Part shown: positions 1 to 64,000 of the stretch, in pieces
Position numbering within the stretch: the first letter of the stretch is position 1
Layout of the letters: every line of letters starts with the position of its first letter
Source: Prunus persica
Taxonomy: Eukaryota > Streptophyta > Magnoliopsida > Rosales > Rosaceae
Assembly: GCF_000346465.2 (NCBI RefSeq)
Contig: NC_034015.1
Span: 16,165,507-16,229,506 of the forward strand
Length of the DNA: 64,000 nucleotides
Direction of reading: 5' to 3'
The notes under the pieces: generated by a model
The model's input: only the letters and a program-made list of their open reading frames with translations
Told to the model about the DNA's origin: nothing
Databases searched by the model: none
Made by a program: the position numbers and the translations under genes

Positions 1-845
1 AATAGTCATGTGAAGTCAAACAAACACATAAGGCATTTCTTACTTATAATTTGGGTAGGCATGGTTTAACCCTTTACTCATAATCAGCTATCTTCTATGT
101 GACTATATGTCATAAATTTCGAAAGGACAACCTAATTATGTACATAAATCCGTTTATTCCTCTATATATAGTGCTAACATTGTCTGTTGGTGTATGAATA
201 TTGGAAGTTTAAGCCAAAACACACAGCTTGCGATGGAGAAAGATCAGCAGGCATTTCCTGAAGGCTGAATCAAAAAGAGTATATAGGGGTACTTCTTTCA
301 AATCTCTTCCACTTTTTACTTCATTTTAAATAGTTTTCTCTTGGTATCATTGCATTTGAGGACTTGGAACACAGCAGTAAAACGAAAATGTCTCTTTATG
401 TTAACTCCGCAAAAGTTACTGAATAAACTAGTACTGTAGGGATTTGAACAGTATCATAAAAGTAGTTTTATTTCATTAGGAAGTTTTACTCTTTACTGGT
501 ACCTTACATATACAAATAGATTTTCAGCCCCCTTCTGACCAATTAATGAAGTTTTCATTGTTATTTTAATCTTTTTTGTTTAAAAGACTTGGCATCTATC
601 ATTCATCCCACATCAACCATGTCACTTGAGCATAAGGTGAGGGTTAGATAAAAATTTATCTAAACCACAGGCTACTCTGTATTACCAGAAGGAATCTATA
701 CTCTTTCATTTCATAGGTGAAATACTTAATTGAAAATTTGCATATAGTTTGTTATTATTGATTAATATTTTACCTCTTCTAGGAACAAGTTACGGCCAGA
801 GCTTTATACGATCGAAACCCGAGTTTGTAAGCCATTCTTGATCAC
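1..845 (+). promoter_or_regulatory. 5' flank and leader of module-protein gene 1
   Basis: No protein gene is visible here. Around 230-300 there is a diverged form of the leader found upstream of the other copies (a 'gaaggctgaatcaaaaag' stretch followed by a 'ggtactt' donor-like site). A polypyrimidine tract and AG at about 775-782 look like the acceptor of a 5'UTR intron. The sequence after it resembles the pre-ATG segment of genes 2-5. Exon limits are inferred from the paralogues, not proven. Confidence 0.4.
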
Positions 846-1403
846 ATGGATAGTTCATCAAAGTTCGAACTTCCCAAATCAGCACTTGATCAGCCCATCA
901 ACAGTTCTAGTACCGATCATGTTGATGATGGTGGTGAATTAGTCCTATGCCTTTCAATCTTCGGATTCAGCCAACTCTCTGTCACTGATCAAGATGAGAG
1001 GACGAAAGAAATTCACAATAAAGTAGGTGAAGATGTTACAGTGGAGCAACTCCCAGAGGAAACTGAAGACGGTTCAAGAAACTCCCCTTCCCTGACCAGG
1101 CTTTTTTCCTTTCTGCAATTATATAAAAAATTCATGAGCGAAAGGCGATTTGAAGAGCTAATTTTTGGGTTCAAAACTCAACTAGATGCCAATGATCAAC
1201 AACAACTGATTGGACAAGTACTGGATCATTTTACAGTGGACAATATCCAGAAAACCCCTGAGCAAACAGGAGATTTCATAATCAGAACATTCACAGAGCT
1301 GGCTAGGGACCATGCTGACCATATTTATACACATCCAGCTTGGGAAGATATTAAAAGATTCAAAAATACATACAAGGTGGAAAAAAAGTGTCAAACATCC
1401 TAA
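846..1403 (+). CDS. Module-repeat protein, copy 1 (truncated, 185 aa), unknown function
   Basis: First and shortest member of a family I do not recognise. Residues about 33-95 form an A-type module (FGFSQLSVTDQ, then VEQLPEETED). Residues about 103-160 form a B-type module (LDANDQQQLIGQ, then FIIRTFTELARDH). The paralogue at 23562 carries six such modules. Here homology stops near residue 165, and the last codons run into sequence that elsewhere is the 3' flank of a DUF247 gene, so the C-terminus was probably replaced by a deletion. Its stop codon lies only 25 bp from the stop of the convergent DUF247 gene at 1429-2919. No signal peptide or membrane segment is seen. It could be a functional two-module protein or a remnant with an intact frame. 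The ATG at 846 is the first in frame after an upstream stop. Confidence 0.55.
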   Translation: MDSSSKFELPKSALDQPINSSSTDHVDDGGELVLCLSIFGFSQLSVTDQDERTKEIHNKVGEDVTVEQLPEETEDGSRNSPSLTRLFSFLQLYKKFMSERRFEELIFGFKTQLDANDQQQLIGQVLDHFTVDNIQKTPEQTGDFIIRTFTELARDHADHIYTHPAWEDIKRFKNTYKVEKKCQTS

Positions 1404-1428
1404 CATTATTGCTACTCTAGCGCTTCCC

Positions 1429-2919
1429 TCAAGGCCCAGATGGACTGGCATATTCATAAACTGTAAAGAAGGTCTGAATTGCAGTGAGTAATAGGAGTAT
1501 AACAGCAGCTAAAGCAGACAAGAAAGACCATGGAGTACCAAAATACTTGGATCTAAAACCTTCCCATCGCACATGCCACATATTTATATGGTACTCATTC
1601 ACCTCTTTGAACAACTTCCATAGATAACTCCCATCGATATCAAACGTCACACCTTTGCCAAGGTTTTTGAAGAAATGAACGACCTCCTCATCAGTTCCAA
1701 GATAATTCTCGACAATTTTCTTGTCACAGAGAAATGATACGTCTTCAGGCGTGCGGATCAGACAACTCATGAATGCAGCATAACTTGTTACATGCTTTGA
1801 GCAATGAGAGTAGCATTGTTCAAATGCTACAAAATTCATCAATAAATCAGTCCGTAGATTGTCGATTACTACGTGTGGAATTTCCAGCACTCCATTGCAA
1901 AATCTTATGTCTAAGAAGCTCACTGCCTCCCTTGTCTTGAACTTAATTCCAGCTTGACGAAGCTTTTTGGCTGACTGGATAAGTTCAATGGGCGGAGAAG
2001 TATTTCCCTTCCTTCCTGCTGCAAATCCTTGTAGAGGCTTTTTGACATACTTAATCAATTGAACTAATGGACGAACATTCCGAGGCTCTTCCTGAGGTGA
2101 ATGATCGTAGGGTTTAGGGATAAAACTCCAGCGGAGTAAATCCAGTAAATGTTTTCCTTCAACAGTAGTGAAGTCCTGATTTAACACTTGCTCAGGGGTT
2201 TCTAATGCATAACGAAAGAAGTCTAAAGCAAGTTTGGCTAAGGATGAATCACTATCTTTCCTTGAAGGTTTTGATTCATCAAATAGTTTTTGAAGAAGGA
2301 AGAAAGGAATTTGATTCTCGAAACGAAAAAGGTCTTGTAAGATATTAGCGAATACCCATGCCAAGTTAAAGATGGGATCGTCTGGATCACTTGGTGACAA
2401 TTTTCCAACTTTGCAAAAGAGTTCAATAGTGAAGAGACCATCCAACACCATCATCTCAACTAGATCATCACTGCTTAAGCTGATGGTCTCCGAATAGCAC
2501 TCTCTTATTTCTTCTTCCATTGCTGCTACCACCTGCTGATAGTGATCAAGTGTTGGGCCGTTTGAAGGTGTTCGAGCAAGTAGACCGCGAAGATATTTCC
2601 ATTTGTGTTGGTGTATCATCTCCAAATGTTGATCACCATGGTGAAATGGACCACAGGAGACAATATGGGGCTGGTAAGTCTTCTTGTTTATTTCCGCAAG
2701 GCATTGACGTACCTTGAAGATGCAACAAGATTCCTTTCCTGCTAATGGATGCAGAAGCCATCTTGTTTCCTGGATTCTTTGGTCCAATGGTGTCGTCTGG
2801 ATATTGGTTGTCGCTGCAATTGTGATGAGAGCATGATCCCTTCCTCCATTAGCTGTTGGTGAGCTTGATTGTGAGTTCATTAGTATACTCTGCCTTGAAT
2901 TGATGAAGTTGAATGACAA
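1429..2919 (-). CDS. DUF247 / UPF0481 family protein, intact (496 aa)
   Basis: Intact intronless DUF247 protein (UPF0481, At3g47200-like). The N-terminal hallmark is at about residues 65-100: CCIFKVRQCLAEIN, then the YQPHIVSCGPFHHG motif followed by HLEMIHQHK. The family's central 'MMVLDGLFTIELF' and 'LRFENQIPFFLLQKLF'-type segments follow. One hydrophobic helix lies near the C-terminus (about residues 466-485, FLSALAAVILLLLTAIQTFF), which predicts a C-terminal membrane anchor. The length is normal for the family. A second in-frame Met at residue 14 (codon at 2878-2880) matches the start of the paralogue at 27567 and may be the ancestral start. It is convergent with module gene 1. DUF247 genes are mostly uncharacterised; in grasses some are self-incompatibility determinants, but nothing here shows that role. 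Confidence 0.9.
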   Translation of the reverse strand: MSFNFINSRQSILMNSQSSSPTANGGRDHALITIAATTNIQTTPLDQRIQETRWLLHPLAGKESCCIFKVRQCLAEINKKTYQPHIVSCGPFHHGDQHLEMIHQHKWKYLRGLLARTPSNGPTLDHYQQVVAAMEEEIRECYSETISLSSDDLVEMMVLDGLFTIELFCKVGKLSPSDPDDPIFNLAWVFANILQDLFRFENQIPFFLLQKLFDESKPSRKDSDSSLAKLALDFFRYALETPEQVLNQDFTTVEGKHLLDLLRWSFIPKPYDHSPQEEPRNVRPLVQLIKYVKKPLQGFAAGRKGNTSPPIELIQSAKKLRQAGIKFKTREAVSFLDIRFCNGVLEIPHVVIDNLRTDLLMNFVAFEQCYSHCSKHVTSYAAFMSCLIRTPEDVSFLCDKKIVENYLGTDEEVVHFFKNLGKGVTFDIDGSYLWKLFKEVNEYHINMWHVRWEGFRSKYFGTPWSFLSALAAVILLLLTAIQTFFTVYEYASPSGP

Positions 2920-4021
2920 AAGATGTGTTTACCACTAATAAAGATTTAACTCTCAAGAAGACGAGACCTGAGTAATTAGCAGCAATGCCGGAATCAGAAA
3001 ATTTTCTAGGGGTGTGCTAATATATATATTTTTGGTACGGGAGATCTATATAAACAATGTGAACCAAAAAAATAAATTTGGTATGCTAAGTAATACAGTG
3101 AGAACCAAAACTAAAACATATATCATCACTAAAATATAAACAATAACATCCTAATTCCATACCTCCTTCTCTCTCTTTCTCAGCTCTCTCGTGCAGCTAG
3201 GAAAGGAAAGAAAGAGGGAATAAACATGGGGAGAGAAAGAGGAACGACAAGACGAGAGAGCAGAAACAAAAAGAAAAGTGAAAGGAGAGAGACGAAAGAG
3301 AGAGAGAGAGGCAACCAGGCCATCCAATGACAGATCACCGTGGGCAAGTGTATTGGATCATCGACACGTGCAAAGAATCCAACGGTATTCAATATTTTGG
3401 TGGGCGACAGCCCTAGCCCTAGCCTGTGCCTCCAATAATTCTGTGACTTCTATCATTTTATTATTTTTCTTTTTTGATAGGGACTGTCACTTCATTTTCA
3501 GTATAAACTAGATGAAAACGAGTCCACTGAATTTCCATGAAAGAGAAAGAAAGAACAAAGATGGAGGGAGACAATGGATGGTTCCTCGCAGTTTCAGAGA
3601 AGACTGACTGAAGGTGATCAAATTTTCTTTTTACTATTTTTAAGATGCTGAAGTTTTATCCCAACTCTTCTATAAATAGTATATACGAATTCTTGATCTA
3701 CTCAATACATAAAAGTATTTTTCACTGCTCTTACAAGCTATAAATTAGATAACTGACAAAATTTATGTACTTGTGGCATTTACAGACAGTTTCATACTCA
3801 ATTAAAAAGCTATTTTAGGAATTCTTTTTAAAATTATATACATATTACTCGGCACATATTTAATCTTTAAAAGTTATTTTAGTGGAAATTTAGCTAAATT
3901 CACTAGAAAACTAGTTTAAGAAACATACAAGTATTACTTAACAACAAATCTCCCAAACTTTTCAAAATATTAGCCTAACTTATTTTCAGCACCTCCTCAA
4001 CCATAGAAGCAATCTCCAACT
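2920..4021. other. DUF247-1 upstream flank and first copy of the duplicated spacer
   Basis: About 2920-3180 is the upstream flank of the DUF247 gene. About 3180-3320 is purine-rich (GA-type low complexity). About 3365-4021 is the first copy of a spacer that recurs at about 8300-9920, interrupted there by a transposon, with part recurring at about 11585-11740. It contains a TATA-like TATAAAT at 3671-3677 and an exon-like stretch ending in 'catttacag' at 3785, but no credible coding sequence. I read it as promoter and leader debris of a duplicated unit. Confidence 0.5.
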
Positions 4022-4230
4022 GACACACACAGTGGCGGATCCACGTTGGGACAAGAGGGGTCGGACGACCCCTTGGAAGGCTGGAAATTTGGCAAGGGAG
4101 TCCATGAAAGCCCCTTGGACAGCTGCTGGAAGCCCCCTTGTATGCACACAATGTGCTCGACGAAATGCCCCAACGAAATGTCCTACACAGCTGCGCAGCT
4201 GCGCTGCGCGTAATTTTTTTTTTAAAACCA

Positions 4231-4318
4231 GCCTTGCCAAACGACGTCGTTTGGTCAAGGCTCAGTCAAATTTTTTTTAATTGACCTGGCCTCAAAACGA
4301 CGTCGTTTTGGGCCAGGT
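4231..4318. repeat. Two adjacent ACGT-centred palindromes inside the MITE
   Basis: The first hairpin spans 4231-4261 and the second 4284-4318. Both have a CAAA(A)CGACGTCGTTTG-type core, with outer arms that also pair (GCCTTG/CAAGGC and ACCTGGCC/GGCCAGGT). They are internal to the hAT-like MITE. They may be structural parts of the element or offer ACGT-core binding sites. Confidence 0.75.
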
Positions 4319-4489
4319 TTAAAAAAAAAAAAAAAAAAAAACAGCACACACGCACAGCAGCTCTGCACAGATTCATTTTCTCCAAACCTTTCATTCCCAA
4401 TTCCACTGTAAGATCCCACATCAACCAACGGAGAGGGGGGTGATGTGCCTTATATGGCACACCCGCATCCATCTAGCACGAGGCCTTTT

Positions 4490-4597
4490 GGGAGCTCACT
4501 GGCTTCGGAGTTGTAAGAACTCCGAAGTTAAGCGAGTGGGAGGTTGGAGCAATCCCAGGATGGGTGACCACCCTGGGAAGTTGCTCCGTGAGCTCCC
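4490..4597 (+). ncRNA. 5S rRNA-like domain in the Cassandra 5' LTR
   Basis: The stretch resembles plant 5S rRNA: 'aactccgaagttaagcg' covers the A-box region and 'aggatgggtgacc' the C-box, with closing GGGAGCTCAC/GTGAGCTCCC ends that can pair. Cassandra LTRs are known to carry such a domain with an RNA polymerase III promoter. It is not a functional ribosomal 5S gene. Confidence 0.75.
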
Positions 4598-4844
4598 AGA
4601 AACAAAACCGTGCGGGCTGGTGAGAATGTAGCCAGGCCCAAAGCGGACAATATCGTTCTACGGCGGAGCCGGTCCGGGGTGTGACAATTTGGTATCAGAG
4701 CCACTCTGCCGTGTGGTGCGAGTGTGCCGACGGGGACGTCGGGCCCTTAAGGGGGGTGGATTGTAAGATCCCACATCAACCAACGGAGAGGGGGGTGATG
4801 TGCCTTATATGGCACACCCGCATCCATCTAGCACGAGGCCTTTT

Positions 4845-4952
4845 GGGAGCTCACTGGCTTCGGAGTTGTAAGAACTCCGAAGTTAAGCGAGTGGGAGGCT
4901 GGAGCAATCCCAGGATGGGTGACCACCCTGGGAAGTTGCTCCGTGAGCTCCC
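4845..4952 (+). ncRNA. 5S rRNA-like domain in the Cassandra 3' LTR
   Basis: Second copy of the 5S-like domain, 355 bp downstream of the first. It differs from the first by one base visible by eye (near 4898). Same interpretation. Confidence 0.75.
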
Positions 4953-5198
4953 AGAAACAAAACCGTGCGGGCTGGTGAGAATGTAGCCAGGCCCAAAGCG
5001 GACAATATCGTGCTACGGCGGAGCCGGTCCGGGGTGTGACATCCACAGCCCCTCTTCCCATCCTCTCAAACCCTAACCTCCCAACCTCTCAACCTTGGAC
5101 AACCTCTTTTTAGCATTATTTTCTTTATAGAAAAATTTCAGAACTTTTACACTAAGCCCCCTTGGCTACATAATCTTGGATCCGCCACTGGACACACA

Positions 5199-6166
5199 TA
5201 TGAAGATAAAATATAATTTTCTTTATTAAAACCTCTGGGCGGAATATCTTGGAAGACAATCATAACTAATATCGCATAATTAATCTTCACTAAAAACTAC
5301 GTTTTCTTACATAATAAAGCCTATTAAATGATAATATATATATATAATCCAAAAAGTAACTTATTGTACTTACGAAAGGACCAAAATATGGTCGGCATGT
5401 TGATATGTGAGTTCTGAGATCTCATATCTCCATTGAACTCATATGTAAGTTAATTTTTCCATATGTTTAAGAAGTATTAACTTTTGCTCATAAGTTTTAA
5501 ACGGAATTTTTCTCAAAGAAACCCCATTTTACTTTTTACCTTTTTTATGACAAAAGAACGCTAAATTTATGTATGTAAACAACCAGTCCCGTTCTCTTGG
5601 TCCATGAGGACCGTTGAGTTATTAGCACATACACCAAATTGAGAATTGAGAGAAGAGCATATAACTTCTCTTGCCATCTTTAAAAACTCTCATCATCAAA
5701 GCCCTCCAATATATTGGTAGTCTCTCCTTCCATTGTAGGCAAAGCCATAGCAAAAAAGAAAGTCTCAAAACTGTTGGATATTTGTGTTCACAACTCTTGT
5801 GAGAATGGCTTACGGAAGAAGTGTTTAAGAAGGAATGATAATGAGAGGATGAAAGATGCTTCAAGGTGTGTATGAATACACTATCTTTCATACTTTATTT
5901 GCCCACACAACTTGTGTGCAAAGAAGTTAAGCAAATAAGTCACAATGAATCCTAGCCTAAACTTTAGAATTGTAACAAGCACACTCAAGATTCCTAGAGG
6001 CTAAATGTGCAAAAAATGTACATCTTTCCGCTGCAGTAAAAAACGCGTCTACTACACCCATCATGGAGAGGGAGACTAACGAAGTTAAAGGACGGTTCCT
6101 TGCAGTTTCAGAGAAGAGTGAGGAGGAAGGTACAGAAATTGTGTGCCTCCAATCCTTCAACTCTTC
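5199..6166. other. Spacer upstream of module gene 2
   Basis: AT-rich non-coding DNA paralogous to about 9930-9950 plus 10730-11405, upstream of gene 3. 'aatataattttctttattaaaacct' (about 5211-5235) is the empty site for the Mutator-like MITE inserted at 9951-10729. No ORF of substance is present. Confidence 0.5.
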
Positions 6167-6173
6167 TATAAAT
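6167..6173 (+). promoter_or_regulatory. TATA box of module gene 2
   Basis: TATAAAT in the context CTTCTATAAAT, conserved at the same place in the other units (11406 and, as TATAAAAT, 23096 and 28143). It is followed by a conserved leader (about 6281-6352, 'gagggctgcctgaatca...') ending at a GT donor at 6353. The position fits a core promoter for the module genes. Confidence 0.55.
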
Positions 6174-6280
6174 GGATTACAACTAGTCTTAGTCTACACA
6201 CAATACAATACATGAGATGAGAAAAGGATATATCTGGAAACAAAGGGGATGACACACTCTCATGCTGCCGATGAAGAAGA

Positions 6281-6659
6281 ATGAATCAATTGAGGGCTGC
6301 CTGAATCATTTTTCAGAATCAAATTGAAGGCTGAATTATCAAGAAAGCTCTGGTACTTACTTCTTATAAACTTCTTGCACTTGTTATTTATTTATTTTTT
6401 TAAAATAAATATTTTTCACTTAGAGAAACCAGCTATTACTAGATTAACCTCAAAATTTTAACCAACTATTGTAGGGTATATTGCATTAAATTCCTTATTG
6501 TTTGTCTTATAAATAGTTAATTAGGTTGATTGCAGCATGATATTGAGTGTTAACTAAGTGTACCAAAATTACAAACCCATTCGTTTCGATCATCATTTCA
6601 TACCGTCTACATTTTTGTTACTTTTCTTATTTTGCTTAATTTTTGTACTTTGTTTTAAG
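6281..6659 (+). other. Conserved 5' leader exon and 5'UTR intron of module gene 2
   Basis: The leader (about 6281-6352) is strongly conserved in units 3 (11452-11524), 4 (23170-23243) and 5 (28220-28292). It is followed by a donor 'ctg|gtactt' at 6353 and an acceptor-like 'tgttttaag' ending at 6659. A 5'UTR intron is inferred. RNA evidence is needed for exact exon ends. Confidence 0.45.
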
Positions 6660-6725
6660 AATAAGTAACGATTGGGGATTTCTACCAAAACAGAGTTTGT
6701 AAGCCTTACTCCGGGTCGATTATCA

Positions 6726-7766
6726 ATGTCGGCATTCCCAAACCCACCCCATGAGCCCAATGCTGCTGAAGTTCTCCGGAATATGTTGAGTTTCGGGTTC
6801 AGCCTACTATCCCCCAACGATCAGCAAGACAAGATTGAACAAATCTCCGAAAAACTTGCTGCTGGAGTTGCTGATGTCGAAAGACTTGAAGGGGAAACAG
6901 AGGAAGATTTGAGAAGGAAACAATTCGCTGAGCTACTTAATAAAGCTCCGGTCCATACACAGGTTGATTTATTCAGGGAGTTTACGTACAAATTCAACGA
7001 TGAAAAACGCTTGTGTGAGGCGATTCTTTTGTTCAGGCAACTGGATTCCAATGAGCAACAAGAAACGATTGAAGAAATGCTTCGTCAATTGGTGCAGGAG
7101 GAACCCTTTCTGTGTTGTTTTATATACATCCTCATTCAGAACAAAAAAAAAGAAAGGAAACATTTGAAACTCAAGAGACTCTCCGAGGAAAGCGAGGAGG
7201 ATTTTAGGCTCAGAAGATTCATAAAGCTGTGTAGCACATACAACGGCCTTGTGCTGAACTTCATAATTAATGAACCTAAGAAGTGCGATCTAGACGCTCT
7301 ACTTATTCAGGCATCAGGTAACGAAGAGATAAAAGAAACCAAACAGTCCCGCTATGCTGAATATTACTTGGGGCTGTCAATTATTTGGTTCAAAGCACGA
7401 TGGGCCAGTGATCCAGAAGGCCTCATTCATTTAATTATTAGTAAAGTTGGAGAAGGTGATCATATCATTGAGAAACTCGTCAATGAGACTGAGGAGGATT
7501 TTCGGCTCAGGAGATTTACAGAGTCGTTTAAACAACTTCAATTCAGTTCCCAGGAGGATGTTGTGAAACATATTCAAGATATCGTAATTAATGATCTAGG
7601 TCTTCCTATACCTCAATATTTATCAGCTCATGTGACAAAGGAGCTTGCTCTTGAATTAATAAAGTTGAAAATTCCAAATCTAAGAGGATCAGGAGGAGCA
7701 GCAGCCACTCAAGGAGGAGGGCAGGGAGCAATTACACAAGGAGGGCAGGGGACAAGCCAACAGTAG
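6726..7766 (+). CDS. Module-repeat protein, copy 2 (346 aa), unknown function
   Basis: Unrecognised protein with three modules of about 80 residues. Module D spans about 14-90 (FGFSLLSPNDQQDKIEQ, then ERLEGETEEDL). Module E spans about 92-190 (RQLDSNEQQETIEE, then RLSEESEEDFRLRRF). Module F spans about 215-300 (YAEYYLGLSIIWFKARW, then LVNETEEDFRLRRFTES). A low-complexity Gly/Gln/Ala tail follows (about 320-346, GGGQGAITQGGQGTSQQ). The modules are rich in charged and hydrophobic residues and look all-alpha. There is no signal peptide or TM segment, so it is probably cytosolic or nuclear. The first in-frame ATG is at 6726; an in-frame stop lies just upstream. Module E has an odd hydrophobic/lysine-rich stretch (about residues 123-146) that replaces different sequence in copy 3. 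The first 310 bp are almost identical to copy 3. Confidence 0.72.
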   Translation: MSAFPNPPHEPNAAEVLRNMLSFGFSLLSPNDQQDKIEQISEKLAAGVADVERLEGETEEDLRRKQFAELLNKAPVHTQVDLFREFTYKFNDEKRLCEAILLFRQLDSNEQQETIEEMLRQLVQEEPFLCCFIYILIQNKKKERKHLKLKRLSEESEEDFRLRRFIKLCSTYNGLVLNFIINEPKKCDLDALLIQASGNEEIKETKQSRYAEYYLGLSIIWFKARWASDPEGLIHLIISKVGEGDHIIEKLVNETEEDFRLRRFTESFKQLQFSSQEDVVKHIQDIVINDLGLPIPQYLSAHVTKELALELIKLKIPNLRGSGGAAATQGGGQGAITQGGQGTSQQ

Positions 7767-8735
7767 ATGATTTGCAGCCAAGCACTTAGCAAAGAAGCGG
7801 CCTTCAAATAACACAATTCAGAAGATGTGGTCAATTCATACATGGAGATGGAGCAGCACTACTCTTCTTTATGAGTTTGCCCTGTCTCGCCAGCTTGTGC
7901 GTAGTTTTTCATGCTGAATAAAGTCCAATACAATCTTATGTTACTACTTGAAGCTTTCACTTTCTAAAATATGTAATTATTTTGATTCTGCCGCCATATA
8001 TATATATGTATCCCTTGAACCATTGATGGAAGCAAGGAGATAACAATAATTTGCATTTTGATTGAGCTCCTGCAGTAAATCGAATGTCCAACCAGTCCCC
8101 ACATCCTAAGTTTCTGCCTCAAATCATCAACTTTCTTTGCCGTACTAGCTAGGATGATAGGATCGGGCATCGCTTCATTTTAAAACCCAATTTTAAATCA
8201 TTCTGAATATGTCTTCTTGTGTCTCTTCTGAATCATTTTAAAGCTACTAATAAAGAGTTAGCTTGATTGTGAGTTCATTAGTATACTCTGCCTTGAATTG
8301 ATGAGTGCAATGAATCCAACGGTGTTCAATATTTTGGTCGGCCACAGCCCTAGTCTGAGCCTCCAATAATTCTGTGACTACTGTCACTTTATTATTTTCT
8401 TTTTTTGAGAGAGACTGTCACTTTAATGTTTTTTTTTTAATTGGTAACAACTGTCACTTTATTTTCAATATAAACTAGATGAAAACGAGTCTACCGAATT
8501 TCCATGAAAGAGAAGGAAGGAAAAAAGGATGGTTCCTCGCAGTTGCAGAGAAGACTGACTGAAGGTGATCAAATTTTCTTTTTACTATTTGTAAGATGCT
8601 GACGTTTTATCTCAACTCTTCTATAAATAGTATATACGAATTCTTGATCTACTCCATACATAAAAGTATTTTTCACTCCTCTTACAAGCTATAATTAGAC
8701 ATCTTATAAAATTTATGTACTTGTGGCATTTACAG
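7767..8735. other. 3' region of gene 2 and second spacer copy
   Basis: About 7767-8200 is the 3' flank shared with gene 3 (13927-14640), including the near-identical stretch ending 'gggcatcgcttcattttaaaa'. From about 8300 the spacer first seen at 3365-3785 begins again, with its TATAAAT at 8622-8628. No DUF247 gene remains between copies 2 and 3, although about 8262-8300 ('tgattgtgagttcattagtatactctgccttgaattgatga') matches the start-codon end of the DUF247 gene at about 2860-2905. That suggests a deleted DUF247 copy. Confidence 0.5.
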
Positions 8736-9684
8736 GAGAAATTATACACTACTACTGTAGTACCAGCTGGCATTGCTAATTGGTACTACGGTCCAATAAA
8801 ATTCGGACATCTGTACAACTTATACACATCAACAAAACCGTCGTTAGCATCAACGTTAACCAAACAGAGTTTATCAGACTGGAAAAAAAAAAAAGCCACA
8901 GAGATTAATTACCAATTTACCAACCTTAAGACTCTGACGGCCTTGCCAAAAGCTTGAAGTCATCCGACGGTGGCTTTAGATCATAATTGCTTCAGTGCTT
9001 CAGTCTTAGATCGACAAATTTGTGTGCAATTTTATTATTTGACTTTCGGTCATAACCCCAAATAAATAAGCTTCAGGCACTGATTCATGGCCAGTGAGAG
9101 GCACAAGGGGTTGGTTGGGTACCTCATCACCAACAAGCCGTCAATTTTCATGGGAAATATGCAATCGCAAGATATAATTGTAGCCAACACCACTGTTGTT
9201 TTTTAATTTGTCAGCCACCGCTCATGGGAGAATATGAAGAAAAAAAAAATTAGTGAGAGCTTATCGGAGATGATGGCGGAGGCCGATGGAACCTATCCTG
9301 ACCTTTTGAATTGAGGCCCAAAATCGACAAGGAATAGGGCATGTGACTTGATAAACTCCCAAGTCTGCGATGGATCTTTCTTTTTCTTTTTGGCGGTGAG
9401 TCTTTGATGGGCAACGACGAGTTTGGGCATCGGTTAAAGCCACCATAGGGACGTCGTCACTCTCAGGTGACGCTGCCCCAAAGAAAGTAGTAGTGTCGAG
9501 TATTTCTCGTTTGCAACAATGGTGGTTAACGTGTTTTAACTTTCCAGTGGTTACAGGATGTTAACGGCAGTACATTAAGTTGGTTGCTGATGTGTATAAG
9601 TTGTACACATGTCCGAAGTTTATTGGATCATAGTACCAATTAGCAATGTCAGCTGGTACTACAGTAATATTGTATAATTTCCCC
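8736..9684. mobile_element. TIR transposon (non-autonomous), about 0.95 kb
   Basis: The ends form long inverted repeats of about 100 bp: GAGAAATTATACA... at the left, and ...TGTATAATTTCCCC at the right, with matching inner sequence (TACTGTAGTACCAGCTG and its complement). The flanks ATTTACAG (8728-8735) and ATTTATAG (9685-9692) fit an 8-bp target duplication with one mismatch. The paralogous spacer at 3778-3785 carries one ATTTACAG and no insert. No transposase frame is seen. An 8-bp duplication would fit hAT, but the superfamily is not certain. Confidence 0.75.
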
Positions 9685-9950
9685 ATTTATAGAAGGTTTC
9701 AAACTCCTATTTTAGAAACTCTTTATAAAATTATGTACACACTACTCGACACATATTTAATCTATAAAAGTTATTTTAGTGGAAACTTAGCTAAATTCAC
9801 TAGAAAACTAGTTTAAAAAACATACAAGTATTACTTAACAACAAATCTCCCAAACTTCTCAAAATATTAGCCTAACTTATTTTCTGCACCTCAACCATAG
9901 GAGCAATCTCCAACTGACACACATATGAAGATACAATATAATTTTCTTTA

Positions 9951-10729
9951 GGCTTATTATCACAAAACGTCCTTAAGGTTTACGAAACTATCAGATTGCA
10001 TCCTTAATGTTTTTTTGTGTCATTTATGGTCCTCAAGGTTAGTATTTGCGATCACAAATGGTCCATGTCGTTAGATTCCGTCAAAAACTCTGTTAGTTTG
10101 CTGACGTGGCATATATATATATCACAAAACATCTCTGAGGTTCATACACCTATCACAAATGGTCCCTACGAAATTTTTTAATTTTTTAATTTAAAATTCA
10201 TAAAATTTTAGTTTTCTTTTTAAAATTATTTATAAATGAAAAAATCTTTTATAGAAGGATTTTAATCTTGAGGACCATTTATCTAAACCCTTAGTTTTTT
10301 TATTTTTAAATTTTATGAATTTTAAATTATTTTTTAAAAACTCTATTAGTTTGTTGATGTGGCATATATATGGAGCCCACATCTACAATAATATAGTGCC
10401 ACATGTATTTAAAATATAATATGTATTTTTAAATAATTTAAAATTCATAAAATTTTAAAAAGAAAACCAAAATTTTATGAATTTTAAATATTAAAAATTA
10501 AAAAAAATTTGCAAGGACCATTTGTGATAGGTGTGTGAACCTCAAGGATGTTTTGTGATACATATATGCCACATTAGCAAACTAAAGGAATTTTTTATGG
10601 AACCTAATGGCAAAGACCATCTGTGATCAGACATACTAACCTTGAGGACTACGAATGACAAAAAAAATAAAATTAAGGATGCAATTTGATAGTTTCGTAA
10701 ACCTTAGGGACGTTTTGTGATAATAAGCC
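9951..10729. mobile_element. Mutator-like MITE, 779 bp, with 9-bp target duplication
   Basis: It begins GGCTTATTATCACAAAACG and ends with the reverse complement. It is flanked by an exact 9-bp duplication TTTTCTTTA (9942-9950 and 10730-10738), the Mutator superfamily signature. The two arms pair over most of their length, including inner repeats 'acacctatcacaaatggtcc' and complement, so the whole element is nearly a foldback. The paralogous site near 5220-5230 has the single, uninterrupted 'ttttcttta'. It is non-coding. Confidence 0.9.
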
Positions 10730-10738
10730 TTTTCTTTA

Positions 10739-11405
10739 TTAAAACCTTTGGGGGAAAATCTTGGAAGAGAATAATAACTAATATCATAATTAATCTTCAC
10801 TAAAAACTACTTTTTCTTACAAAATAAAGCTTATTTAAATGATAATATATATATTTTTAATCCAAAAGGTTACTTATTTTACTTGTGAAAGGACCAAAAT
10901 ATGGTCGGCATGTTGATATGTGAGTTTTGAGATCTCATATCTCCATTGAACTCATATTTAAGTTAATTTTATCATAGGATAACTACTGAATACCCCCTGA
11001 ACTATATCGACTATTGAAATCTCCACCTTAAATACACTATCTTTTAGACTTTATTTGTCCACACAACTTGTGTGTAAAGAGGTTAAGCAAAAGCCATGTG
11101 GATACAATGAAGCTTAGCCTAAACTATATGTTATCAATGTCTTGCACAACCAAAGACAACCCCGAAATACACTTCAGAATTGTAACAAGGACACTCAAGA
11201 TTCCTAGAGGCTAAATGTGCAACAAATGTACATCTTTTTCCGCTGCAGTAAAAAACGCGTCTACACCCATCGTGGAGAAAAGTTAAAGCGGGTAGAGTGG
11301 AAGGAAGAGGGAGACTAACAAAGTCAAAAGATGGTTCCTTGTAGTTTTAGAGAAGAGTGAAAAGGAAGGTACTGAAATTGTGTGCCTCCAATCCTTCAAC
11401 TCTTC
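10739..11405. other. Spacer upstream of module gene 3
   Basis: Non-coding, paralogous to about 5231-6160 with deletions. It includes the recognisable 'cacacaacttgtgtg' (about 11060) and 'cgctgcagtaaaaaacgcgtct' (about 11240) stretches. Nothing coding is seen. Confidence 0.5.
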
Positions 11406-11412
11406 TATAAAT
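11406..11412 (+). promoter_or_regulatory. TATA box of module gene 3
   Basis: TATAAAT in the same context as the one at 6167. The leader follows at about 11452-11524 with donor 'ctg|gtactt'. The CDS start lies about 1.4 kb further on, because a rearrangement and a MITE intervene. Confidence 0.5.
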
Positions 11413-11584
11413 GGATTATAATTAGTCCTAGTTTACACACAATACAATACATGAATCAATTGAGGGCTGCCTGAATCATTTTTTCAGTATCAAATTGAAG
11501 GCTGAATTATCAAGAAAGCTCTGGTACTTACTTCTTATAAACTTCTTGCACTTGTTTTTTTTTTTTTTTTGGGTTAAAATAAAT

Positions 11585-11740
11585 ATTTCTGTGACTTTAT
11601 TATTTTCTTTTTTTGAGAGAGACTGTCACTTCAATGTTTTTTTTTTTTCATTGGTAACAACTGTCACTTTATTTTCAGTATGAAGTAGATGAAAACGAGT
11701 CTACTGAATTTCCATTAAAGAGAAAGAAAGAAATAAAAAA
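11585..11740 (+). repeat. Third copy of spacer segment (recombination scar)
   Basis: Just after the leader of unit 3, the sequence jumps from leader-intron sequence (paralogous to about 6415) to a copy of 8370-8520 ('tctgtgac...gagactgtcactt...gatgaaaacgagtct...tttcca'). The junction is in an AT-rich run near 11583. It marks an unequal recombination or a patch insertion. Confidence 0.6.
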
Positions 11741-11944
11741 GCTGGAGGGAGACTACCATGACTTTTTATTAAAGCGGCTTTTTAAAAAAAAAAAAAAGCA
11801 ACTCCAAACGCCACATAAGACTAAGACTAAATTTAAAAGCTGAAGTGAAGATTGTTAGAGGTTGTTAGCTCAGATGCTTAACCATTAAGCAAAGCCAAAA
11901 GTTAAAGGCTCTACTGTAAGTGTATAGTGGTAATGAGAAAAGAG

Positions 11945-12713
11945 AAATGCTAGCAACCTTCTCTTTTGGATCTTCTCCCTTAGCTTAATGACATGTGTCA
12001 CTTTTTCTACATTTAAAATAATGTCATTAATACATTAGACAATGTATGTTTTGTTTTTCAAATTTACCCTTGTTAAATGTATTGGACAAACTAACTTTTA
12101 TTTCCACCTTGTTAAAAAATTTAAAGAGAATTTTAAATTCTTCCCACAAAATTAACGTAAGTTTTTTTTTAAAATAAAAAAAATTCTGTTTACTACTTTT
12201 TTTTGGGGAGGGAAGGGAGAATGGATTTGGGGGTATGGATTAAAGGAGGAGAGTGAGAAGTACAGTGCACGGTGGGTTGGGTTTTCATTTTATTTTATTT
12301 TCTGTTTCTTTTTATCTTTTAACTTTTTTAATCAATTAGAATGTTCATTAATTTAAAAAATATATTTATCTGTATTTTTTTTTAAATTCCATAATTTTGA
12401 ATGGTTTTATTGCAATACTTATTTTTGAAACCAAAAAAGTTTTTTTTAGGGAAGTATACTTCGTTTTTATTTTCAAATATTTATTTAATTGAACTTTTAA
12501 TGTTTTATTTTTAAATTTAATTGTTTAAGTTAAGTTGTAAATTGAAGGAAATATAAAGTTAATATATTTAATAAGGGTAAATTTGGGAACAAAAGAGATA
12601 TTGTCCAATGCATTAATGTCATTGTTTTAAGTGTTAAGAAAATGACACATGGCACGAGGAGAAGGGAGAATGTCCAAAAGAGAAGGTTAGAGAGAATGTT
12701 GTTAGCATTCCCT
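11945..12713. mobile_element. MITE, family 'GGAATGCTAGCAA', copy 1 (about 770 bp)
   Basis: Inverted ends: AAATGCTAGCAACCTTCTC at the left, and the complement of GGGAATGCTAACAAC at the right. Inner arms also pair (the 'aatgtcattaat' and 'aaatttacccttgttaaatgtattgg' type stretches recur inverted). A related shorter element lies at 14861-15224. The target duplication is unclear. It sits between leader and CDS of gene 3. Confidence 0.65.
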
Positions 12714-12924
12714 AAGAGAAAAACATATTTGATTCCCACCCTTTTAGAATTCTCAAAGCTCTCTCTCTTTCTTAATTACAGATTTCCTCTTTCTTCCATT
12801 CTCCTGAATACTTAGCAAAAACCACTTATGTTGCTTAGTTTTTGTCCTTTGTTTTAAGAATAAGTAACGATTGGGGATTTCTACCAAAACAGAGTTTGTA
12901 AGACTTACTCCGGGTCGATTATCA

Positions 12925-13926
12925 ATGTCGGCATTCCCAAACCCACCCCATGAGCCCAATGCTGCTGAAGTTCTCCGGAATATGTTGAGTTTCGGGTTCA
13001 GCCTACTATCCCCCAACGATCAGCAAGACAAGATTGAACAAATCTCCGAAAAACTTGCTGCTGGAGTTGCTGATGTCGAAAGACTTGAAGGGGAAACAGA
13101 GGAAGATTTGAGAAGGAAACAATTCGCTGAGCTACTTAATAAAGCTCCGGTCCATACACAGGTTGATTTATTCAGGGAGTTTAGACGCAAATTCAACGAT
13201 GAAAAACGCTTGTGTGAGGCGATTCTTTTGTTCAGGCAACTGGATTCCAATGAGCAACAAGAAACGATTGAAAAACTGCTTGATCAGTTCATGAGGCAGA
13301 GAAGAGAAGAAGTCAAAGATGTCATACTCGAGAGACTCTCTGAGGAATGCGAGGAGGATTTCAGGCTCAGAAGATTTGTAAAGCTTTGTAACAAATCTGA
13401 CCACCTTTTGGATGACTTCATATTGAATGAACCTAAGAAGTGGGATCTAGACGCTCTACTTATGCAGGCATCAGGTAACGAAGAGATGGAAGAAATCAAG
13501 GAGTCCCGCTATGCTGAATTTTACTTGGGGTTGTCAAGTATTTGGTTCAAAGCACGATGGGCCAGTGATCCAGAATGCCTCATTAATTTAATTCTTAGTA
13601 AAGTTGGAGAAGGTGATCATATCATTGAGAAACTCGTCAATGAGACTGAGGAGGATTTCCTGCCCAGGAGATTTACAGAGTCCTTTAAACAACTTCAATT
13701 CAGCACCCAGGAGGATGTTGTGAAACGTATTCAAAATATCTTATTTTATAATCGATATTCTGTCTGTCGAAAGGAAGGACGTTGGATAACAGAAGAGCCT
13801 CGGTTTCCTCTTGAATTCATAAAGGTGAAAACTCCAAATCTAAGAGTATCAGGAGGAGCAGCAGCCACTCAAGGAGGAGGGCAGGGAGCAATTACACAAG
13901 GAGGCCAGGGGACAAGCCAACAGTAG
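12925..13926 (+). CDS. Module-repeat protein, copy 3 (333 aa), unknown function
   Basis: Same architecture as copy 2. Module D spans about 14-90 (FGFSLLSPNDQQ, ERLEGETEEDL). Module E spans about 92-170 (RQLDSNEQQETIEKLLDQF, then VKDVILERLSEECEEDFRLRRF). Module F spans about 190-275 (EFYLGLSSIWFKARW, then LVNETEEDFLPRRFTES). The Gly/Gln tail ends GGQGTSQQ. Module E here matches the copy at 23562 better than copy 2 does, so it is probably the ancestral form. The C-terminal part of module F (about residues 272-292, YNRYSVCRKEGRW) differs from copy 2. The first ATG in frame is at 12925. Its own promoter and leader (about 11406-11524) are displaced by inserts, so expression may be altered. Confidence 0.72.
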   Translation: MSAFPNPPHEPNAAEVLRNMLSFGFSLLSPNDQQDKIEQISEKLAAGVADVERLEGETEEDLRRKQFAELLNKAPVHTQVDLFREFRRKFNDEKRLCEAILLFRQLDSNEQQETIEKLLDQFMRQRREEVKDVILERLSEECEEDFRLRRFVKLCNKSDHLLDDFILNEPKKWDLDALLMQASGNEEMEEIKESRYAEFYLGLSSIWFKARWASDPECLINLILSKVGEGDHIIEKLVNETEEDFLPRRFTESFKQLQFSTQEDVVKRIQNILFYNRYSVCRKEGRWITEEPRFPLEFIKVKTPNLRVSGGAAATQGGGQGAITQGGQGTSQQ

Positions 13927-14860
13927 ATGATTTGCAGGCATGCACTTAGCAAAGAAGCGGCCTGCACAATTCAGAAGATGTGGTCAATTCATACATGGAG
14001 ATGGAGCAGAGCAGCACTACTCTTCTTTATGAGTTTGCCCTGTCTCGCCAGCTTGTGCGTTTTATTCGTATGTAATATAACATTAGTCTTCTTGTTTTTT
14101 TTTTTTTCTTGTTTGTTATGAGACGAGATGCAAAAGGCCTCCCTCCCTTTTGTTATTCTGGGAATCAAAGTCTCTGATTTATGAATAAATGTCTATTATG
14201 TGTGTTTCCTAATTTCCAAAGGGACATGATGTCCTCTATCTTTTTGTCTGCAATCAAGGCTCATAGCTTAATCACCATGAGTGGCAGTCCAAGGTCGAAA
14301 TTGGATAGGCTAGCTATTGAAGAAACTTATGTCCACAGTCCACACCATGCAGAACAATTACCTGCAGCTTTCACTTTCTAAAATATGTAATTAGTTTGAT
14401 GCTGCCACCATATATACATATATATATATATATATATATGTATCCCTTGAACCATTGATGGAAGCAAGGAGATAACAATAATTTGCATTTTGATTGAGCT
14501 CCTGCAGTACAGCGAATGACCAACCAGTCCCCACATCCTAAGTTTCTGCCTCAAATCATCAACTTTCTTTGCCGTACTAGCTAGGATGATAGGATCGGGC
14601 ATCGCTTCATTTTAAAACCCAATTTAAAATCATTCTAAATATGGTTAGAAGACTTGTTTTCTGATTATGTCTTCTTGTGTCTCTTCTGAATCATTTTAAA
14701 ACTTGTACTATCTTTTGTAATCACTCGCAACCATCCCACACTTGACTATTGCTATTGGTGAAAAATGTTGTTACCATTGACTTAATTATCACAGTGGCTT
14801 TATGCAGCAGTTTCCCCAAGGACAAATAAGAAAAATTAACTGATGTGGAAGACAATGATG
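13927..14860. other. 3' flank of gene 3
   Basis: Shared with the 3' flank of gene 2, except for an extra stretch at about 14090-14350. It includes a short AT microsatellite at about 14412-14440. No gene is seen. Confidence 0.45.
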
Positions 14861-15224
14861 AGGAATGCAAGCAATCTTCTCTCTAATCTTTTCTTTTGGA
14901 CTTTCTTCCTTCACCTCATGACAAGTGTCATATTCTTTACAAATAAAACAATGTCATTAATGCATCACACAAGTTAGTTTTTATTTTCCAAATTTACCCT
15001 TATTAAATGTATTGGTTTTTATATTTCCTTCAATTTATCCAAATTTTGTTACAACTTTCTTAGCACATTGTTAAAAATTTAATAAGGGCAAACTTGAAAA
15101 ACAAAAACTAGTTTGTATGTTGCATTAATGACATTGTTTTAAGTGTAAGGAAAGTGACACTTGTCATGAGAAGAAAGAATAAGGTCCAAAAGAGAATGTT
15201 AGATAGAAAATTGCTAGCATTCCC
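14861..15224. mobile_element. MITE, family 'GGAATGCTAGCAA', copy 2 (about 364 bp)
   Basis: The left end AGGAATGCAAGCAATCTTC pairs with the right end 'attgctagcattcccc'. Internal arms ('aatgtcattaatgca', 'aatttacccttattaaatg') are shared with the element at 11945-12713, so the two are one family. It is non-coding. Confidence 0.65.
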
Positions 15225-15865
15225 CGACAAGGATAAAGGCATATAGAAATAAACTAGAATGAGAGCAGCAAATCAAGAGGTCTGAATCAGCCTACCAGGA
15301 TTAGCAAATCAAACTAAACCATCAGCATATATATATGTAAATAAATAAGAGGGAATCTTGTAAGCAAGTAAATAGTTAGAGGGTAGAGAATATTGTAAGC
15401 AAATAAACTAAACCATCAGCATATGTAAATAAAGAAAATGGTTCCTTGTAATTTCAAAGAAGGTTGAAGGCCAAGTTTTCTTTTTACCCTTAGGGTTCTG
15501 AATATTTGTGAGCCTGCAGTCCTTAAACTCTCTAGAAATACAATACAATACAAAGTAGTTTACAATTAGGAAAATAGAAGAAAGAAACAAGAAGAGGTAG
15601 GATTACCAAGTCAAACTAAACCATCAGGATTAAGTTAAGTGACACAAGACCTAATACCAATATCATCAGGATTAAGTCAAGTGACGCAGGCATGGCTGAA
15701 TGAATCCATGATATGAGCTTTTCACCTATTGAATCTTATTACAAAGAAACTTCCGCTTTCTAAGGACCTAAAAAAACAAGTAAATGAAAGATATGCATCC
15801 ATGATCATCATTAGCTCCAATTAGTGCTTCTAATACATTTTGGTGATCCTAACATCACATTATTG
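15225..15865. other. Non-coding spacer downstream of the DUF247 pseudogene
   Basis: It holds three scattered copies of 'aaactaaaccatcag' and a stretch resembling the 3600-3650 spacer. About 15740-15865 is the 3' flank shared with the DUF247 pseudogene at 26091. No coding sequence is seen. Confidence 0.4.
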
Positions 15866-16452
15866 CTAAGTTCTCGGAGGACGGGCACATACATAAACAG
15901 CAAAGAAGGCCTGAATTGCATTGAGTAGTAGGAGTATAATAGCAGCTAGAGCAGACAAGAAAGTCCATGGAGTACCAAAATACTTGAATCTAAAACCTTC
16001 CCATCGCACATGCCACATACTTCTATGGTACTCATTCACGTCCTTGAACAACTTCCATAGATAACCCTCGCCAATATAGGCACATCTTTGCCAAGGTTTT
16101 TGAAGAAATGAACAACCTCCTCATCAGTTCCAAGATAATTCTCCACAATGTTCTTGTCACAGAGAAATGATACGTCTGCAGGCGTGCGGATCAGACAACT
16201 CATGAATGCAGCATAAGTTGTGAAATGCTTTGAGCGATGAGTGTAGCATTGTTCAAATGCTACAAAATTCATCAATAAATCAGTACATAGATCGTCAAGT
16301 ACTATGTGTGGAATTTCCAGCAGTCCATTGCAAAATCTTATGTCTATGAAGGTCATTGCCTCCCTTGTCTTGAACTTAATTCCAGCTAGACGAAGCTTTT
16401 TGGCTGATTGGATCAATTCGATCGGCGGACGGGGCTTCTCTTGACGTGAATG

Positions 16453-18561
16453 TGTCAAACAAAGTACAACAAATATTCAGATATGCTCGTATATGCTCAT
16501 ATTATTATTCTTCTCCAATATGGAGGTATTTATACAAGTACAAATATGTGTTAACACTAAATAAAATAGGAAATATATCTAAATTACAATAGGAAGTAAA
16601 TTTCTATTACAATAGGACAAAATATAATTGGTAAGTAACCAAAATTCTAATGAAATAAGGAACCAAAATCCTGACTAAGTAAGGACTCCCCCTCAAGTTG
16701 GGCAAAGATATTTCGCACGCTCAACTTGACAAGCGAGTCACAGAACACCATACTTGAGAAGTAACAATTGTAAAGAAGGTCTTTTTGTCAACCACGAGTG
16801 AAACAAGTACAAACTAAAGCAAAGTTTGCAACGGAAACACAAGAGCAAACCCTAAAAAATAGGGCACATAGCAGAACACAGAAACCCTGTGAGCACGGCT
16901 GTAGATAAGGCAGAACACAGAAACCCTGTGAGCACGGCAATAGGTAAAGCAAAACACAGAAACCCTGTGAGCACAGCAGCAGATAAGGTAAAACACAGAA
17001 ACCCTGTGAGCACGGCAGCAGATAAGGCAAACCACAGAAACCCTATGAGCACGGCAATAGGTAAGGCAGAACACAGAAACCCTGTGAGCACGGCAGTAGA
17101 TAAGGCAGAACACAGAAGCCCTGTGAGCACGGCAGTAGGTAAGGCAGAACACAGAAACCCTGTGAGCATGGCAGTAGATAAGACAAAACACAGAAACCCT
17201 GTGAGCACGGCAGTAGGTAAGGCAAAACACAGAAACTCTGTGAGCAAGGCAGTAGATTAGGCAGAATACAGAAATCGAAACTCTGTGAGCACGACAGTAG
17301 ATAAGGCAGAACACAAAGGCAAAGGGCAAAGCCACAGCAACAACAACGACAATTACTACATCAACGGAAAGTGAAGCAAGCAAAGGCAACATCGACCACA
17401 ACAGAAACACACCAGCAAAGGCATGAGCAACAATACTGGCACCATAACAGGCAAGAGCAACAATACTGGTACCAAACAACAGCAATACAAGGCATTAGCA
17501 CCAGAAAGAGCAATATAAGGCACTGATACCAGCAAGACAAGGCAGGGCAAACAACTGTGGCAGCAACAACAACAGAGACAACTTGTCTTCACTCTCCCTC
17601 TCCCTTTGAAGAGAAGGGGTCGATAGAGCCATATGATCAATGGTACTTGAGAAACAAGCATGGACAATCAGCCATGATAGATAGGTAGGTGAATTGCAAT
17701 GGAATAGATGAGTAGCAGTGTCACTCCCCCTCAAATCCGACAATGTATGAGAGTCAATATTTGGAGAAAGTAACACCCAAATAAACAGAGAGACAAAAGC
17801 CAACTAGGAGAAGGCTTGGCGAGCGGTGACGAGGCTTGCGGAGGTTTGAGATGGCTCGGTGACCGGTGATGAGGCTTACGGAGGAAAGAGATCAGGCCAT
17901 CAATGGCCAAGGGGCGTGTTGCCCATATGGTATACATTTAAAAGAGAGGCTCGGCTGTGAGCACAAGAGACCGAAACTAAGCAAGAGACTGAAACTAACA
18001 TGGGCTCAATATGATTTTAACAGAAAGCAAGCTCATAGAGAGATTAAAAGTAAGAGAAAAAAAGGCAGCAGCAGGCATAGGTAGAGAAAAAGAAAGGTAA
18101 TGACTCAACATAAACACAGCAAGGACAAAGACAAGGGTAAAATTGCAGAAAGGTGCGGTTATGGCTAAGGCAGAAGAAATATATGTTGATTATTAAGGAA
18201 AGGAGAAACGGGGATTTACAGCAAGGTGAAGATCCATGATGGGTTAGGAATGAGGAACGCTAACGACTCTCAATTTGTCAGAGGATCTCAAGGATTAGTA
18301 ACTTGGCTTTGATACCATATCAAACCAAGTAGGGCAAATATTCAGATATGCTCGTATATGCTCGTATTATTATTCTTCTCCAATATAGAGGTATTTATAC
18401 AAGTACAAATATGTGTTAACACTAAATAAAATAGGAAATATATCTAAATTACAATAAGAAGTAAATCTCTATTACAATAGGACTAAATAATAATTTGTAA
18501 GTAACCAAAATTCTAATGAAATAAGGAACCAAAATCCTAATTAAGTAAGGACTCGCCAATA
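16453..18561 (-). mobile_element. Non-autonomous LTR retrotransposon inside the DUF247 pseudogene
   Basis: The direct repeats of about 243 bp are 16453-16695 and 18318 to about 18561. A primer-binding site TGGTATCAAAGCCA (on the minus strand, at 18304-18317) sits directly inside the right repeat, so the element runs on the minus strand. A purine tract (plus strand 'actccccctc') borders the left repeat. GAATG flanks the insert (16448-16452 and 18562-18566), matching the uninterrupted 'gtgaatgatc' of the intact gene. The internal 1.6 kb has no gag or pol, only a minisatellite. By eye the LTRs differ at roughly 15 of 240 sites, so it is much older than the Cassandra at 4407. The right edge is uncertain by about 3 bp. 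Confidence 0.85.
16876..17320. repeat. 39-bp minisatellite in the LTR element
   Basis: About 10 tandem units of exactly 39 bp start at 16876, 16915, 16954, 16993, 17032, 17071, 17110, 17149, 17188 and 17227, plus a degenerate 11th. The core is 'acacagaaaccctgtgagca'. The unit is a multiple of three and lacks stops in several frames on both strands, so it generates long spurious frames of 13-residue repeats. Each unit holds a small palindrome (CACAGAAACCCTGTG-like). Confidence 0.95.
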
Positions 18562-18840
18562 GAATGATCATAGGGTTTAAGGATAAAACTCCAACGAAAG
18601 TAAATCGAGTAAATGTTTTACTTCACCAGCAGCACTAAAATCCTGATCTAACACTTGATCAGGTCTTTGAAATGCATAGTTAAAGAATTGCAAGGCAAGT
18701 TTGGAAAGGGATGATGAGTCACTATTTCCTCTTAAAGCTTTTGATTCATCAAATAATTTTTGAAGAAGGGAAAAAGGAAATTGGTTCTCCAAACGAAAAA
18801 GATCTCGTATGATATTAACGAATAGAAATTGAATGAAAAA

Positions 18841-19240
18841 TAGATGAAGTTAAATGAAATCTACTACTACAGAATTAACTTTCGAGACGAAGAGACAAAC
18901 CTTTGGTATAGCATTCTATCTGCTTTTCCATCATACCCGTACTCCATCCGTACATTGACGTGAGCAAGCTATAGTTCAGCTTCACGTGACTCTCCCTGAG
19001 CCATCCAATCACAGTTTCCGTCACTACTTCAATTGAAGAGAAAAAACAAGTTACAAAAGGTCCTCAATTAACACATCCTGAATGAGTCCAGGAGCATCCC
19101 AAACCCAAGAGGAAGTATTAGCTTCTCTAGGAACAAAACAAATAGAAACGACAGACAACTCAATCAAGTAACGACAATCATCGATCAGCAAACCCACATG
19201 GGAGTGATCATCCCTGGGTAGTAATGTTATTTGTATTCTT
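18841..19240. other. 5' flank of the split DUF247 pseudogene
   Basis: Homologous to about 27600-27830 upstream of the other DUF247 pseudogene ('gaattaactttcgag', 'cttttccatc', 'tttccgtcactact', 'atgttatttgt'). The match ends near 19240, where the PIF/Harbinger element begins. No coding content. Confidence 0.5.
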
Positions 19241-19867
19241 TAGAGCAACTCCACCTATTTGCCATTTGTTATGGCAAGGGAGGGCTAGGGCAGTCACTAT
19301 TCATGTGAATAGTGGTTGCCCTTGCAAATAGTATTGTGTGTTTTCACCCATTGTCATGACAAATGACAGTTACTATTCATTTTTTTGTTTTTTTCACAAA
19401 TTTTTTTACTTCAATAATTAATTTGGATAATATTTTCGGATAAGATTTTCGGGTTCCTACGTGTCAAGACTATTCAAAATCGGATAAGATTTTTGGGTTC
19501 AAATTTCAGATGAATTTCAAAATTCAAATTTCAGATAAATTTGGGTTCAAATTTCAGATGAATTTCAAAATTCAATTTCAGATAAATTTCAAATTTCAGA
19601 TAAGATTTTCATCCAATCAAATCAAGTCACGTGGCATCTCTATCTGGCTAAAATTTTCTATAAAACTAGAGGCTCAGCTCATACCTCTCACACCACATCT
19701 TTCTATATTTTCATTTCCCATAGTTTAGAATTCATACTCCATTCTCAATGTAAGATTTTAGGAGATGCTTAGAGAGGCAAGAGCGAGAAATAAATGAGAG
19801 AAGCCATAGACAAGATGAAAGAAATTCAGAATTACAGGGAGAAGAAGATGAACAAGTTGTCATAGCA

Positions 19868-20460
19868 GTGGCTTTGTTTGATGAAGAGAACCAAGGTCGC
19901 CGCAGTGGTTCACGAGTCGGTCGTCGCCAGAATATGGACAGACATAGGTATTCTCGGGGTAAGAATCTTTTGGAAAATTATTTTATCCCAACTTCTTTGT
20001 ACTCTGATGTTGATTTTCGAAGGCGATATAGAATGCAACTCCATTTGTTCAATATTTGCAATTATGATGCATATTTTATCCAAAAGTTGATGCTGCTGGG
20101 GTTTTGGGACTTCTTCCGAAGCAAAAGCTTACAGCTGTTATACGAATGTTGGCGTATGGTTCATCTGCTGATCAGGTAGATGAGATTGCCCGGATGGGGA
20201 AGTCCACTACGTTTGAGGCATTGGTAAGATTTTGTGATGCAGTTGAAACTCTTTATACTCGGGACTACCTGTGCTGACCAACTCCAAGGGACCTCTAATG
20301 GCTATTACAGAAAGCCGAACCTCGAGGATTTCCTGGAATAATCCGTAGCATCGACTGCATGCACTGGCAATAGAAGAATTGGCCAACTGCTTGGCAAGGA
20401 GACTACGGGAATCGGAAGGGCCAAAAAAGTATCATCATGGAAAAGGCTTCTTCTCATAAC
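19868..20460 (+). pseudogene. PIF/Harbinger transposase (DDE nuclease) fragment
   Basis: The conceptual protein begins with a GRR/VGRRQ-type basic stretch and the family's 'DFRRRYRM' segment. After a frame change it gives readable pieces of the plant PIF transposase: an alternating 'LRMLAYGSSAD.VDEI.RMGKSTTFE' region (about 20140-20215) and 'RGFPGIIRSIDCMHWQ' with the first catalytic Asp (about 20325-20375). The reading frame is broken by frameshifts and stops, for example within the CMHW region at about 20370. The C-terminal catalytic part is missing. Not functional. Confidence 0.75.
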
Positions 20461-20494
20461 ATACATTCGTTCTAGCTTCCAAAATTATTTTGTT

Positions 20495-21691
20495 TCAGGG
20501 GACATATGGCTTGTATCCATCGCCATGGTTTCTTGATCCGTCTTGTCCATCTCTTTTTTTGCGCAAATACTCCCTTTCTTTTGCATATTCTGCTTGAATT
20601 GCCATCTCGTTATCTTGGCGTTTCTGCTCCATTTCAATTCTTATGCCACTCTTCCTTGCGATTTCCTCCAAAAATTTTGATGTATTACTGCTCGAATTAC
20701 CCCCTTTCTTTGCCTTTGCAGCCTTCCGGCCAATGGGCTTTGGCTCCTTTTCGATGGGTGAGTCTTGACTCATAGGGGAATCGAGATGTGAATCCGATGT
20801 CATTGAATCATGGAGTGGCATCTCATTTAACATAACGGCGGGACTAGTGTGAATAATTATGAAGCGTTTGCAATTTTTCACCACCTCCAAACATTCATGA
20901 TGGTTGAAACTTTTTTTGCCTTGTCCAGTTGCACCAAACCTCATCTGTGCTTGAATCATCTATGGAAAAAAAAAATAATGAAAATGCAAGAAATATTTAA
21001 AATATATTGGATATGCAAGTAACAAAAAAAAATAATGGAAATGCAATTAACCTTACAAATATATTGGAAGTGCAAGAAATATTAAGAAACAATTGGAAAT
21101 GCAAGAAATATTAATAAAATATTAAAAATGCAAGTAACAAAAAGAAATAATGGAAATGCAATTAACCTTACAAATATATTGGAAGTGCAAGAAATATTAA
21201 GAAAGAATTGAAAATACAAGAAATATTAACAATATTGGAAGTGCAAGAAATATTAAGAAACAATTGAAAATGCAAGAAATATTAACAAAATATTGAAAAT
21301 ACAAGAAATATTAATAAAATATTGAAAATGCAATAAACATTAGAAAAATATATATATTAGGACATTAAACTTAATAAAACGAAAATTACAAAATACTTAC
21401 CTTGTTAGTAAGATTTTCCCCGCTTCTACGGTTGTCCATCGCTTTTGCCAAGGCATCTCTCCATTTTGCCAACTCTTTGTTGAGAATTTTTCACTTACTA
21501 GACAATGTCATTTCGGTACGAGTGAACCTCGGAATTTTTTCACAAAATTCGGCATGAATTTTTTTCCACATATGAAAAAATTTCATATCATTGCCTAACA
21601 CGGGACAATGACAAATTTGGAGCCAAGCCTCACACCAGGAAACATCTTCAATGATGCTCCACGCCCCTCCGGTTTCGATAGAAGAAGCCAT
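20495..21691 (-). pseudogene. PIF/Harbinger ORF1 (SANT/Myb-like DNA-binding protein), probably inactive
   Basis: The 5' exon (to 21691) encodes WSIIEDVSWCEAWLQICHCPVLG..., matching the tryptophan-spaced SANT/Myb-like domain of plant PIF ORF1. The 3' exon (20495-20959) encodes a Lys-rich protein with PIGRKAAKAKKG and a coiled C-terminal region (EMEQKRQDNEMAIQAEYAKERE), typical of the NAM-associated C-terminus. Between them lies an intron-like stretch (about 20960-21400) full of short repeats of 'aaaatgcaagaaatatta'. An in-frame stop closes the first exon at 21491, so splicing or a defect must be assumed. The partner of the transposase at 19868. Confidence 0.6.
20960..21360. repeat. Tandem AT-rich repeats in the ORF1 intron
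   Basis: Irregular repeats of about 18-60 bp built on 'ttggaaatgcaagaaatatt' and 'aatgcaagtaacaaaaa' occur at least eight times. Confidence 0.8.
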
Positions 21692-21987
21692 AAAGATAAG
21701 AAATAAAAATAAAATTTGAAAGAGAGGAAAATGTTGAGTAAAGAGTGAATAATAGTAGAAGTAGAAGAAAATGTATGAGGATTGGTGTTGAAAATGTAGG
21801 GTATTGATATGTATTTATAGAAAGAAAAAAAATTCAGAATTTTTTGGTATTTTTTTTATATAAAAAAAATCGATTTTTTTTTTCATAATTTTATTGCCAA
21901 AAAAATGATAGCCGTTGGATTGGAGGAGGGGAAGCAGATCGGAGCGCCCAGGCCTTGACACCTGTCTTCTACCCGTTGGAGCTTACG

Positions 21988-22120
21988 CAGGGCTGACGTC
22001 AGCGCACGCGAGTTTAAATTTTTTTTACCGTTTGCTCATACATTGCACGCGCCAATGGTAAAAAAATTTAAACTCGCGCGATGACATCACGCTGACGCAT
22101 TGCCTAACGTCATCAGCCCT
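21988..22120. repeat. Long imperfect palindrome (about 130 bp)
   Basis: The outer arms AGGGCTGACGTCAG (about 21989) and the complement at 22107-22120 enclose inner arms CGCGAGTTTAAATTTTTTTT (22007-22026) and its complement ending at 22078. The loop is about 20 bp at 22035-22052. The sequence is GC-rich at the outside. It could be the end of the neighbouring transposon or an independent foldback. It can form a hairpin. Confidence 0.8.
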
Positions 22121-23095
22121 CGGGCTCGAGCTCGGGCGAAACTGACCTTCGGGCCAGCCTATCTTCGTGGGTCCCACTCCCAACCCGAACTTGAGCTCCT
22201 CACTGAAAAAGGATTTTCACGTAGCCCCCCCAGCCCGAGGCTTGGGCTTCTCGCTGAAAAGGCTCTTAGTGCAAAGGGTACAATTATTGATGCTTTATAT
22301 TAACAGTCACATGACATTCATAATAAATTGTTCGGTTTTCTCTATAAGAATTTTCATTGCTCATAAAATATAATTTTACTTTTTTTCGTGTCCTTTGCTT
22401 AATACTTTTGAGGACCGAAGTATGAGATCTAATTTAACTTTTATACATGCACACCGATTATTCATTCATGTCCAAAGTATACTTTAATGAAGAAAAAAAA
22501 AATTGGATTGCAAAAAAAAAAAAACCCTAAAACCAACTTTTTATTTCTTTTTCTCTCTCACCGCCACCGTCAACTTTTCTTTTTCGAAGATTTTAACCTG
22601 TGCAAGATATTGCAGAGATTTTGATGGGAATATCACAACGCAATTATGCAAAGGATGTACTGATTTTCGACACGTGCCATGAATCCAATGGTGCTAATGG
22701 CCAGAGAATCTTTAGGTGGGCCACACCCCTAGTCTCCTGAGGCCCGAATAATTAGAAAACGACATTTTTCTCCATGATGTCTCTAACCAAATCAACGGTT
22801 CTTGATCGGATTTCTTCCACACGGGATTTTTTTTCACTAGTATTGAACGAGACCACTATTTTCCATTATGTTTGTTTACCAAAATAAGAAAAAGAAATCA
22901 ACGACCAAGTTTTGATGATTAAGGAAGCCAACAAAGTGGGCTCATAGGCTTGCTGCTTTTACGGGGGGCAAGGCAAGTACTTCCTCTTGGGCTTGTAACT
23001 TGTTCTTATCCTTCAATTGAAATCGCTCTCGAGAAAATTATAAAGATAAAGAAAAAGAAAACAACGACATATCTGAAAATTGTTATTTGATCTTC
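22121..23095. other. Spacer upstream of module gene 4
   Basis: About 22120-22290 is GC-rich with no convincing gene. From about 22670 the sequence 'cacgtgccatgaatccaatggtgctaatggc' is shared with about 27980-28050 upstream of unit 5. It carries a CACGTG-type stretch. Nothing coding is seen. Confidence 0.45.
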
Positions 23096-23103
23096 TATAA
23101 AAT
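23096..23103 (+). promoter_or_regulatory. TATA box of module gene 4
   Basis: TATAAAAT in CTTCTATAAAATACAATAC, followed by the conserved leader at about 23170-23243 with a GT donor in 'gctgtg|gtactt'. The counterpart in unit 5 is at 28143-28150. Confidence 0.5.
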
Positions 23104-23437
23104 ACAATACAATACTAGTCTTACTCTGCACACAATACATAAGAACAATGGGGATGGCATAATCTCATGCACAAGAATCAATTGAGGGCTGCCTGAATCA
23201 CTTTTCAGAATCAAATTGAAGGCTGAATGATCAAGAAAGCTGTGGTACTTTCTTATAAACCTCTTGCACTTGTTAATTTCGGATTAAATTGAATTTATTT
23301 GTATCTGATTTACACGAAAAGGCACTTCAAATAATGTTTGACTTACCACAATTGTAATTTTTGTATTTGTTTTAGAGGTAACGACTAAGGATTTCTACTA
23401 AACCAGAGTTTGCAAGTCTTTCTCCGCGCCGATTATA

Positions 23438-23592
23438 ATGTTTGTGTTCCCAAAACCAGCCCATGAGCCCAATACCAGTTCTGCTGATGCTGCGGATGAT
23501 GCTGAACTACTCTTGAGTCTCTCAGTCTTTGGGTTCAGCCAACTCTCTGCCTCTGATCAACATGAGAAGACGAAAGAAATCTATAAAAAAAG
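23438..23592 (+). pseudogene. Frameshifted N-terminus of module gene 4
   Basis: From the ATG at 23438 the frame reads MFVFPKPAHEPN... and then FGFSQLSASDQ, matching the starts of copies 2, 3 and 5. It ends at a stop just after the A7 run (23585-23591). One A fewer would join it to the long downstream frame. The same A7 occurs in copy 5 (28738-28744), so it is inherited and not a local sequencing slip. Confidence 0.65.
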
Positions 23593-25205
23593 TAGTTGAA
23601 GATGTTGTAGTGGAGCAACTCTCGGACGAAAGTAAAGGGGATTTCAGACCCAGAACATTCACCGAACTATTCAAGAAACTTCCCTTCCCTGACCAGAACC
23701 ATTTCCTGACCACAGTTATAAAGAAATTCAAGCGCCAGAGTCAAATTGGGGAGTTGATTTCTTGGTTTACTACCGAACTAGACGCCAATGATCAACAACA
23801 ACTGATTGGAAAATTGATTCATGTCAAAGCTGATGACGAAACCAATGACGGTTTCAGGCTGAGAAGATTTACTCAGCTTTGTAAGGATTATACTGACTAT
23901 GTTTATATGCACTTTGTCGCCTGCAGGGAAGAATATGGCACGAAACCAAAACATACACAGCAGACATCCGGTACTCATGAAGGTGGTTTGGATTGGCAGT
24001 CCCGTTTTAATGAGTTTTTCTTAGGTTTCTCAATTATATGGTTCAAGGGACAAAGTTCCCATGGTCAATGGCAGCTGATTGACCAACTCTGTGATGGAGT
24101 TAAAGGTGTTGTCGCTGAGAAGCTCGCAGACGAAAGCGACTCAGATTTCAAACTCAGAAGATTCACAGAGCTATGTAAGAAAGTGGTTGACTTTGGTGTC
24201 CAAGTCCACTTCCTTGACAAAGCTGAAGAGCAGCTGCTGCACAAACGAAGAGACCTTCCTCACAGGGTGCTCGTTCAGCCCCAAGATTCTGCCAGTGCTG
24301 CCGAATTACTCTCGCAGCTTTCGAGTTTTGGGTTCAGCCTACTATCCCCCAACGACCAACAAGACAATATTGAACGCATCTCTAACGAACTTGCTGCCGA
24401 AGGTGTTAATAATAATATTGTCGAAAGACTTGCAGGGGAAACAGAGGAAGATTTGAGAAGGAAAACATTCGCAAAGCTGTTTAATAAAGCTCCGGTGGCT
24501 ACACGAGTTCATTTATTCGGGGCGTTTACTGAAAAATTCTTTGTTGAAAGACGCTTATGCGATTCGATTCTTTTGTTCAGGCAATTGGATTCTAAGGAGC
24601 AACAAGAAAAGATTGAAAATATGCTTGATCAGTTCATGGGGTGGGAAGGCGAAGATGTCAAAGATGTCATACTCGAGAGACTGTCCGAGGAATGCGATGA
24701 GAATTTTAGGCTCAGAAGATTTATTAAGCTGGGTAGCACATATACATTCCTTTTGGATCACTTCATATGGGATGAAGCAAAGAAGTGGGATCTAAAAGGT
24801 TTAGATATGCAGGCGTCAGGTAAAGAAAAGATAGAAGAAATCAAGCAGTACCGCCATGCTGAATTTTACTTGGGATTTTCAATTATTTGGTTCAAAGCAG
24901 TATGTGCCAGTGATCCGAGAAACATCATTCAAGTATTTTTTGGCAAAGTTGGAGGAGGAGGTGATCATACAATTGAGAAACTCGTAAACGAGACTGAGGA
25001 GGATTTCCGGCTCAGAAGATTTACAGAGTCGTTTGAACGACTTCAATTCCGTTTCCAGGAGGATCTTGTGAAATGTATTCAAATGACACTATTGCATGAT
25101 CTAGGTGTCGGTGTTAAATTCATTATGATGGGAACTCCAAACCTAAGAGGATCAGGAGGAGTAACAGCCGATCAAGGAGGAGTAACAGCCGCCAACAGTA
25201 GATGA
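23562..25205 (+). CDS. Module-repeat protein, copy 4 (547 aa, six modules), unknown function
   Basis: The largest member. Six modules occur as two triads. A spans about 1-60 (VVEQLSDESKGDF), B about 66-125 (LDANDQQQLIGK, GFRLRRFTQL) and C about 150-225 (FFLGFSIIWFKGQ, EKLADESDSDFKLRRFTEL). D spans about 238-320 (FGFSLLSPNDQQ, ERLAGETEEDL), E about 322-400 (RQLDSKEQQEKIEN, ERLSEECDENFRLRRF) and F about 415-500 (EFYLGFSIIWFKA, LVNETEEDFRLRRFTES). A Gly-rich tail follows. Copies 2 and 3 equal the second triad and copy 1 equals A+B. Expected homology starts further upstream at the ATG at 23438, but a run of seven A (23585-23591) puts that start out of frame, so I chose the first in-frame ATG at 23562. 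That drops the first half of module A. The open frame beyond this point is intact, which argues for function. Confidence 0.6.
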   Translation: MRRRKKSIKKVVEDVVVEQLSDESKGDFRPRTFTELFKKLPFPDQNHFLTTVIKKFKRQSQIGELISWFTTELDANDQQQLIGKLIHVKADDETNDGFRLRRFTQLCKDYTDYVYMHFVACREEYGTKPKHTQQTSGTHEGGLDWQSRFNEFFLGFSIIWFKGQSSHGQWQLIDQLCDGVKGVVAEKLADESDSDFKLRRFTELCKKVVDFGVQVHFLDKAEEQLLHKRRDLPHRVLVQPQDSASAAELLSQLSSFGFSLLSPNDQQDNIERISNELAAEGVNNNIVERLAGETEEDLRRKTFAKLFNKAPVATRVHLFGAFTEKFFVERRLCDSILLFRQLDSKEQQEKIENMLDQFMGWEGEDVKDVILERLSEECDENFRLRRFIKLGSTYTFLLDHFIWDEAKKWDLKGLDMQASGKEKIEEIKQYRHAEFYLGFSIIWFKAVCASDPRNIIQVFFGKVGGGGDHTIEKLVNETEEDFRLRRFTESFERLQFRFQEDLVKCIQMTLLHDLGVGVKFIMMGTPNLRGSGGVTADQGGVTAANSR

Positions 25206-26090
25206 TTTGCAGCCACGTGCACTTAGGAAAGAAGCCTTCAAATGATAATTCAAAAGATGTGGTCAATTCCATGCTTGTAGCAGCACTACTCTCCTTTATT
25301 TGTATGCAATATTGCGTTTCTTCTTGCCAGCATGTGTGTTTTATTTTCGTATGCAATATTGCGTTTCTTCTTGATTAGACGAGAAATGCAAAATGTCTAT
25401 ATTATGTGTGTTTCCTAATTTCAATGGGATATGACAAGCTCTATCTTTTTGTAATTTATGCACTGAAAGCCTATATTGGTATGCTAGTCAATGAGGTTCA
25501 CCACCAAAGCAGCTCTGAACATTTAGCAGGTATCTCATAAATCTACCACAATTTAATACCATCTTACATGGCAGTTGATGTGGACAACCAACTTATTTTA
25601 AAATTATATTAGTTTTTTTTAACGAGATAATATTTTCTATATTTTTCTTTAGTTAAATTTAAAAAATAAATTAAATAAATAAATAAAACTAAACTAAACT
25701 AAACCCTACTGAATTAGAGACCACTTTTCACACGTCTCTCTGCCTCCCCCAATTCTCTCTCTCCCTCCTTCCTCTCCTCCCCATCGTAGTGCTTCACCGG
25801 ACTTCTGCCAATACTGGCAAAAGAACGGGCCAGATCTGGGCTCATGGAACCCACCCCTTGTCAGGGCTGGACTTGGCGCGCTGGAGCTGCTTCCTGGGCC
25901 TAGGGCCCCCTCCTACCTGGGCTGGCCTCTTGGAGATTCTCTTATTACAAAGAAACTCCCGCTTTCTAAGGACCCAAAAAAAACATGCAAATGAAAGATA
26001 TGCATCCATGACCATGATCATCATTAGCTCTAATGAGTGCTTCTAATACATTTTGGTGATCCTAACATCACATTATTGCTAGTGCGTACT
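25206..26090. other. 3' flank of module gene 4
   Basis: The first 200 bp are related to the 3' flanks of genes 2 and 3. About 25680-25940 is unrelated pyrimidine-rich and GC-rich sequence. About 25940-26090 is the DUF247 3' flank shared with 15740-15865. No gene is seen. Confidence 0.4.
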
Positions 26091-27567
26091 CTAGTGCTTC
26101 TTCCCAGGTTTCGGCGGACGGGCATATCCATAAACAGCAAAGAAGGCCTGAATTGCAGTGAGTAGTAGGAGTATAATAGCAGCTAGAGCAGACAAGAAAG
26201 TCCATGGAGTACCAAAATACTTGAATCTAAAACCTTCCCATCGCACATGCCACATACTTCTATGGTACTCATTCACGTCCTTGAACAACTTCCATAGATA
26301 ACCCTCGCCAATATCTAAAGGCACATCTTTGCCAAGGTTTTGGAAGAAATGAACTACCTCTTCATCAGTTCCAAGATAATTCTCGATAATGTTCTTGTCG
26401 CAGAGAAACAATACGTCTTCAGGCGTGCGGATCAGACAACTCATGAATGCAGCGTAACTTGTTACATCCTTTGAGCAATGAGAGTAGCATTGTTCAAATG
26501 CTACAAAATTCATCAATAAATCAGCCCGTAGATTGTCGATTACTATGTGTGGAATTTCCAGCACTCCATTGCAAAATCTTATCTCTAAGAAGCTCACTGC
26601 CTCCCTTGTCTTGAACTTAATTCCAGCTTGACGAAGCTTTTTGGCTGACTGGATAAATTCAATGGACGGAGAAGTATTTCCCTTCCTTCCTGCTACAAAC
26701 TTTTGCATCGCGTTCCTTGTTCCTTCTAGAGGCTTTTTGACATACTTAATCAATTGAACTAATGGACGAACATTTCGAGGCTCTTCCTGAGGTGAATGAT
26801 CTTAGGGTTTAGGGATAAAACTCCAGCGGAGTAAATCCAGTAAATGTTTTCCTTCAACATTAGTGAAGTCCTGATTTAACACTTTCTCAGGGGTTTCCTA
26901 CTGCATAACGAAAGAAGTCTAAAGCAAGTTTGGCTAAGGATGAGTCACTATCTTTTCTTGAAGGTTTTGATTCATCAAATAGTTTTTGAAGAAGGAAGAA
27001 AGGAATTTGATTCTCGAAACGAAAAAGGTCTTGTAAGATATTAGCGAATACCCATGCCAAGTTAAAGATGGGATCGTCTGGATCACTTGGTGACAATTTT
27101 CCAGCTTTGCAAAAGAGTTCAACAGTGAAGAGACCATCCAACACCATCACCTCAACTAGATCATGACTGCTTAAGCTGATAGTTTACGAATAGCACCCTC
27201 TTATTTCTTCTTCCATTGCTGCTACCACCTGCTGGTAGTGATTAAGTGTTGGGCCGTTTGGAACAAGTAGATCACGAACAAATCTCCTTTTGTGTTGCTG
27301 TATCATCTCCAAATGTTGATCACCATAGTGATATGGACCACAGGAGACAATATGGGGCTGGTAAGTCTTGTTGTTTATTTCCACAAGGCATTGACGTACC
27401 TTGAAGATGCAACAAGATTCGTTTCCTGCTGATGGATGCAGAAGCCATCTTGTTTCCTGGATTCTTTGGTCCAATGGTGTCGTCTGGATAATGGTTGTCG
27501 CTGCAATTGTGATGACAGCATCATCTCTTCCTCCATTAGCTGTTGGTGAGCTTGATTGTGAGTTCAT
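26091..27567 (-). pseudogene. DUF247 pseudogene (nearly full length)
   Basis: It aligns along its whole length with the intact gene at 1429-2919, starting at MNSQSSSPTANGG. The N-terminal hallmark (YQPHIVSCGPYHYG), the MMVLDGLFTVELF segment and the C-terminal hydrophobic helix are all recognisable. It carries a nonsense codon after GCYS (27184-27186), a 1-bp insertion near 26898 ('tttcctactgc' for 'tttctaatgc') and a second nonsense codon in the KPYDHS stretch (26802-26804). Three separate lesions make it a clear pseudogene. It is convergent with module gene 4. Confidence 0.92.
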
Positions 27568-28142
27568 TATTGTAGCTCTAAAGAAGAGCTAGAGGATTAT
27601 TTTTGCTAATGAAGTTGAATGAAATCTGCCACTAAAGAATTAACTTTCGAGAGGAAGAGACAGGACAAACCTAGCAGCAGATTGAAATTAAGTAAAGTTA
27701 ACATTTGGTGGACCATTCCATCTTCTTTTCCATCGTACCCGCACTGTATCCGTAGATTGTCAACCAATAACAGTTTCCGTCACTACTAAAATATCTAGCT
27801 ATGGGAACTAATATTATTTGTGATTGTTGAAAAATAATGTTCATTTGTGTTCTACACAATTCTAGAAGGATCGTGAATACAATGATGATTCTAGAGTTGT
27901 GGAGAACATACTATGTCGGCTAGACAAAGAGACTGAAGTTGAAAGAACTCTCTAAAGCAAGAACAACTCATGTTGCTAGACACGTGCCATGAGTCCAATG
28001 GTGATCTTTAGTGCAATGGACACGTGCCATGAGTCCAATGGTGCTAATGGCTAAGGAATCTTTAGGTGGGCCACTCATCGGAGCATGGAGATGCTTTAAG
28101 GTGCTGAACTTTTGTTGTGTGCCTCCAATTCTTCAACTATTC
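27568..28142. other. Spacer between DUF247 pseudogene and unit 5
   Basis: DUF247 5' flank (to about 27830) followed by the upstream region of unit 5, which has a short tandem duplication of 'gacacgtgccatgagtccaatggtg' (about 27979 and 28018). No ORF. Confidence 0.45.
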
Positions 28143-28150
28143 TATAAAAT
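28143..28150 (+). promoter_or_regulatory. TATA-like box of unit 5
   Basis: TATAAAAT, the counterpart of the box at 23096, followed by the conserved leader at about 28220-28292. Confidence 0.45.
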
Positions 28151-28360
28151 ACAACATAATACTAGTCTTACTCTGCACACAATACATGAGAACAACGTGG
28201 ATGGCATAATCTCATGCAGAAGAATCAATTGAGGGCTGCCTGAATCACTTTTCAGAATCAAATTGAAGGCTGAATGCTGAAGAAAGCTGTGGTACCTACT
28301 TCTTATAAACCTCTTGCACTTGTTAATTTCTTCTTCTTTTAAATAATTTTTTTTTTTCAG

Positions 28361-28423
28361 GTGATGTGTTTGCATTAGATATCTTAGAGAAACAAGCTAC
28401 TGCGAAAGCTCAAAAAATTTCAG
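28361..28423 (+). other. Putative 63-nt exon upstream of unit 5
   Basis: An open stretch of 63 bp lies between a strong acceptor (polyT-cag ending at 28360) and a consensus donor (cag|gtaaag at 28424). In one frame it reads DVFALDILEKQATAKAQKIS and can be joined in frame to a peptide (TTKDFYETRVCK...) that overlaps the start of the module CDS in another frame. A degenerate form occurs in unit 2 (about 6420-6455), and an inverted copy with a broken donor lies at about 31700. It may be a fossil exon of the gene that donated the promoter. Confidence 0.35.
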
Positions 28424-28590
28424 GTAAAGTTCGGATTAAATTGAGTTTATTTATATCTGTCTTACACGAAAATGCACTTAAAATAATGTTCGACTTACCA
28501 CATTTGTCATTTTTGTACTTGTTTTAGGACTAACGACTAAGGATTTCTACGAAACCAGAGTTTGCAAGTCTTTCTCCACGTCGATTATCA

Positions 28591-29503
28591 ATGTTTGTGT
28601 TCCCAAAACCAGCCCATGAGCCCAATACCAGTTCTCTTGATGCTGCGGATGATGCTGAACTACTCTTGAGTCTTTCAATCTTTGGGTTCAGCCAACTCTC
28701 TGTTTCTGATCAACACGAGAAGACGAAAGAAATCTATAAAAAAAGTAGTTGAAGATGTTGTAGTGGAGCAACTCTCGGACGAAATTAAAGAGGATTTCAG
28801 ACCCAGAATATTCACCGAGCTATTCAAGAAACTTCCCTTCCCTGACCAGAACCATTTCCTGACCACAGTTATAAAGAAATTCAAGCGCCAGAGGCAAATT
28901 AGCTAGTTGATTTCTTGGTGTACTACCGAACTAGACGCCAATGATCAACAATAACTGATTGGAAAATTGATTCATGTCAAAGCAGATGACGAAACCAATG
29001 ACGGTTTCAGGCTGAGAAGATTTACTCAGCTTTGTAAGGATTATACTGACTATGTTTATATGCATTTTGTGGCCTGCAGGGAAGAATATGGCACGAAACC
29101 AAAACATACACAGCAGACATCCGGTACTCATGAAGATGGGTTAGATTGGCAGTCCCGTTTTAATGAGTTTTTCTTGGGTTTCTCAATTATATGGTTCAAG
29201 GGACAAAGTTCCCATGGTCAATGGCAGCTGATTGACCAACTTTGTGATGGAGTTAAAGGTGTTGTGGTTGAGAATCTCGCAGACGAAAGCGACGCAGATT
29301 TCAAACTCAGAAGATTCACAGAGCTGTGTAAGAAAGTGGTTGACTTTGGTGTCCAAGTCCATTTCCTTGATAAAGCTGAAGAGCAGCTGCTGCACAAACG
29401 AAGAGATCTTCCTCACGGGGTGCTCGTTCAGCCCCAAGATTCTGCCAGTGCTGCCGAATTACCCTCGCAGCTTTTGAGTTTTGGATTCAGCCTGTTGGCG
29501 TGA
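28591..29503 (+). pseudogene. Module-repeat protein, copy 5 (dead, truncated)
   Basis: Close paralogue of the first half of copy 4. From the ATG at 28591 the frame has the same A7 frameshift (28738-28744). There are then nonsense codons at about 28904-28906 (after RQRQIS) and about 28949-28951 (CAA to TAA in the NDQQQ motif). An intact-looking stretch (28967-29503) covers modules B and C and the beginning of module D. Homology ends abruptly at about 29497 in FGFSLL, so the second triad is missing. The alternative start used in copy 4 is lost (ACG). Confidence 0.88.
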
Positions 29504-30390
29504 CTTGTGGATATTGACTTACTTTCCTTACAAACCAAACCATAAAGTATCTCTATGATTGTGTTGAAAATTTTGAAAGGATTGTTTTTGCTCTATCGTG
29601 ATGCAAACTATGAAGTGGTACGTTAATCAAGTTGTACTAATGTTTTGGCTTGAGGATACTAGCTTCATCCTTCTTCTTCTTTTTTTTTTATTTTTTTTTT
29701 AATAAAGGATATTTCCTATTGAAAGTGGCGATAGCAAACTAAACTCATACACACTATATGGATGTTAGGACTTGAACCAGGGGAGCAATTACTCCAAATC
29801 ACTACATTAGTGGGTCCTTTGCGCTTCATCCTTCTTTTTAGGAATATGAGGTACTATTAGGCCCAAAAGGGATATGACGCACTATTAGGCCTAAAAGCCA
29901 TTGCCAAATAATTATACAAAACCTGCTAATTAAAGTAAATATATGACAACCAAGACCTAATACAAGTAATAATTGTTCCAATTGAATCTCTGTATTCATT
30001 TCCATTTCCACTGGCCTGCAATCAAACTCATAGCTAAGTCAGGAGTGGCACTATTAAGATCCAAATTGGATAGGCCTGCAATCTATTGATGAAAATTATG
30101 TCCACAGTCCACACCATGCAGAACAATTACCTGCGCATTTAATTTGATCAAATTTTATCAGTGTTCTTTCTTCTAAATGCAGGTGGACACATATTCTTGT
30201 TCCATATATAATGCTATTCCAGTTCAATCTATTTTAAAGGTGGTCATCTGCATACTTTTCATGCTAAATAAAAGACCTAGAGCATTGTGGGTTGGTTGGA
30301 TTCCTTTTTTACTCACGACATCCAGTCATCCACATATGACGTACTTTAGCAACAATGACATGTTAGAGTTTGTATAGGAAAAAATACACT
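29504..30390. other. Non-coding sequence after the breakpoint of copy 5
   Basis: Unrelated to the module units up to about 30000. About 30000-30140 matches part of the flank of gene 3 ('aatcaaactcatagct', 'gtccacagtccacaccatgcagaacaattacctgc'; compare 14250-14360). No gene is seen. Confidence 0.4.
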
Positions 30391-31076
30391 TGTAGTTAGT
30401 TCCACATTGGAAGGGAGTTATTTCTTTTCATGATTTATATGCACAAACACTTTAGAAATCCTAAATAGGGTATGGGTCTAGTGGAGGGAAAGTTGGGCCT
30501 CATCATGGTTTGGGCTTGAAATACATATATATTTTTGGGTAATAAATATATATATTTAATTGTCAAAAGATGGCCTTCGGCTCTTGGGCTCTGTTGATTT
30601 AATTAATATCTTTTTTTTTATGAATTAGAAATTCATTTTTTCAAATAAAATCAAAATCTGAAATTCGAATATGTTAAATAGTTAATGTAACTATTAGATG
30701 AAGAGGTGTCAGATCTCTATATATTAACAATTCATCCAAACCAGAAAGAACAACTTTAAACAACATTATCATTCTCACATATAAGTACTTCCTGAGAGAA
30801 ATCATATCATTGTTCGCCAAAAATCAAAGCCATAGTGCTTAGGCTTTAATTTGTGATAGTTTAATCCAGGTGGACATACTCTTATCAAACTACAAGCACA
30901 AGAGTAGAGAAGAAATACTGTCTAAAGGACACTGTAACTCTACTGGACTCTATCATCAATCCAAGTTAGTACTCTGTATTTTATTCTACTGTTGTATTGA
31001 TTTGATTTTATATATGTATATATAACATATTTCGTTTTTATTCTGTCATTTGGTTTTATACTGATTGTTCTTCAAC
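30391..31076. mobile_element. Possible solo LTR
   Basis: It starts TGTAGTTAGTTCCACATTGG, a common opening of plant LTRs, and ends ...TTCTTCAACA. It has an LTR-like layout with a promoter-like middle. No matching 5-bp target duplication was found, and no second LTR or coding region is present, so this is tentative. Confidence 0.3.
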
Positions 31077-31085
31077 ATGACCTAC

Positions 31086-31580
31086 TGTAGCAAAGGCACG
31101 AGATCGGCTCCGCCGTAGCATGATATTGTTTGCTATGGGCCCCCCTCTCTGCCCTCACTGTTTTGTTTCTGGGAACTCACGAGCAACTTCCCAGTGGGTC
31201 ATCCATCATAGGATTGCTCTAGCCCCAACTCGCTTAACTTCGGAGTTCCCAAAAGGGAACGTGCTAGATGGAGCTCTGCCTTAGGGGCCCACGTTCTCGT
31301 CGGCACATTCGCACCACACGGCAGAGTGGCTTTGATACCAAATTGTCACATCCCAGGATTAGCTCCGCCGTAACACGATATTGTCCGTTTTGGGTCCCCC
31401 TCTCTACCCTCATGATTTTGTTTCTGAGAACTCACTAGCAACTTCCCAGTGGGTCACCCATCCTAGGATTACTATAGCCCTAACTCGCTTAACTTCGGAG
31501 TTTCCATGACTTAGATAGAGGCGGGCATGTACATATAAGGCACATCACCCCCTCTCCGTTGGTCGATGTGGGATGTTACA
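31086..31580 (-). mobile_element. Decayed Cassandra TRIM, minus strand
   Basis: The right LTR (5' LTR of the element), 31344-31580, ends TGTTACA (complement of TGTAACATCCCACATCGAC). The primer-binding site complement TGGCTTTGATACCA lies at 31327-31340. A second, shorter LTR copy lies at about 31086-31278. Both carry the 5S-like stretch in reverse (cgcttaacttcggagtt; tgggtcaccca). Many differences from the element at 4407 and internal deletions show it is old. The target duplication is not recognisable. Confidence 0.8.
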
Positions 31581-31760
31581 AAATCCTTAGTCGTTTGGCT
31601 TAAAACAAGTACAAAAATTAGTAAGTCAAGCATTATTTTAAGTGTTTTTTCGTGTAAGACAGATACAAATAAACTCAATTTAATTCGAACCTTAACTGAA
31701 ATTTTGAGCTTTCGCAATAGCTGATTTCTCAAAGGTTTTGGACTAAACCTCATAAGACCG
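31581..31760 (-). pseudogene. Inverted remnant of a module-gene leader (unit 6)
   Basis: Read on the minus strand, this matches about 28380-28550: 'gaaatcagctattgcgaaagctcaaaatttcag', then 'attaaattgagtttatttgtatctgtcttacacg', then 'cgactaaggattt'. It stops exactly at the Cassandra end (31580). It shows that one unit was duplicated in inverted orientation and then mostly lost. Confidence 0.75.
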
Positions 31761-33923
31761 TTACTATTACCTGGGTAAAGGCACGAATATCCAATTTTGA
31801 ACTCAAGGCTGACTTCGACAATTGATGAAAATTCATGCGGTGGAAGAAGAGCAAGACAATCGCATTAAATACAATTTGAACCATGAAGGTCGGACGTTCC
31901 AACTTGTCTAAGCCAGCTAAAAGCACAAGAACTGAAGAAAATACAAAAGACCGCCAAACTCAGCTGCAGAGAAGAGGCCGGTAATCATGGCATTTCTTTT
32001 TTAACCAAGAGGACAAAATCCATATTCTAGAAAGACTACAAATAAGACATCTAATTTTTCTCTCAAGAACAAACATCTTATTTGAACTAACTTCAAATAC
32101 ACTTGACTCAAAACAACTTGCCAAACGTATCTCACAGCAGATCAATGGCTAAGACTTGAATCAACTCTTTTATCAATTTCTTGAGTCCCCAGTTGACAAC
32201 TCCTTATCGGAATTACTTTGTTATAGTTTTTAACCTTAATGCTCTGCCAACATCAGTGTTTGGTATGATTTTTATAAGCTAGTCACTTTTTATAGTTTAT
32301 CCAAGATCAAAATAGTATCTACAAGTCCTTTTGAGCATTGCAGATATTGTTGGCACTTTCATCGGACTCATTGTAATGTCTCAAGTAGATTACAGTGGTG
32401 TCCGATGAGCTCTGTTTATGTCCAACAACCATTCCCCCTTTTTGTTGTTAGGTTATTTATTGTTTTTAATCAAATGTATTTAGTCTGAATAGATTCACAT
32501 TTGCTTTCTTGTAACAATATTATGCCTTTCAGACATAATCAACTTTGAACTTTTATTGTACCTTCTGTCCGATGTTAGTTTAAAGTTGGTGTTTCTTCCA
32601 AGTTTTATTCCATAGCAAGTGAAATATTGAAGTCCTCTTAACTGAGGCATGGAAAAGAACTTATCCGAGCGAGATTCCCTACTTGGAGCACAATGGCTTT
32701 GATTAGAGGTTAGGATCAATGAGCCCAGCACTATTTTCACATCACTTGATCACTCATTTTCTCTTTCTACTAAAAGAGTAAAGCATAGTAGTGGCACGCC
32801 TAACGCATTTAAAGAGAAGGACAGCGTCAAAGTCCAAACCAAGGGCCCAAACGAACCTTTCTTGATCAACAAGTAACACATTGTAGTTGAGCATCAACCT
32901 GCAAAAGGACTGAGGCATCGCAATGTTCTCCAGAAGCCCACAAACACTTTTGGCACGTATTAGACATATATACATCTTTGTCACAACATTCAATCATCAA
33001 CCACATTGTAGGGTTTTGTGAGAACATAATTAGTATAATAATTTGCATCTACTAAAAATTGAATGCCTACCTTAGCAAATTGATTAATTGAAACAACTAA
33101 TTAATGTATGAATTAAACATATACCCTCCTTACAACATTCCATCATCACATATGACGTAATTGTGAAACAATAAAAACCAATTATATTATATATGATTTA
33201 ATATGGTATAGCTCAGTTGGTTGAGCTCCTCTATCTCCATCTATATGAACACCTGATAAATATTACTGTAAATTCCTTCCCCTAATCGCTTGCACTAAAC
33301 AGAAACCCTATTGTATGAATTAAACATATACAACCTCGTATTCACAATATCTAGTCATCACATACGACGTACTAGTGAGACAAAATTGGTATAACAATTA
33401 GTACATACAAAAAATTTATTTGTGACAGCAACTTATGAGGGCTGAAATTAAATCAGGTGGGGGTTGCAGACCCCAAAACGTCCATTATCCATCCAAGATT
33501 TCCATAACAAGTCAGCACCTGCTCCGAAGTTTATCCAACTAAGAAACAAACAAAAGAGTAATACAACTCCGCTGGACCAATGGAACATCACCTCGTATGT
33601 CCACGTGGCAACCAGAAACCGGACTCCGATGTACCCCGCCGTACCGGATCCATACTCCAATAAATAAAGGATTAAGGAATAAATTAGATTTTTCCAAAAA
33701 TGCACCAAAGTTTCCTAGTTTTCCCTCGCATTTCTCGCACAGGTCCATCTTGCTTTTAAATGCCTCCTAAAAACACACCATAATTTCCCATTTACGATTT
33801 TCGGGTATTAATATATTTTTTTTCTGTACAATTGGTTTTAATTCTCACTCACTTCTCACTTCCGCTGAAAACCCATTTTCGTGGACTCTCTCTGTCTCTC
33901 CGTCTCTTCTTCTCTGTGTGAAA
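31761..33923. other. Intergenic region between the cluster and the kinase gene
   Basis: AT-rich. Several short frames are present but none with recognisable content. About 33480-33670 is more GC-rich and may be upstream promoter sequence of the kinase. About 33840-33923 is a pyrimidine-rich likely 5'UTR. Confidence 0.4.
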
Positions 33924-36900
33924 ATGCAAACAGAAGCTCCAGCAATGGCGGGACATGAGGTCCTCCCAGTATCACGCGGCGAGGCCTGCAACTCGTGCCC
34001 AACCTCCTCCCTCGAGAACATCGAGAAAGGTTACTGTGGAAGCGCGCCGTCATTTGACCCCAGCTGGCTCATTGACCCGAGCTGCGTCGAGATTGGTCCA
34101 AAAATCACAGAAGGGCCACGCTCTACGGTCTTCCAAGGCTTGTGGGTCCCATTTCTTGCACTGGAACACTGTCTCTGTATCTGTTTGCTCTTTTTTTTTC
34201 TTGGTTGTGCTTCTTGACTAGGTTGCTCACATTGTTTGCATGTTCTTGAATTGTCTTGCTTTTGGTGCTGGTTTGTTTGGTTGAGTTGGTGTCTTTGTTT
34301 TGGTTTGGTCTGTGAGTTGCTTTAGTCTTGGAATTCTGGGTCTTTCTGATAAACCCTTTTGAGGGTTTTTGATGTTTTATGCGTTTTAACGAGTCTTGGT
34401 GTTTTTGGGTGCCAATTGTTAATTTCAGAGCCACATTTAGATTTTCTTTGATCTTAAGTCCTGGTTCTCATTATTGGTAAACCCTTTGTGAGTGAAAAGT
34501 GAGTTAAGGTCTCCTTGTGGTACATTTGTCATATAACTCTAATTTATTTCCAAGATTAGATTGTACATTCTTTCGAGTAAGGAAGCAGAGAGAATTTCGT
34601 GCTATTATGCTGCATATACAGAGTTTTTGTATAAATTCATTGCCTTAAATCCACAGTAAATTATAATTAGAGGGTCCTTAGTGTAACCCTTTTTAAGTTT
34701 TGCATGTTTTTCTTTTGGGGGTGGTCTTATATCAATGTGTTATAGTGGTTGGATCACCGTTTTTACTAGGAGAAGACATACCCTGAATGGCATTGATGAG
34801 AATCATTATTGAGAGAAATCATGTGGTTTTAACTGCTTTTGGTGAATACTCCAAATTGGACGTGATCATTCAGGATTTTGCAGTCCACTCATTTGCGGTT
34901 GTGGATGCTCCAAAATGGGATGCAAACATTCTGCATTTGGAATCTATTCATTTATTAGCAGAGGAGGGATCAAAAATTAATTTATTATAGGTTTTGTTGA
35001 ATTGTGATCAAGGCCTCCCTTATTTCTCTGCAAGTCATCACTCTGAAATGAGGCATTGAGGCGTGTAGCGTTTCTATGCTCTCAGTAGTTGCATAAATGC
35101 AATCATGACGATTATTAGCAGTACATAATGCAAGTGAGAAAATCTGTTGGCAATCTTTTAAATATTATATAGGACCGAAACCATCCTACATTAATCACCA
35201 AGCAAAATAGTTCAAGGAAGGAGGTATGTATTAATGTGTGGTAGATTAGAAATTTAAAATCATTGGTTACTTATGGTAGGTGATATCTCTTGTTTTAATT
35301 TAGAAGCCCTGGCCATTATTTATGGTGTCTTTTATGTTTCAGTATCCCGGGGGACTAGGAGACGGGGTAGGGTAGTGAGACGGCAGGCAGGTGGGTTCAA
35401 CCAACAGCATTTGCATATCATAATGAGATTATTAACGTATGGATCGTTGGTATTTGAGGACGTAATATCAGTTGATGAGGCCAGATTAATATTAGACTTT
35501 GAAGTTTTAATATAAAGATTAATGAAGAGTAAACAGTTTTAGACTTTTAGGCATATACAGGACAGAGAGAATTATCATCTGATATTTGGTTTTTGGCGAC
35601 ATAATATCAGTTGATGAGACCAGATTATATTTAAAGAAGTTCAGCTATAAAGATATGTTACCAAGTCCATAGGTTTAGGTACATGCAGGACCAAGAAAAT
35701 TGCATGATACAGCACAGTTTGCCAAGAAGTGGTAACAAGGAGTTTTAATTATTTGGCTGCTTGGGCCAATTTGAACAGATGGAAAACAGGAGAAGACACT
35801 CTGCGATTGAGTAGAGTTGAAAAGTGTAGTGTTTGTAAAGGTTAGTATAATTTATGTGTCATCCTTCAATGCAAGGAAAAAAATTTAAAACACAGCTGTC
35901 ATGATAATTATTTGGATCATAGAAGTTGCCCTATCTAGAGCGGAATGGCAAACTACGTAGTGAGGAATAGCAAATAAGGATATCTTTAGATCTTTTTAAC
36001 TTGGCGAGGCCTTTTTTAGATTCATTAACTTAGTTTATTTATAGTTATCATATCTTTTATACCCGAAGGTTGAATTCCTGGAAAGCGAGCATATTCCAAC
36101 GTAGATGTCACTGAGGACACAAATCTAATCTCTTTGTTGCAGTTAGTATGAAAATCATTAATGATTAATGTCAGTAGAAAAGGTTTGTAGCAGGGTCTTG
36201 CTTCTTACGCTAAATGATTTTCTGAAACCTACTATATGAGACGGGATTTTACTCGTATTGTGTGCAAAACTTAAATGGTATCGTGTGTTTTTTTATAATG
36301 TGTGTGTATAACTCATAAATCTGAGTGTTGTTCCATGCTGCAATGGAGGAATGTTTAGTTCTGGATGATGATAGGGTGCTGACTCTTTCAAGGCTATGTT
36401 TCTAGGTACAAATCCAAGCCTGTCGCTGTAAAAATTATAGAGCCAACCAAAGAATCAACTGAATTGAAGGAAAAATTTCAGAGAGAGGTTATACTTCTTG
36501 CAAAGGTGAAACATGACAATATTGTGAAGGTATCCTACTACTTATTTCCTCTTATTTGTTCTCATGCCTGCATTTTTTATAAATATATACTGTTTGTTCA
36601 TCATTTCTTGGAATTGGAAAGCCTTTTCTCTCTTTTGTAGAGGACTTTAACAACTTGTACCTGCCTGGTATGAGTTCTATACTATTCTGGTTCCTCAGTT
36701 CCTCGGTTTGGTTATTAGAAGAAAACATTTATGTAAATTGACCTTTTGTTTCAAGAAACATCTTTCTTCGATTTATATCAAGGTGATGAGATGAAATCGT
36801 AACCTGAGGAAATGAACACCTCTGAGATCGCTGTACTTTTGTTCCTAAATTGGTATTCAATGCCCTTTTAGCTTCTGCAAACTGGTTGCCTAAATATTAA

Positions 36901-38995
36901 AGTAATGATGGTTTGGGATAATCTTTGCTTGGAGTAGTACTTGTTCCCTCACGATTCCTTAAATTACTCATAATGTAACCATATATGGAACTTTTGGTAC
37001 TATACTGACTGTGAGAATAAAGTATCTTTGACAAACAACTCCTGCTATACATCACTGTATGTGATTACAGTTCCTTTTTTGAGAATTTACTAGCACTCTA
37101 AGAACTGATAGAGTATTATCTGCACGAAACCTACATATTAAGGAATAGAATCTACATATTAATAGTGATGATAGTATTATCTGGAACTTTTAGTATAAAT
37201 TATGAGATATAGTGATGATAGTAATTTGGAAATCTACATATTAAGGAATAAAATCTCTTTTCCTTTTTGGTTTCTGTATCTTTCGGTTTCACCATGCTTC
37301 ACCTCTAAATGTATCTAGATTCATATCAGTGTCACTTATTCAAGCTTGAACATCTTACGTTCATGATCAATGCCCTTTGCCCATGTGCTCATATAAGTCA
37401 TTGCTCTGAAACAGTTTATTGGTGCGTGTTTTGAACCATCTCTGATGATACTTACTGAGCTTATGAGAGGTGGTACAGTTCAGAAGCATCTGCGGAACAT
37501 CAGGCCACAGACCCTAGATCTAAAGCTTTCCATAAGTTTTGCATTGGATATAAGTCGGGCTATGGAATACTTGCATGCAAATGGTATTATCCATCGTGAT
37601 TTAAAGCCAGGTAATTTTTCTTTTTCCTTTTCTTTTTTCTGGTTGTTCTAGTTATTTTAGTTTATTTTGATGATGGGCAACTGATCAGGCGTTTGGGTTG
37701 GCAACATATCCCGCTTGTAATTGTAAATGAGGTCCTTAGTGGATCCACAAAAATATTTAATCATTTCTGGTTTTGAACATTTGCCAGAATGCTATCGTTA
37801 GAATCATCCTGTTTTCTTTTAGTTTTGCACGCTCGTCTAAGTTCTAATTCTAGAGTATTAGACAATATGGTTGAAACATTGTTTATCGCAGAAATTGAGT
37901 TCTAATCTAAAAAATAACCTTCTTTTCTTTCCCAGCCAATCTACTTCTTACAGAAGACATGAAGCAAATTAAGCTGGCTGATTTCGGGCATGCTAGAGAG
38001 GAGATAGCGGGTGCAATGACTAGTGAGGCTGGTACATACCGGTGGATGGCTCCTGAGGTGCAGTTTTTTGTGTTACTTGTTCAAATTTTTATACTGCAAA
38101 AAATTTCATAATATGGCTAATTTTTTTTCTTTTTATCTGAATTAGTTATTCCACACAGAGCCACTTCCAAGAGGAGTGAAGAAGCAATATGATCACAAGG
38201 CAGATGTGTACAGCTTCTCCATAGTTCTGTGGGAGTTGCTGATGAACGAAACTCCATTCAGGGGAAGGGCTAGTATAATGGCAGCATATGCTACAGCGAA
38301 AGTAAGTCCTGCATTTAAACATAAAATAATATTCCAGAAACCCGAAAACTCTATCTGATAGCTACTGCAAGCTCTTTAGCACTCCTATCTGTATTCTCTT
38401 TTAAAACTCAGCCCACTTCATTCCATGGTGCTTGATCTTTTCGAATTGCCTTAGATTTACTAAGAAACTTGTATGATTGTTTATATTTTGGAAAGTTTGA
38501 TTTTGCTGCTGATCCGATGAACTGAGTGTAACATGAAAACAATTTTTTGAAAGTTAAATGACTGTTGGTGGATTTTTCTTTTGCCATGGAAACAGATGTT
38601 CTATGATTTGCTACATTCTGTGGAAACATTTGGATGAATTTTTTGCTCTTGCTTTGCAGGCAGTACGGCCGAGCCTGGATGACATTCCTGAGCAGATCAT
38701 CCCACTCCTGGAGTCCTGTTGGGCACATGACCCAAAGACCCGGCCTGAGTTCATGGAAATCACAGATTTTCTTTCCAACTTGTTCAAGGAACTGTGTTCA
38801 ACTGAGGCTGAACCTCCCAAAGTCGTTGAGACTGAAGTTGAACATCCTGAGAACTGCAATGTGAAGAAAGAAGAATCGGCAATTACCAACCATGTGATTG
38901 ACAGGCCTGAAGAGAAGAAGAAGGGTAAAAGGCGAACGAAGAGCAGATCATTAAGCTTCTTGAGGTGCTTTGTATGTAAGTGCTGGTGTGGTTGA
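33924..38995 (+). CDS. Raf-like (group C, ATN1-related) protein kinase, 383 aa, 6 exons
   Basis: Exons: 33924-34141, 36406-36529, 37415-37610, 37936-38057, 38146-38301 and 38660-38995. All junctions are GT-AG and the total is 384 codons. The kinase domain runs from about residue 55 to 310. It shows a glycine loop ([12 protein letters not shown], with the first Gly replaced), VAVK with Lys82, HRDLKP with catalytic Asp176, DFG at 195-197, GTYRWMAPE ending at 220, and the [18 protein letters not shown] segment. The WLIDPS...GPKI lead-in and [17 protein letters not shown] are typical of the plant Raf-like C group near ATN1. Such soluble kinases phosphorylate Ser/Thr and sometimes Tyr in signalling. 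The C-terminus is basic ([12 protein letters not shown]) and ends in a Cys cluster, CFVCKCWCG, suggesting lipid anchoring (inference). Intron 1 is 2.26 kb with only degenerate sequence. The exact orthologue is not assigned. Confidence 0.88.
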
Positions 38996-40272
38996 CAAGT
39001 GGCATTGTGGGTTCTGTTTTGGGTTCTTTAGGGCTGAGGGGCTCACTCCACAGGCTAGGAATTGTTTTGGTTATTCACTCACCTTTTGTAGGATACACAG
39101 AAGAACTACAGATATAGATAGGTACACACAGCCAGGGTTTCTGAGCTGAACTGTTGTTATGTAACTTGTGTTACAGGCAACTGTACAGAAATTACATTGG
39201 TAGGAACCTTAGAATAAAAAAAACAAAAAAACAAAAAAAAAACAGATAGAGAGCTAGAGAGGGAGTTGGATACAAAGTGTTTTCCCGGTTGGGATTGCTT
39301 TACAAATCAAGAGCTTAATCTTTTGTCAATTTTGATCTTTAGCATTTTATTTTTATTTCAAATTCTTCTCAAACCATTGGATTTTGTATTTCATTTTCAT
39401 AGGTATGCTGGCTTGTCCCTTTAAAACTCTTAGATTTTGGAATATTTTGTTTCGTACAAGTTAATGTGATTAGTCATAATGACTCCCTTTCTGATGCTTG
39501 AATTGTTGGCTATGGCAAAATTAGTACAAGTTAAAACAGTAGGCTTTCAGATAAGGATCTTGTTTCCTTTTCTATGCTGGTTGCTTAGCAGTGCTTATCT
39601 TATGCGTTGACTAAGCAACAACATCATTGCTAGTGGTAACTATATCCAAGTTATGTGAATTTGTAAAGAAGGTAAAAAGCTATTTTTAAGTCCAAAGTTT
39701 TTAATTTTGGATAATTTACTAATGAAAAGATGTGTAGGGTTCCATATCAAAACTTTTCAGGTTCTAAAAACGCTTTGATTAGATTGTAGATGATTGCACG
39801 TATACATATACGACAATAAAATATGTAAGTATTTGTATTAATTTGGGGTTTTTGCATGTTACAAAAATTGTAATAAATGTTGGACTCACATAATTAGTGT
39901 ATATCGAAGATCGAGAGACGTGCTATAATTTGAGTGGGATAAATATGTAACAGCAGCGGGTATTTTGATACAAGGAACAAATTTTCAAGAGGAGAAAGTG
40001 GGTCATGAATTTTTTCCATATTCAACTAAAAACTATAGCTTTTTTATTAGGGTGACGTGGCCGTAAATCAAGGAGAGTTAGTACAAGAAACCGGACAGGA
40101 GGGAGGGAGGGAGGGAGGGAGAGAGTAGAGATAAACAATAAAGAAATAAAATAAAGTAATAATATTAAATTAAATTATTATGAAAAGGTAGCTGTCAGGA
40201 TGAGTCATTGTGGCTTCTGCATCGTCACGATCTAATCCAGTGAAACGTGGACAGCTGGACACATCTTCCTCG

Positions 40273-40278
40273 CACGTG
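40273..40278. promoter_or_regulatory. G-box (CACGTG) upstream of a G-box-binding factor gene
   Basis: A perfect CACGTG core in CGCACGTGTC, about 200 bp before the pyrimidine-rich presumed 5'UTR. Because the downstream gene encodes a G-box-binding bZIP, autoregulation is possible but unproven. Confidence 0.45.
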
Positions 40279-40612
40279 TCTCCCCCGCCAAACCCTAACC
40301 CTTTTTGTTCCGGTAGACCACCGCCACACTGGATCACTCCGTACAGCCCCCAACCCACATATCTACTCAGCCCCCCCAAACCCAAAGCCGAAGCCCCATC
40401 CCCAAACAACGACAAAACTAAAACTAAAACTACTTAGAGAGAAAAAGCTGAAGCCTTCATCTCTCTCTCTCTCTCTCTCGCTCTCGCCCACGTAGTTTTG
40501 AATTGAAGGTTCTAAATTCGAAAACCCTAGATTCCTAATTTGTTAGCCGTTGATCTTAAATAAAGTGTTGTTCCACCTGGACTTCCACCTCACTCTCCTA
40601 AACGCCATGAAA

Positions 40613-40616
<4 letters not shown>

Positions 40617-40660
<44 letters not shown>
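40617..40660. repeat. (CT)n microsatellite
   Basis: About 22 uninterrupted CT units in the presumed 5'UTR or leader intron of the bZIP gene. Confidence 0.95.
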
Positions 40661-40663
<3 letters not shown>

Positions 40664-41135
40664 TATATAATGCAAATCACGCGTCTCATGGCCTGATTTC
40701 CCGTAAATTGCCTTTCTGTTCGTTTTGTGTTTGTATTATTCCACGGATTGTGTCAAAATCTGAGCTTTGTTGAATTCTTTGTTGCGTACGCAAGTTAATC
40801 TGTTGCGCTTATTGGCTGCTATTCATATACTATCAGCTTTTGCTTCAGCTCTGTGATAATGGTTTGATTGAATTTTGAGCTTGCTGTAGGAAAATTAGTT
40901 AAATTGAGATAAGGGTAGGTGTAATTTAATCCCCAGTTGATAAATTTCATGGCTTTGAGTGTCAAATCGGTGCCTGAATAGTAAATATTTGACAATTTGA
41001 AGGGGATTTTTCAGTCTTTCCCTCTCAACCCTTCTTTGGTTAACCACATTTTTTGTTTTGGTTAATCTTGATTAATTGAACCATCTAATTACTTATCTTA
41101 GGGCTGTTAATTTTGTTGTTTCGCAGGTGCTTCAT

Positions 41136-41139
<4 letters not shown>

Positions 41140-41174
<35 letters not shown>
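41140..41174. repeat. (AT)n microsatellite
   Basis: About 17 TA units, 60 bp before the bZIP start codon and probably in a leader intron. Confidence 0.9.
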
Positions 41175-41176
<2 letters not shown>

Positions 41177-41232
41177 AATAAACGTGATCTGTTAAATTGT
41201 GAACTTAAGGGGTGTTTTCTGGGCCAACAAAA

Positions 41233-42958
41233 ATGGGGACAGGGGAAGAGGGCACGCCTTCTAAGCCTTCCAAACAAGCTTCTACAGCTCAGGTAGTCCC
41301 TCCCTCCCTCCTCCTAAGTCCTCAATTCTTTCCCCTCAAGTTTTTAATCAGTCTCCCATGAATTTACAGGAAATACCAACAACACCTTCATATCCGGATT
41401 GGTCCAGCTCTATGCAGGTTCATGATGAAAACACATTCTGGGTCAATATGTGATTTTTTTTTTTAAGTAAGCAGATAGATAAATATGATATCTTGATAAA
41501 TAATTTTAATAGCTCATAGCTTCTTGTTTAGGCTTATTATGGTCCTGGAGCTACTCCACCTCCCTTTTTCGCCTCTACTGTTGCTTCCCCAACTCCACAT
41601 CCCTATATGTGGGGAGCCCAAGTAAATGTCTTTTCCTTTGTTACATAGGAAAGAAGATTGCATTTTTTTTTTTTGGTTGAAAAAAGGTGGTGTTTATTCT
41701 CTTTTTGTGTTTCAGCATCCTATGATGCCGCCATATGGAACTCCAGTTCCGTACCCAGCCATGTATCCTCCAGGTGGAGTTTATGCTCATCCTAGTATGG
41801 TCGCGGTATGATGCTATCCCTCTCATATGATTATATCCCCTTCGCAAACCAACTCTGACCTATTTGCTTTATACACGTCTGTCCATCTTCATTGATAAAA
41901 ATGGCCTCTATGATGTTATCTAAGATTTCAACCTCATCAGCTGATTTCTTGCATTCATTTACTCTTTAGACTCCAGCCTCAGCACAGACAAATCCAGAGT
42001 TGGAAGGGAAGGGCCCAGATGGGAAAGAGCGGGTTTCAACCAAAAAACCCAAGGGAACTGCAGGAAATACAGGTTTGGTTGGTGGCAAGGCTGGGGAGAG
42101 TGGAAAAGCAACTTCAGGTTCAGGAAATGATGGCGCTTCACAAAGGTGTGCTAATCTTTGCTTTGGATTTCTCCTTTTGACAATTTTTTAGATTTCTCTT
42201 TTCTCTTTTTACATTGGCTCCGTGCAAGATTTTTGTATCAGTGTGGTGCCTTGTTGTCTGACTCTAAATTTTTTGGATAATAGTGGTGAAAGTGGTAGTG
42301 AGGGTTCATCAGATGGCAGTGAAGATAATGCTAACCAACAGGTGTGTATAAGCATTTTAGCTAATTGCTCCTAGGTGTTGGTTGTTACTTTGCTCGACTA
42401 ACAAAGTTGCGGGCCCATCTGGAAAATTATTGTTGCCCATTTTTCGCTTGCCCACATCTAGACTTAGATATTCTGTGTTGGACTTTATACTTCCATATTA
42501 ACCTGTTCGAACAAAATTTCTTCTGGTATGATGTATTCTTTTTCTTCTAATGAAAACATGGTTGATTTCTCTCTAGGAGTATGGTGCAAACAAGAGGGGA
42601 AGCTTTGACAAGATGCTTGCAGATGGTATATTAATCGTGTTCAACTTCCTGCTTGTGTTATATTTGTAAAATGGTTTGCTCATAATTAATTTTCCAGGAG
42701 CAAATGCACAGAATACTGGGGCAAATGTTCAAGCTTCAGTGCCTGGGAAGCCTGTCTCTATGCCTGCTACTAATCTGAATATCGGAATGGACTTATGGAA
42801 TTCAACCCCTGCAGGTGCTGGAGGAGCAAAAATGAGAGCAAATCCATCAGGAGCTCCATCAGCTGCGGGTGCTGACCACTGGATTCAAGTACGAATCTTT
42901 CTGTTATCTTCTAAATTGTTATTTTGTAATCACTATCCGTGCAAAAATTTACACGCAC

Positions 42959-43007
<49 letters not shown>

Positions 43008-44081
43008 CAATTTATTTTTCAGACCAATATGGAAGCACATTTAAAGATTCCACTTAATTAATGCTAGATTAACAACCATGTAAATTAACATGCCAGATTG
43101 TGTGCCAAGAGGAAATTTGCCTAGTCATGGTGGAGACATTATGAATATCTTTGTCATGGTGGAGACATTATGAATATCTTTCTTAAAAGACTGGCATTAT
43201 AGTAAGTTCTAGTAAGGTTTTAATTGTTTTTTCATGATTTTGACAGGACGAACGTGAACTGAAAAGACAGAAAAGAAAGCAATCAAATAGGGAGTCAGCT
43301 AGGAGGTCAAGATTACGGAAGCAGGTACAGATGTTCTTATATACACTATTTGGCAGCAATTTCCCTGTTCTATCTCGCTTTTTATTTATTTATTTAAATT
43401 TCAATAAAAAGATCAGTACCCAATTTGGTCACAAATGAAGGGCTATGGGAGGAAAATCTGCATTTAAGGAAGAAAAAAAAGTAATATTTGTCCCTCTTTA
43501 ACTAGTGGAAATTTTAATAAGCATCGTGTGCTACATGATGATCAATTTTAAAGGACCAATCAAACAGTAGAGCTATGTGCTAAGACCTGAACAAATATAA
43601 TATATATTGATATCATACATATATATGCTTAACTCCCTCTTCCATTTCTTATGTTTACCAGGCGGAGTGTGAAGAGCTACAAGCAAGGGTGGAGACATTG
43701 AGCAATGAGAATCATAACCTTAGAGATGAACTGCACAGGCTCTCAGAAGAATGCGAGAAACTCACATCTGAGAATACTAATATAAAGGTTTACTTCAATA
43801 CAATTGCATTTTCTTCTTATTTTACTTCTATGTCAAATGTCATATCCATGTTCACATAAACTCAAATGGGGAGAGGATCCTTGCCGGTTCAACTTGTAGC
43901 TTGATGGGTTAAAAGCAATCAAAGTTGCCTGAATGTTTCACTAATCTGTTCCACTAGTGCAGTCCATTTTTTGATACTAATGATTTTTTCTGCTATACAG
44001 GAAGAGTTGACACGAGTGTGCGGACCAGATTTCGTAGCAAACCTTGAGCAGCAGCCTGGTGGTGGTGAGGGCAACAGTTGA
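41233..44081 (+). CDS. GBF1: G-box-binding bZIP transcription factor (GBF1-like), 348 aa, 11 coding exons
   Basis: Exons: 41233-41292, 41370-41417, 41532-41621, 41716-41805, 41970-42145, 42284-42341, 42577-42625, 42698-42888, 43247-43324, 43662-43787 and 44001-44081 (349 codons). The N-terminal MFMR-type proline-rich region (residues about 20-100: YPDWSSSMQ, PPPFFAS, HPYMWGAQ, PPYGTPVPYPAMYPPGGVYAHP) is diagnostic of the plant GBF/CPRF group A/G bZIPs. A Ser/Gly-rich acidic stretch follows (about 150-175). The basic region is at 255-280 with N268-x7-R276 (NRESARRSR) and the leucine zipper at 281-322. It binds ACGT-core G-boxes as a dimer in the nucleus, in light and ABA responses (family knowledge). 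The symbol is by similarity; GBF1 and close paralogues cannot be separated by eye. Confidence 0.88.
42967..43004. repeat. (GA)n microsatellite in a bZIP intron
   Basis: About 19 GA units in intron 8 of the GBF-like gene. Nearby (about 43130-43180) a 27-bp stretch, 'ggtggagacattatgaatatctttg', is repeated twice. Confidence 0.9.
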
Positions 44082-45228
44082 GAAGGAATTAATTTCTCTC
44101 TTTGTAGTAACACAAATTTATTGAGCTCCGGAAGCCATGACCCTCACTCGAATTGAGCGTAGAGCATTTGTCTCCCTTACTAATTTATACACTTAACCCT
44201 TCTCTGTAACTGTAACGTTTATTTATCAGCTTTCAACTGAGTTGGATCCTCGGAGCCATGCAAATTGTTGTTGTACCGTTGGAAAAGAGTATATAATAGA
44301 TTGCTTCCATTGACTATTTATCTTTGCGAACCGATTTGTACTTCCTCATTCTTCCTCCCCGTTGTTACTGTTTCTGTGCTCACTCAAAATGGTGCTGCGG
44401 ACGGAGTGGAGGAGTTTGGTTATAGAAACAGCAAACTTTTTGTATCTTTGTTTCGAAGAGGCAGAGGCTGAGAAAGAAATGATGCAATTCACCGTGCTAT
44501 TTACTTTCATAGATTCATTAATTCCACATCAAATGTGAGAGTTGGGAAAATAGGTGGTGTTTCCCTCTCTCTTACAACTAGCAGGGCATCAGTTAGAAAA
44601 GGCAATGCTTGGTTAAAGATCTTCCAACCAGACGGCTTCTGATATGTCTAAGAAAAAAAGGGTAGGAAAGGAAAAGACAAGGACAAAACGTGACACCGAA
44701 TGTGGTAAAGATAAACATGAGCAATATTTCCATGTGCTAAAGTACAGTTAAAGTCGACATCATATTTACCAAATTGTGAGATAACATGCCAAGAGTAAAG
44801 CTACCCAAAAATGATTTTCTTCATTGCATACTACCTCAGATCTTCACTAATTACAGCACAAATAAGAAATACACTAATTACAGCACAAATAAGAAATACA
44901 CAATTACATTACAAAAGGGAAGGTACTTTTCTTTCTTTTCTCCTTTTGCACCAGGAACAGAAGGATTTCAAAACTACACATATTACCAACAGGGAAAAAC
45001 ACTAATCATTCTCTTTTTAATAATATCACTAATCCTCATGATCAGACTCCGAAACTGGGGCTATTCTTGCCTGGCCTTCTATTGCATTCTGTCGTGGTAC
45101 GTCTGAATTAGGCCTCGGGTCTGTTAAATAGGAGGGAGGGCAATGAACTGTAGTCAGAAAGAATGGACCAGCAAATATAACAAACAAGCTCTAACTACTA
45201 GCCTGTTAAACTAATGATATCCATCACA
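44082..45228. other. Convergent 3' regions of the bZIP and HVA22k genes
   Basis: It contains both 3'UTRs and unassigned sequence. A 27-bp tandem duplication ('actaattacagcacaaataag'-type) lies at 44846-44899. No gene is seen. Confidence 0.5.
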
Positions 45229-48028
45229 TTATATACGATCCCTTTGCAGGGGAGAAACTGTAGGTGTTTGACTTTGAGTGTATGTGGTGGGGGTACCAAT
45301 GTCATTCTCACCTGAACCCAAAATTTTCATCACCACAGCCCTAGCATACTCGATCTCCGCTTGGTGTGCACTAATGAGTTTGTGCTGCAATATAGAAACC
45401 AGATAGCTCTATGAATGCACATCGTAGTATTTTACCTACAATGTAAAAACAGAAACAAGCACTTGCACAGACAGTTGATTTTGACCATGACCAACAAATT
45501 TCAAGGGTACTGCTTACCAAAGTAATATTCACATAAACACACATTGCTCAAGAGACAGAAGGCATACCAATTCACCATATGTGAGTCCCAGAAATCGATC
45601 AACCCTAGTTTGATGCTTCAAAAAGAATGGACGTAGATGGTTCGTGTACAACTGCTTTGCTCCCTGGTAGAATCAGGCAGTTATTTACTAATTTTCATAG
45701 AAGAAAGCAGGTAGTTAATTACAACACAATTTTCCCCATGTGTCCGTATCTCATAAAGTTATGCATATAAACAGAGTGTGTTATGAAATGCTACAAAGCA
45801 TTATGAACACAGCTAAAAATGCATTTATTTTCTTCCAAGTGCCTGTTATCATCCTCATTAACAAGTGATGTTCAACAGAATTGGATGACAATCATGATGC
45901 TGTCTTTACTGCCTGACAGCCGAGACTAGCTGCTTATCACTTGACATCACAACTAAAAGATATAAACTCTAAAGCTAAATCAACTAGTCTAAACTACATT
46001 TTACTCCTCATAATCTCATTGCACCAACCCCCTTCCAAGTCCCTTCCAAAATGCCTTTCAAAAAAGAAATTTCAACCTAATTCAAAAGAAATATGCTTTA
46101 GTATTGTCTGCAATGAGCTTCATTTTATAATTATATATATATATATGCTCAGTAACTATGTAATATGGTTTTGTTAATAAACTCAGGAGAAGAGTCCAAG
46201 TGATGAGGTAGGTGGGGAAAAGGGTTAAGATTAGAATAGGTCATGGGTCAAATCTCATCCCAATCTGGCAAAGAAAAAATATCATTCAAAACAGAAAGAT
46301 GAAAAAAATGGTGAAATTACTCAATTTATCCAAACATTCCCAGGATGTTTCCCGAATTACAAATGAGTTTGAATATACGAGGATAATTGAAATGACATAC
46401 TGGAAGTTAATGCAAGAGAGGGTGAGAGAAAATAGATAATTAGAACCAATTCAACTTTGTGACTGCCTTTGTCATTTTCATTATGTACTGACACAAACAC
46501 TCCAAAGAGAAGAATAGCATTGAACTTACATCGACAGATGGAAGTTGGAGCCAAACAAGAAAGGCAAACTTCAAATGATAGTACATTGGGCACCTGGTTA
46601 CAACGACAATAAAGATGAGGTTGTCTATCAAGCTCAGGTAAACGCATGCTTAAATTAGTAGTGATATCTTTTCTTATAATGTTGTTAAGATACAATTTAC
46701 TCTTTCCCTATGCCAATATAATCTCATTTGTAACTATAGTTAAAAACACATTATATCCTGAATGCTACTGCACCATAGTCTTGTTGGAGAAATGGCTCAT
46801 GTCATCATTATAACAAGTACATGAATAGATAACTTTAAAAATATATGAAAGAGTGTAGGATATCTGATTTTATTATTTTTCAAAATGTGGATTTCTTTTA
46901 ATTATATAGGAAAACTGAATTTTTTGCTATTCAATTCATCAAAACATTGTGGTTGACACATGCAATTCATCAGGGGTTTAATTAAACCATCTGTAATGTA
47001 CAAACTCGAAAGAGGTCAAGAGTAATCCTGAAACTACACAAAACCGTATGAGATTCTGGGCAAATATACAAAGATGAATATGCACATGTAAAAAAGTAGT
47101 ACACGTTAAACGACACAAATAAAACAATTTATCGGATTTTCAAGGGGGAAAACTTGACCCATCTAACCTAAAATAGAGAATCTAACTTCATGACAATTGT
47201 AATGATTTTGAGAAATAGGATCCAGAGTCTTACCAAGAAATAAGCTTGTCTGAAAATATTTCCACAAGGCTGAAAGATCCATAAGCTGCAACCATTTGAA
47301 GTGGACAATTGAAAGAACTAAATTAGTTGCATGATAATGTCCGAAAATCATAAGCCTGTGTTATATACAGTTGAGATGAAAGGTGAACCAAATCCAAGTT
47401 CAAAAGGAAAATAATACTAATAATAATAATAATTTCTAACCTGCCCAATATAAAAGCCACTTTTCTTGTGCATTACGATCTTTCCTCTCAATTGCCTTGC
47501 ATGTACAGTATACTGGTATACCAATCCCCACAGAACAACTATACCAGAGAAAAACTCAACGTCGAATCACATAATAACCATTTTTGAAGCTTATACAGAA
47601 GAAAGAAACGGTATTCATGGCTTACCATGCTGTTCGAAGAACAATGTTTGAACCGAGAGGGCAAAGGAGCAATCGTAAACCTACCTGCATTTGACAATCA
47701 AAGTTTCTTAATTTCTCACTGGAAATGATATTAAAATCATTGGTTTATTTCCTCTAATTCATTATCTTGCACCGGATCAGCAAAAATTTAAAGTGAATCA
47801 TCGGAAATATTATTGAATAAACAATTTAATTTCATATTATCAGTTATTACGAATCCCTAAATCAAATTGGAATTCGAATTTTGGGATCAGCCTGTTACAA
47901 CTGTTGACGCGAAATTGAAACGAGAGCAAGCCAAAAGAGAAAAATGTCATTGAGCAAAGAAAGGAAAGCAAAATCAGAGGAAGGTGAAACTTGACCTCGC
48001 TGGCTATGTTGGATCCGAGAAGCGCCAT
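45229..48028 (-). CDS. HVA22K: HVA22-like protein k (TB2/DP1/HVA22 family), 185 aa, 7 exons
   Basis: Exons in transcript order: 47996-48028, 47626-47684, 47441-47538, 47234-47285, 46530-46593, 45568-45663 and 45229-45384. Junctions are GT-AG and the total is 186 codons. The protein starts MALLGSNIASEVGLRLLLCPLGSNIVLRTACCSVGIGIPVY and continues with AIERKDRNAQEKWLLYWAAYGSF. It then reads EIFSDKLISW, CPMYYHLKFAFLVWLQLP, and GAKQLYTNHLRPFFLKHQTRVD. That is the TB2/DP1/HVA22 reticulon-like domain in the k-subfamily form. Members shape tubular ER membranes; barley HVA22 is ABA-induced and acts in vesicle trafficking. Hydrophobic hairpins lie at about residues 12-46 and 72-110. The C-terminal 28 residues are Thr/Gln-rich and variable. 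An alternative Met 5 codons upstream (48043) is in frame. The length is close to that of Arabidopsis HVA22k. Confidence 0.9.
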
Positions 48029-49156
48029 CTCCGAGCAGAGCAAAGAGCGCAGGGAAACCGCCTAACCGCAAATTTCGTTTTCGATATATGGCGTTTTTAT
48101 ACTTGTGATTTATTAATCTAAGTTAGTAGACACGAGATAAATGGAAAAACTGAGAATTTAAATTAAGGAAAAAGAAAATAGTAAAGTAATTATAAAAAAT
48201 CATTTTAAATTAAAAACTAATATCACTTAAAATGATTTTTCGTTAAATTTAAAACCCATTCCTCTTGCATCCAAGTTCAAATTCCTCTCTTCATAAATTA
48301 TCGTATATATCCTTTAAAAAAATCCAAATCCGTGTATTTTACTCTTAATCAATTGTAATTTTTTTTTTTCTAATTCACTCGAATTCACATGTTGAGATTT
48401 ATTAGACCGTGAAGATTATTAATCTTGAGAAGAGGGTTTAGCCACCTATATATGAACTAAAGCAATTGGTAATGTAAATCAATATTGGGAAAAGGAGGAA
48501 TCGAACTTAGGATTTCGAGTACAATGAAAAATACTCTTAAATCACTTGAATTACAAACCACTTACATGCTTTATTATTAGATTTTTACAACCCACCCATG
48601 ATGGATCGGGTCTGCCCTACTAATCTGAGGGGTTGGAGTGTGCTTAATACAATCTCACAAACATGTAATTGCGACCAAATTAAGATCATCTTGCTCACTT
48701 GGTTTAACTACCAGTATATTGTTAATGATTTAAACGCTCTATTTTAGTTACAAACTCAGGCTACAAGAGTCAATCTTATAATTCAATCTATGAAGATTAA
48801 ATGTAAGAAATAAGTGATGTGGAATGAAATATGATTCATTGATTCATAATAGAGTGTTGGGACATTGCCAATAATTGCTTAGCTTTCCTGTTATGTTTGT
48901 TAAAAAACAAGTCGAAAAAAGAGTTACAAGGCAAAACGAAACGAAAACCACACATACACCAAAGAAAGAAAAAACTAGTCCCAAATCCAACAAAACAAAT
49001 TGGTCGGGATCATTAACTTAACCTTAAAACATAATTACACCCCAAACCCCCAATAGTTAAAGAGTCAGAGTATAGACTTATAATGAAGTAAAATAACTAC
49101 TTAATTATTAGCTAGTTCTAGCTAGCTAGATAGCTGCAAAACGCTAATTAGCTGCC
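48029..49156. other. Intergenic: HVA22k promoter and 3' side of the GRAS gene
   Basis: AT-rich non-coding DNA. About 48040-48110 is the likely 5'UTR and core promoter of HVA22k. No repeat with clear ends is seen. Confidence 0.45.
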
Positions 49157-50830
49157 CTAATTACACCTCCATGCCGACGTGGCAACCAGGGCTCTATCGT
49201 GCCAGCAAAGCACCAACTCGGCCTGCCGTTTCGCCACGTGGAACCCCCTGACCTGGACCTTCCCCAGCAAGCACTGGGCCTGAAAGTCCGCAAACTGGCT
49301 CAGCTCCACAGCCCTCATCCCTGCCCCTTGAAACGCTTCCCGCCACGGTGGGACCCTCCTCCCCGCCGCCTCCACCGCCGCCTGAATCTTCGGCCGCAGC
49401 AAAAACGTCTCAATCTTCTTCACCACTTCGCTGGAAGCCGCCGGGGCCGCGTCGAGCGACTCCAGCATAACGGAGAAAAACTCGAGGCTGGAGACAAAGT
49501 TCCTCCTGAAAGAAGTCGTTGCGGAGTCCCCCATCCCGTCGGCGTCGACAAACACCACGACGCTTGGCGACAACCGCCGCATGTCGCCAAGAAAAGCGGA
49601 AATGTTGTTCTGAGAGCAGAGGCGGCGCAGGATGTACGGCGAGAGCAGAACCGCCGTTTTCTCTCCGTCCATGAACTTGACGGCCTTAAAGGACATCATC
49701 TCGAACGTACGGACGGGGACGAACTCTACCTGGAACCTGATCTTGAGGTCCTGAGCGAACTGGGAGAGGTTCTCCTTGACCAGCCGGGTTTCGCCTGCGT
49801 ACTCCTCGGGCACGACAGCGGTGATGCGGAGCACCTGTGGGACTGGGCTGGTTCGGCCAGCCACGTCAGCTTTCTCGGCGAGCTCTTTCATCAGGGAAGC
49901 GTACTGGCCACCGAAGCCGATGTCGAAGTCGACGACGTGAATGAAGGCGGAGCCGCTGAGGGCTTCCAGGAGGGCTTGGTTGGTCGTGAAGTGGGAGAAC
50001 ATCGGAACTGGTGAAATTCCACAAAAGAACTTGTAGGCGCGGATGGTCTGGACGATTTCGGACCAGGACGAGAGCTGATTGTGAGCCGCTGAATCTGAGC
50101 CGATGAGGATGGACTGGATGGCGTCCCTGAAATAAACCGCCGCACGCTGGAGCGGTTTCCCGACGGGTTTCGACGGGGAGGATGATCGTAGCCGTTGGTT
50201 CAGGCGGTCCAGGATCCCCTGGGCTAGCTGCAACTCGTCCGAGTCGAAACAGTCCGCGGCGCGGATTAATTCCTCTATGAAATCAAACCCGACGTTCCAA
50301 TTTCCCGGCTGATGGTCGTAAAAATTGTGGGTGGTGTTAGTGAAATTCTGGGTGGAGTATACTTCGGAGAGATTGATGTTGAAATCGGAGTGGACCAGCT
50401 GGGTCGGGTCGAACGGTTGGGGATGTGGGTAGTCGGAAAGATGAGAAATTTGTGAGTCGGTGGAGTTCAATTGCGGAATTGAAGTCTTCAAGTTGGGAAC
50501 AGAGTCGTCGTGCAGGCCCAAGTCTCTCATGATCGAGTCCCAGTCCAGATTGTGCAGGGCCTGCTCGTCCCACTCAAGAGGGTCATGGTGATTTGAGTGA
50601 GACAGGACGTCTGAAACCGCTGAAATTTTTGCGGGTTTTTGCTCGGCCACCGGGCTGGGGCTGTGACGCAGATCAAGAACCGACGTGGGTTCGTAGCACA
50701 AGTTTTGGATATTGAGATTGGCAGGAAAATTGAGGCCTCGGTTGGTTTGGTTGGTGTTTGTGTTTGTGTTGTTGTTGTTGCAAGATTCGAGTTTTGGGTT
50801 GGTTTGTGGAGAGGAAACGGGTACTCTCAT
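49157..50830 (-). CDS. SCL15: GRAS transcription regulator, HAM/SCL15-like (557 aa)
   Basis: Intronless. The N-terminus is Asn-rich and disordered, with a short conserved block EWDEQALHNLDWDSIMRDLGLHDDS (about residues 77-101) typical of the HAIRY MERISTEM clade. The GRAS domain runs from about 185 to 557. It has LHR I (ELIRAADCFDSDELQLAQGILDRLNQRL) and a VHIID-type motif FIHVVDFDIGFGGQYASLMKELA (about 294-316). PFYRE and SAW regions follow, ending VLCWHDRALVATSAWRCN. HAM proteins keep stem-cell niches undifferentiated with WUSCHEL-type partners. The stretch that in SCL6/22/27 holds the miR171 target (ILARLNHQL) reads ILDRLNQRL, as in the SCL15/HAM4 branch, which escapes miR171. The gene is noticeably GC-richer than its surroundings, as intronless GRAS genes often are. 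Confidence 0.9.
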   Translation of the reverse strand: MRVPVSSPQTNPKLESCNNNNTNTNTNQTNRGLNFPANLNIQNLCYEPTSVLDLRHSPSPVAEQKPAKISAVSDVLSHSNHHDPLEWDEQALHNLDWDSIMRDLGLHDDSVPNLKTSIPQLNSTDSQISHLSDYPHPQPFDPTQLVHSDFNINLSEVYSTQNFTNTTHNFYDHQPGNWNVGFDFIEELIRAADCFDSDELQLAQGILDRLNQRLRSSSPSKPVGKPLQRAAVYFRDAIQSILIGSDSAAHNQLSSWSEIVQTIRAYKFFCGISPVPMFSHFTTNQALLEALSGSAFIHVVDFDIGFGGQYASLMKELAEKADVAGRTSPVPQVLRITAVVPEEYAGETRLVKENLSQFAQDLKIRFQVEFVPVRTFEMMSFKAVKFMDGEKTAVLLSPYILRRLCSQNNISAFLGDMRRLSPSVVVFVDADGMGDSATTSFRRNFVSSLEFFSVMLESLDAAPAASSEVVKKIETFLLRPKIQAAVEAAGRRVPPWREAFQGAGMRAVELSQFADFQAQCLLGKVQVRGFHVAKRQAELVLCWHDRALVATSAWRCN

Positions 50831-52381
50831 GGCTTAGCAAGAAAGCTCTGTTTGCTCTGTGAGCTGCTGCTCTGTTTTTGGGTGCTGGAAACGAAAGAGG
50901 GAGATGAGGTTGAAGAAGAGGTGAGGGGGCTTTTGGATGTGATGATTGCTGGCTTTTTATCTTTGCGTGTGTGCATGGTGGTTGGTGCTTGCTTGCATTA
51001 ATATGTCATACATGACAGACATGGATGACGAGGGTCAGAGGAGGCTTTTAATCTCTTTGAGGCTTCTTGCTCAAGTCTTCCATGGCCATTTGCTTTTTGA
51101 GTTTCTGTGTCTTTGTTTGATTCGCTGCCTAATTCGCTTTTTGTTAACTCTCACTCAGCCCATGCAAAGCACTGAACTCAACCCATCTAGTGTTGCTTGA
51201 TTTTCAGAAGGATCGCATAGGCAAAACTTTAATCACTCAAACCAGTGAAGTGAGCGGTTGGCTAGCTACTTACATGCACCAATCAACGATTGGCTTCAAC
51301 GGGGAAAGTTTAGGTTTTCATGCACTATATTTTCCTCATCATATTCCTCACCAAAATTTTATATTTTTATATTTATTTTAATTTGAGGTATCTATCTTAA
51401 TGTGTGAGTGGATTCCACTTATGAGATAAATGTGATTAACAATATAATTAACAGATTCAAATTCCGAATTAATTTATTTTGTTATAAGTTTATTATTGCT
51501 GATAATTTTTAGAATAAGAAAGTCACACATAAAAACACCACGTAGCGCCCCTAATATTGCTCCATTTCAGTCCTAATTGTGTTTTGGTTAATGTCATGCA
51601 TCCTTTTCCTTTTACGTCTTGAATCTGTTAAAATGGGTAAAGGTGAAAAACGGTCACTTGCAATGCCTTCACATCATCTGTACAAAATTCCAAAGCCTTT
51701 GCATATAGGAAGACTTCTCAATTCGTTTCAAGTCTTCAACGTAAAACGACAAATAAGTCAAACTATTGGCGTTAAAGCTCCAAAGTTGTGTTTCCCCCAA
51801 ACTCTTCCGATGAGAGGACCCACAAAAGCTCTTACTAAAACCAACCCCCCTTTACCTTTACTTATCCCACTTTGAGAAAAGCTTAAAAAAAGAACCATCA
51901 TTAAATCTTTGAGAGGGCCGCAGATACTGGCTCGCTCTCCCACATCGGAAGTTGGCAAAGTACCAATTAAAACCTAATTAGAGTATAATTAACTCTCTCT
52001 TTATCTTAGGTTTAATACCCTAAACTAGCATTAATTTGTACTCTTCTTAATTTACTTAATTAATCAAAGAACAAACTGTCGACGTACTCTACAAGAATGA
52101 AGCAACGTTCACACTTGTTGACGTTGAGGAGGGACCCAAAGGCCAAAGGGATGGACCCTACATGCAAACACTCCAGCGTAGATTGATTGGGCACAGGCGA
52201 GGGACCCACAGGACCCACAAGTAGGAGCCACTAGGGTTGCTTTTTGTCGGACATGCATTGTTTTGCATGGGCATGCACCACAGCAGCGTAGAAACCAGGC
52301 CCACGTAGGATTGCTTTGGCCAATTGCCATTGGCGGCAACCAGAAAGAGAGAATATGTTCCTTACAAGAATTTCCAATATG

Positions 52382-52408
52382 GAGAGAGAGAGAGAGAGAG
52401 AGAGAGAT
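52382..52408. repeat. (GA)n microsatellite
   Basis: About 13 GA units in intergenic DNA. Confidence 0.9.
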
Positions 52409-54012
52409 TGCAATCACCGATTGATTGATGCAAATCCTTCCGTCCATTTACGTACCAAAGAGCAAGTTAACACACAAGATCTAGCGATGCACATTTTCTG
52501 CACCTTTTGTTTTGGTAATGGGTGTGATGGGTGGGAGGAACTTTACTATTGGAAAAGTTTTTGCCCACCACAGAAAGATGGGTCGAGTCTTTTTGCTAGA
52601 GACCTATAAACAAAAGTATTTTAGTACTAATTTTATAATGAGCTGAAGCACTTAAGTCCTAATCAACCTGATTATCATGTGTGTTTCATTCCAAAGCCAA
52701 AAACAAGGAGAGGAAAAGAAAGGGTTTGTGTTAAATTGCCAATTCTTTGAGTTTTTCTGTGCTCTTTTTTTGTCGTTTAATAATGTAAACACTCTGAAAG
52801 GATGATATAGGATCCTATCCAACTACATTCAAGAAAAAAAATTAATTGCATTTTGATCTCTGAATTTAAAATGAGGAATTTGAATTTTATTTTTTATTGC
52901 ATTATGTTGCATGATAAATTTTTTTTTCTTCTCGAAGTTAGGAAGGAGAAGGAAATTTCTCACATACACATTACCAATAAGGTGTCATGGAATTCGAATC
53001 TAAGACCAATAGTCTGTAAATTAAATTCACTGTCCAAACCACTTGTATATATAGAGTTTTCTTTATAATTTTTAACAAGTATCAAACGTAGTCTCTTTTT
53101 GTATAGTTTCTTTTAACATTCCATTAAAAACTTTAAATTGTATGGTCAAATACAAGTTTCTCATTTGAAATCCAGTAATAAAAAATAAAAATAAAAGAGC
53201 TATATATTTTTTATTTCTTTTCCTTTCTTTTGATTTCAGAACGGAGAAGATGACAAAACTAAAAAGGAAAGATAAATAGATGGTAAAGGACAGAATACGT
53301 TGCAGTAGAAAAAACAGAAAGAATACGACAAATCCTAATGTCATTGTAGTTTGTATTAATTAACCCTTGTTTTTTAATGGACATTTCTTTTTGTAAATTG
53401 ACAAGTATAGATGTTGCAGATTGATTTGAGCTTTGATGATTTTATATACCATTAACTATTAAGGCATCCTCGTCCATTCTTTTAGAATATAATAAAATAA
53501 TGCAACTGACGGCATCGATGAAGAGTTACAAAATAATTCAATTGTATATCTACTGAGACTTTCGACAATAATGATAAGCATATTTTTCTTAATAATTCAA
53601 AGGAAAACATCAGCAGATGATTCCATTATGGGTAGGATATGGAAGATCCAAGGTTTGCTTAACATGATCTCTTAACTCCTTATAGTCAAAATTCTTCTAT
53701 TAATAAACTATCAACATTGTTATAGACGTTGGGATTAAATTTCTCACTACCCTAAACTCTGTTTGTGCATATACGCTAGGATTCACGAGTTGTTTATATG
53801 TATTTAGGATTTACTTAATGCTTTTAAAAGTGGGCGAAAAGAATTTTTTCTGTGGCCTAAAAATAGTTTAATATTGCAAAGTAGTATGAAAATGGAGTTT
53901 TCTGTAGCCAATACTTATCAATGGAGGTAGAAAGTACTTACTTAAGAACTAAGGTTTCTCATAATTAAGTACACGGGGCACACACGGTGGGAGAGGGAAG
54001 CTTGAAGCACAC

Positions 54013-54014
<2 letters not shown>

Positions 54015-54052
<38 letters not shown>
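54015..54052. repeat. (GA)n microsatellite
   Basis: About 19 GA units. A further GA tract of about 14 units lies at 54171-54198. Confidence 0.9.
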
Positions 54053-54056
<4 letters not shown>

Positions 54057-54167
54057 GTGATGGGAATTGAGGGGGGTTGAGATTCTGATTTAAATCATTC
54101 ATATAAAGATGGTCTCACTAGTCCATTCACCCACTCTCCAAAAGAAAATAAAAGGCAAAGGGTGATG

Positions 54168-54170
<3 letters not shown>

Positions 54171-54198
<28 letters not shown>
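54171..54198. repeat. (GA)n microsatellite
   Basis: About 14 GA units, 120 bp downstream of the preceding GA tract. Confidence 0.9.
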
Positions 54199-54459
54199 CA
54201 CTGGCGCATGCAGCTGTGGTAGATTTTTTAGGCACCATAGTGGCCTGAGGATCTTCTATCTCTCTCTCATGCAAGCATTCACCTTACACTTAGAGCCAGC
54301 AAGCCCTCCTCCTTTTTGTGATATGGGATTGGGATCCCCACTGGATATGTTGATTTTGCTTTGAAAAATACCCCTTGATTCATTGTAGTTTTTATATATG
54401 TATGACCACCGTTCTTCATTTTCTTTTTCTCTTCTTTGATTCCTCCACATTTTATACAT

Positions 54460-54460
<1 letters not shown>

Positions 54461-54497
<37 letters not shown>
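54461..54497. repeat. (CT)n microsatellite
   Basis: About 18 CT units. It is the opposite strand sense of the GA tracts 270-480 bp upstream, so the region can form long GA/CT hairpins. It is flanked on both sides by 'gattcctccaaa/cat'. Confidence 0.9.
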
Positions 54498-54499
<2 letters not shown>

Positions 54500-55301
54500 T
54501 CCTCCAAATAGTATGTGGTGTATGGTGAAAGGTGTTTGGTATACTCTTCTGCAACTTGAATTGATGATGGCATGACCAACTCTCAGATATGTAGTTGGAT
54601 TGATGATACAACCAAGACATTAACAGGAAGCTATGCCCTTAGCCTTAGGCCCCTTTCAATGCCAATTTGCCAACAACAAAAAAAAAACAAAAAACAAAAA
54701 ACAATAAGGTTTAAATCCAAGAAGGTTAATATTTTGAGTATCCAATCCAAAACTGATCGAGTAGTTTTTGTCTACAATTAGTTGTATATAACTAACCATA
54801 TTAATGTCCGTAATTTTTTATTTTGTAGTTGCCAAAAGCTATGGCCTAGCCAGATCTTCTAAAAATAAATAAATAAAATACCATTAGTGAGTGGGGATAA
54901 AATAAATTAAATTAAGTTGAGAAAGACACTAAAAATTGTGCTGCTTCTTCTCTTTTGTTCAAAAATAGGCTTGTTAGGTGAAGAGCACAATTCCAATATG
55001 ATTTTAATTTAATAAAATAAATTACATTTGTTTAATTCACTTTTAATTCCCCCTGTCTATTTTAAATAAATAAATAAAAATTCAACACAAATAAATTCAA
55101 AGTGACATAATTTTTTTATAAAAAAAAAACCCAAAAAAGGAGGACAAAACATAGCAATACAATACAGCGTTTGAAGACGTCATGAGCCCAAAATGTCCGA
55201 GCCCAACTCAGATTTTCTAACAAAAACCCGTTTGATTCCCGCGAAAACTTCTCAACTGCATTGTCTCCCTCCACGGGTAGACACGGACCCTGATCACCTG
55301 C

Positions 55302-55327
55302 CACGTGCCTGAATAACCATCCACGTG
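55302..55327. promoter_or_regulatory. Twin G-boxes in the vicilin-like gene promoter
   Basis: Two CACGTG cores (55302-55307 in GCCACGTGCC; 55322-55327 in CCACGTGTCC) lie 20 bp apart and about 160-180 bp before the start codon. ACGT-core pairs like this are typical ABA-response/seed storage promoter elements bound by bZIP factors. Binding here is inferred. Confidence 0.6.
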
Positions 55328-55431
55328 TCCATGAACAAAGCCACCTGGCTCTAACATTATTATTTTTATTTTTTGGATTGAAACGCATGAACTATATTAT
55401 TTATCTGATCCGCATCTCATCACCTTTCTTC

Positions 55432-55437
55432 TATATA
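55432..55437 (+). promoter_or_regulatory. TATA box of the vicilin-like gene
   Basis: TATATA in CTTCTATATAGATCC, 48 bp before the ATG. A short leader of about 20 bp is predicted, common for seed storage protein genes. Confidence 0.6.
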
Positions 55438-55484
55438 GATCCTCAACCTCCTCACTTCATTGCAATCCATTCACTTTTCTTACA

Positions 55485-57931
55485 ATGTTGAACAACAAAT
55501 CTTCAAACCAACAACCATTTCCGTTTACCTTCTTCATCTTGCTTTTCATTGGTCTGTCTTTGCCTGCTGCAAAGGCAATATTGAGCAATGAGGAGCAATA
55601 TGGCTCAGGTGCTTCTGCTGCTGCTGCAGGGTCTCTGGTAAAGAGAGATCAACGGAGGGCATTGGTTGTGACAGAGTATGGAGAGATCTCATCCATTGAT
55701 ATCAGTGATGGGCACAGAGGGCCCTACCATATTCAGTTCATCACCTTGGAACCCAACTCTCTCTTTCTTCCTGTACTTCTCCATGCAGACATTGTCTTCT
55801 ATGTTCATACAGGTGCTCTAATTATACTTTTTATTTGTTTATTATGTGACTTTGGGATTTTTTGTAATCTTTGTTTTTGTTGGTTTAGGCAGTGGGCGGT
55901 TGAGTTGGGGTGATGAGGATGACATTAAAAGGGTGGCTATAAAGAGAGGTGATCTCTTTAGGCTTAGGCCAGGCTCTATTTTCTTTGTACAGAGTGACTT
56001 GCAGGCTGAGCGCCAGAAGCTTAGAATCTATGCAATCTTTGCAACCAACACTGATGATGACTTATACGTAAGACCACCTATTTCTCTGCTTCTTTTTCTT
56101 TTCCTGATTCAATGGACATTTTCATTCACTTGTGTCCAAATTTTCTTTTTTCTGATACCAAAACCTGTGCAGGACCCAGCAATAGGAGCATACTCTAGTG
56201 TTAGGGACCTGGTTCGAGCCTTTGATCCGAAAGTGCTTCGATCAGCTTTTAAGGTATGAACAACTCTGGGCCAAAATCGACAACTTTGCTGTAAATTGTA
56301 ATCATCCTGCTATCTGTCAGAAATAATTGTGAAGATTTTGGTTTCTGTTGGTTTTCTGACTACTAGACGATGTGGTTGATTAGGTCTCTGATGAAGTGAT
56401 AGAATCAATAATAAATGGAACAGACCAATCAGGCATTGTACACGCAGTGCCAACAAAGAAGGAAACTTTCTGGGATTTGGAGGCTCGGTTCTTGAAAACC
56501 TTCCTGACAGGCAAAGATGGCAGTGCATTCAACAAGAACAAGAAGAAAACAAAGACCTATAATATTTTTGATGAGGGCCCAGATTTCAAGAACTGCAATG
56601 GTTGGAGCTTAACTGTGAACAAGAAAAACTCCCAATTGTTGAAGGGATCAAACATTGGTCTTTTCATGGTGAATTTGACAAAGGTCTGGTTCTGTGGTAT
56701 TTAGCTTGATCTTATGTTAATTAGAGCCTAATTAATTTGATGCCTAATTCTAAAACTCGCTTTGTTATTGAAGGGGTCAATGATGGGGCCTCACTGGAAT
56801 CCAAGGGCAACTGAGATAGCAATAGTACTACATGGGCAAGGGATGGTTAGGGTGGTTTGTTCTAGCACTGCAGCAAAGAAATCAGAGTGCAAAAGCATGA
56901 GGCTTAGGGTTCATGAAGGAGATGTATTTGCCGTGCCGAGGTTCCATCCAATGGCTCAGATGTCGTTTAACAATGACTCCCTTGTGTTCATGGGGTTCAG
57001 CACAACAACGAGGAGAAACTATCCACAGTTTTTGGCTGGAAAATACTCTGTTCTGCAGAGTTTGGACAAACAGGTCTTGGCGGCGTCGTTTAATGTTAGC
57101 AACACAACGGTTGATCAACTTTTGGCTGCACAGGCTGACTCAGTGATTATAGATTGTACTTCTTGTGCTGAAGAAGAGGAGAGAGTGATGTTGGAAGAAA
57201 TTGAGAAGGAGAGGGAGGAAGAGGAGGCTAGAAAGAGAGCAGAGGAGAAAGAACAGAGGAAGAGAGAAGAAGAAGAGGCAGCAGCAAGGAAGAGAGAGGA
57301 AGAAGAGGCAGCAGCAAGAAAGAGAGAGGAAGAAGAAGCAGCAAGGAAGAGAGAGGAAGAAGCAGCAGCAGCAAGACAGAGAGAGGAAGAAGAAGCAGCA
57401 GCAAGACAGAGAGAAAAAGAACAAGAAGCAGAAAGACAGAGAGAAGAAGAACAAGCAGCAAAACAGAGAGAAGAAGAAGAAGCAAAAAAGAGGGAGGGGG
57501 AGGGGAGGCAAAGAGAAGAAGAAAGAAGACAAGAGGAAGAAACAGAGAGGGAGAGGCAGCAACAAAAGGAATGGGAAAGAAGAGAGCAGGAAGCACAGAC
57601 GGAGCAAGAAGAGGCTAGGAGACAAGAAGAAGAAAGGGAAGGCAAAGAAAGACCAGAAGAGTCAGCGAGGGAAGAGGAGGGGAGGCAAAGAGAAGAAGAA
57701 AGAAGACAAGAGGAAGAAACAGAGGGGGAGAGGCAGCAACAAAAGGAATGGGAAAGAAGAAAGCAGGAAGCACAGACGGAGCAAGAAGAGGCTAGGAGAC
57801 AACAGGAAGAAAGGGAAGGCAAAGAAAGACCAGAAGAGTCAGCAGGAAGACAGCCAGAGGAACGAGAGGGAGGTGGCAGAGGGATTGATGTTGAAGAGGG
57901 AAGGAGATATTTAAGGGTCTTGAAAGTTTAA
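55485..57931 (+). CDS. Vicilin-like cupin with Glu/Arg-rich C-terminal tail (681 aa, 5 exons)
   Basis: Exons: 55485-55812, 55889-56067, 56173-56253, 56384-56683 and 56774-57931 (682 codons, all GT-AG). Residues 1-31 form a signal peptide (hydrophobic FTFFILLFIGLSLPAAKA). Two cupin barrels follow, as in 7S globulins. The first is at about 55-250 (GPYHIQFITLEPNSLFLPVLLHADIVFYVHTGSG...). The second is at about 270-455 (MMGPHWNPRATEIAIVLHGQGMVRVV; GDVFAVPRFHPMAQM). A long low-complexity tail rich in Glu, Arg, Lys and Gln follows from about 480, probably a charged helix or coil. It matches the At2g18540-type vicilin-like proteins. Family role: seed storage or desiccation-related protein in secretory vacuoles. 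A 59-residue unit in the tail is tandemly duplicated. The second-cupin HxH-like residues (H in GPHWNP) suggest metal binding could persist. Confidence 0.9.
57504..57850 (+). repeat. 177-bp tandem duplication in the vicilin-like tail
   Basis: Two nearly identical units, about 57504-57680 and 57681 to about 57850, encode RQREEERRQEEETE...QQQKEWERR... and repeat in frame (59 codons). Upstream (57230-57500) there are shorter repeats of about 27-30 bp encoding KREEEEAAA. By eye the two 177-bp units differ at only a few sites, so the expansion is recent. Confidence 0.9.
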
Positions 57932-58580
57932 TCGATCTATCTTCTCCAGTTGGCTCGGCTGTTCTGTCTTATGAATTTGGATTGCTGCATGTTTTGTTAA
58001 TAAAAATAATATATGTTATGCTGCGTGCTTTCTTTTAATGTAATAAACTTCTATGACCCAAGTCCAAAACAAATTTTGCTGCAAATTAGAGGGAAAAAAA
58101 AGGATGAAAATTATTTATTTGTTGATAAGAAATATTTAAGCCTACAGAACAGACATCTGCAACTGAAAGATAAAATATTGAATCTTATTTAAATCCTTTT
58201 CAAGGAAAAACAGAATTAAAGGCTGAGGAAACACAATTCTATGTATTTCAAGCACTCTCCTTAACAAAGTGAAAATGCAACCTGTTTTAAAGTTGATTGA
58301 ATCACACCTTTGGATTTCCAAAGGGTGGCGTTTTTAAGTGAAATACAGCTCAAACTTTTCAGATTCAAGTCAAGAACTAGAAGAGAAGAAATTGCACGTA
58401 TTGTTTGACACTGATGATGAAAATAATATCTCAGATAGCACTAGAAAAAAACCAAAGTAAATACAGCTCCCTCTGGGTTTCATGGCAAAACAGAGTGATG
58501 AGCTTCTAAGCTCCGCCAGCAACCCTTACAAAAAGGAAAGAGATGGTTTGTCTACACCCGGATTTGAGAGACTCACTCAC
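57932..58580. other. Convergent 3' regions of vicilin-like and PP2C genes
   Basis: 3'UTRs of both genes, with an AATAAA-like signal at about 58000. Nothing else is seen. Confidence 0.5.
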
Positions 58581-61135
58581 TCACACATTACTGGAGCCAG
58601 TTATATAGGACACAACAACAGTAATGTCATCAAGCTTGCCTCCATAATAACGGAACCCGGCTTCTTGAGCAGCTGTAGAAAATGGTGTCTGCCTGTTCTT
58701 ATCTAGTGCTCGCTGCCGTGCCAGAGCTGCTATCTTCTGAGCAGTTACCTGTGGTTCCAAGCCAGCCCTTACCGCATGAACAAGAACAGCAGTAACCTCG
58801 TTGTTATACAAGTTGTCAAACAACCCATCGGTTCCAGCTATAATGACATCTCCAGGGACAACAGGAATAAAAAAGACCTGGTCCACATCGAATCCCAATT
58901 AGACGCTAGTTGGTCAGGGAATTTTATTAAAGTTTTCTCCCCTCAATGTACATACAATGACAGGGAAAGTGACACACATCTATTGGAAGCAGTGTGATTT
59001 GGATAAGAAACCTTAAGCTCTCAAGATTTCAAAATTGTGTATTTAAGAAAATGAAAACATAATATCAGATCTTACGGTCAGTTCTCCACTACAACTATTC
59101 GAAGCAGTGTTTTTAGAATATATAGAGTCAAAAAAAGTTCATTTGGGGGAATCTATGTATTACTTTGATGATATGCGAGTGACAACTAGTAAATGCTCAA
59201 TAATTTACTGACCTGACCGGAGCTAGGTAGATCAGCCCCACTGCCACTTTCCAGCTGATACGTAAAATTGAAGCCATGCTGCTGCACAGGGGATTGGAAG
59301 ATGGTGCTTCCATCTCTGACAACTACAAATCCACTGTCCCCAAGATTGATAGCTTGTAGTCCCTGTTAGAAGAAGAAAACTGATGAGAAAACACACTCAT
59401 ACTTACTGTATATAAACCTTTCCTGACTTTCTACGCTCAAGAAAACAAGCATCCAAATTGCACACAACAATCAAACTCAAGTGATCTTACAGACCAGGAA
59501 AAGTTGTTCTAATTTATGTACTAGAAACTTTGATCATGCATCCTATCCAGGTTTGACTCACAAGGGCTGGGCATCTGCAGCCTATTTTTTAATCTCTATC
59601 AATCACTTATTTCAAGATTATTCGATGCATTTAATAGACTTCCACTTATATATAAGTAAGTCTTGCAACTCAACATACTAAATGCAAAAGTCAGTAATTA
59701 CTATGCATATGGAAGAGTCCATCTATAGTAAGTACTTAGGTCCTTTCTTGAAATAATTCCAACCCTGGTTTGCATATAGTAATGGATAGATACTAGACAC
59801 TAAGATCATTTCTGTCAATTTATTACAGCAGTATAATGCAGCCACACATGATTGCCTCCACAAACCAGATCACATCTTTCCTTACAGGGTCAAAATGATA
59901 AAGTATCCCAAACAGTAAATTATAGCACCAATGGTTAGTCAAAATGAAAACAACAAACCTTTTCCGTAAGGCCAATGATGCAAGCTGTTGAAGAACCCTT
60001 TGCTTTGGTGCATGAGTGGGCCTTCTCTAACACCCTGGAAGGGTCGAAGCAACCCTCAGGCTCCTCTTGAATTGCCCTTACAGAATGGGACATAAGTTCG
60101 CGAGAAAAGTGTCCTGCATTGACGCCAACATCTGCCCATCCACCCACACCATCTGCTACACCAATTGCTTGTGCATCTTCACAAATAAAATGGGCATCCT
60201 CTCCTCCTGTCTCCTCCTTATCAGGATGTGGCAGATAACATGATCCTGAAAGTAGTTTCAGAGCTTTTTCTCCCAAAATTGGTCTGAAAATGAAACCAAG
60301 CAATATATATAAGCACTGAGGAGACCAATGCCTATATTGGTATTAGAGAGTGCTATAAGCTGTAAACACTAATCAATCCCATTTGTTCTACACTAGATAC
60401 CAAGTTCATACTGTTTTATATAAATAAATTAACATTTTAGCATCCACGTGCACACAAGATAACCCTTAATTCCGTTCCAAACAAAAAAGACTTAATTTAT
60501 GAGTGCTGAGTAAATGAAAACGCAATGGAGACCCTAAGATAATGAAAATGACCAGCAAACAACGAAAGAGGCAAAGTAAACAGCACATACGGGTCGGACA
60601 AAATGGTAGAATTTGCCAGCTGTTCATCACTAGAGCTTCCATCAAATGATACATTATGAGCAGCACCAGCAGCACAGCACACGGAAGATGAGTTATGGAA
60701 ATTCCTCAACCAAGGTCCAACATGCACAGAAATCAGATGACTGTTGTACGATTCTTTTTTTCTGAAACTCAAGCTAGCTTTCAGGAAACTGCTCTGGCGT
60801 CTATCATTAAAATAAACAGCCGTAGGTTTTGTGAAGTCTAATGAGTTCCCGCAACTTGAAATTAAGTCATCAACATAAACGTCCCCAAAAACAGGTGTCG
60901 AACTTGAAGCAGCCATAGATTTTCCCTTATGCAAAGGACTAAAATTATATCTAGCAGTGTCGGGTATCAAAAGGGTTGAATATGGTAACGAACAAGACAA
61001 CCCTGAATTCCGAGACAAAAAATTTCCCTGACAAGGAAGTAAAGTTTTCGAATTCCGTAGCCCGCTCCCACTTAGTACTCTCCAAATACTAGAACATATA
61101 CTAGTGTTCACCTTGGGGAGTATCCCGGACTGCAT
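58581..61135 (-). CDS. Protein phosphatase 2C (PP2C 55/80-like), 438 aa, 4 exons
   Basis: Exons in transcript order: 60591-61135, 59959-60283, 59213-59362 and 58581-58877 (439 codons). The N-terminal 180 residues are Ser-rich and start basic (MQSGILPKVNTSICSSIWRVLSGSG), which may be a transit peptide. The catalytic PP2C domain starts at about residue 190. It has GGEDAHFI, VADGVGGWADVGVNAGHFSRELM (metal-binding Asp225), INLGDSGFVVVRDG (Asp298) and GDVIIAGTDGLFDNL (Asp356). KLDDITVVVSYI ends the domain. These are all the expected motifs in the short-domain form of the At4g16580/At5g66720 (PP2C 55/80) group. It dephosphorylates Ser/Thr with Mn/Mg. The protein ends TGSSNV. Targeting to plastid or mitochondrion is inferred. 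Confidence 0.9.
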
Positions 61136-62273
61136 TTTTATCCCCTTATGTAAAAAACCCTTGATTCAACTAGAGTCTCAAGGAAAACCCAAGCTGAAAT
61201 ATGATATAGAAGATAAAAGCTCATCACTGTCAGCACATCTATTAACAGCTTAACCTAAAACCTACTGCTGCTGAGTCTGTTCAACTTCCAGGTCGATACG
61301 TATGCCTCTTTAACCTGAAATGTGAACAAAATTTTGAATTTCATCACAAAGATGTGAGCTTTTTGCTACATGCACAACAATATTGCTTGTATATCCCCCA
61401 AATTTTGATTTTTGTCGAAATTACGAAATTATATTATCTTCAAGCTTCAATACCTAATCATCTCAAAAAGTTTATGTTACCTGCAAATATTGTTAAACAC
61501 CCCCAAACCATAACACAACGTACCCATATGAAAATGAATCTGAAAAATTGGACTTGAAGCATGAAAGCATTGTTGCTATGAAATGTAAAAGCAGTTGAAC
61601 GGATAAACAGGAAACGCACCGTTTTGGAGTTGAAGAAGGAGAGATGGGCAATCAATGCTGGAGCTCAATCTGACCCAAGAGATAGCATTAGCTAAACGAA
61701 GCTCCGAAGATATTATCTTCACCTATTCAATCTTCGGAGCTTCTTTTATCCCCAAATATGTCTCTTTGGGTTATGGCGATATGCTTTATGAGGATTGAGG
61801 CGCATAAGGTTCACAAAAACGCCAGAGAGAGAGCACGTGGGAAGAGGAAAGCCAAAATAAGCAACAAAATAAAATATATCAGCTACTATTTTTGCTCCAC
61901 AGCAAAAAATAAAGAAAAAAAATAAAGGAGATTCATTATTATATTCAATTGTGATGGGAAAGGGTAGTTTTGGAATCAAATGTGGGTGAAACTTAATGTC
62001 AGAAAATAGGTATTTTTCTTATTATATAGGAGTTTCCTACCAAAAAGAGAAAATATGAATATAATAGGAGTTTTCTCTACATATCAAAATAGGTAAAAAG
62101 AAATAAAGTCAAATCCGCATAGGAGAAGGATTTGGTACTCAGCCAGCCTTCCTTTTTATAGTTAGTTTTCGATCTACATATCAATCAACTTATTGAGGTT
62201 TCTCTTGTGGCTGAACCTAAAGATCAAAATTGAGTTTCACAGTATTTCCCTTCTTCTTGTTAAATATACAAGA
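61136..62273. other. Divergent intergenic region (PP2C and F-box genes)
   Basis: 5'UTR and upstream region of PP2C; a leader intron is likely, since AG/GT-like sites occur around 61300-61680. No other gene. The core promoter of the F-box gene is unclear. Confidence 0.45.
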
Positions 62274-63560
62274 ATGACTACTGATCGTCTCTGTAACCTG
62301 TCAGTGGTGTCCTCGCCCGCTGCCGTTGCCGTTGCGGATCAGGATTCGGGTATGGGGAATTTATCTTTATGTGATGATTTGTTGTGCAATATTTTGTTTA
62401 GATTATCACAGAAGGATCTGGTGAAATGCAAGATGGTGGCCAAGTCATGGCATCAAATAATCTCTCATGTTTGGTTGCGGAGATTTTGGTCGCAGTCTCC
62501 TGTTTTGGGTCTTTTCTTCCGCACTCTGCACGCACCTGATGATATTTGTGTTAAACTCAGTCACGCCTATCTAGATCTTAATTATATCTACTTGCACAAA
62601 CCAAGTGAATTAGTTTCCCGCGAGAGCATGTTGCGCTTATATGAAAATCAGACGCGCGACACCTCTGATCGTAACCTCGACTGTTGTAATGGCTTAATTC
62701 TGTTGTTCAACCCACAGACTTATCAGTTCTGTGTCTCCAACCCCATCACCAGACAACATGTCTCCATACCTAAAGCATTTTCACATGAACATGACCATTT
62801 TTGTGCTGCCTTGGTTTTTGACCCTATTGAATCCAATCACTACCGAGTTGTCCGAATTGATTATTCTCAACAACAATCATGTTGCTACTCGACCTTGACC
62901 TCAAACTCAACCCTAACCCAAACCCTGGTGCACATTGACATATTTTCGTCGCAATCTGGAGAATGGATTCGACATGGATTGCAACTCGACCCCATGTTTA
63001 TTGAGGGGTTCAAAAGTTCCAAGTTTTGCAGTCATTTTGTGTACTTGCGTGGGGCTATATACAGCCTAGCTTATTCAGGGAAACTTTTGTGTATTGACCT
63101 GAATACTATCAAAGCTCGAGCCTTTGAACTCCCTCATGTCTCTGAAGACGACGACAACCACGATGTAACAATGGCATGTCTTGGGGTGTCAATGGAACTT
63201 GTCTGTTATATAAAGCGTGATAATTCAAATGTTTTTCGCTTTTGGTCTTACGATGATCGATGCGAATCTGGTGATAAATGGACTCTCAGATATACTCTTT
63301 TTGGGAAGGGATTGGAATGGCGCTTTCCGTGTGATGGTACTCCAGTGTTGAAACCACATGCAATAAGTCCATCTTCTCATGAATTTTTCTTTGGCACTTC
63401 AGAAGGGATCTTAAGCTACAACTTCGAAAGCAGAATGTTGAAATTCGTCCATGAATCAATGTTCAAAATAGCTCCACCTGGTTCTCACTTTCCTTCTTTT
63501 ACACTACGTGCTTGCTTGATAAGTTTGGGTGAGAGGAATGCCGGGTCTACTCAACTGTAA
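62274..63560 (+). CDS. F-box protein (428 aa), intronless
   Basis: An F-box lies at about residues 29-72: NLSLCDDLLCNILFRLSQKDLVKCKMVAKSWHQIISHVWLRRFW. It is followed by an F-box-associated type region with CNGLILLFNPQTYQFCVSNPITRQHVSIP (about 140-170) and SNHYRVVRIDY (about 200-212). F-box proteins connect targets to SCF ubiquitin ligases through SKP1. The first in-frame ATG is at 62274. There is no S-locus F-box signature. The true C-terminus may differ if a 3' intron exists. Target unknown. Confidence 0.85.
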   Translation: MTTDRLCNLSVVSSPAAVAVADQDSGMGNLSLCDDLLCNILFRLSQKDLVKCKMVAKSWHQIISHVWLRRFWSQSPVLGLFFRTLHAPDDICVKLSHAYLDLNYIYLHKPSELVSRESMLRLYENQTRDTSDRNLDCCNGLILLFNPQTYQFCVSNPITRQHVSIPKAFSHEHDHFCAALVFDPIESNHYRVVRIDYSQQQSCCYSTLTSNSTLTQTLVHIDIFSSQSGEWIRHGLQLDPMFIEGFKSSKFCSHFVYLRGAIYSLAYSGKLLCIDLNTIKARAFELPHVSEDDDNHDVTMACLGVSMELVCYIKRDNSNVFRFWSYDDRCESGDKWTLRYTLFGKGLEWRFPCDGTPVLKPHAISPSSHEFFFGTSEGILSYNFESRMLKFVHESMFKIAPPGSHFPSFTLRACLISLGERNAGSTQL

Positions 63561-64000
63561 GTGGATTGTTTCCTTGTCTCTTTTAAACTTGTTATTGTCC
63601 ATATATTTTACTACTTTCCAATTCGTGGGTTGCTTATCATTCTCAGTACAAAGAGCGTTTCTGCAACTCAACCCAAAACCTAATATAAATTTTTAGATTT
63701 AATAAACATCTTCATACCTGCTTGCCAACAACAACAAAAACATGTGCATATGGATGGATGGAGATACAGTTAACACAACATTACACTATATCAACTCAAA
63801 CTCAATATTTCAGTTTCACTCAAGTTTTGTTTTTAATATTTTGTATTAAATATCATATATAGATGTTGAAATGAAGAAAAATAGTGCAAGCCATATCTTC
63901 TCTTGGCATGGAGGGATTCATATCATCAGTCCGTTTTTAGAGTGCTTCGGGATGCAAATACTTTTTAAGCTTATCATTATAAGAATGAAGAATGGGTTTA
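63561..64000. other. 3' flank of the F-box gene
   Basis: AT-rich, no coding content is visible up to the end of the window. Confidence 0.5.

What the first reader, a model, noticed from the sequence alone, without database searches (positions are those of the whole stretch)
846..31760. Undescribed module-repeat protein family repeatedly paired with convergent DUF247 genes
Five copies (plus an inverted leader remnant) of a protein family I cannot match to any known domain stand in tandem. Three DUF247 copies lie on the opposite strand, each just downstream of a module gene. The module proteins are made of about 80-residue units with a D/E-QQ motif, an E-x-E-[ED]-[FL] acidic motif and RRF-T-E. 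The physical pairing has been copied at least three times, which suggests a linked function or at least a linked duplication unit. DUF247 proteins are involved in self-recognition in grasses, so a partner encoded next door would be of interest. Family function here is unknown.
Basis: partly seen in the sequence, partly recalled or inferred. Interest (0 to 1): 0.88.

Follow-up and report, generated by a model that had tools for sequence, protein, structure and literature searches.

The report
Helical-repeat gene family paired with DUF247
In peach, genes made of repeated units of about 80 amino acids, which match no Pfam family, sit beside genes for DUF247 proteins; the same two kinds of gene are neighbours in other plants of the rose family, and their products are likely, though untested, to work together.

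Summary
The window lies on peach chromosome 7. It carries five copies of a protein family without a Pfam match and three DUF247 copies on the other strand. Most are damaged: two module genes are complete short forms, one long form changes frame near its 5' end, two are truncated; one DUF247 gene is intact.

New here: (1) the long protein has six homologous units, best read as a duplicated three-unit block; (2) predicted structures are all-helical, without a clear PDB match; (3) all 63 named proteins among 74 relatives are from Rosaceae; (4) in 6 of 9 comparable assemblies a module gene lies within three gene tags of a DUF247 gene or shares its gene model, so the pairing is likely older than the peach duplications; (5) the two short copies changed amino acids as fast as silent sites (ratio 1.25) yet kept open frames.

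A soluble scaffold working with membrane-anchored DUF247 is my preferred, untested mechanism. Inheritance as mere neighbours is nearly as likely. A grass-type self-incompatibility partner is not supported.

The parts
846..1403 (+). Truncated module gene (leader plus units 1 and 2 only)
   Evidence: tblastn 46% to P0005 residues 5-152; unit HMM 936-1079 and 1149-1349; ORF 831-1403
1429..2880 (-). DUF247 copy 1, the only intact one, 483 codons, most hydrophobic stretch near the C-terminus
   Evidence: PF03140 1.6e-119; 95% to almond L3X38_039235; no stop; KD19 maximum 2.29 at residue 456 of the 482 residues given
6726..7766 (+). Module gene, complete short form (units 4-6 plus Gly/Gln tail), 346 aa
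   Evidence: AF2 model m3799f1d8731b pLDDT 74.5
12925..13926 (+). Module gene, complete short form, 333 aa; P0003 (LOC109950453 isoform X2) differs at two residues
15869..18843 (-). DUF247 copy 2, broken: frame change at 16075, insertion, first ~145 residues not found
   Evidence: tblastn pieces of P0075: 15893-16075, 16075-16452, 18580-18843; PF03140 1.6e-38
16455..18557 (.). Insertion in DUF247 copy 2, bounded by ~238-bp direct repeats (94%); possibly a small LTR element, with a 39-bp minisatellite inside
23438..25205 (+). Module gene, long form; frame change at the A-run 23585-23591; ORF open from ATG 23562 to the stop (547 aa)
   Evidence: AF2 model m0ad06d4c7b91 pLDDT 74.7
26094..27567 (-). 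DUF247 copy 3 (PRUPE_7G150500, P0064), frame change near 26890 and stops; the public protein skips at least 26787-26901
28591..29521 (+). Module gene copy, truncated, same frame change as the 23438 copy, two further stops
31581..31734 (-). Inverted copy of module-gene 5' flank (84% to 28383-28546), non-coding

Best explanation
This is a family of repeat proteins, found so far only in plants of the rose family, whose genes lie beside DUF247 genes in peach and in several relatives, and its product is predicted to be a soluble all-helical scaffold that likely binds the neighbouring, probably membrane-anchored DUF247 protein. Shown: six homologous ~80-residue units; adjacency to DUF247 in Prunus, Malus, Rubus and Rosa; a threefold repeat of the pairing in peach; a Prunus short form that holds only the second block; fast protein change with open frames in the two short copies. 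Predicted: all-helical fold, no membrane segment or signal peptide in nearly all members. Inferred: the long form arose by doubling of a three-unit block; the two genes were duplicated together; the protein is cytosolic and would meet the cytosolic part of DUF247, serving as an adaptor in whatever surface recognition or stress signalling that DUF247 performs. Untested: expression, binding, function.
For: Unit homology: profile comparison of all 15 unit pairs gave probabilities of 96.5-99.7%; unit 1 pairs best with 4, unit 3 with 6 (scores 131, 119), unit 2 with 5 (77), though unit 5 scores slightly higher with 3 (80). AF2 models all-helical, pLDDT ~75. No 19-residue stretch with hydropathy >= 1.6 in 71 of 74 members. 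Neighbourhood: at least one module tag within 3 of a DUF247 tag in P. dulcis, P. campanulata, Rubus argutus and Malus DVH24, and one numbering step (assumed to be ten) in Rosa chinensis; a Rosa sericea gene model contains both. The Rubus 4317 and Rosa 103321 DUF247 proteins are sisters (100/100) and their neighbours 4318 and 103331 fall in one clade of four (90/74); a second Rubus pair (5781/5780) belongs to other clades in both trees. Short copies: dN/dS 1.25 outside the identical tract, three indels all multiples of three, no stop where about 4.7 were expected under no constraint, chance of none about 0.007 (0.013 if all changes fell on one copy). SR3G, an Arabidopsis DUF247 protein, is held at the plasma membrane by its C-terminal segment and its other fragments lie in cytosol and nucleus (PMC11952752, passages), which fits a cytosolic partner.
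Against: Neighbours can stay together without any shared function. Three of nine comparable assemblies show no close pair (Malus COP1 19 tags apart, Malus FF1 and Fragaria far apart), and Rubus 4229, 37108, 37109 and Rosa 110031 have no listed DUF247 within ten tags. In peach two of five module copies lack a DUF247 directly downstream, no duplicated block seen spans both genes of a pair, and most copies are damaged. Rosa sericea implies same-strand order, so convergence is not conserved. Rosa rugosa, whose two proteins share a chromosome-sized contig but are not known to be neighbours, falls in unlike places in the two trees. dN/dS near 1 also fits relaxed constraint. Grass DUF247 proteins are described as mostly non-cytoplasmic (PMC9825253, passages), which would put a cytosolic partner on the wrong side.
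Confidence: 0.4

Rival explanations
1. Passenger linkage: the module gene arose next to a DUF247 gene in an early Rosaceae ancestor and the two have since been inherited and duplicated as neighbours, with no joint function.
For: Copies decay freely: all five module copies in the window are shorter than, or frame-changed against, the six-unit relatives, and two of three DUF247 copies are broken. Duplicated blocks in the window take flanking DNA along. The DUF247 relatives extend to Tetracentron, Hevea, Populus and others where the searches found no module relative.
Against: Two separate pairs in Rubus, 1464 tags apart, each still paired; open frames kept in the short copies despite fast change.
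Confidence: 0.37
2. A Rosaceae analogue of the grass S/Z loci, with DUF247 as one determinant and the module protein as its linked, diversifying counterpart in self-recognition.
For: Linked genes, duplication, fast divergence of the short copies, DUF247 as pollen determinant in grasses (PMC13033167, passages).
Against: The grass partner is a small secreted peptide with signal peptide and cysteines; the module proteins are 333-346 aa in the peach short forms and up to 648 aa in relatives, with 0.6-2.3% Cys in 13 sequences computed, one of them a fragment; of 74 members only P0025 (P. mume) has a strongly hydrophobic stretch at its start. Rosaceae self-incompatibility is S-RNase based (recalled). 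Allelic diversity was not testable.
Confidence: 0.05
3. RNA-level regulation: convergent transcripts of the pair overlap and silence each other.
For: Convergent ORFs that end at 1403 and 1429.
Against: The other two pairs end 1.9 kb and 0.9 kb apart; the Rosa sericea order is not convergent.
Confidence: 0.04
4. Transposon-derived protein.
For: Repeated copies, a possible LTR element nearby.
Against: No Pfam transposon family among the weak matches of 38 members; the tree mostly separates Rosoideae from Prunus and Malus, as for an ordinary inherited gene. Copy number in a whole genome was not testable.
Confidence: 0.03

Closest known systems
Grass S and Z self-incompatibility loci (SDUF247/ZDUF247 with sS/SP, sZ/ZP)
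   Same: DUF247 gene(s) tightly linked to a gene of another, fast-changing family.
   Different: The partner in grasses is a secreted protein of 82-122 residues before cleavage (PMC9825253, passages); here a protein of 333 residues or more without an evident secretion signal, made of predicted helical units.
DUF247 family (PF03140), UPF0481 At3g47200-like proteins
   Same: Copy 1 in the window is a full-length member with a C-terminal hydrophobic segment.
   Different: In Rosaceae these genes neighbour the module family.
Tandem DUF247 block of oak (PMC9018854, passages)
   Same: Tandem DUF247 duplication with partial copies in a woody eudicot.
   Different: Far larger; the passages seen name 17 additional genes in the block without saying what they are.
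Alpha-helical repeat (solenoid) proteins such as HEAT, ARM, TPR
   Same: Tandem units predicted all-helical, soluble, with a presumed binding role.
   Different: Unit of about 80 residues with its own motifs; no Pfam repeat model matches and no clear structural match was found.

Membership tests
DUF247 (PF03140) | Match to the curated model above cut-off | tested here: met
   400.3 bits against cut-off 24.8 for copy 1; 193.6 and 64.2 bits for pieces of copy 3, 133.6 for a piece of copy 2
DUF247 (PF03140) | C-terminal transmembrane segment | tested here: met
   hydropathy only: KD19 maximum 2.29 at residue 456 of 482
Grass S/Z self-incompatibility locus | Adjacent gene for a small secreted peptide | tested here: not met
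   the peach module proteins are long and have no hydrophobic N-terminus; no dedicated search for another small peptide gene was made
Grass S/Z self-incompatibility locus | Pollen and stigma expression, allelic polymorphism | not testable with these tools
   no expression or population data
HEAT/ARM/TPR and other catalogued helical repeats | Match to a Pfam repeat model | tested here: not met
   five window module sequences and 38 alignment members scanned; no such repeat family listed at E <= 1 and E <= 0.1
HEAT/ARM/TPR and other catalogued helical repeats | Same fold | tested here: inconclusive
Module family (this report) | Two or more homologous ~80-residue units | tested here: met
   72 of 75 proteins have two or more unit hits, 3 have one

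The most novel reading that the evidence does not exclude
A Rosaceae-born protein family supplies a dedicated, fast-evolving cytosolic adaptor to DUF247 receptors, forming a two-gene recognition module that was assembled in this plant family independently of the DUF247-peptide system of grasses.
Probability: 0.2. Interest if true: 0.8.

Novelty: new variant of a known kind. Interest (0 to 1): 0.5.

Why it matters
How DUF247 proteins pass on a signal is an open question; a 2026 review says they may need additional partners inside the cell (PMC13033167, passages). A linked family of predicted helical scaffolds, present in major fruit crops, is a concrete candidate partner that ordinary binding and expression experiments can test.
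Full report
What the window is. The locus is therefore peach chromosome 7.

The observation. Condition of the copies, from tblastn pieces and reading frames: the copy at 846-1403 has two units; 6726-7766 and 12925-13926 are complete genes of 346 and 333 residues that hold only the second half of the long form; 23438-25205 and 28591-29521 are long forms that change frame at the same A-run, 5153 bases apart, so the change is probably older than that duplication or was copied by conversion; the second of them also has two stops and ends early. DUF247 copy 1 is intact (483 codons). Copy 2 is interrupted by a 2.1 kb insertion bounded by direct repeats of about 238 bp, 94% identical. Copy 3 changes frame near 26890; the public protein for it (P0064) skips that stretch as if it were an intron. 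The inverted remnant at 31581-31734 is 5' flank, not coding.

Anatomy. In the Prunus campanulata protein P0008 six units can be cut out. Unit 1 is closest to 4 and unit 3 to 6 in single-sequence and in profile comparison; unit 2 is closest to 5 in the profile comparison but scored higher against unit 3 in the single-sequence one, and unit 5 scores slightly higher with 3 than with 2. So the long protein is most simply a three-unit block that was doubled. An HMM of all units finds two or more units in 72 of 75 proteins, most often five (17) or six (16). A Gly/Gln-rich tail follows in many members. Two AlphaFold2 models, on 38 and 49 aligned sequences, are all-helical with mean pLDDT 74.7 and 74.5, pTM 0.53 and 0.71. 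Neither finds a clear match in the PDB. Of 74 members, three have a 19-residue stretch with hydropathy of 1.6 or more (P0014, P0025 at its very start, P0056); 71 have none, so the protein is predicted to be soluble.

Distribution. Two protein searches gave 74 family members in all. Eleven carry no name (one is the window's own). All 63 named ones are from Prunus, Malus, Pyrus, Rosa, Rubus, Fragaria or Argentina, all Rosaceae (taxonomy recalled). The search needs shared five-residue words and scored at most about 8000 candidates, so distant relatives elsewhere are not excluded. Relatives of DUF247 copy 1 reach Tetracentron, Hevea, Vaccinium, Populus and more; the DUF247 gene is therefore the older partner as far as these searches reach.

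Neighbourhood elsewhere. Genome context was not available, so I compared locus tags between the module lists and the DUF247 list (best 120 of 277 shown). Nine assemblies have tags in both. Close in six: P. dulcis (module 039233, 039236, 039238; DUF247 039235), P. campanulata (024575, 024579, 024587; 024578, 024580, 024585), Rubus argutus (005780, 005782; 005781, and 004318; 004317), Malus DVH24 (026445; 026442), Rosa chinensis (0103331; 0103321, adjacent if tags step by ten), Rosa sericea (one gene model, P0087, holds DUF247 at residues 1-378 and module units to 594; its other listed module protein, 007274, is 58 tags away). Not close in three: Malus COP1 (003570; 003551), Malus FF1 (027158; 003687), Fragaria x ananassa (003520; 008290, 001097, 008347). 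Within Rubus, six of nine listed module proteins lie within ten tags of a listed DUF247. In P. yedoensis both kinds occur on contigs of 91,949 and 107,059 bases, and in P. avium on one of 179,719 bases, judged by equal contig length. Because only the best DUF247 proteins were listed, and proteins are clustered at 90% identity, some apparent misses may be false. The Rosa sericea model implies same-strand order, so the convergent layout of peach is not universal.

Trees (38 and 37 rows, a selection of the fetched proteins plus window copies; in the module tree four rows fill under half of the columns). Peach 6726 groups with almond 039236 and 12925 with almond 039238, so the short copies predate the split of peach and almond, and the tag order in almond (module, DUF247, module, module) is the order in the window. 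Seven Prunus short or partial proteins, the two peach ones among them, form one clade (100/99). Other short proteins stand elsewhere: the P. mume/P. armeniaca pair P0025/P0029, and Malus P0055 on a long branch. Two Rubus pairs belong to different clades in both trees, which fits joint duplication of a pair; Rosa rugosa does not follow this pattern, but its two genes are not known to be neighbours. Several deep placements are weak.

Rates. By a Nei-Gojobori script, the 6726 and 12925 copies are identical over their first 86 codons and then differ with dS 0.126, dN 0.159, ratio 1.25. The identical block suggests recent gene conversion. The three indels are all multiples of three. A simple simulation of the same number of changes without constraint gives 4.7 stops on average and none in about 0.7% of cases if the changes are split between the copies (4.4 and 1.3% if all on one). 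So the frames were kept while the protein changed freely. That fits diversifying selection but does not prove it. Ratios for other pairs: 0.67-0.73 for short against long form, 0.20 for the two long copies, 0.43-0.92 for DUF247 pieces.

How it likely works. I prefer a soluble helical scaffold acting with the neighbouring DUF247 protein. DUF247 copy 1 has its most hydrophobic stretch near the C-terminus. In Arabidopsis the DUF247 protein SR3G is at the plasma membrane through its C-terminal segment, and fragments without it lie in cytosol and nucleus (PMC11952752, passages); a cytosolic partner is then plausible. A grass paper describes most of the protein as non-cytoplasmic (PMC9825253, passages), which speaks against it. 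In grasses the linked partner is a small secreted ligand (PMC13033167 and PMC9623065, passages); the module protein lacks these features. The rival, mere inheritance as neighbours, explains the linkage nearly as well, and I give it almost the same weight.

Verdict. A real repeat family without a Pfam model and without a paper in my searches, with an old link to DUF247. The link is shown; a shared function is not.

Noticed in passing
6648-6983 and 12847-13182: Near-identical tract (one mismatch from -78 to +258 around the ATG) between the two short module genes, which differ much more afterwards: likely recent gene conversion.
   Followed up: partly
P0087 (Rosa sericea ABKV19_007216): One predicted protein contains DUF247 without its C-terminal segment followed by module units; either a joined gene model or a true fusion.
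   Followed up: partly
16455-18557: 2.1 kb insertion in DUF247 copy 2 bounded by 94% direct repeats, with a stretch resembling a tRNA-Met primer site (recalled) and an 11-copy 39-bp minisatellite at 16871-17315.
   Followed up: partly
19754-20959: Two ORFs that look to me like a PIF/Harbinger transposase piece and its NAM-like partner (recalled impression); Pfam gave no match at 0.001.
   Followed up: partly
4407-5041: A 280-bp tandem duplication, 99.3% identical, with weaker inverted relatives at 31102-31581.
   Followed up: no
49157-50833: GRAS-domain gene on the - strand; no miR171 site with up to 3 mismatches in the window.
   Followed up: partly
56741-57931: Cupin exon that runs into a long Glu/Arg-rich repeat tail.
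   Followed up: no
62166-63560: F-box gene with At3g26010-like beta-propeller.
   Followed up: no
Prunus mume, PMC6371585: Non-coding transcripts annotated UPF0481 At3g47200-like are reported in a flower study (passages); whether they come from this locus is unknown.
   Followed up: no
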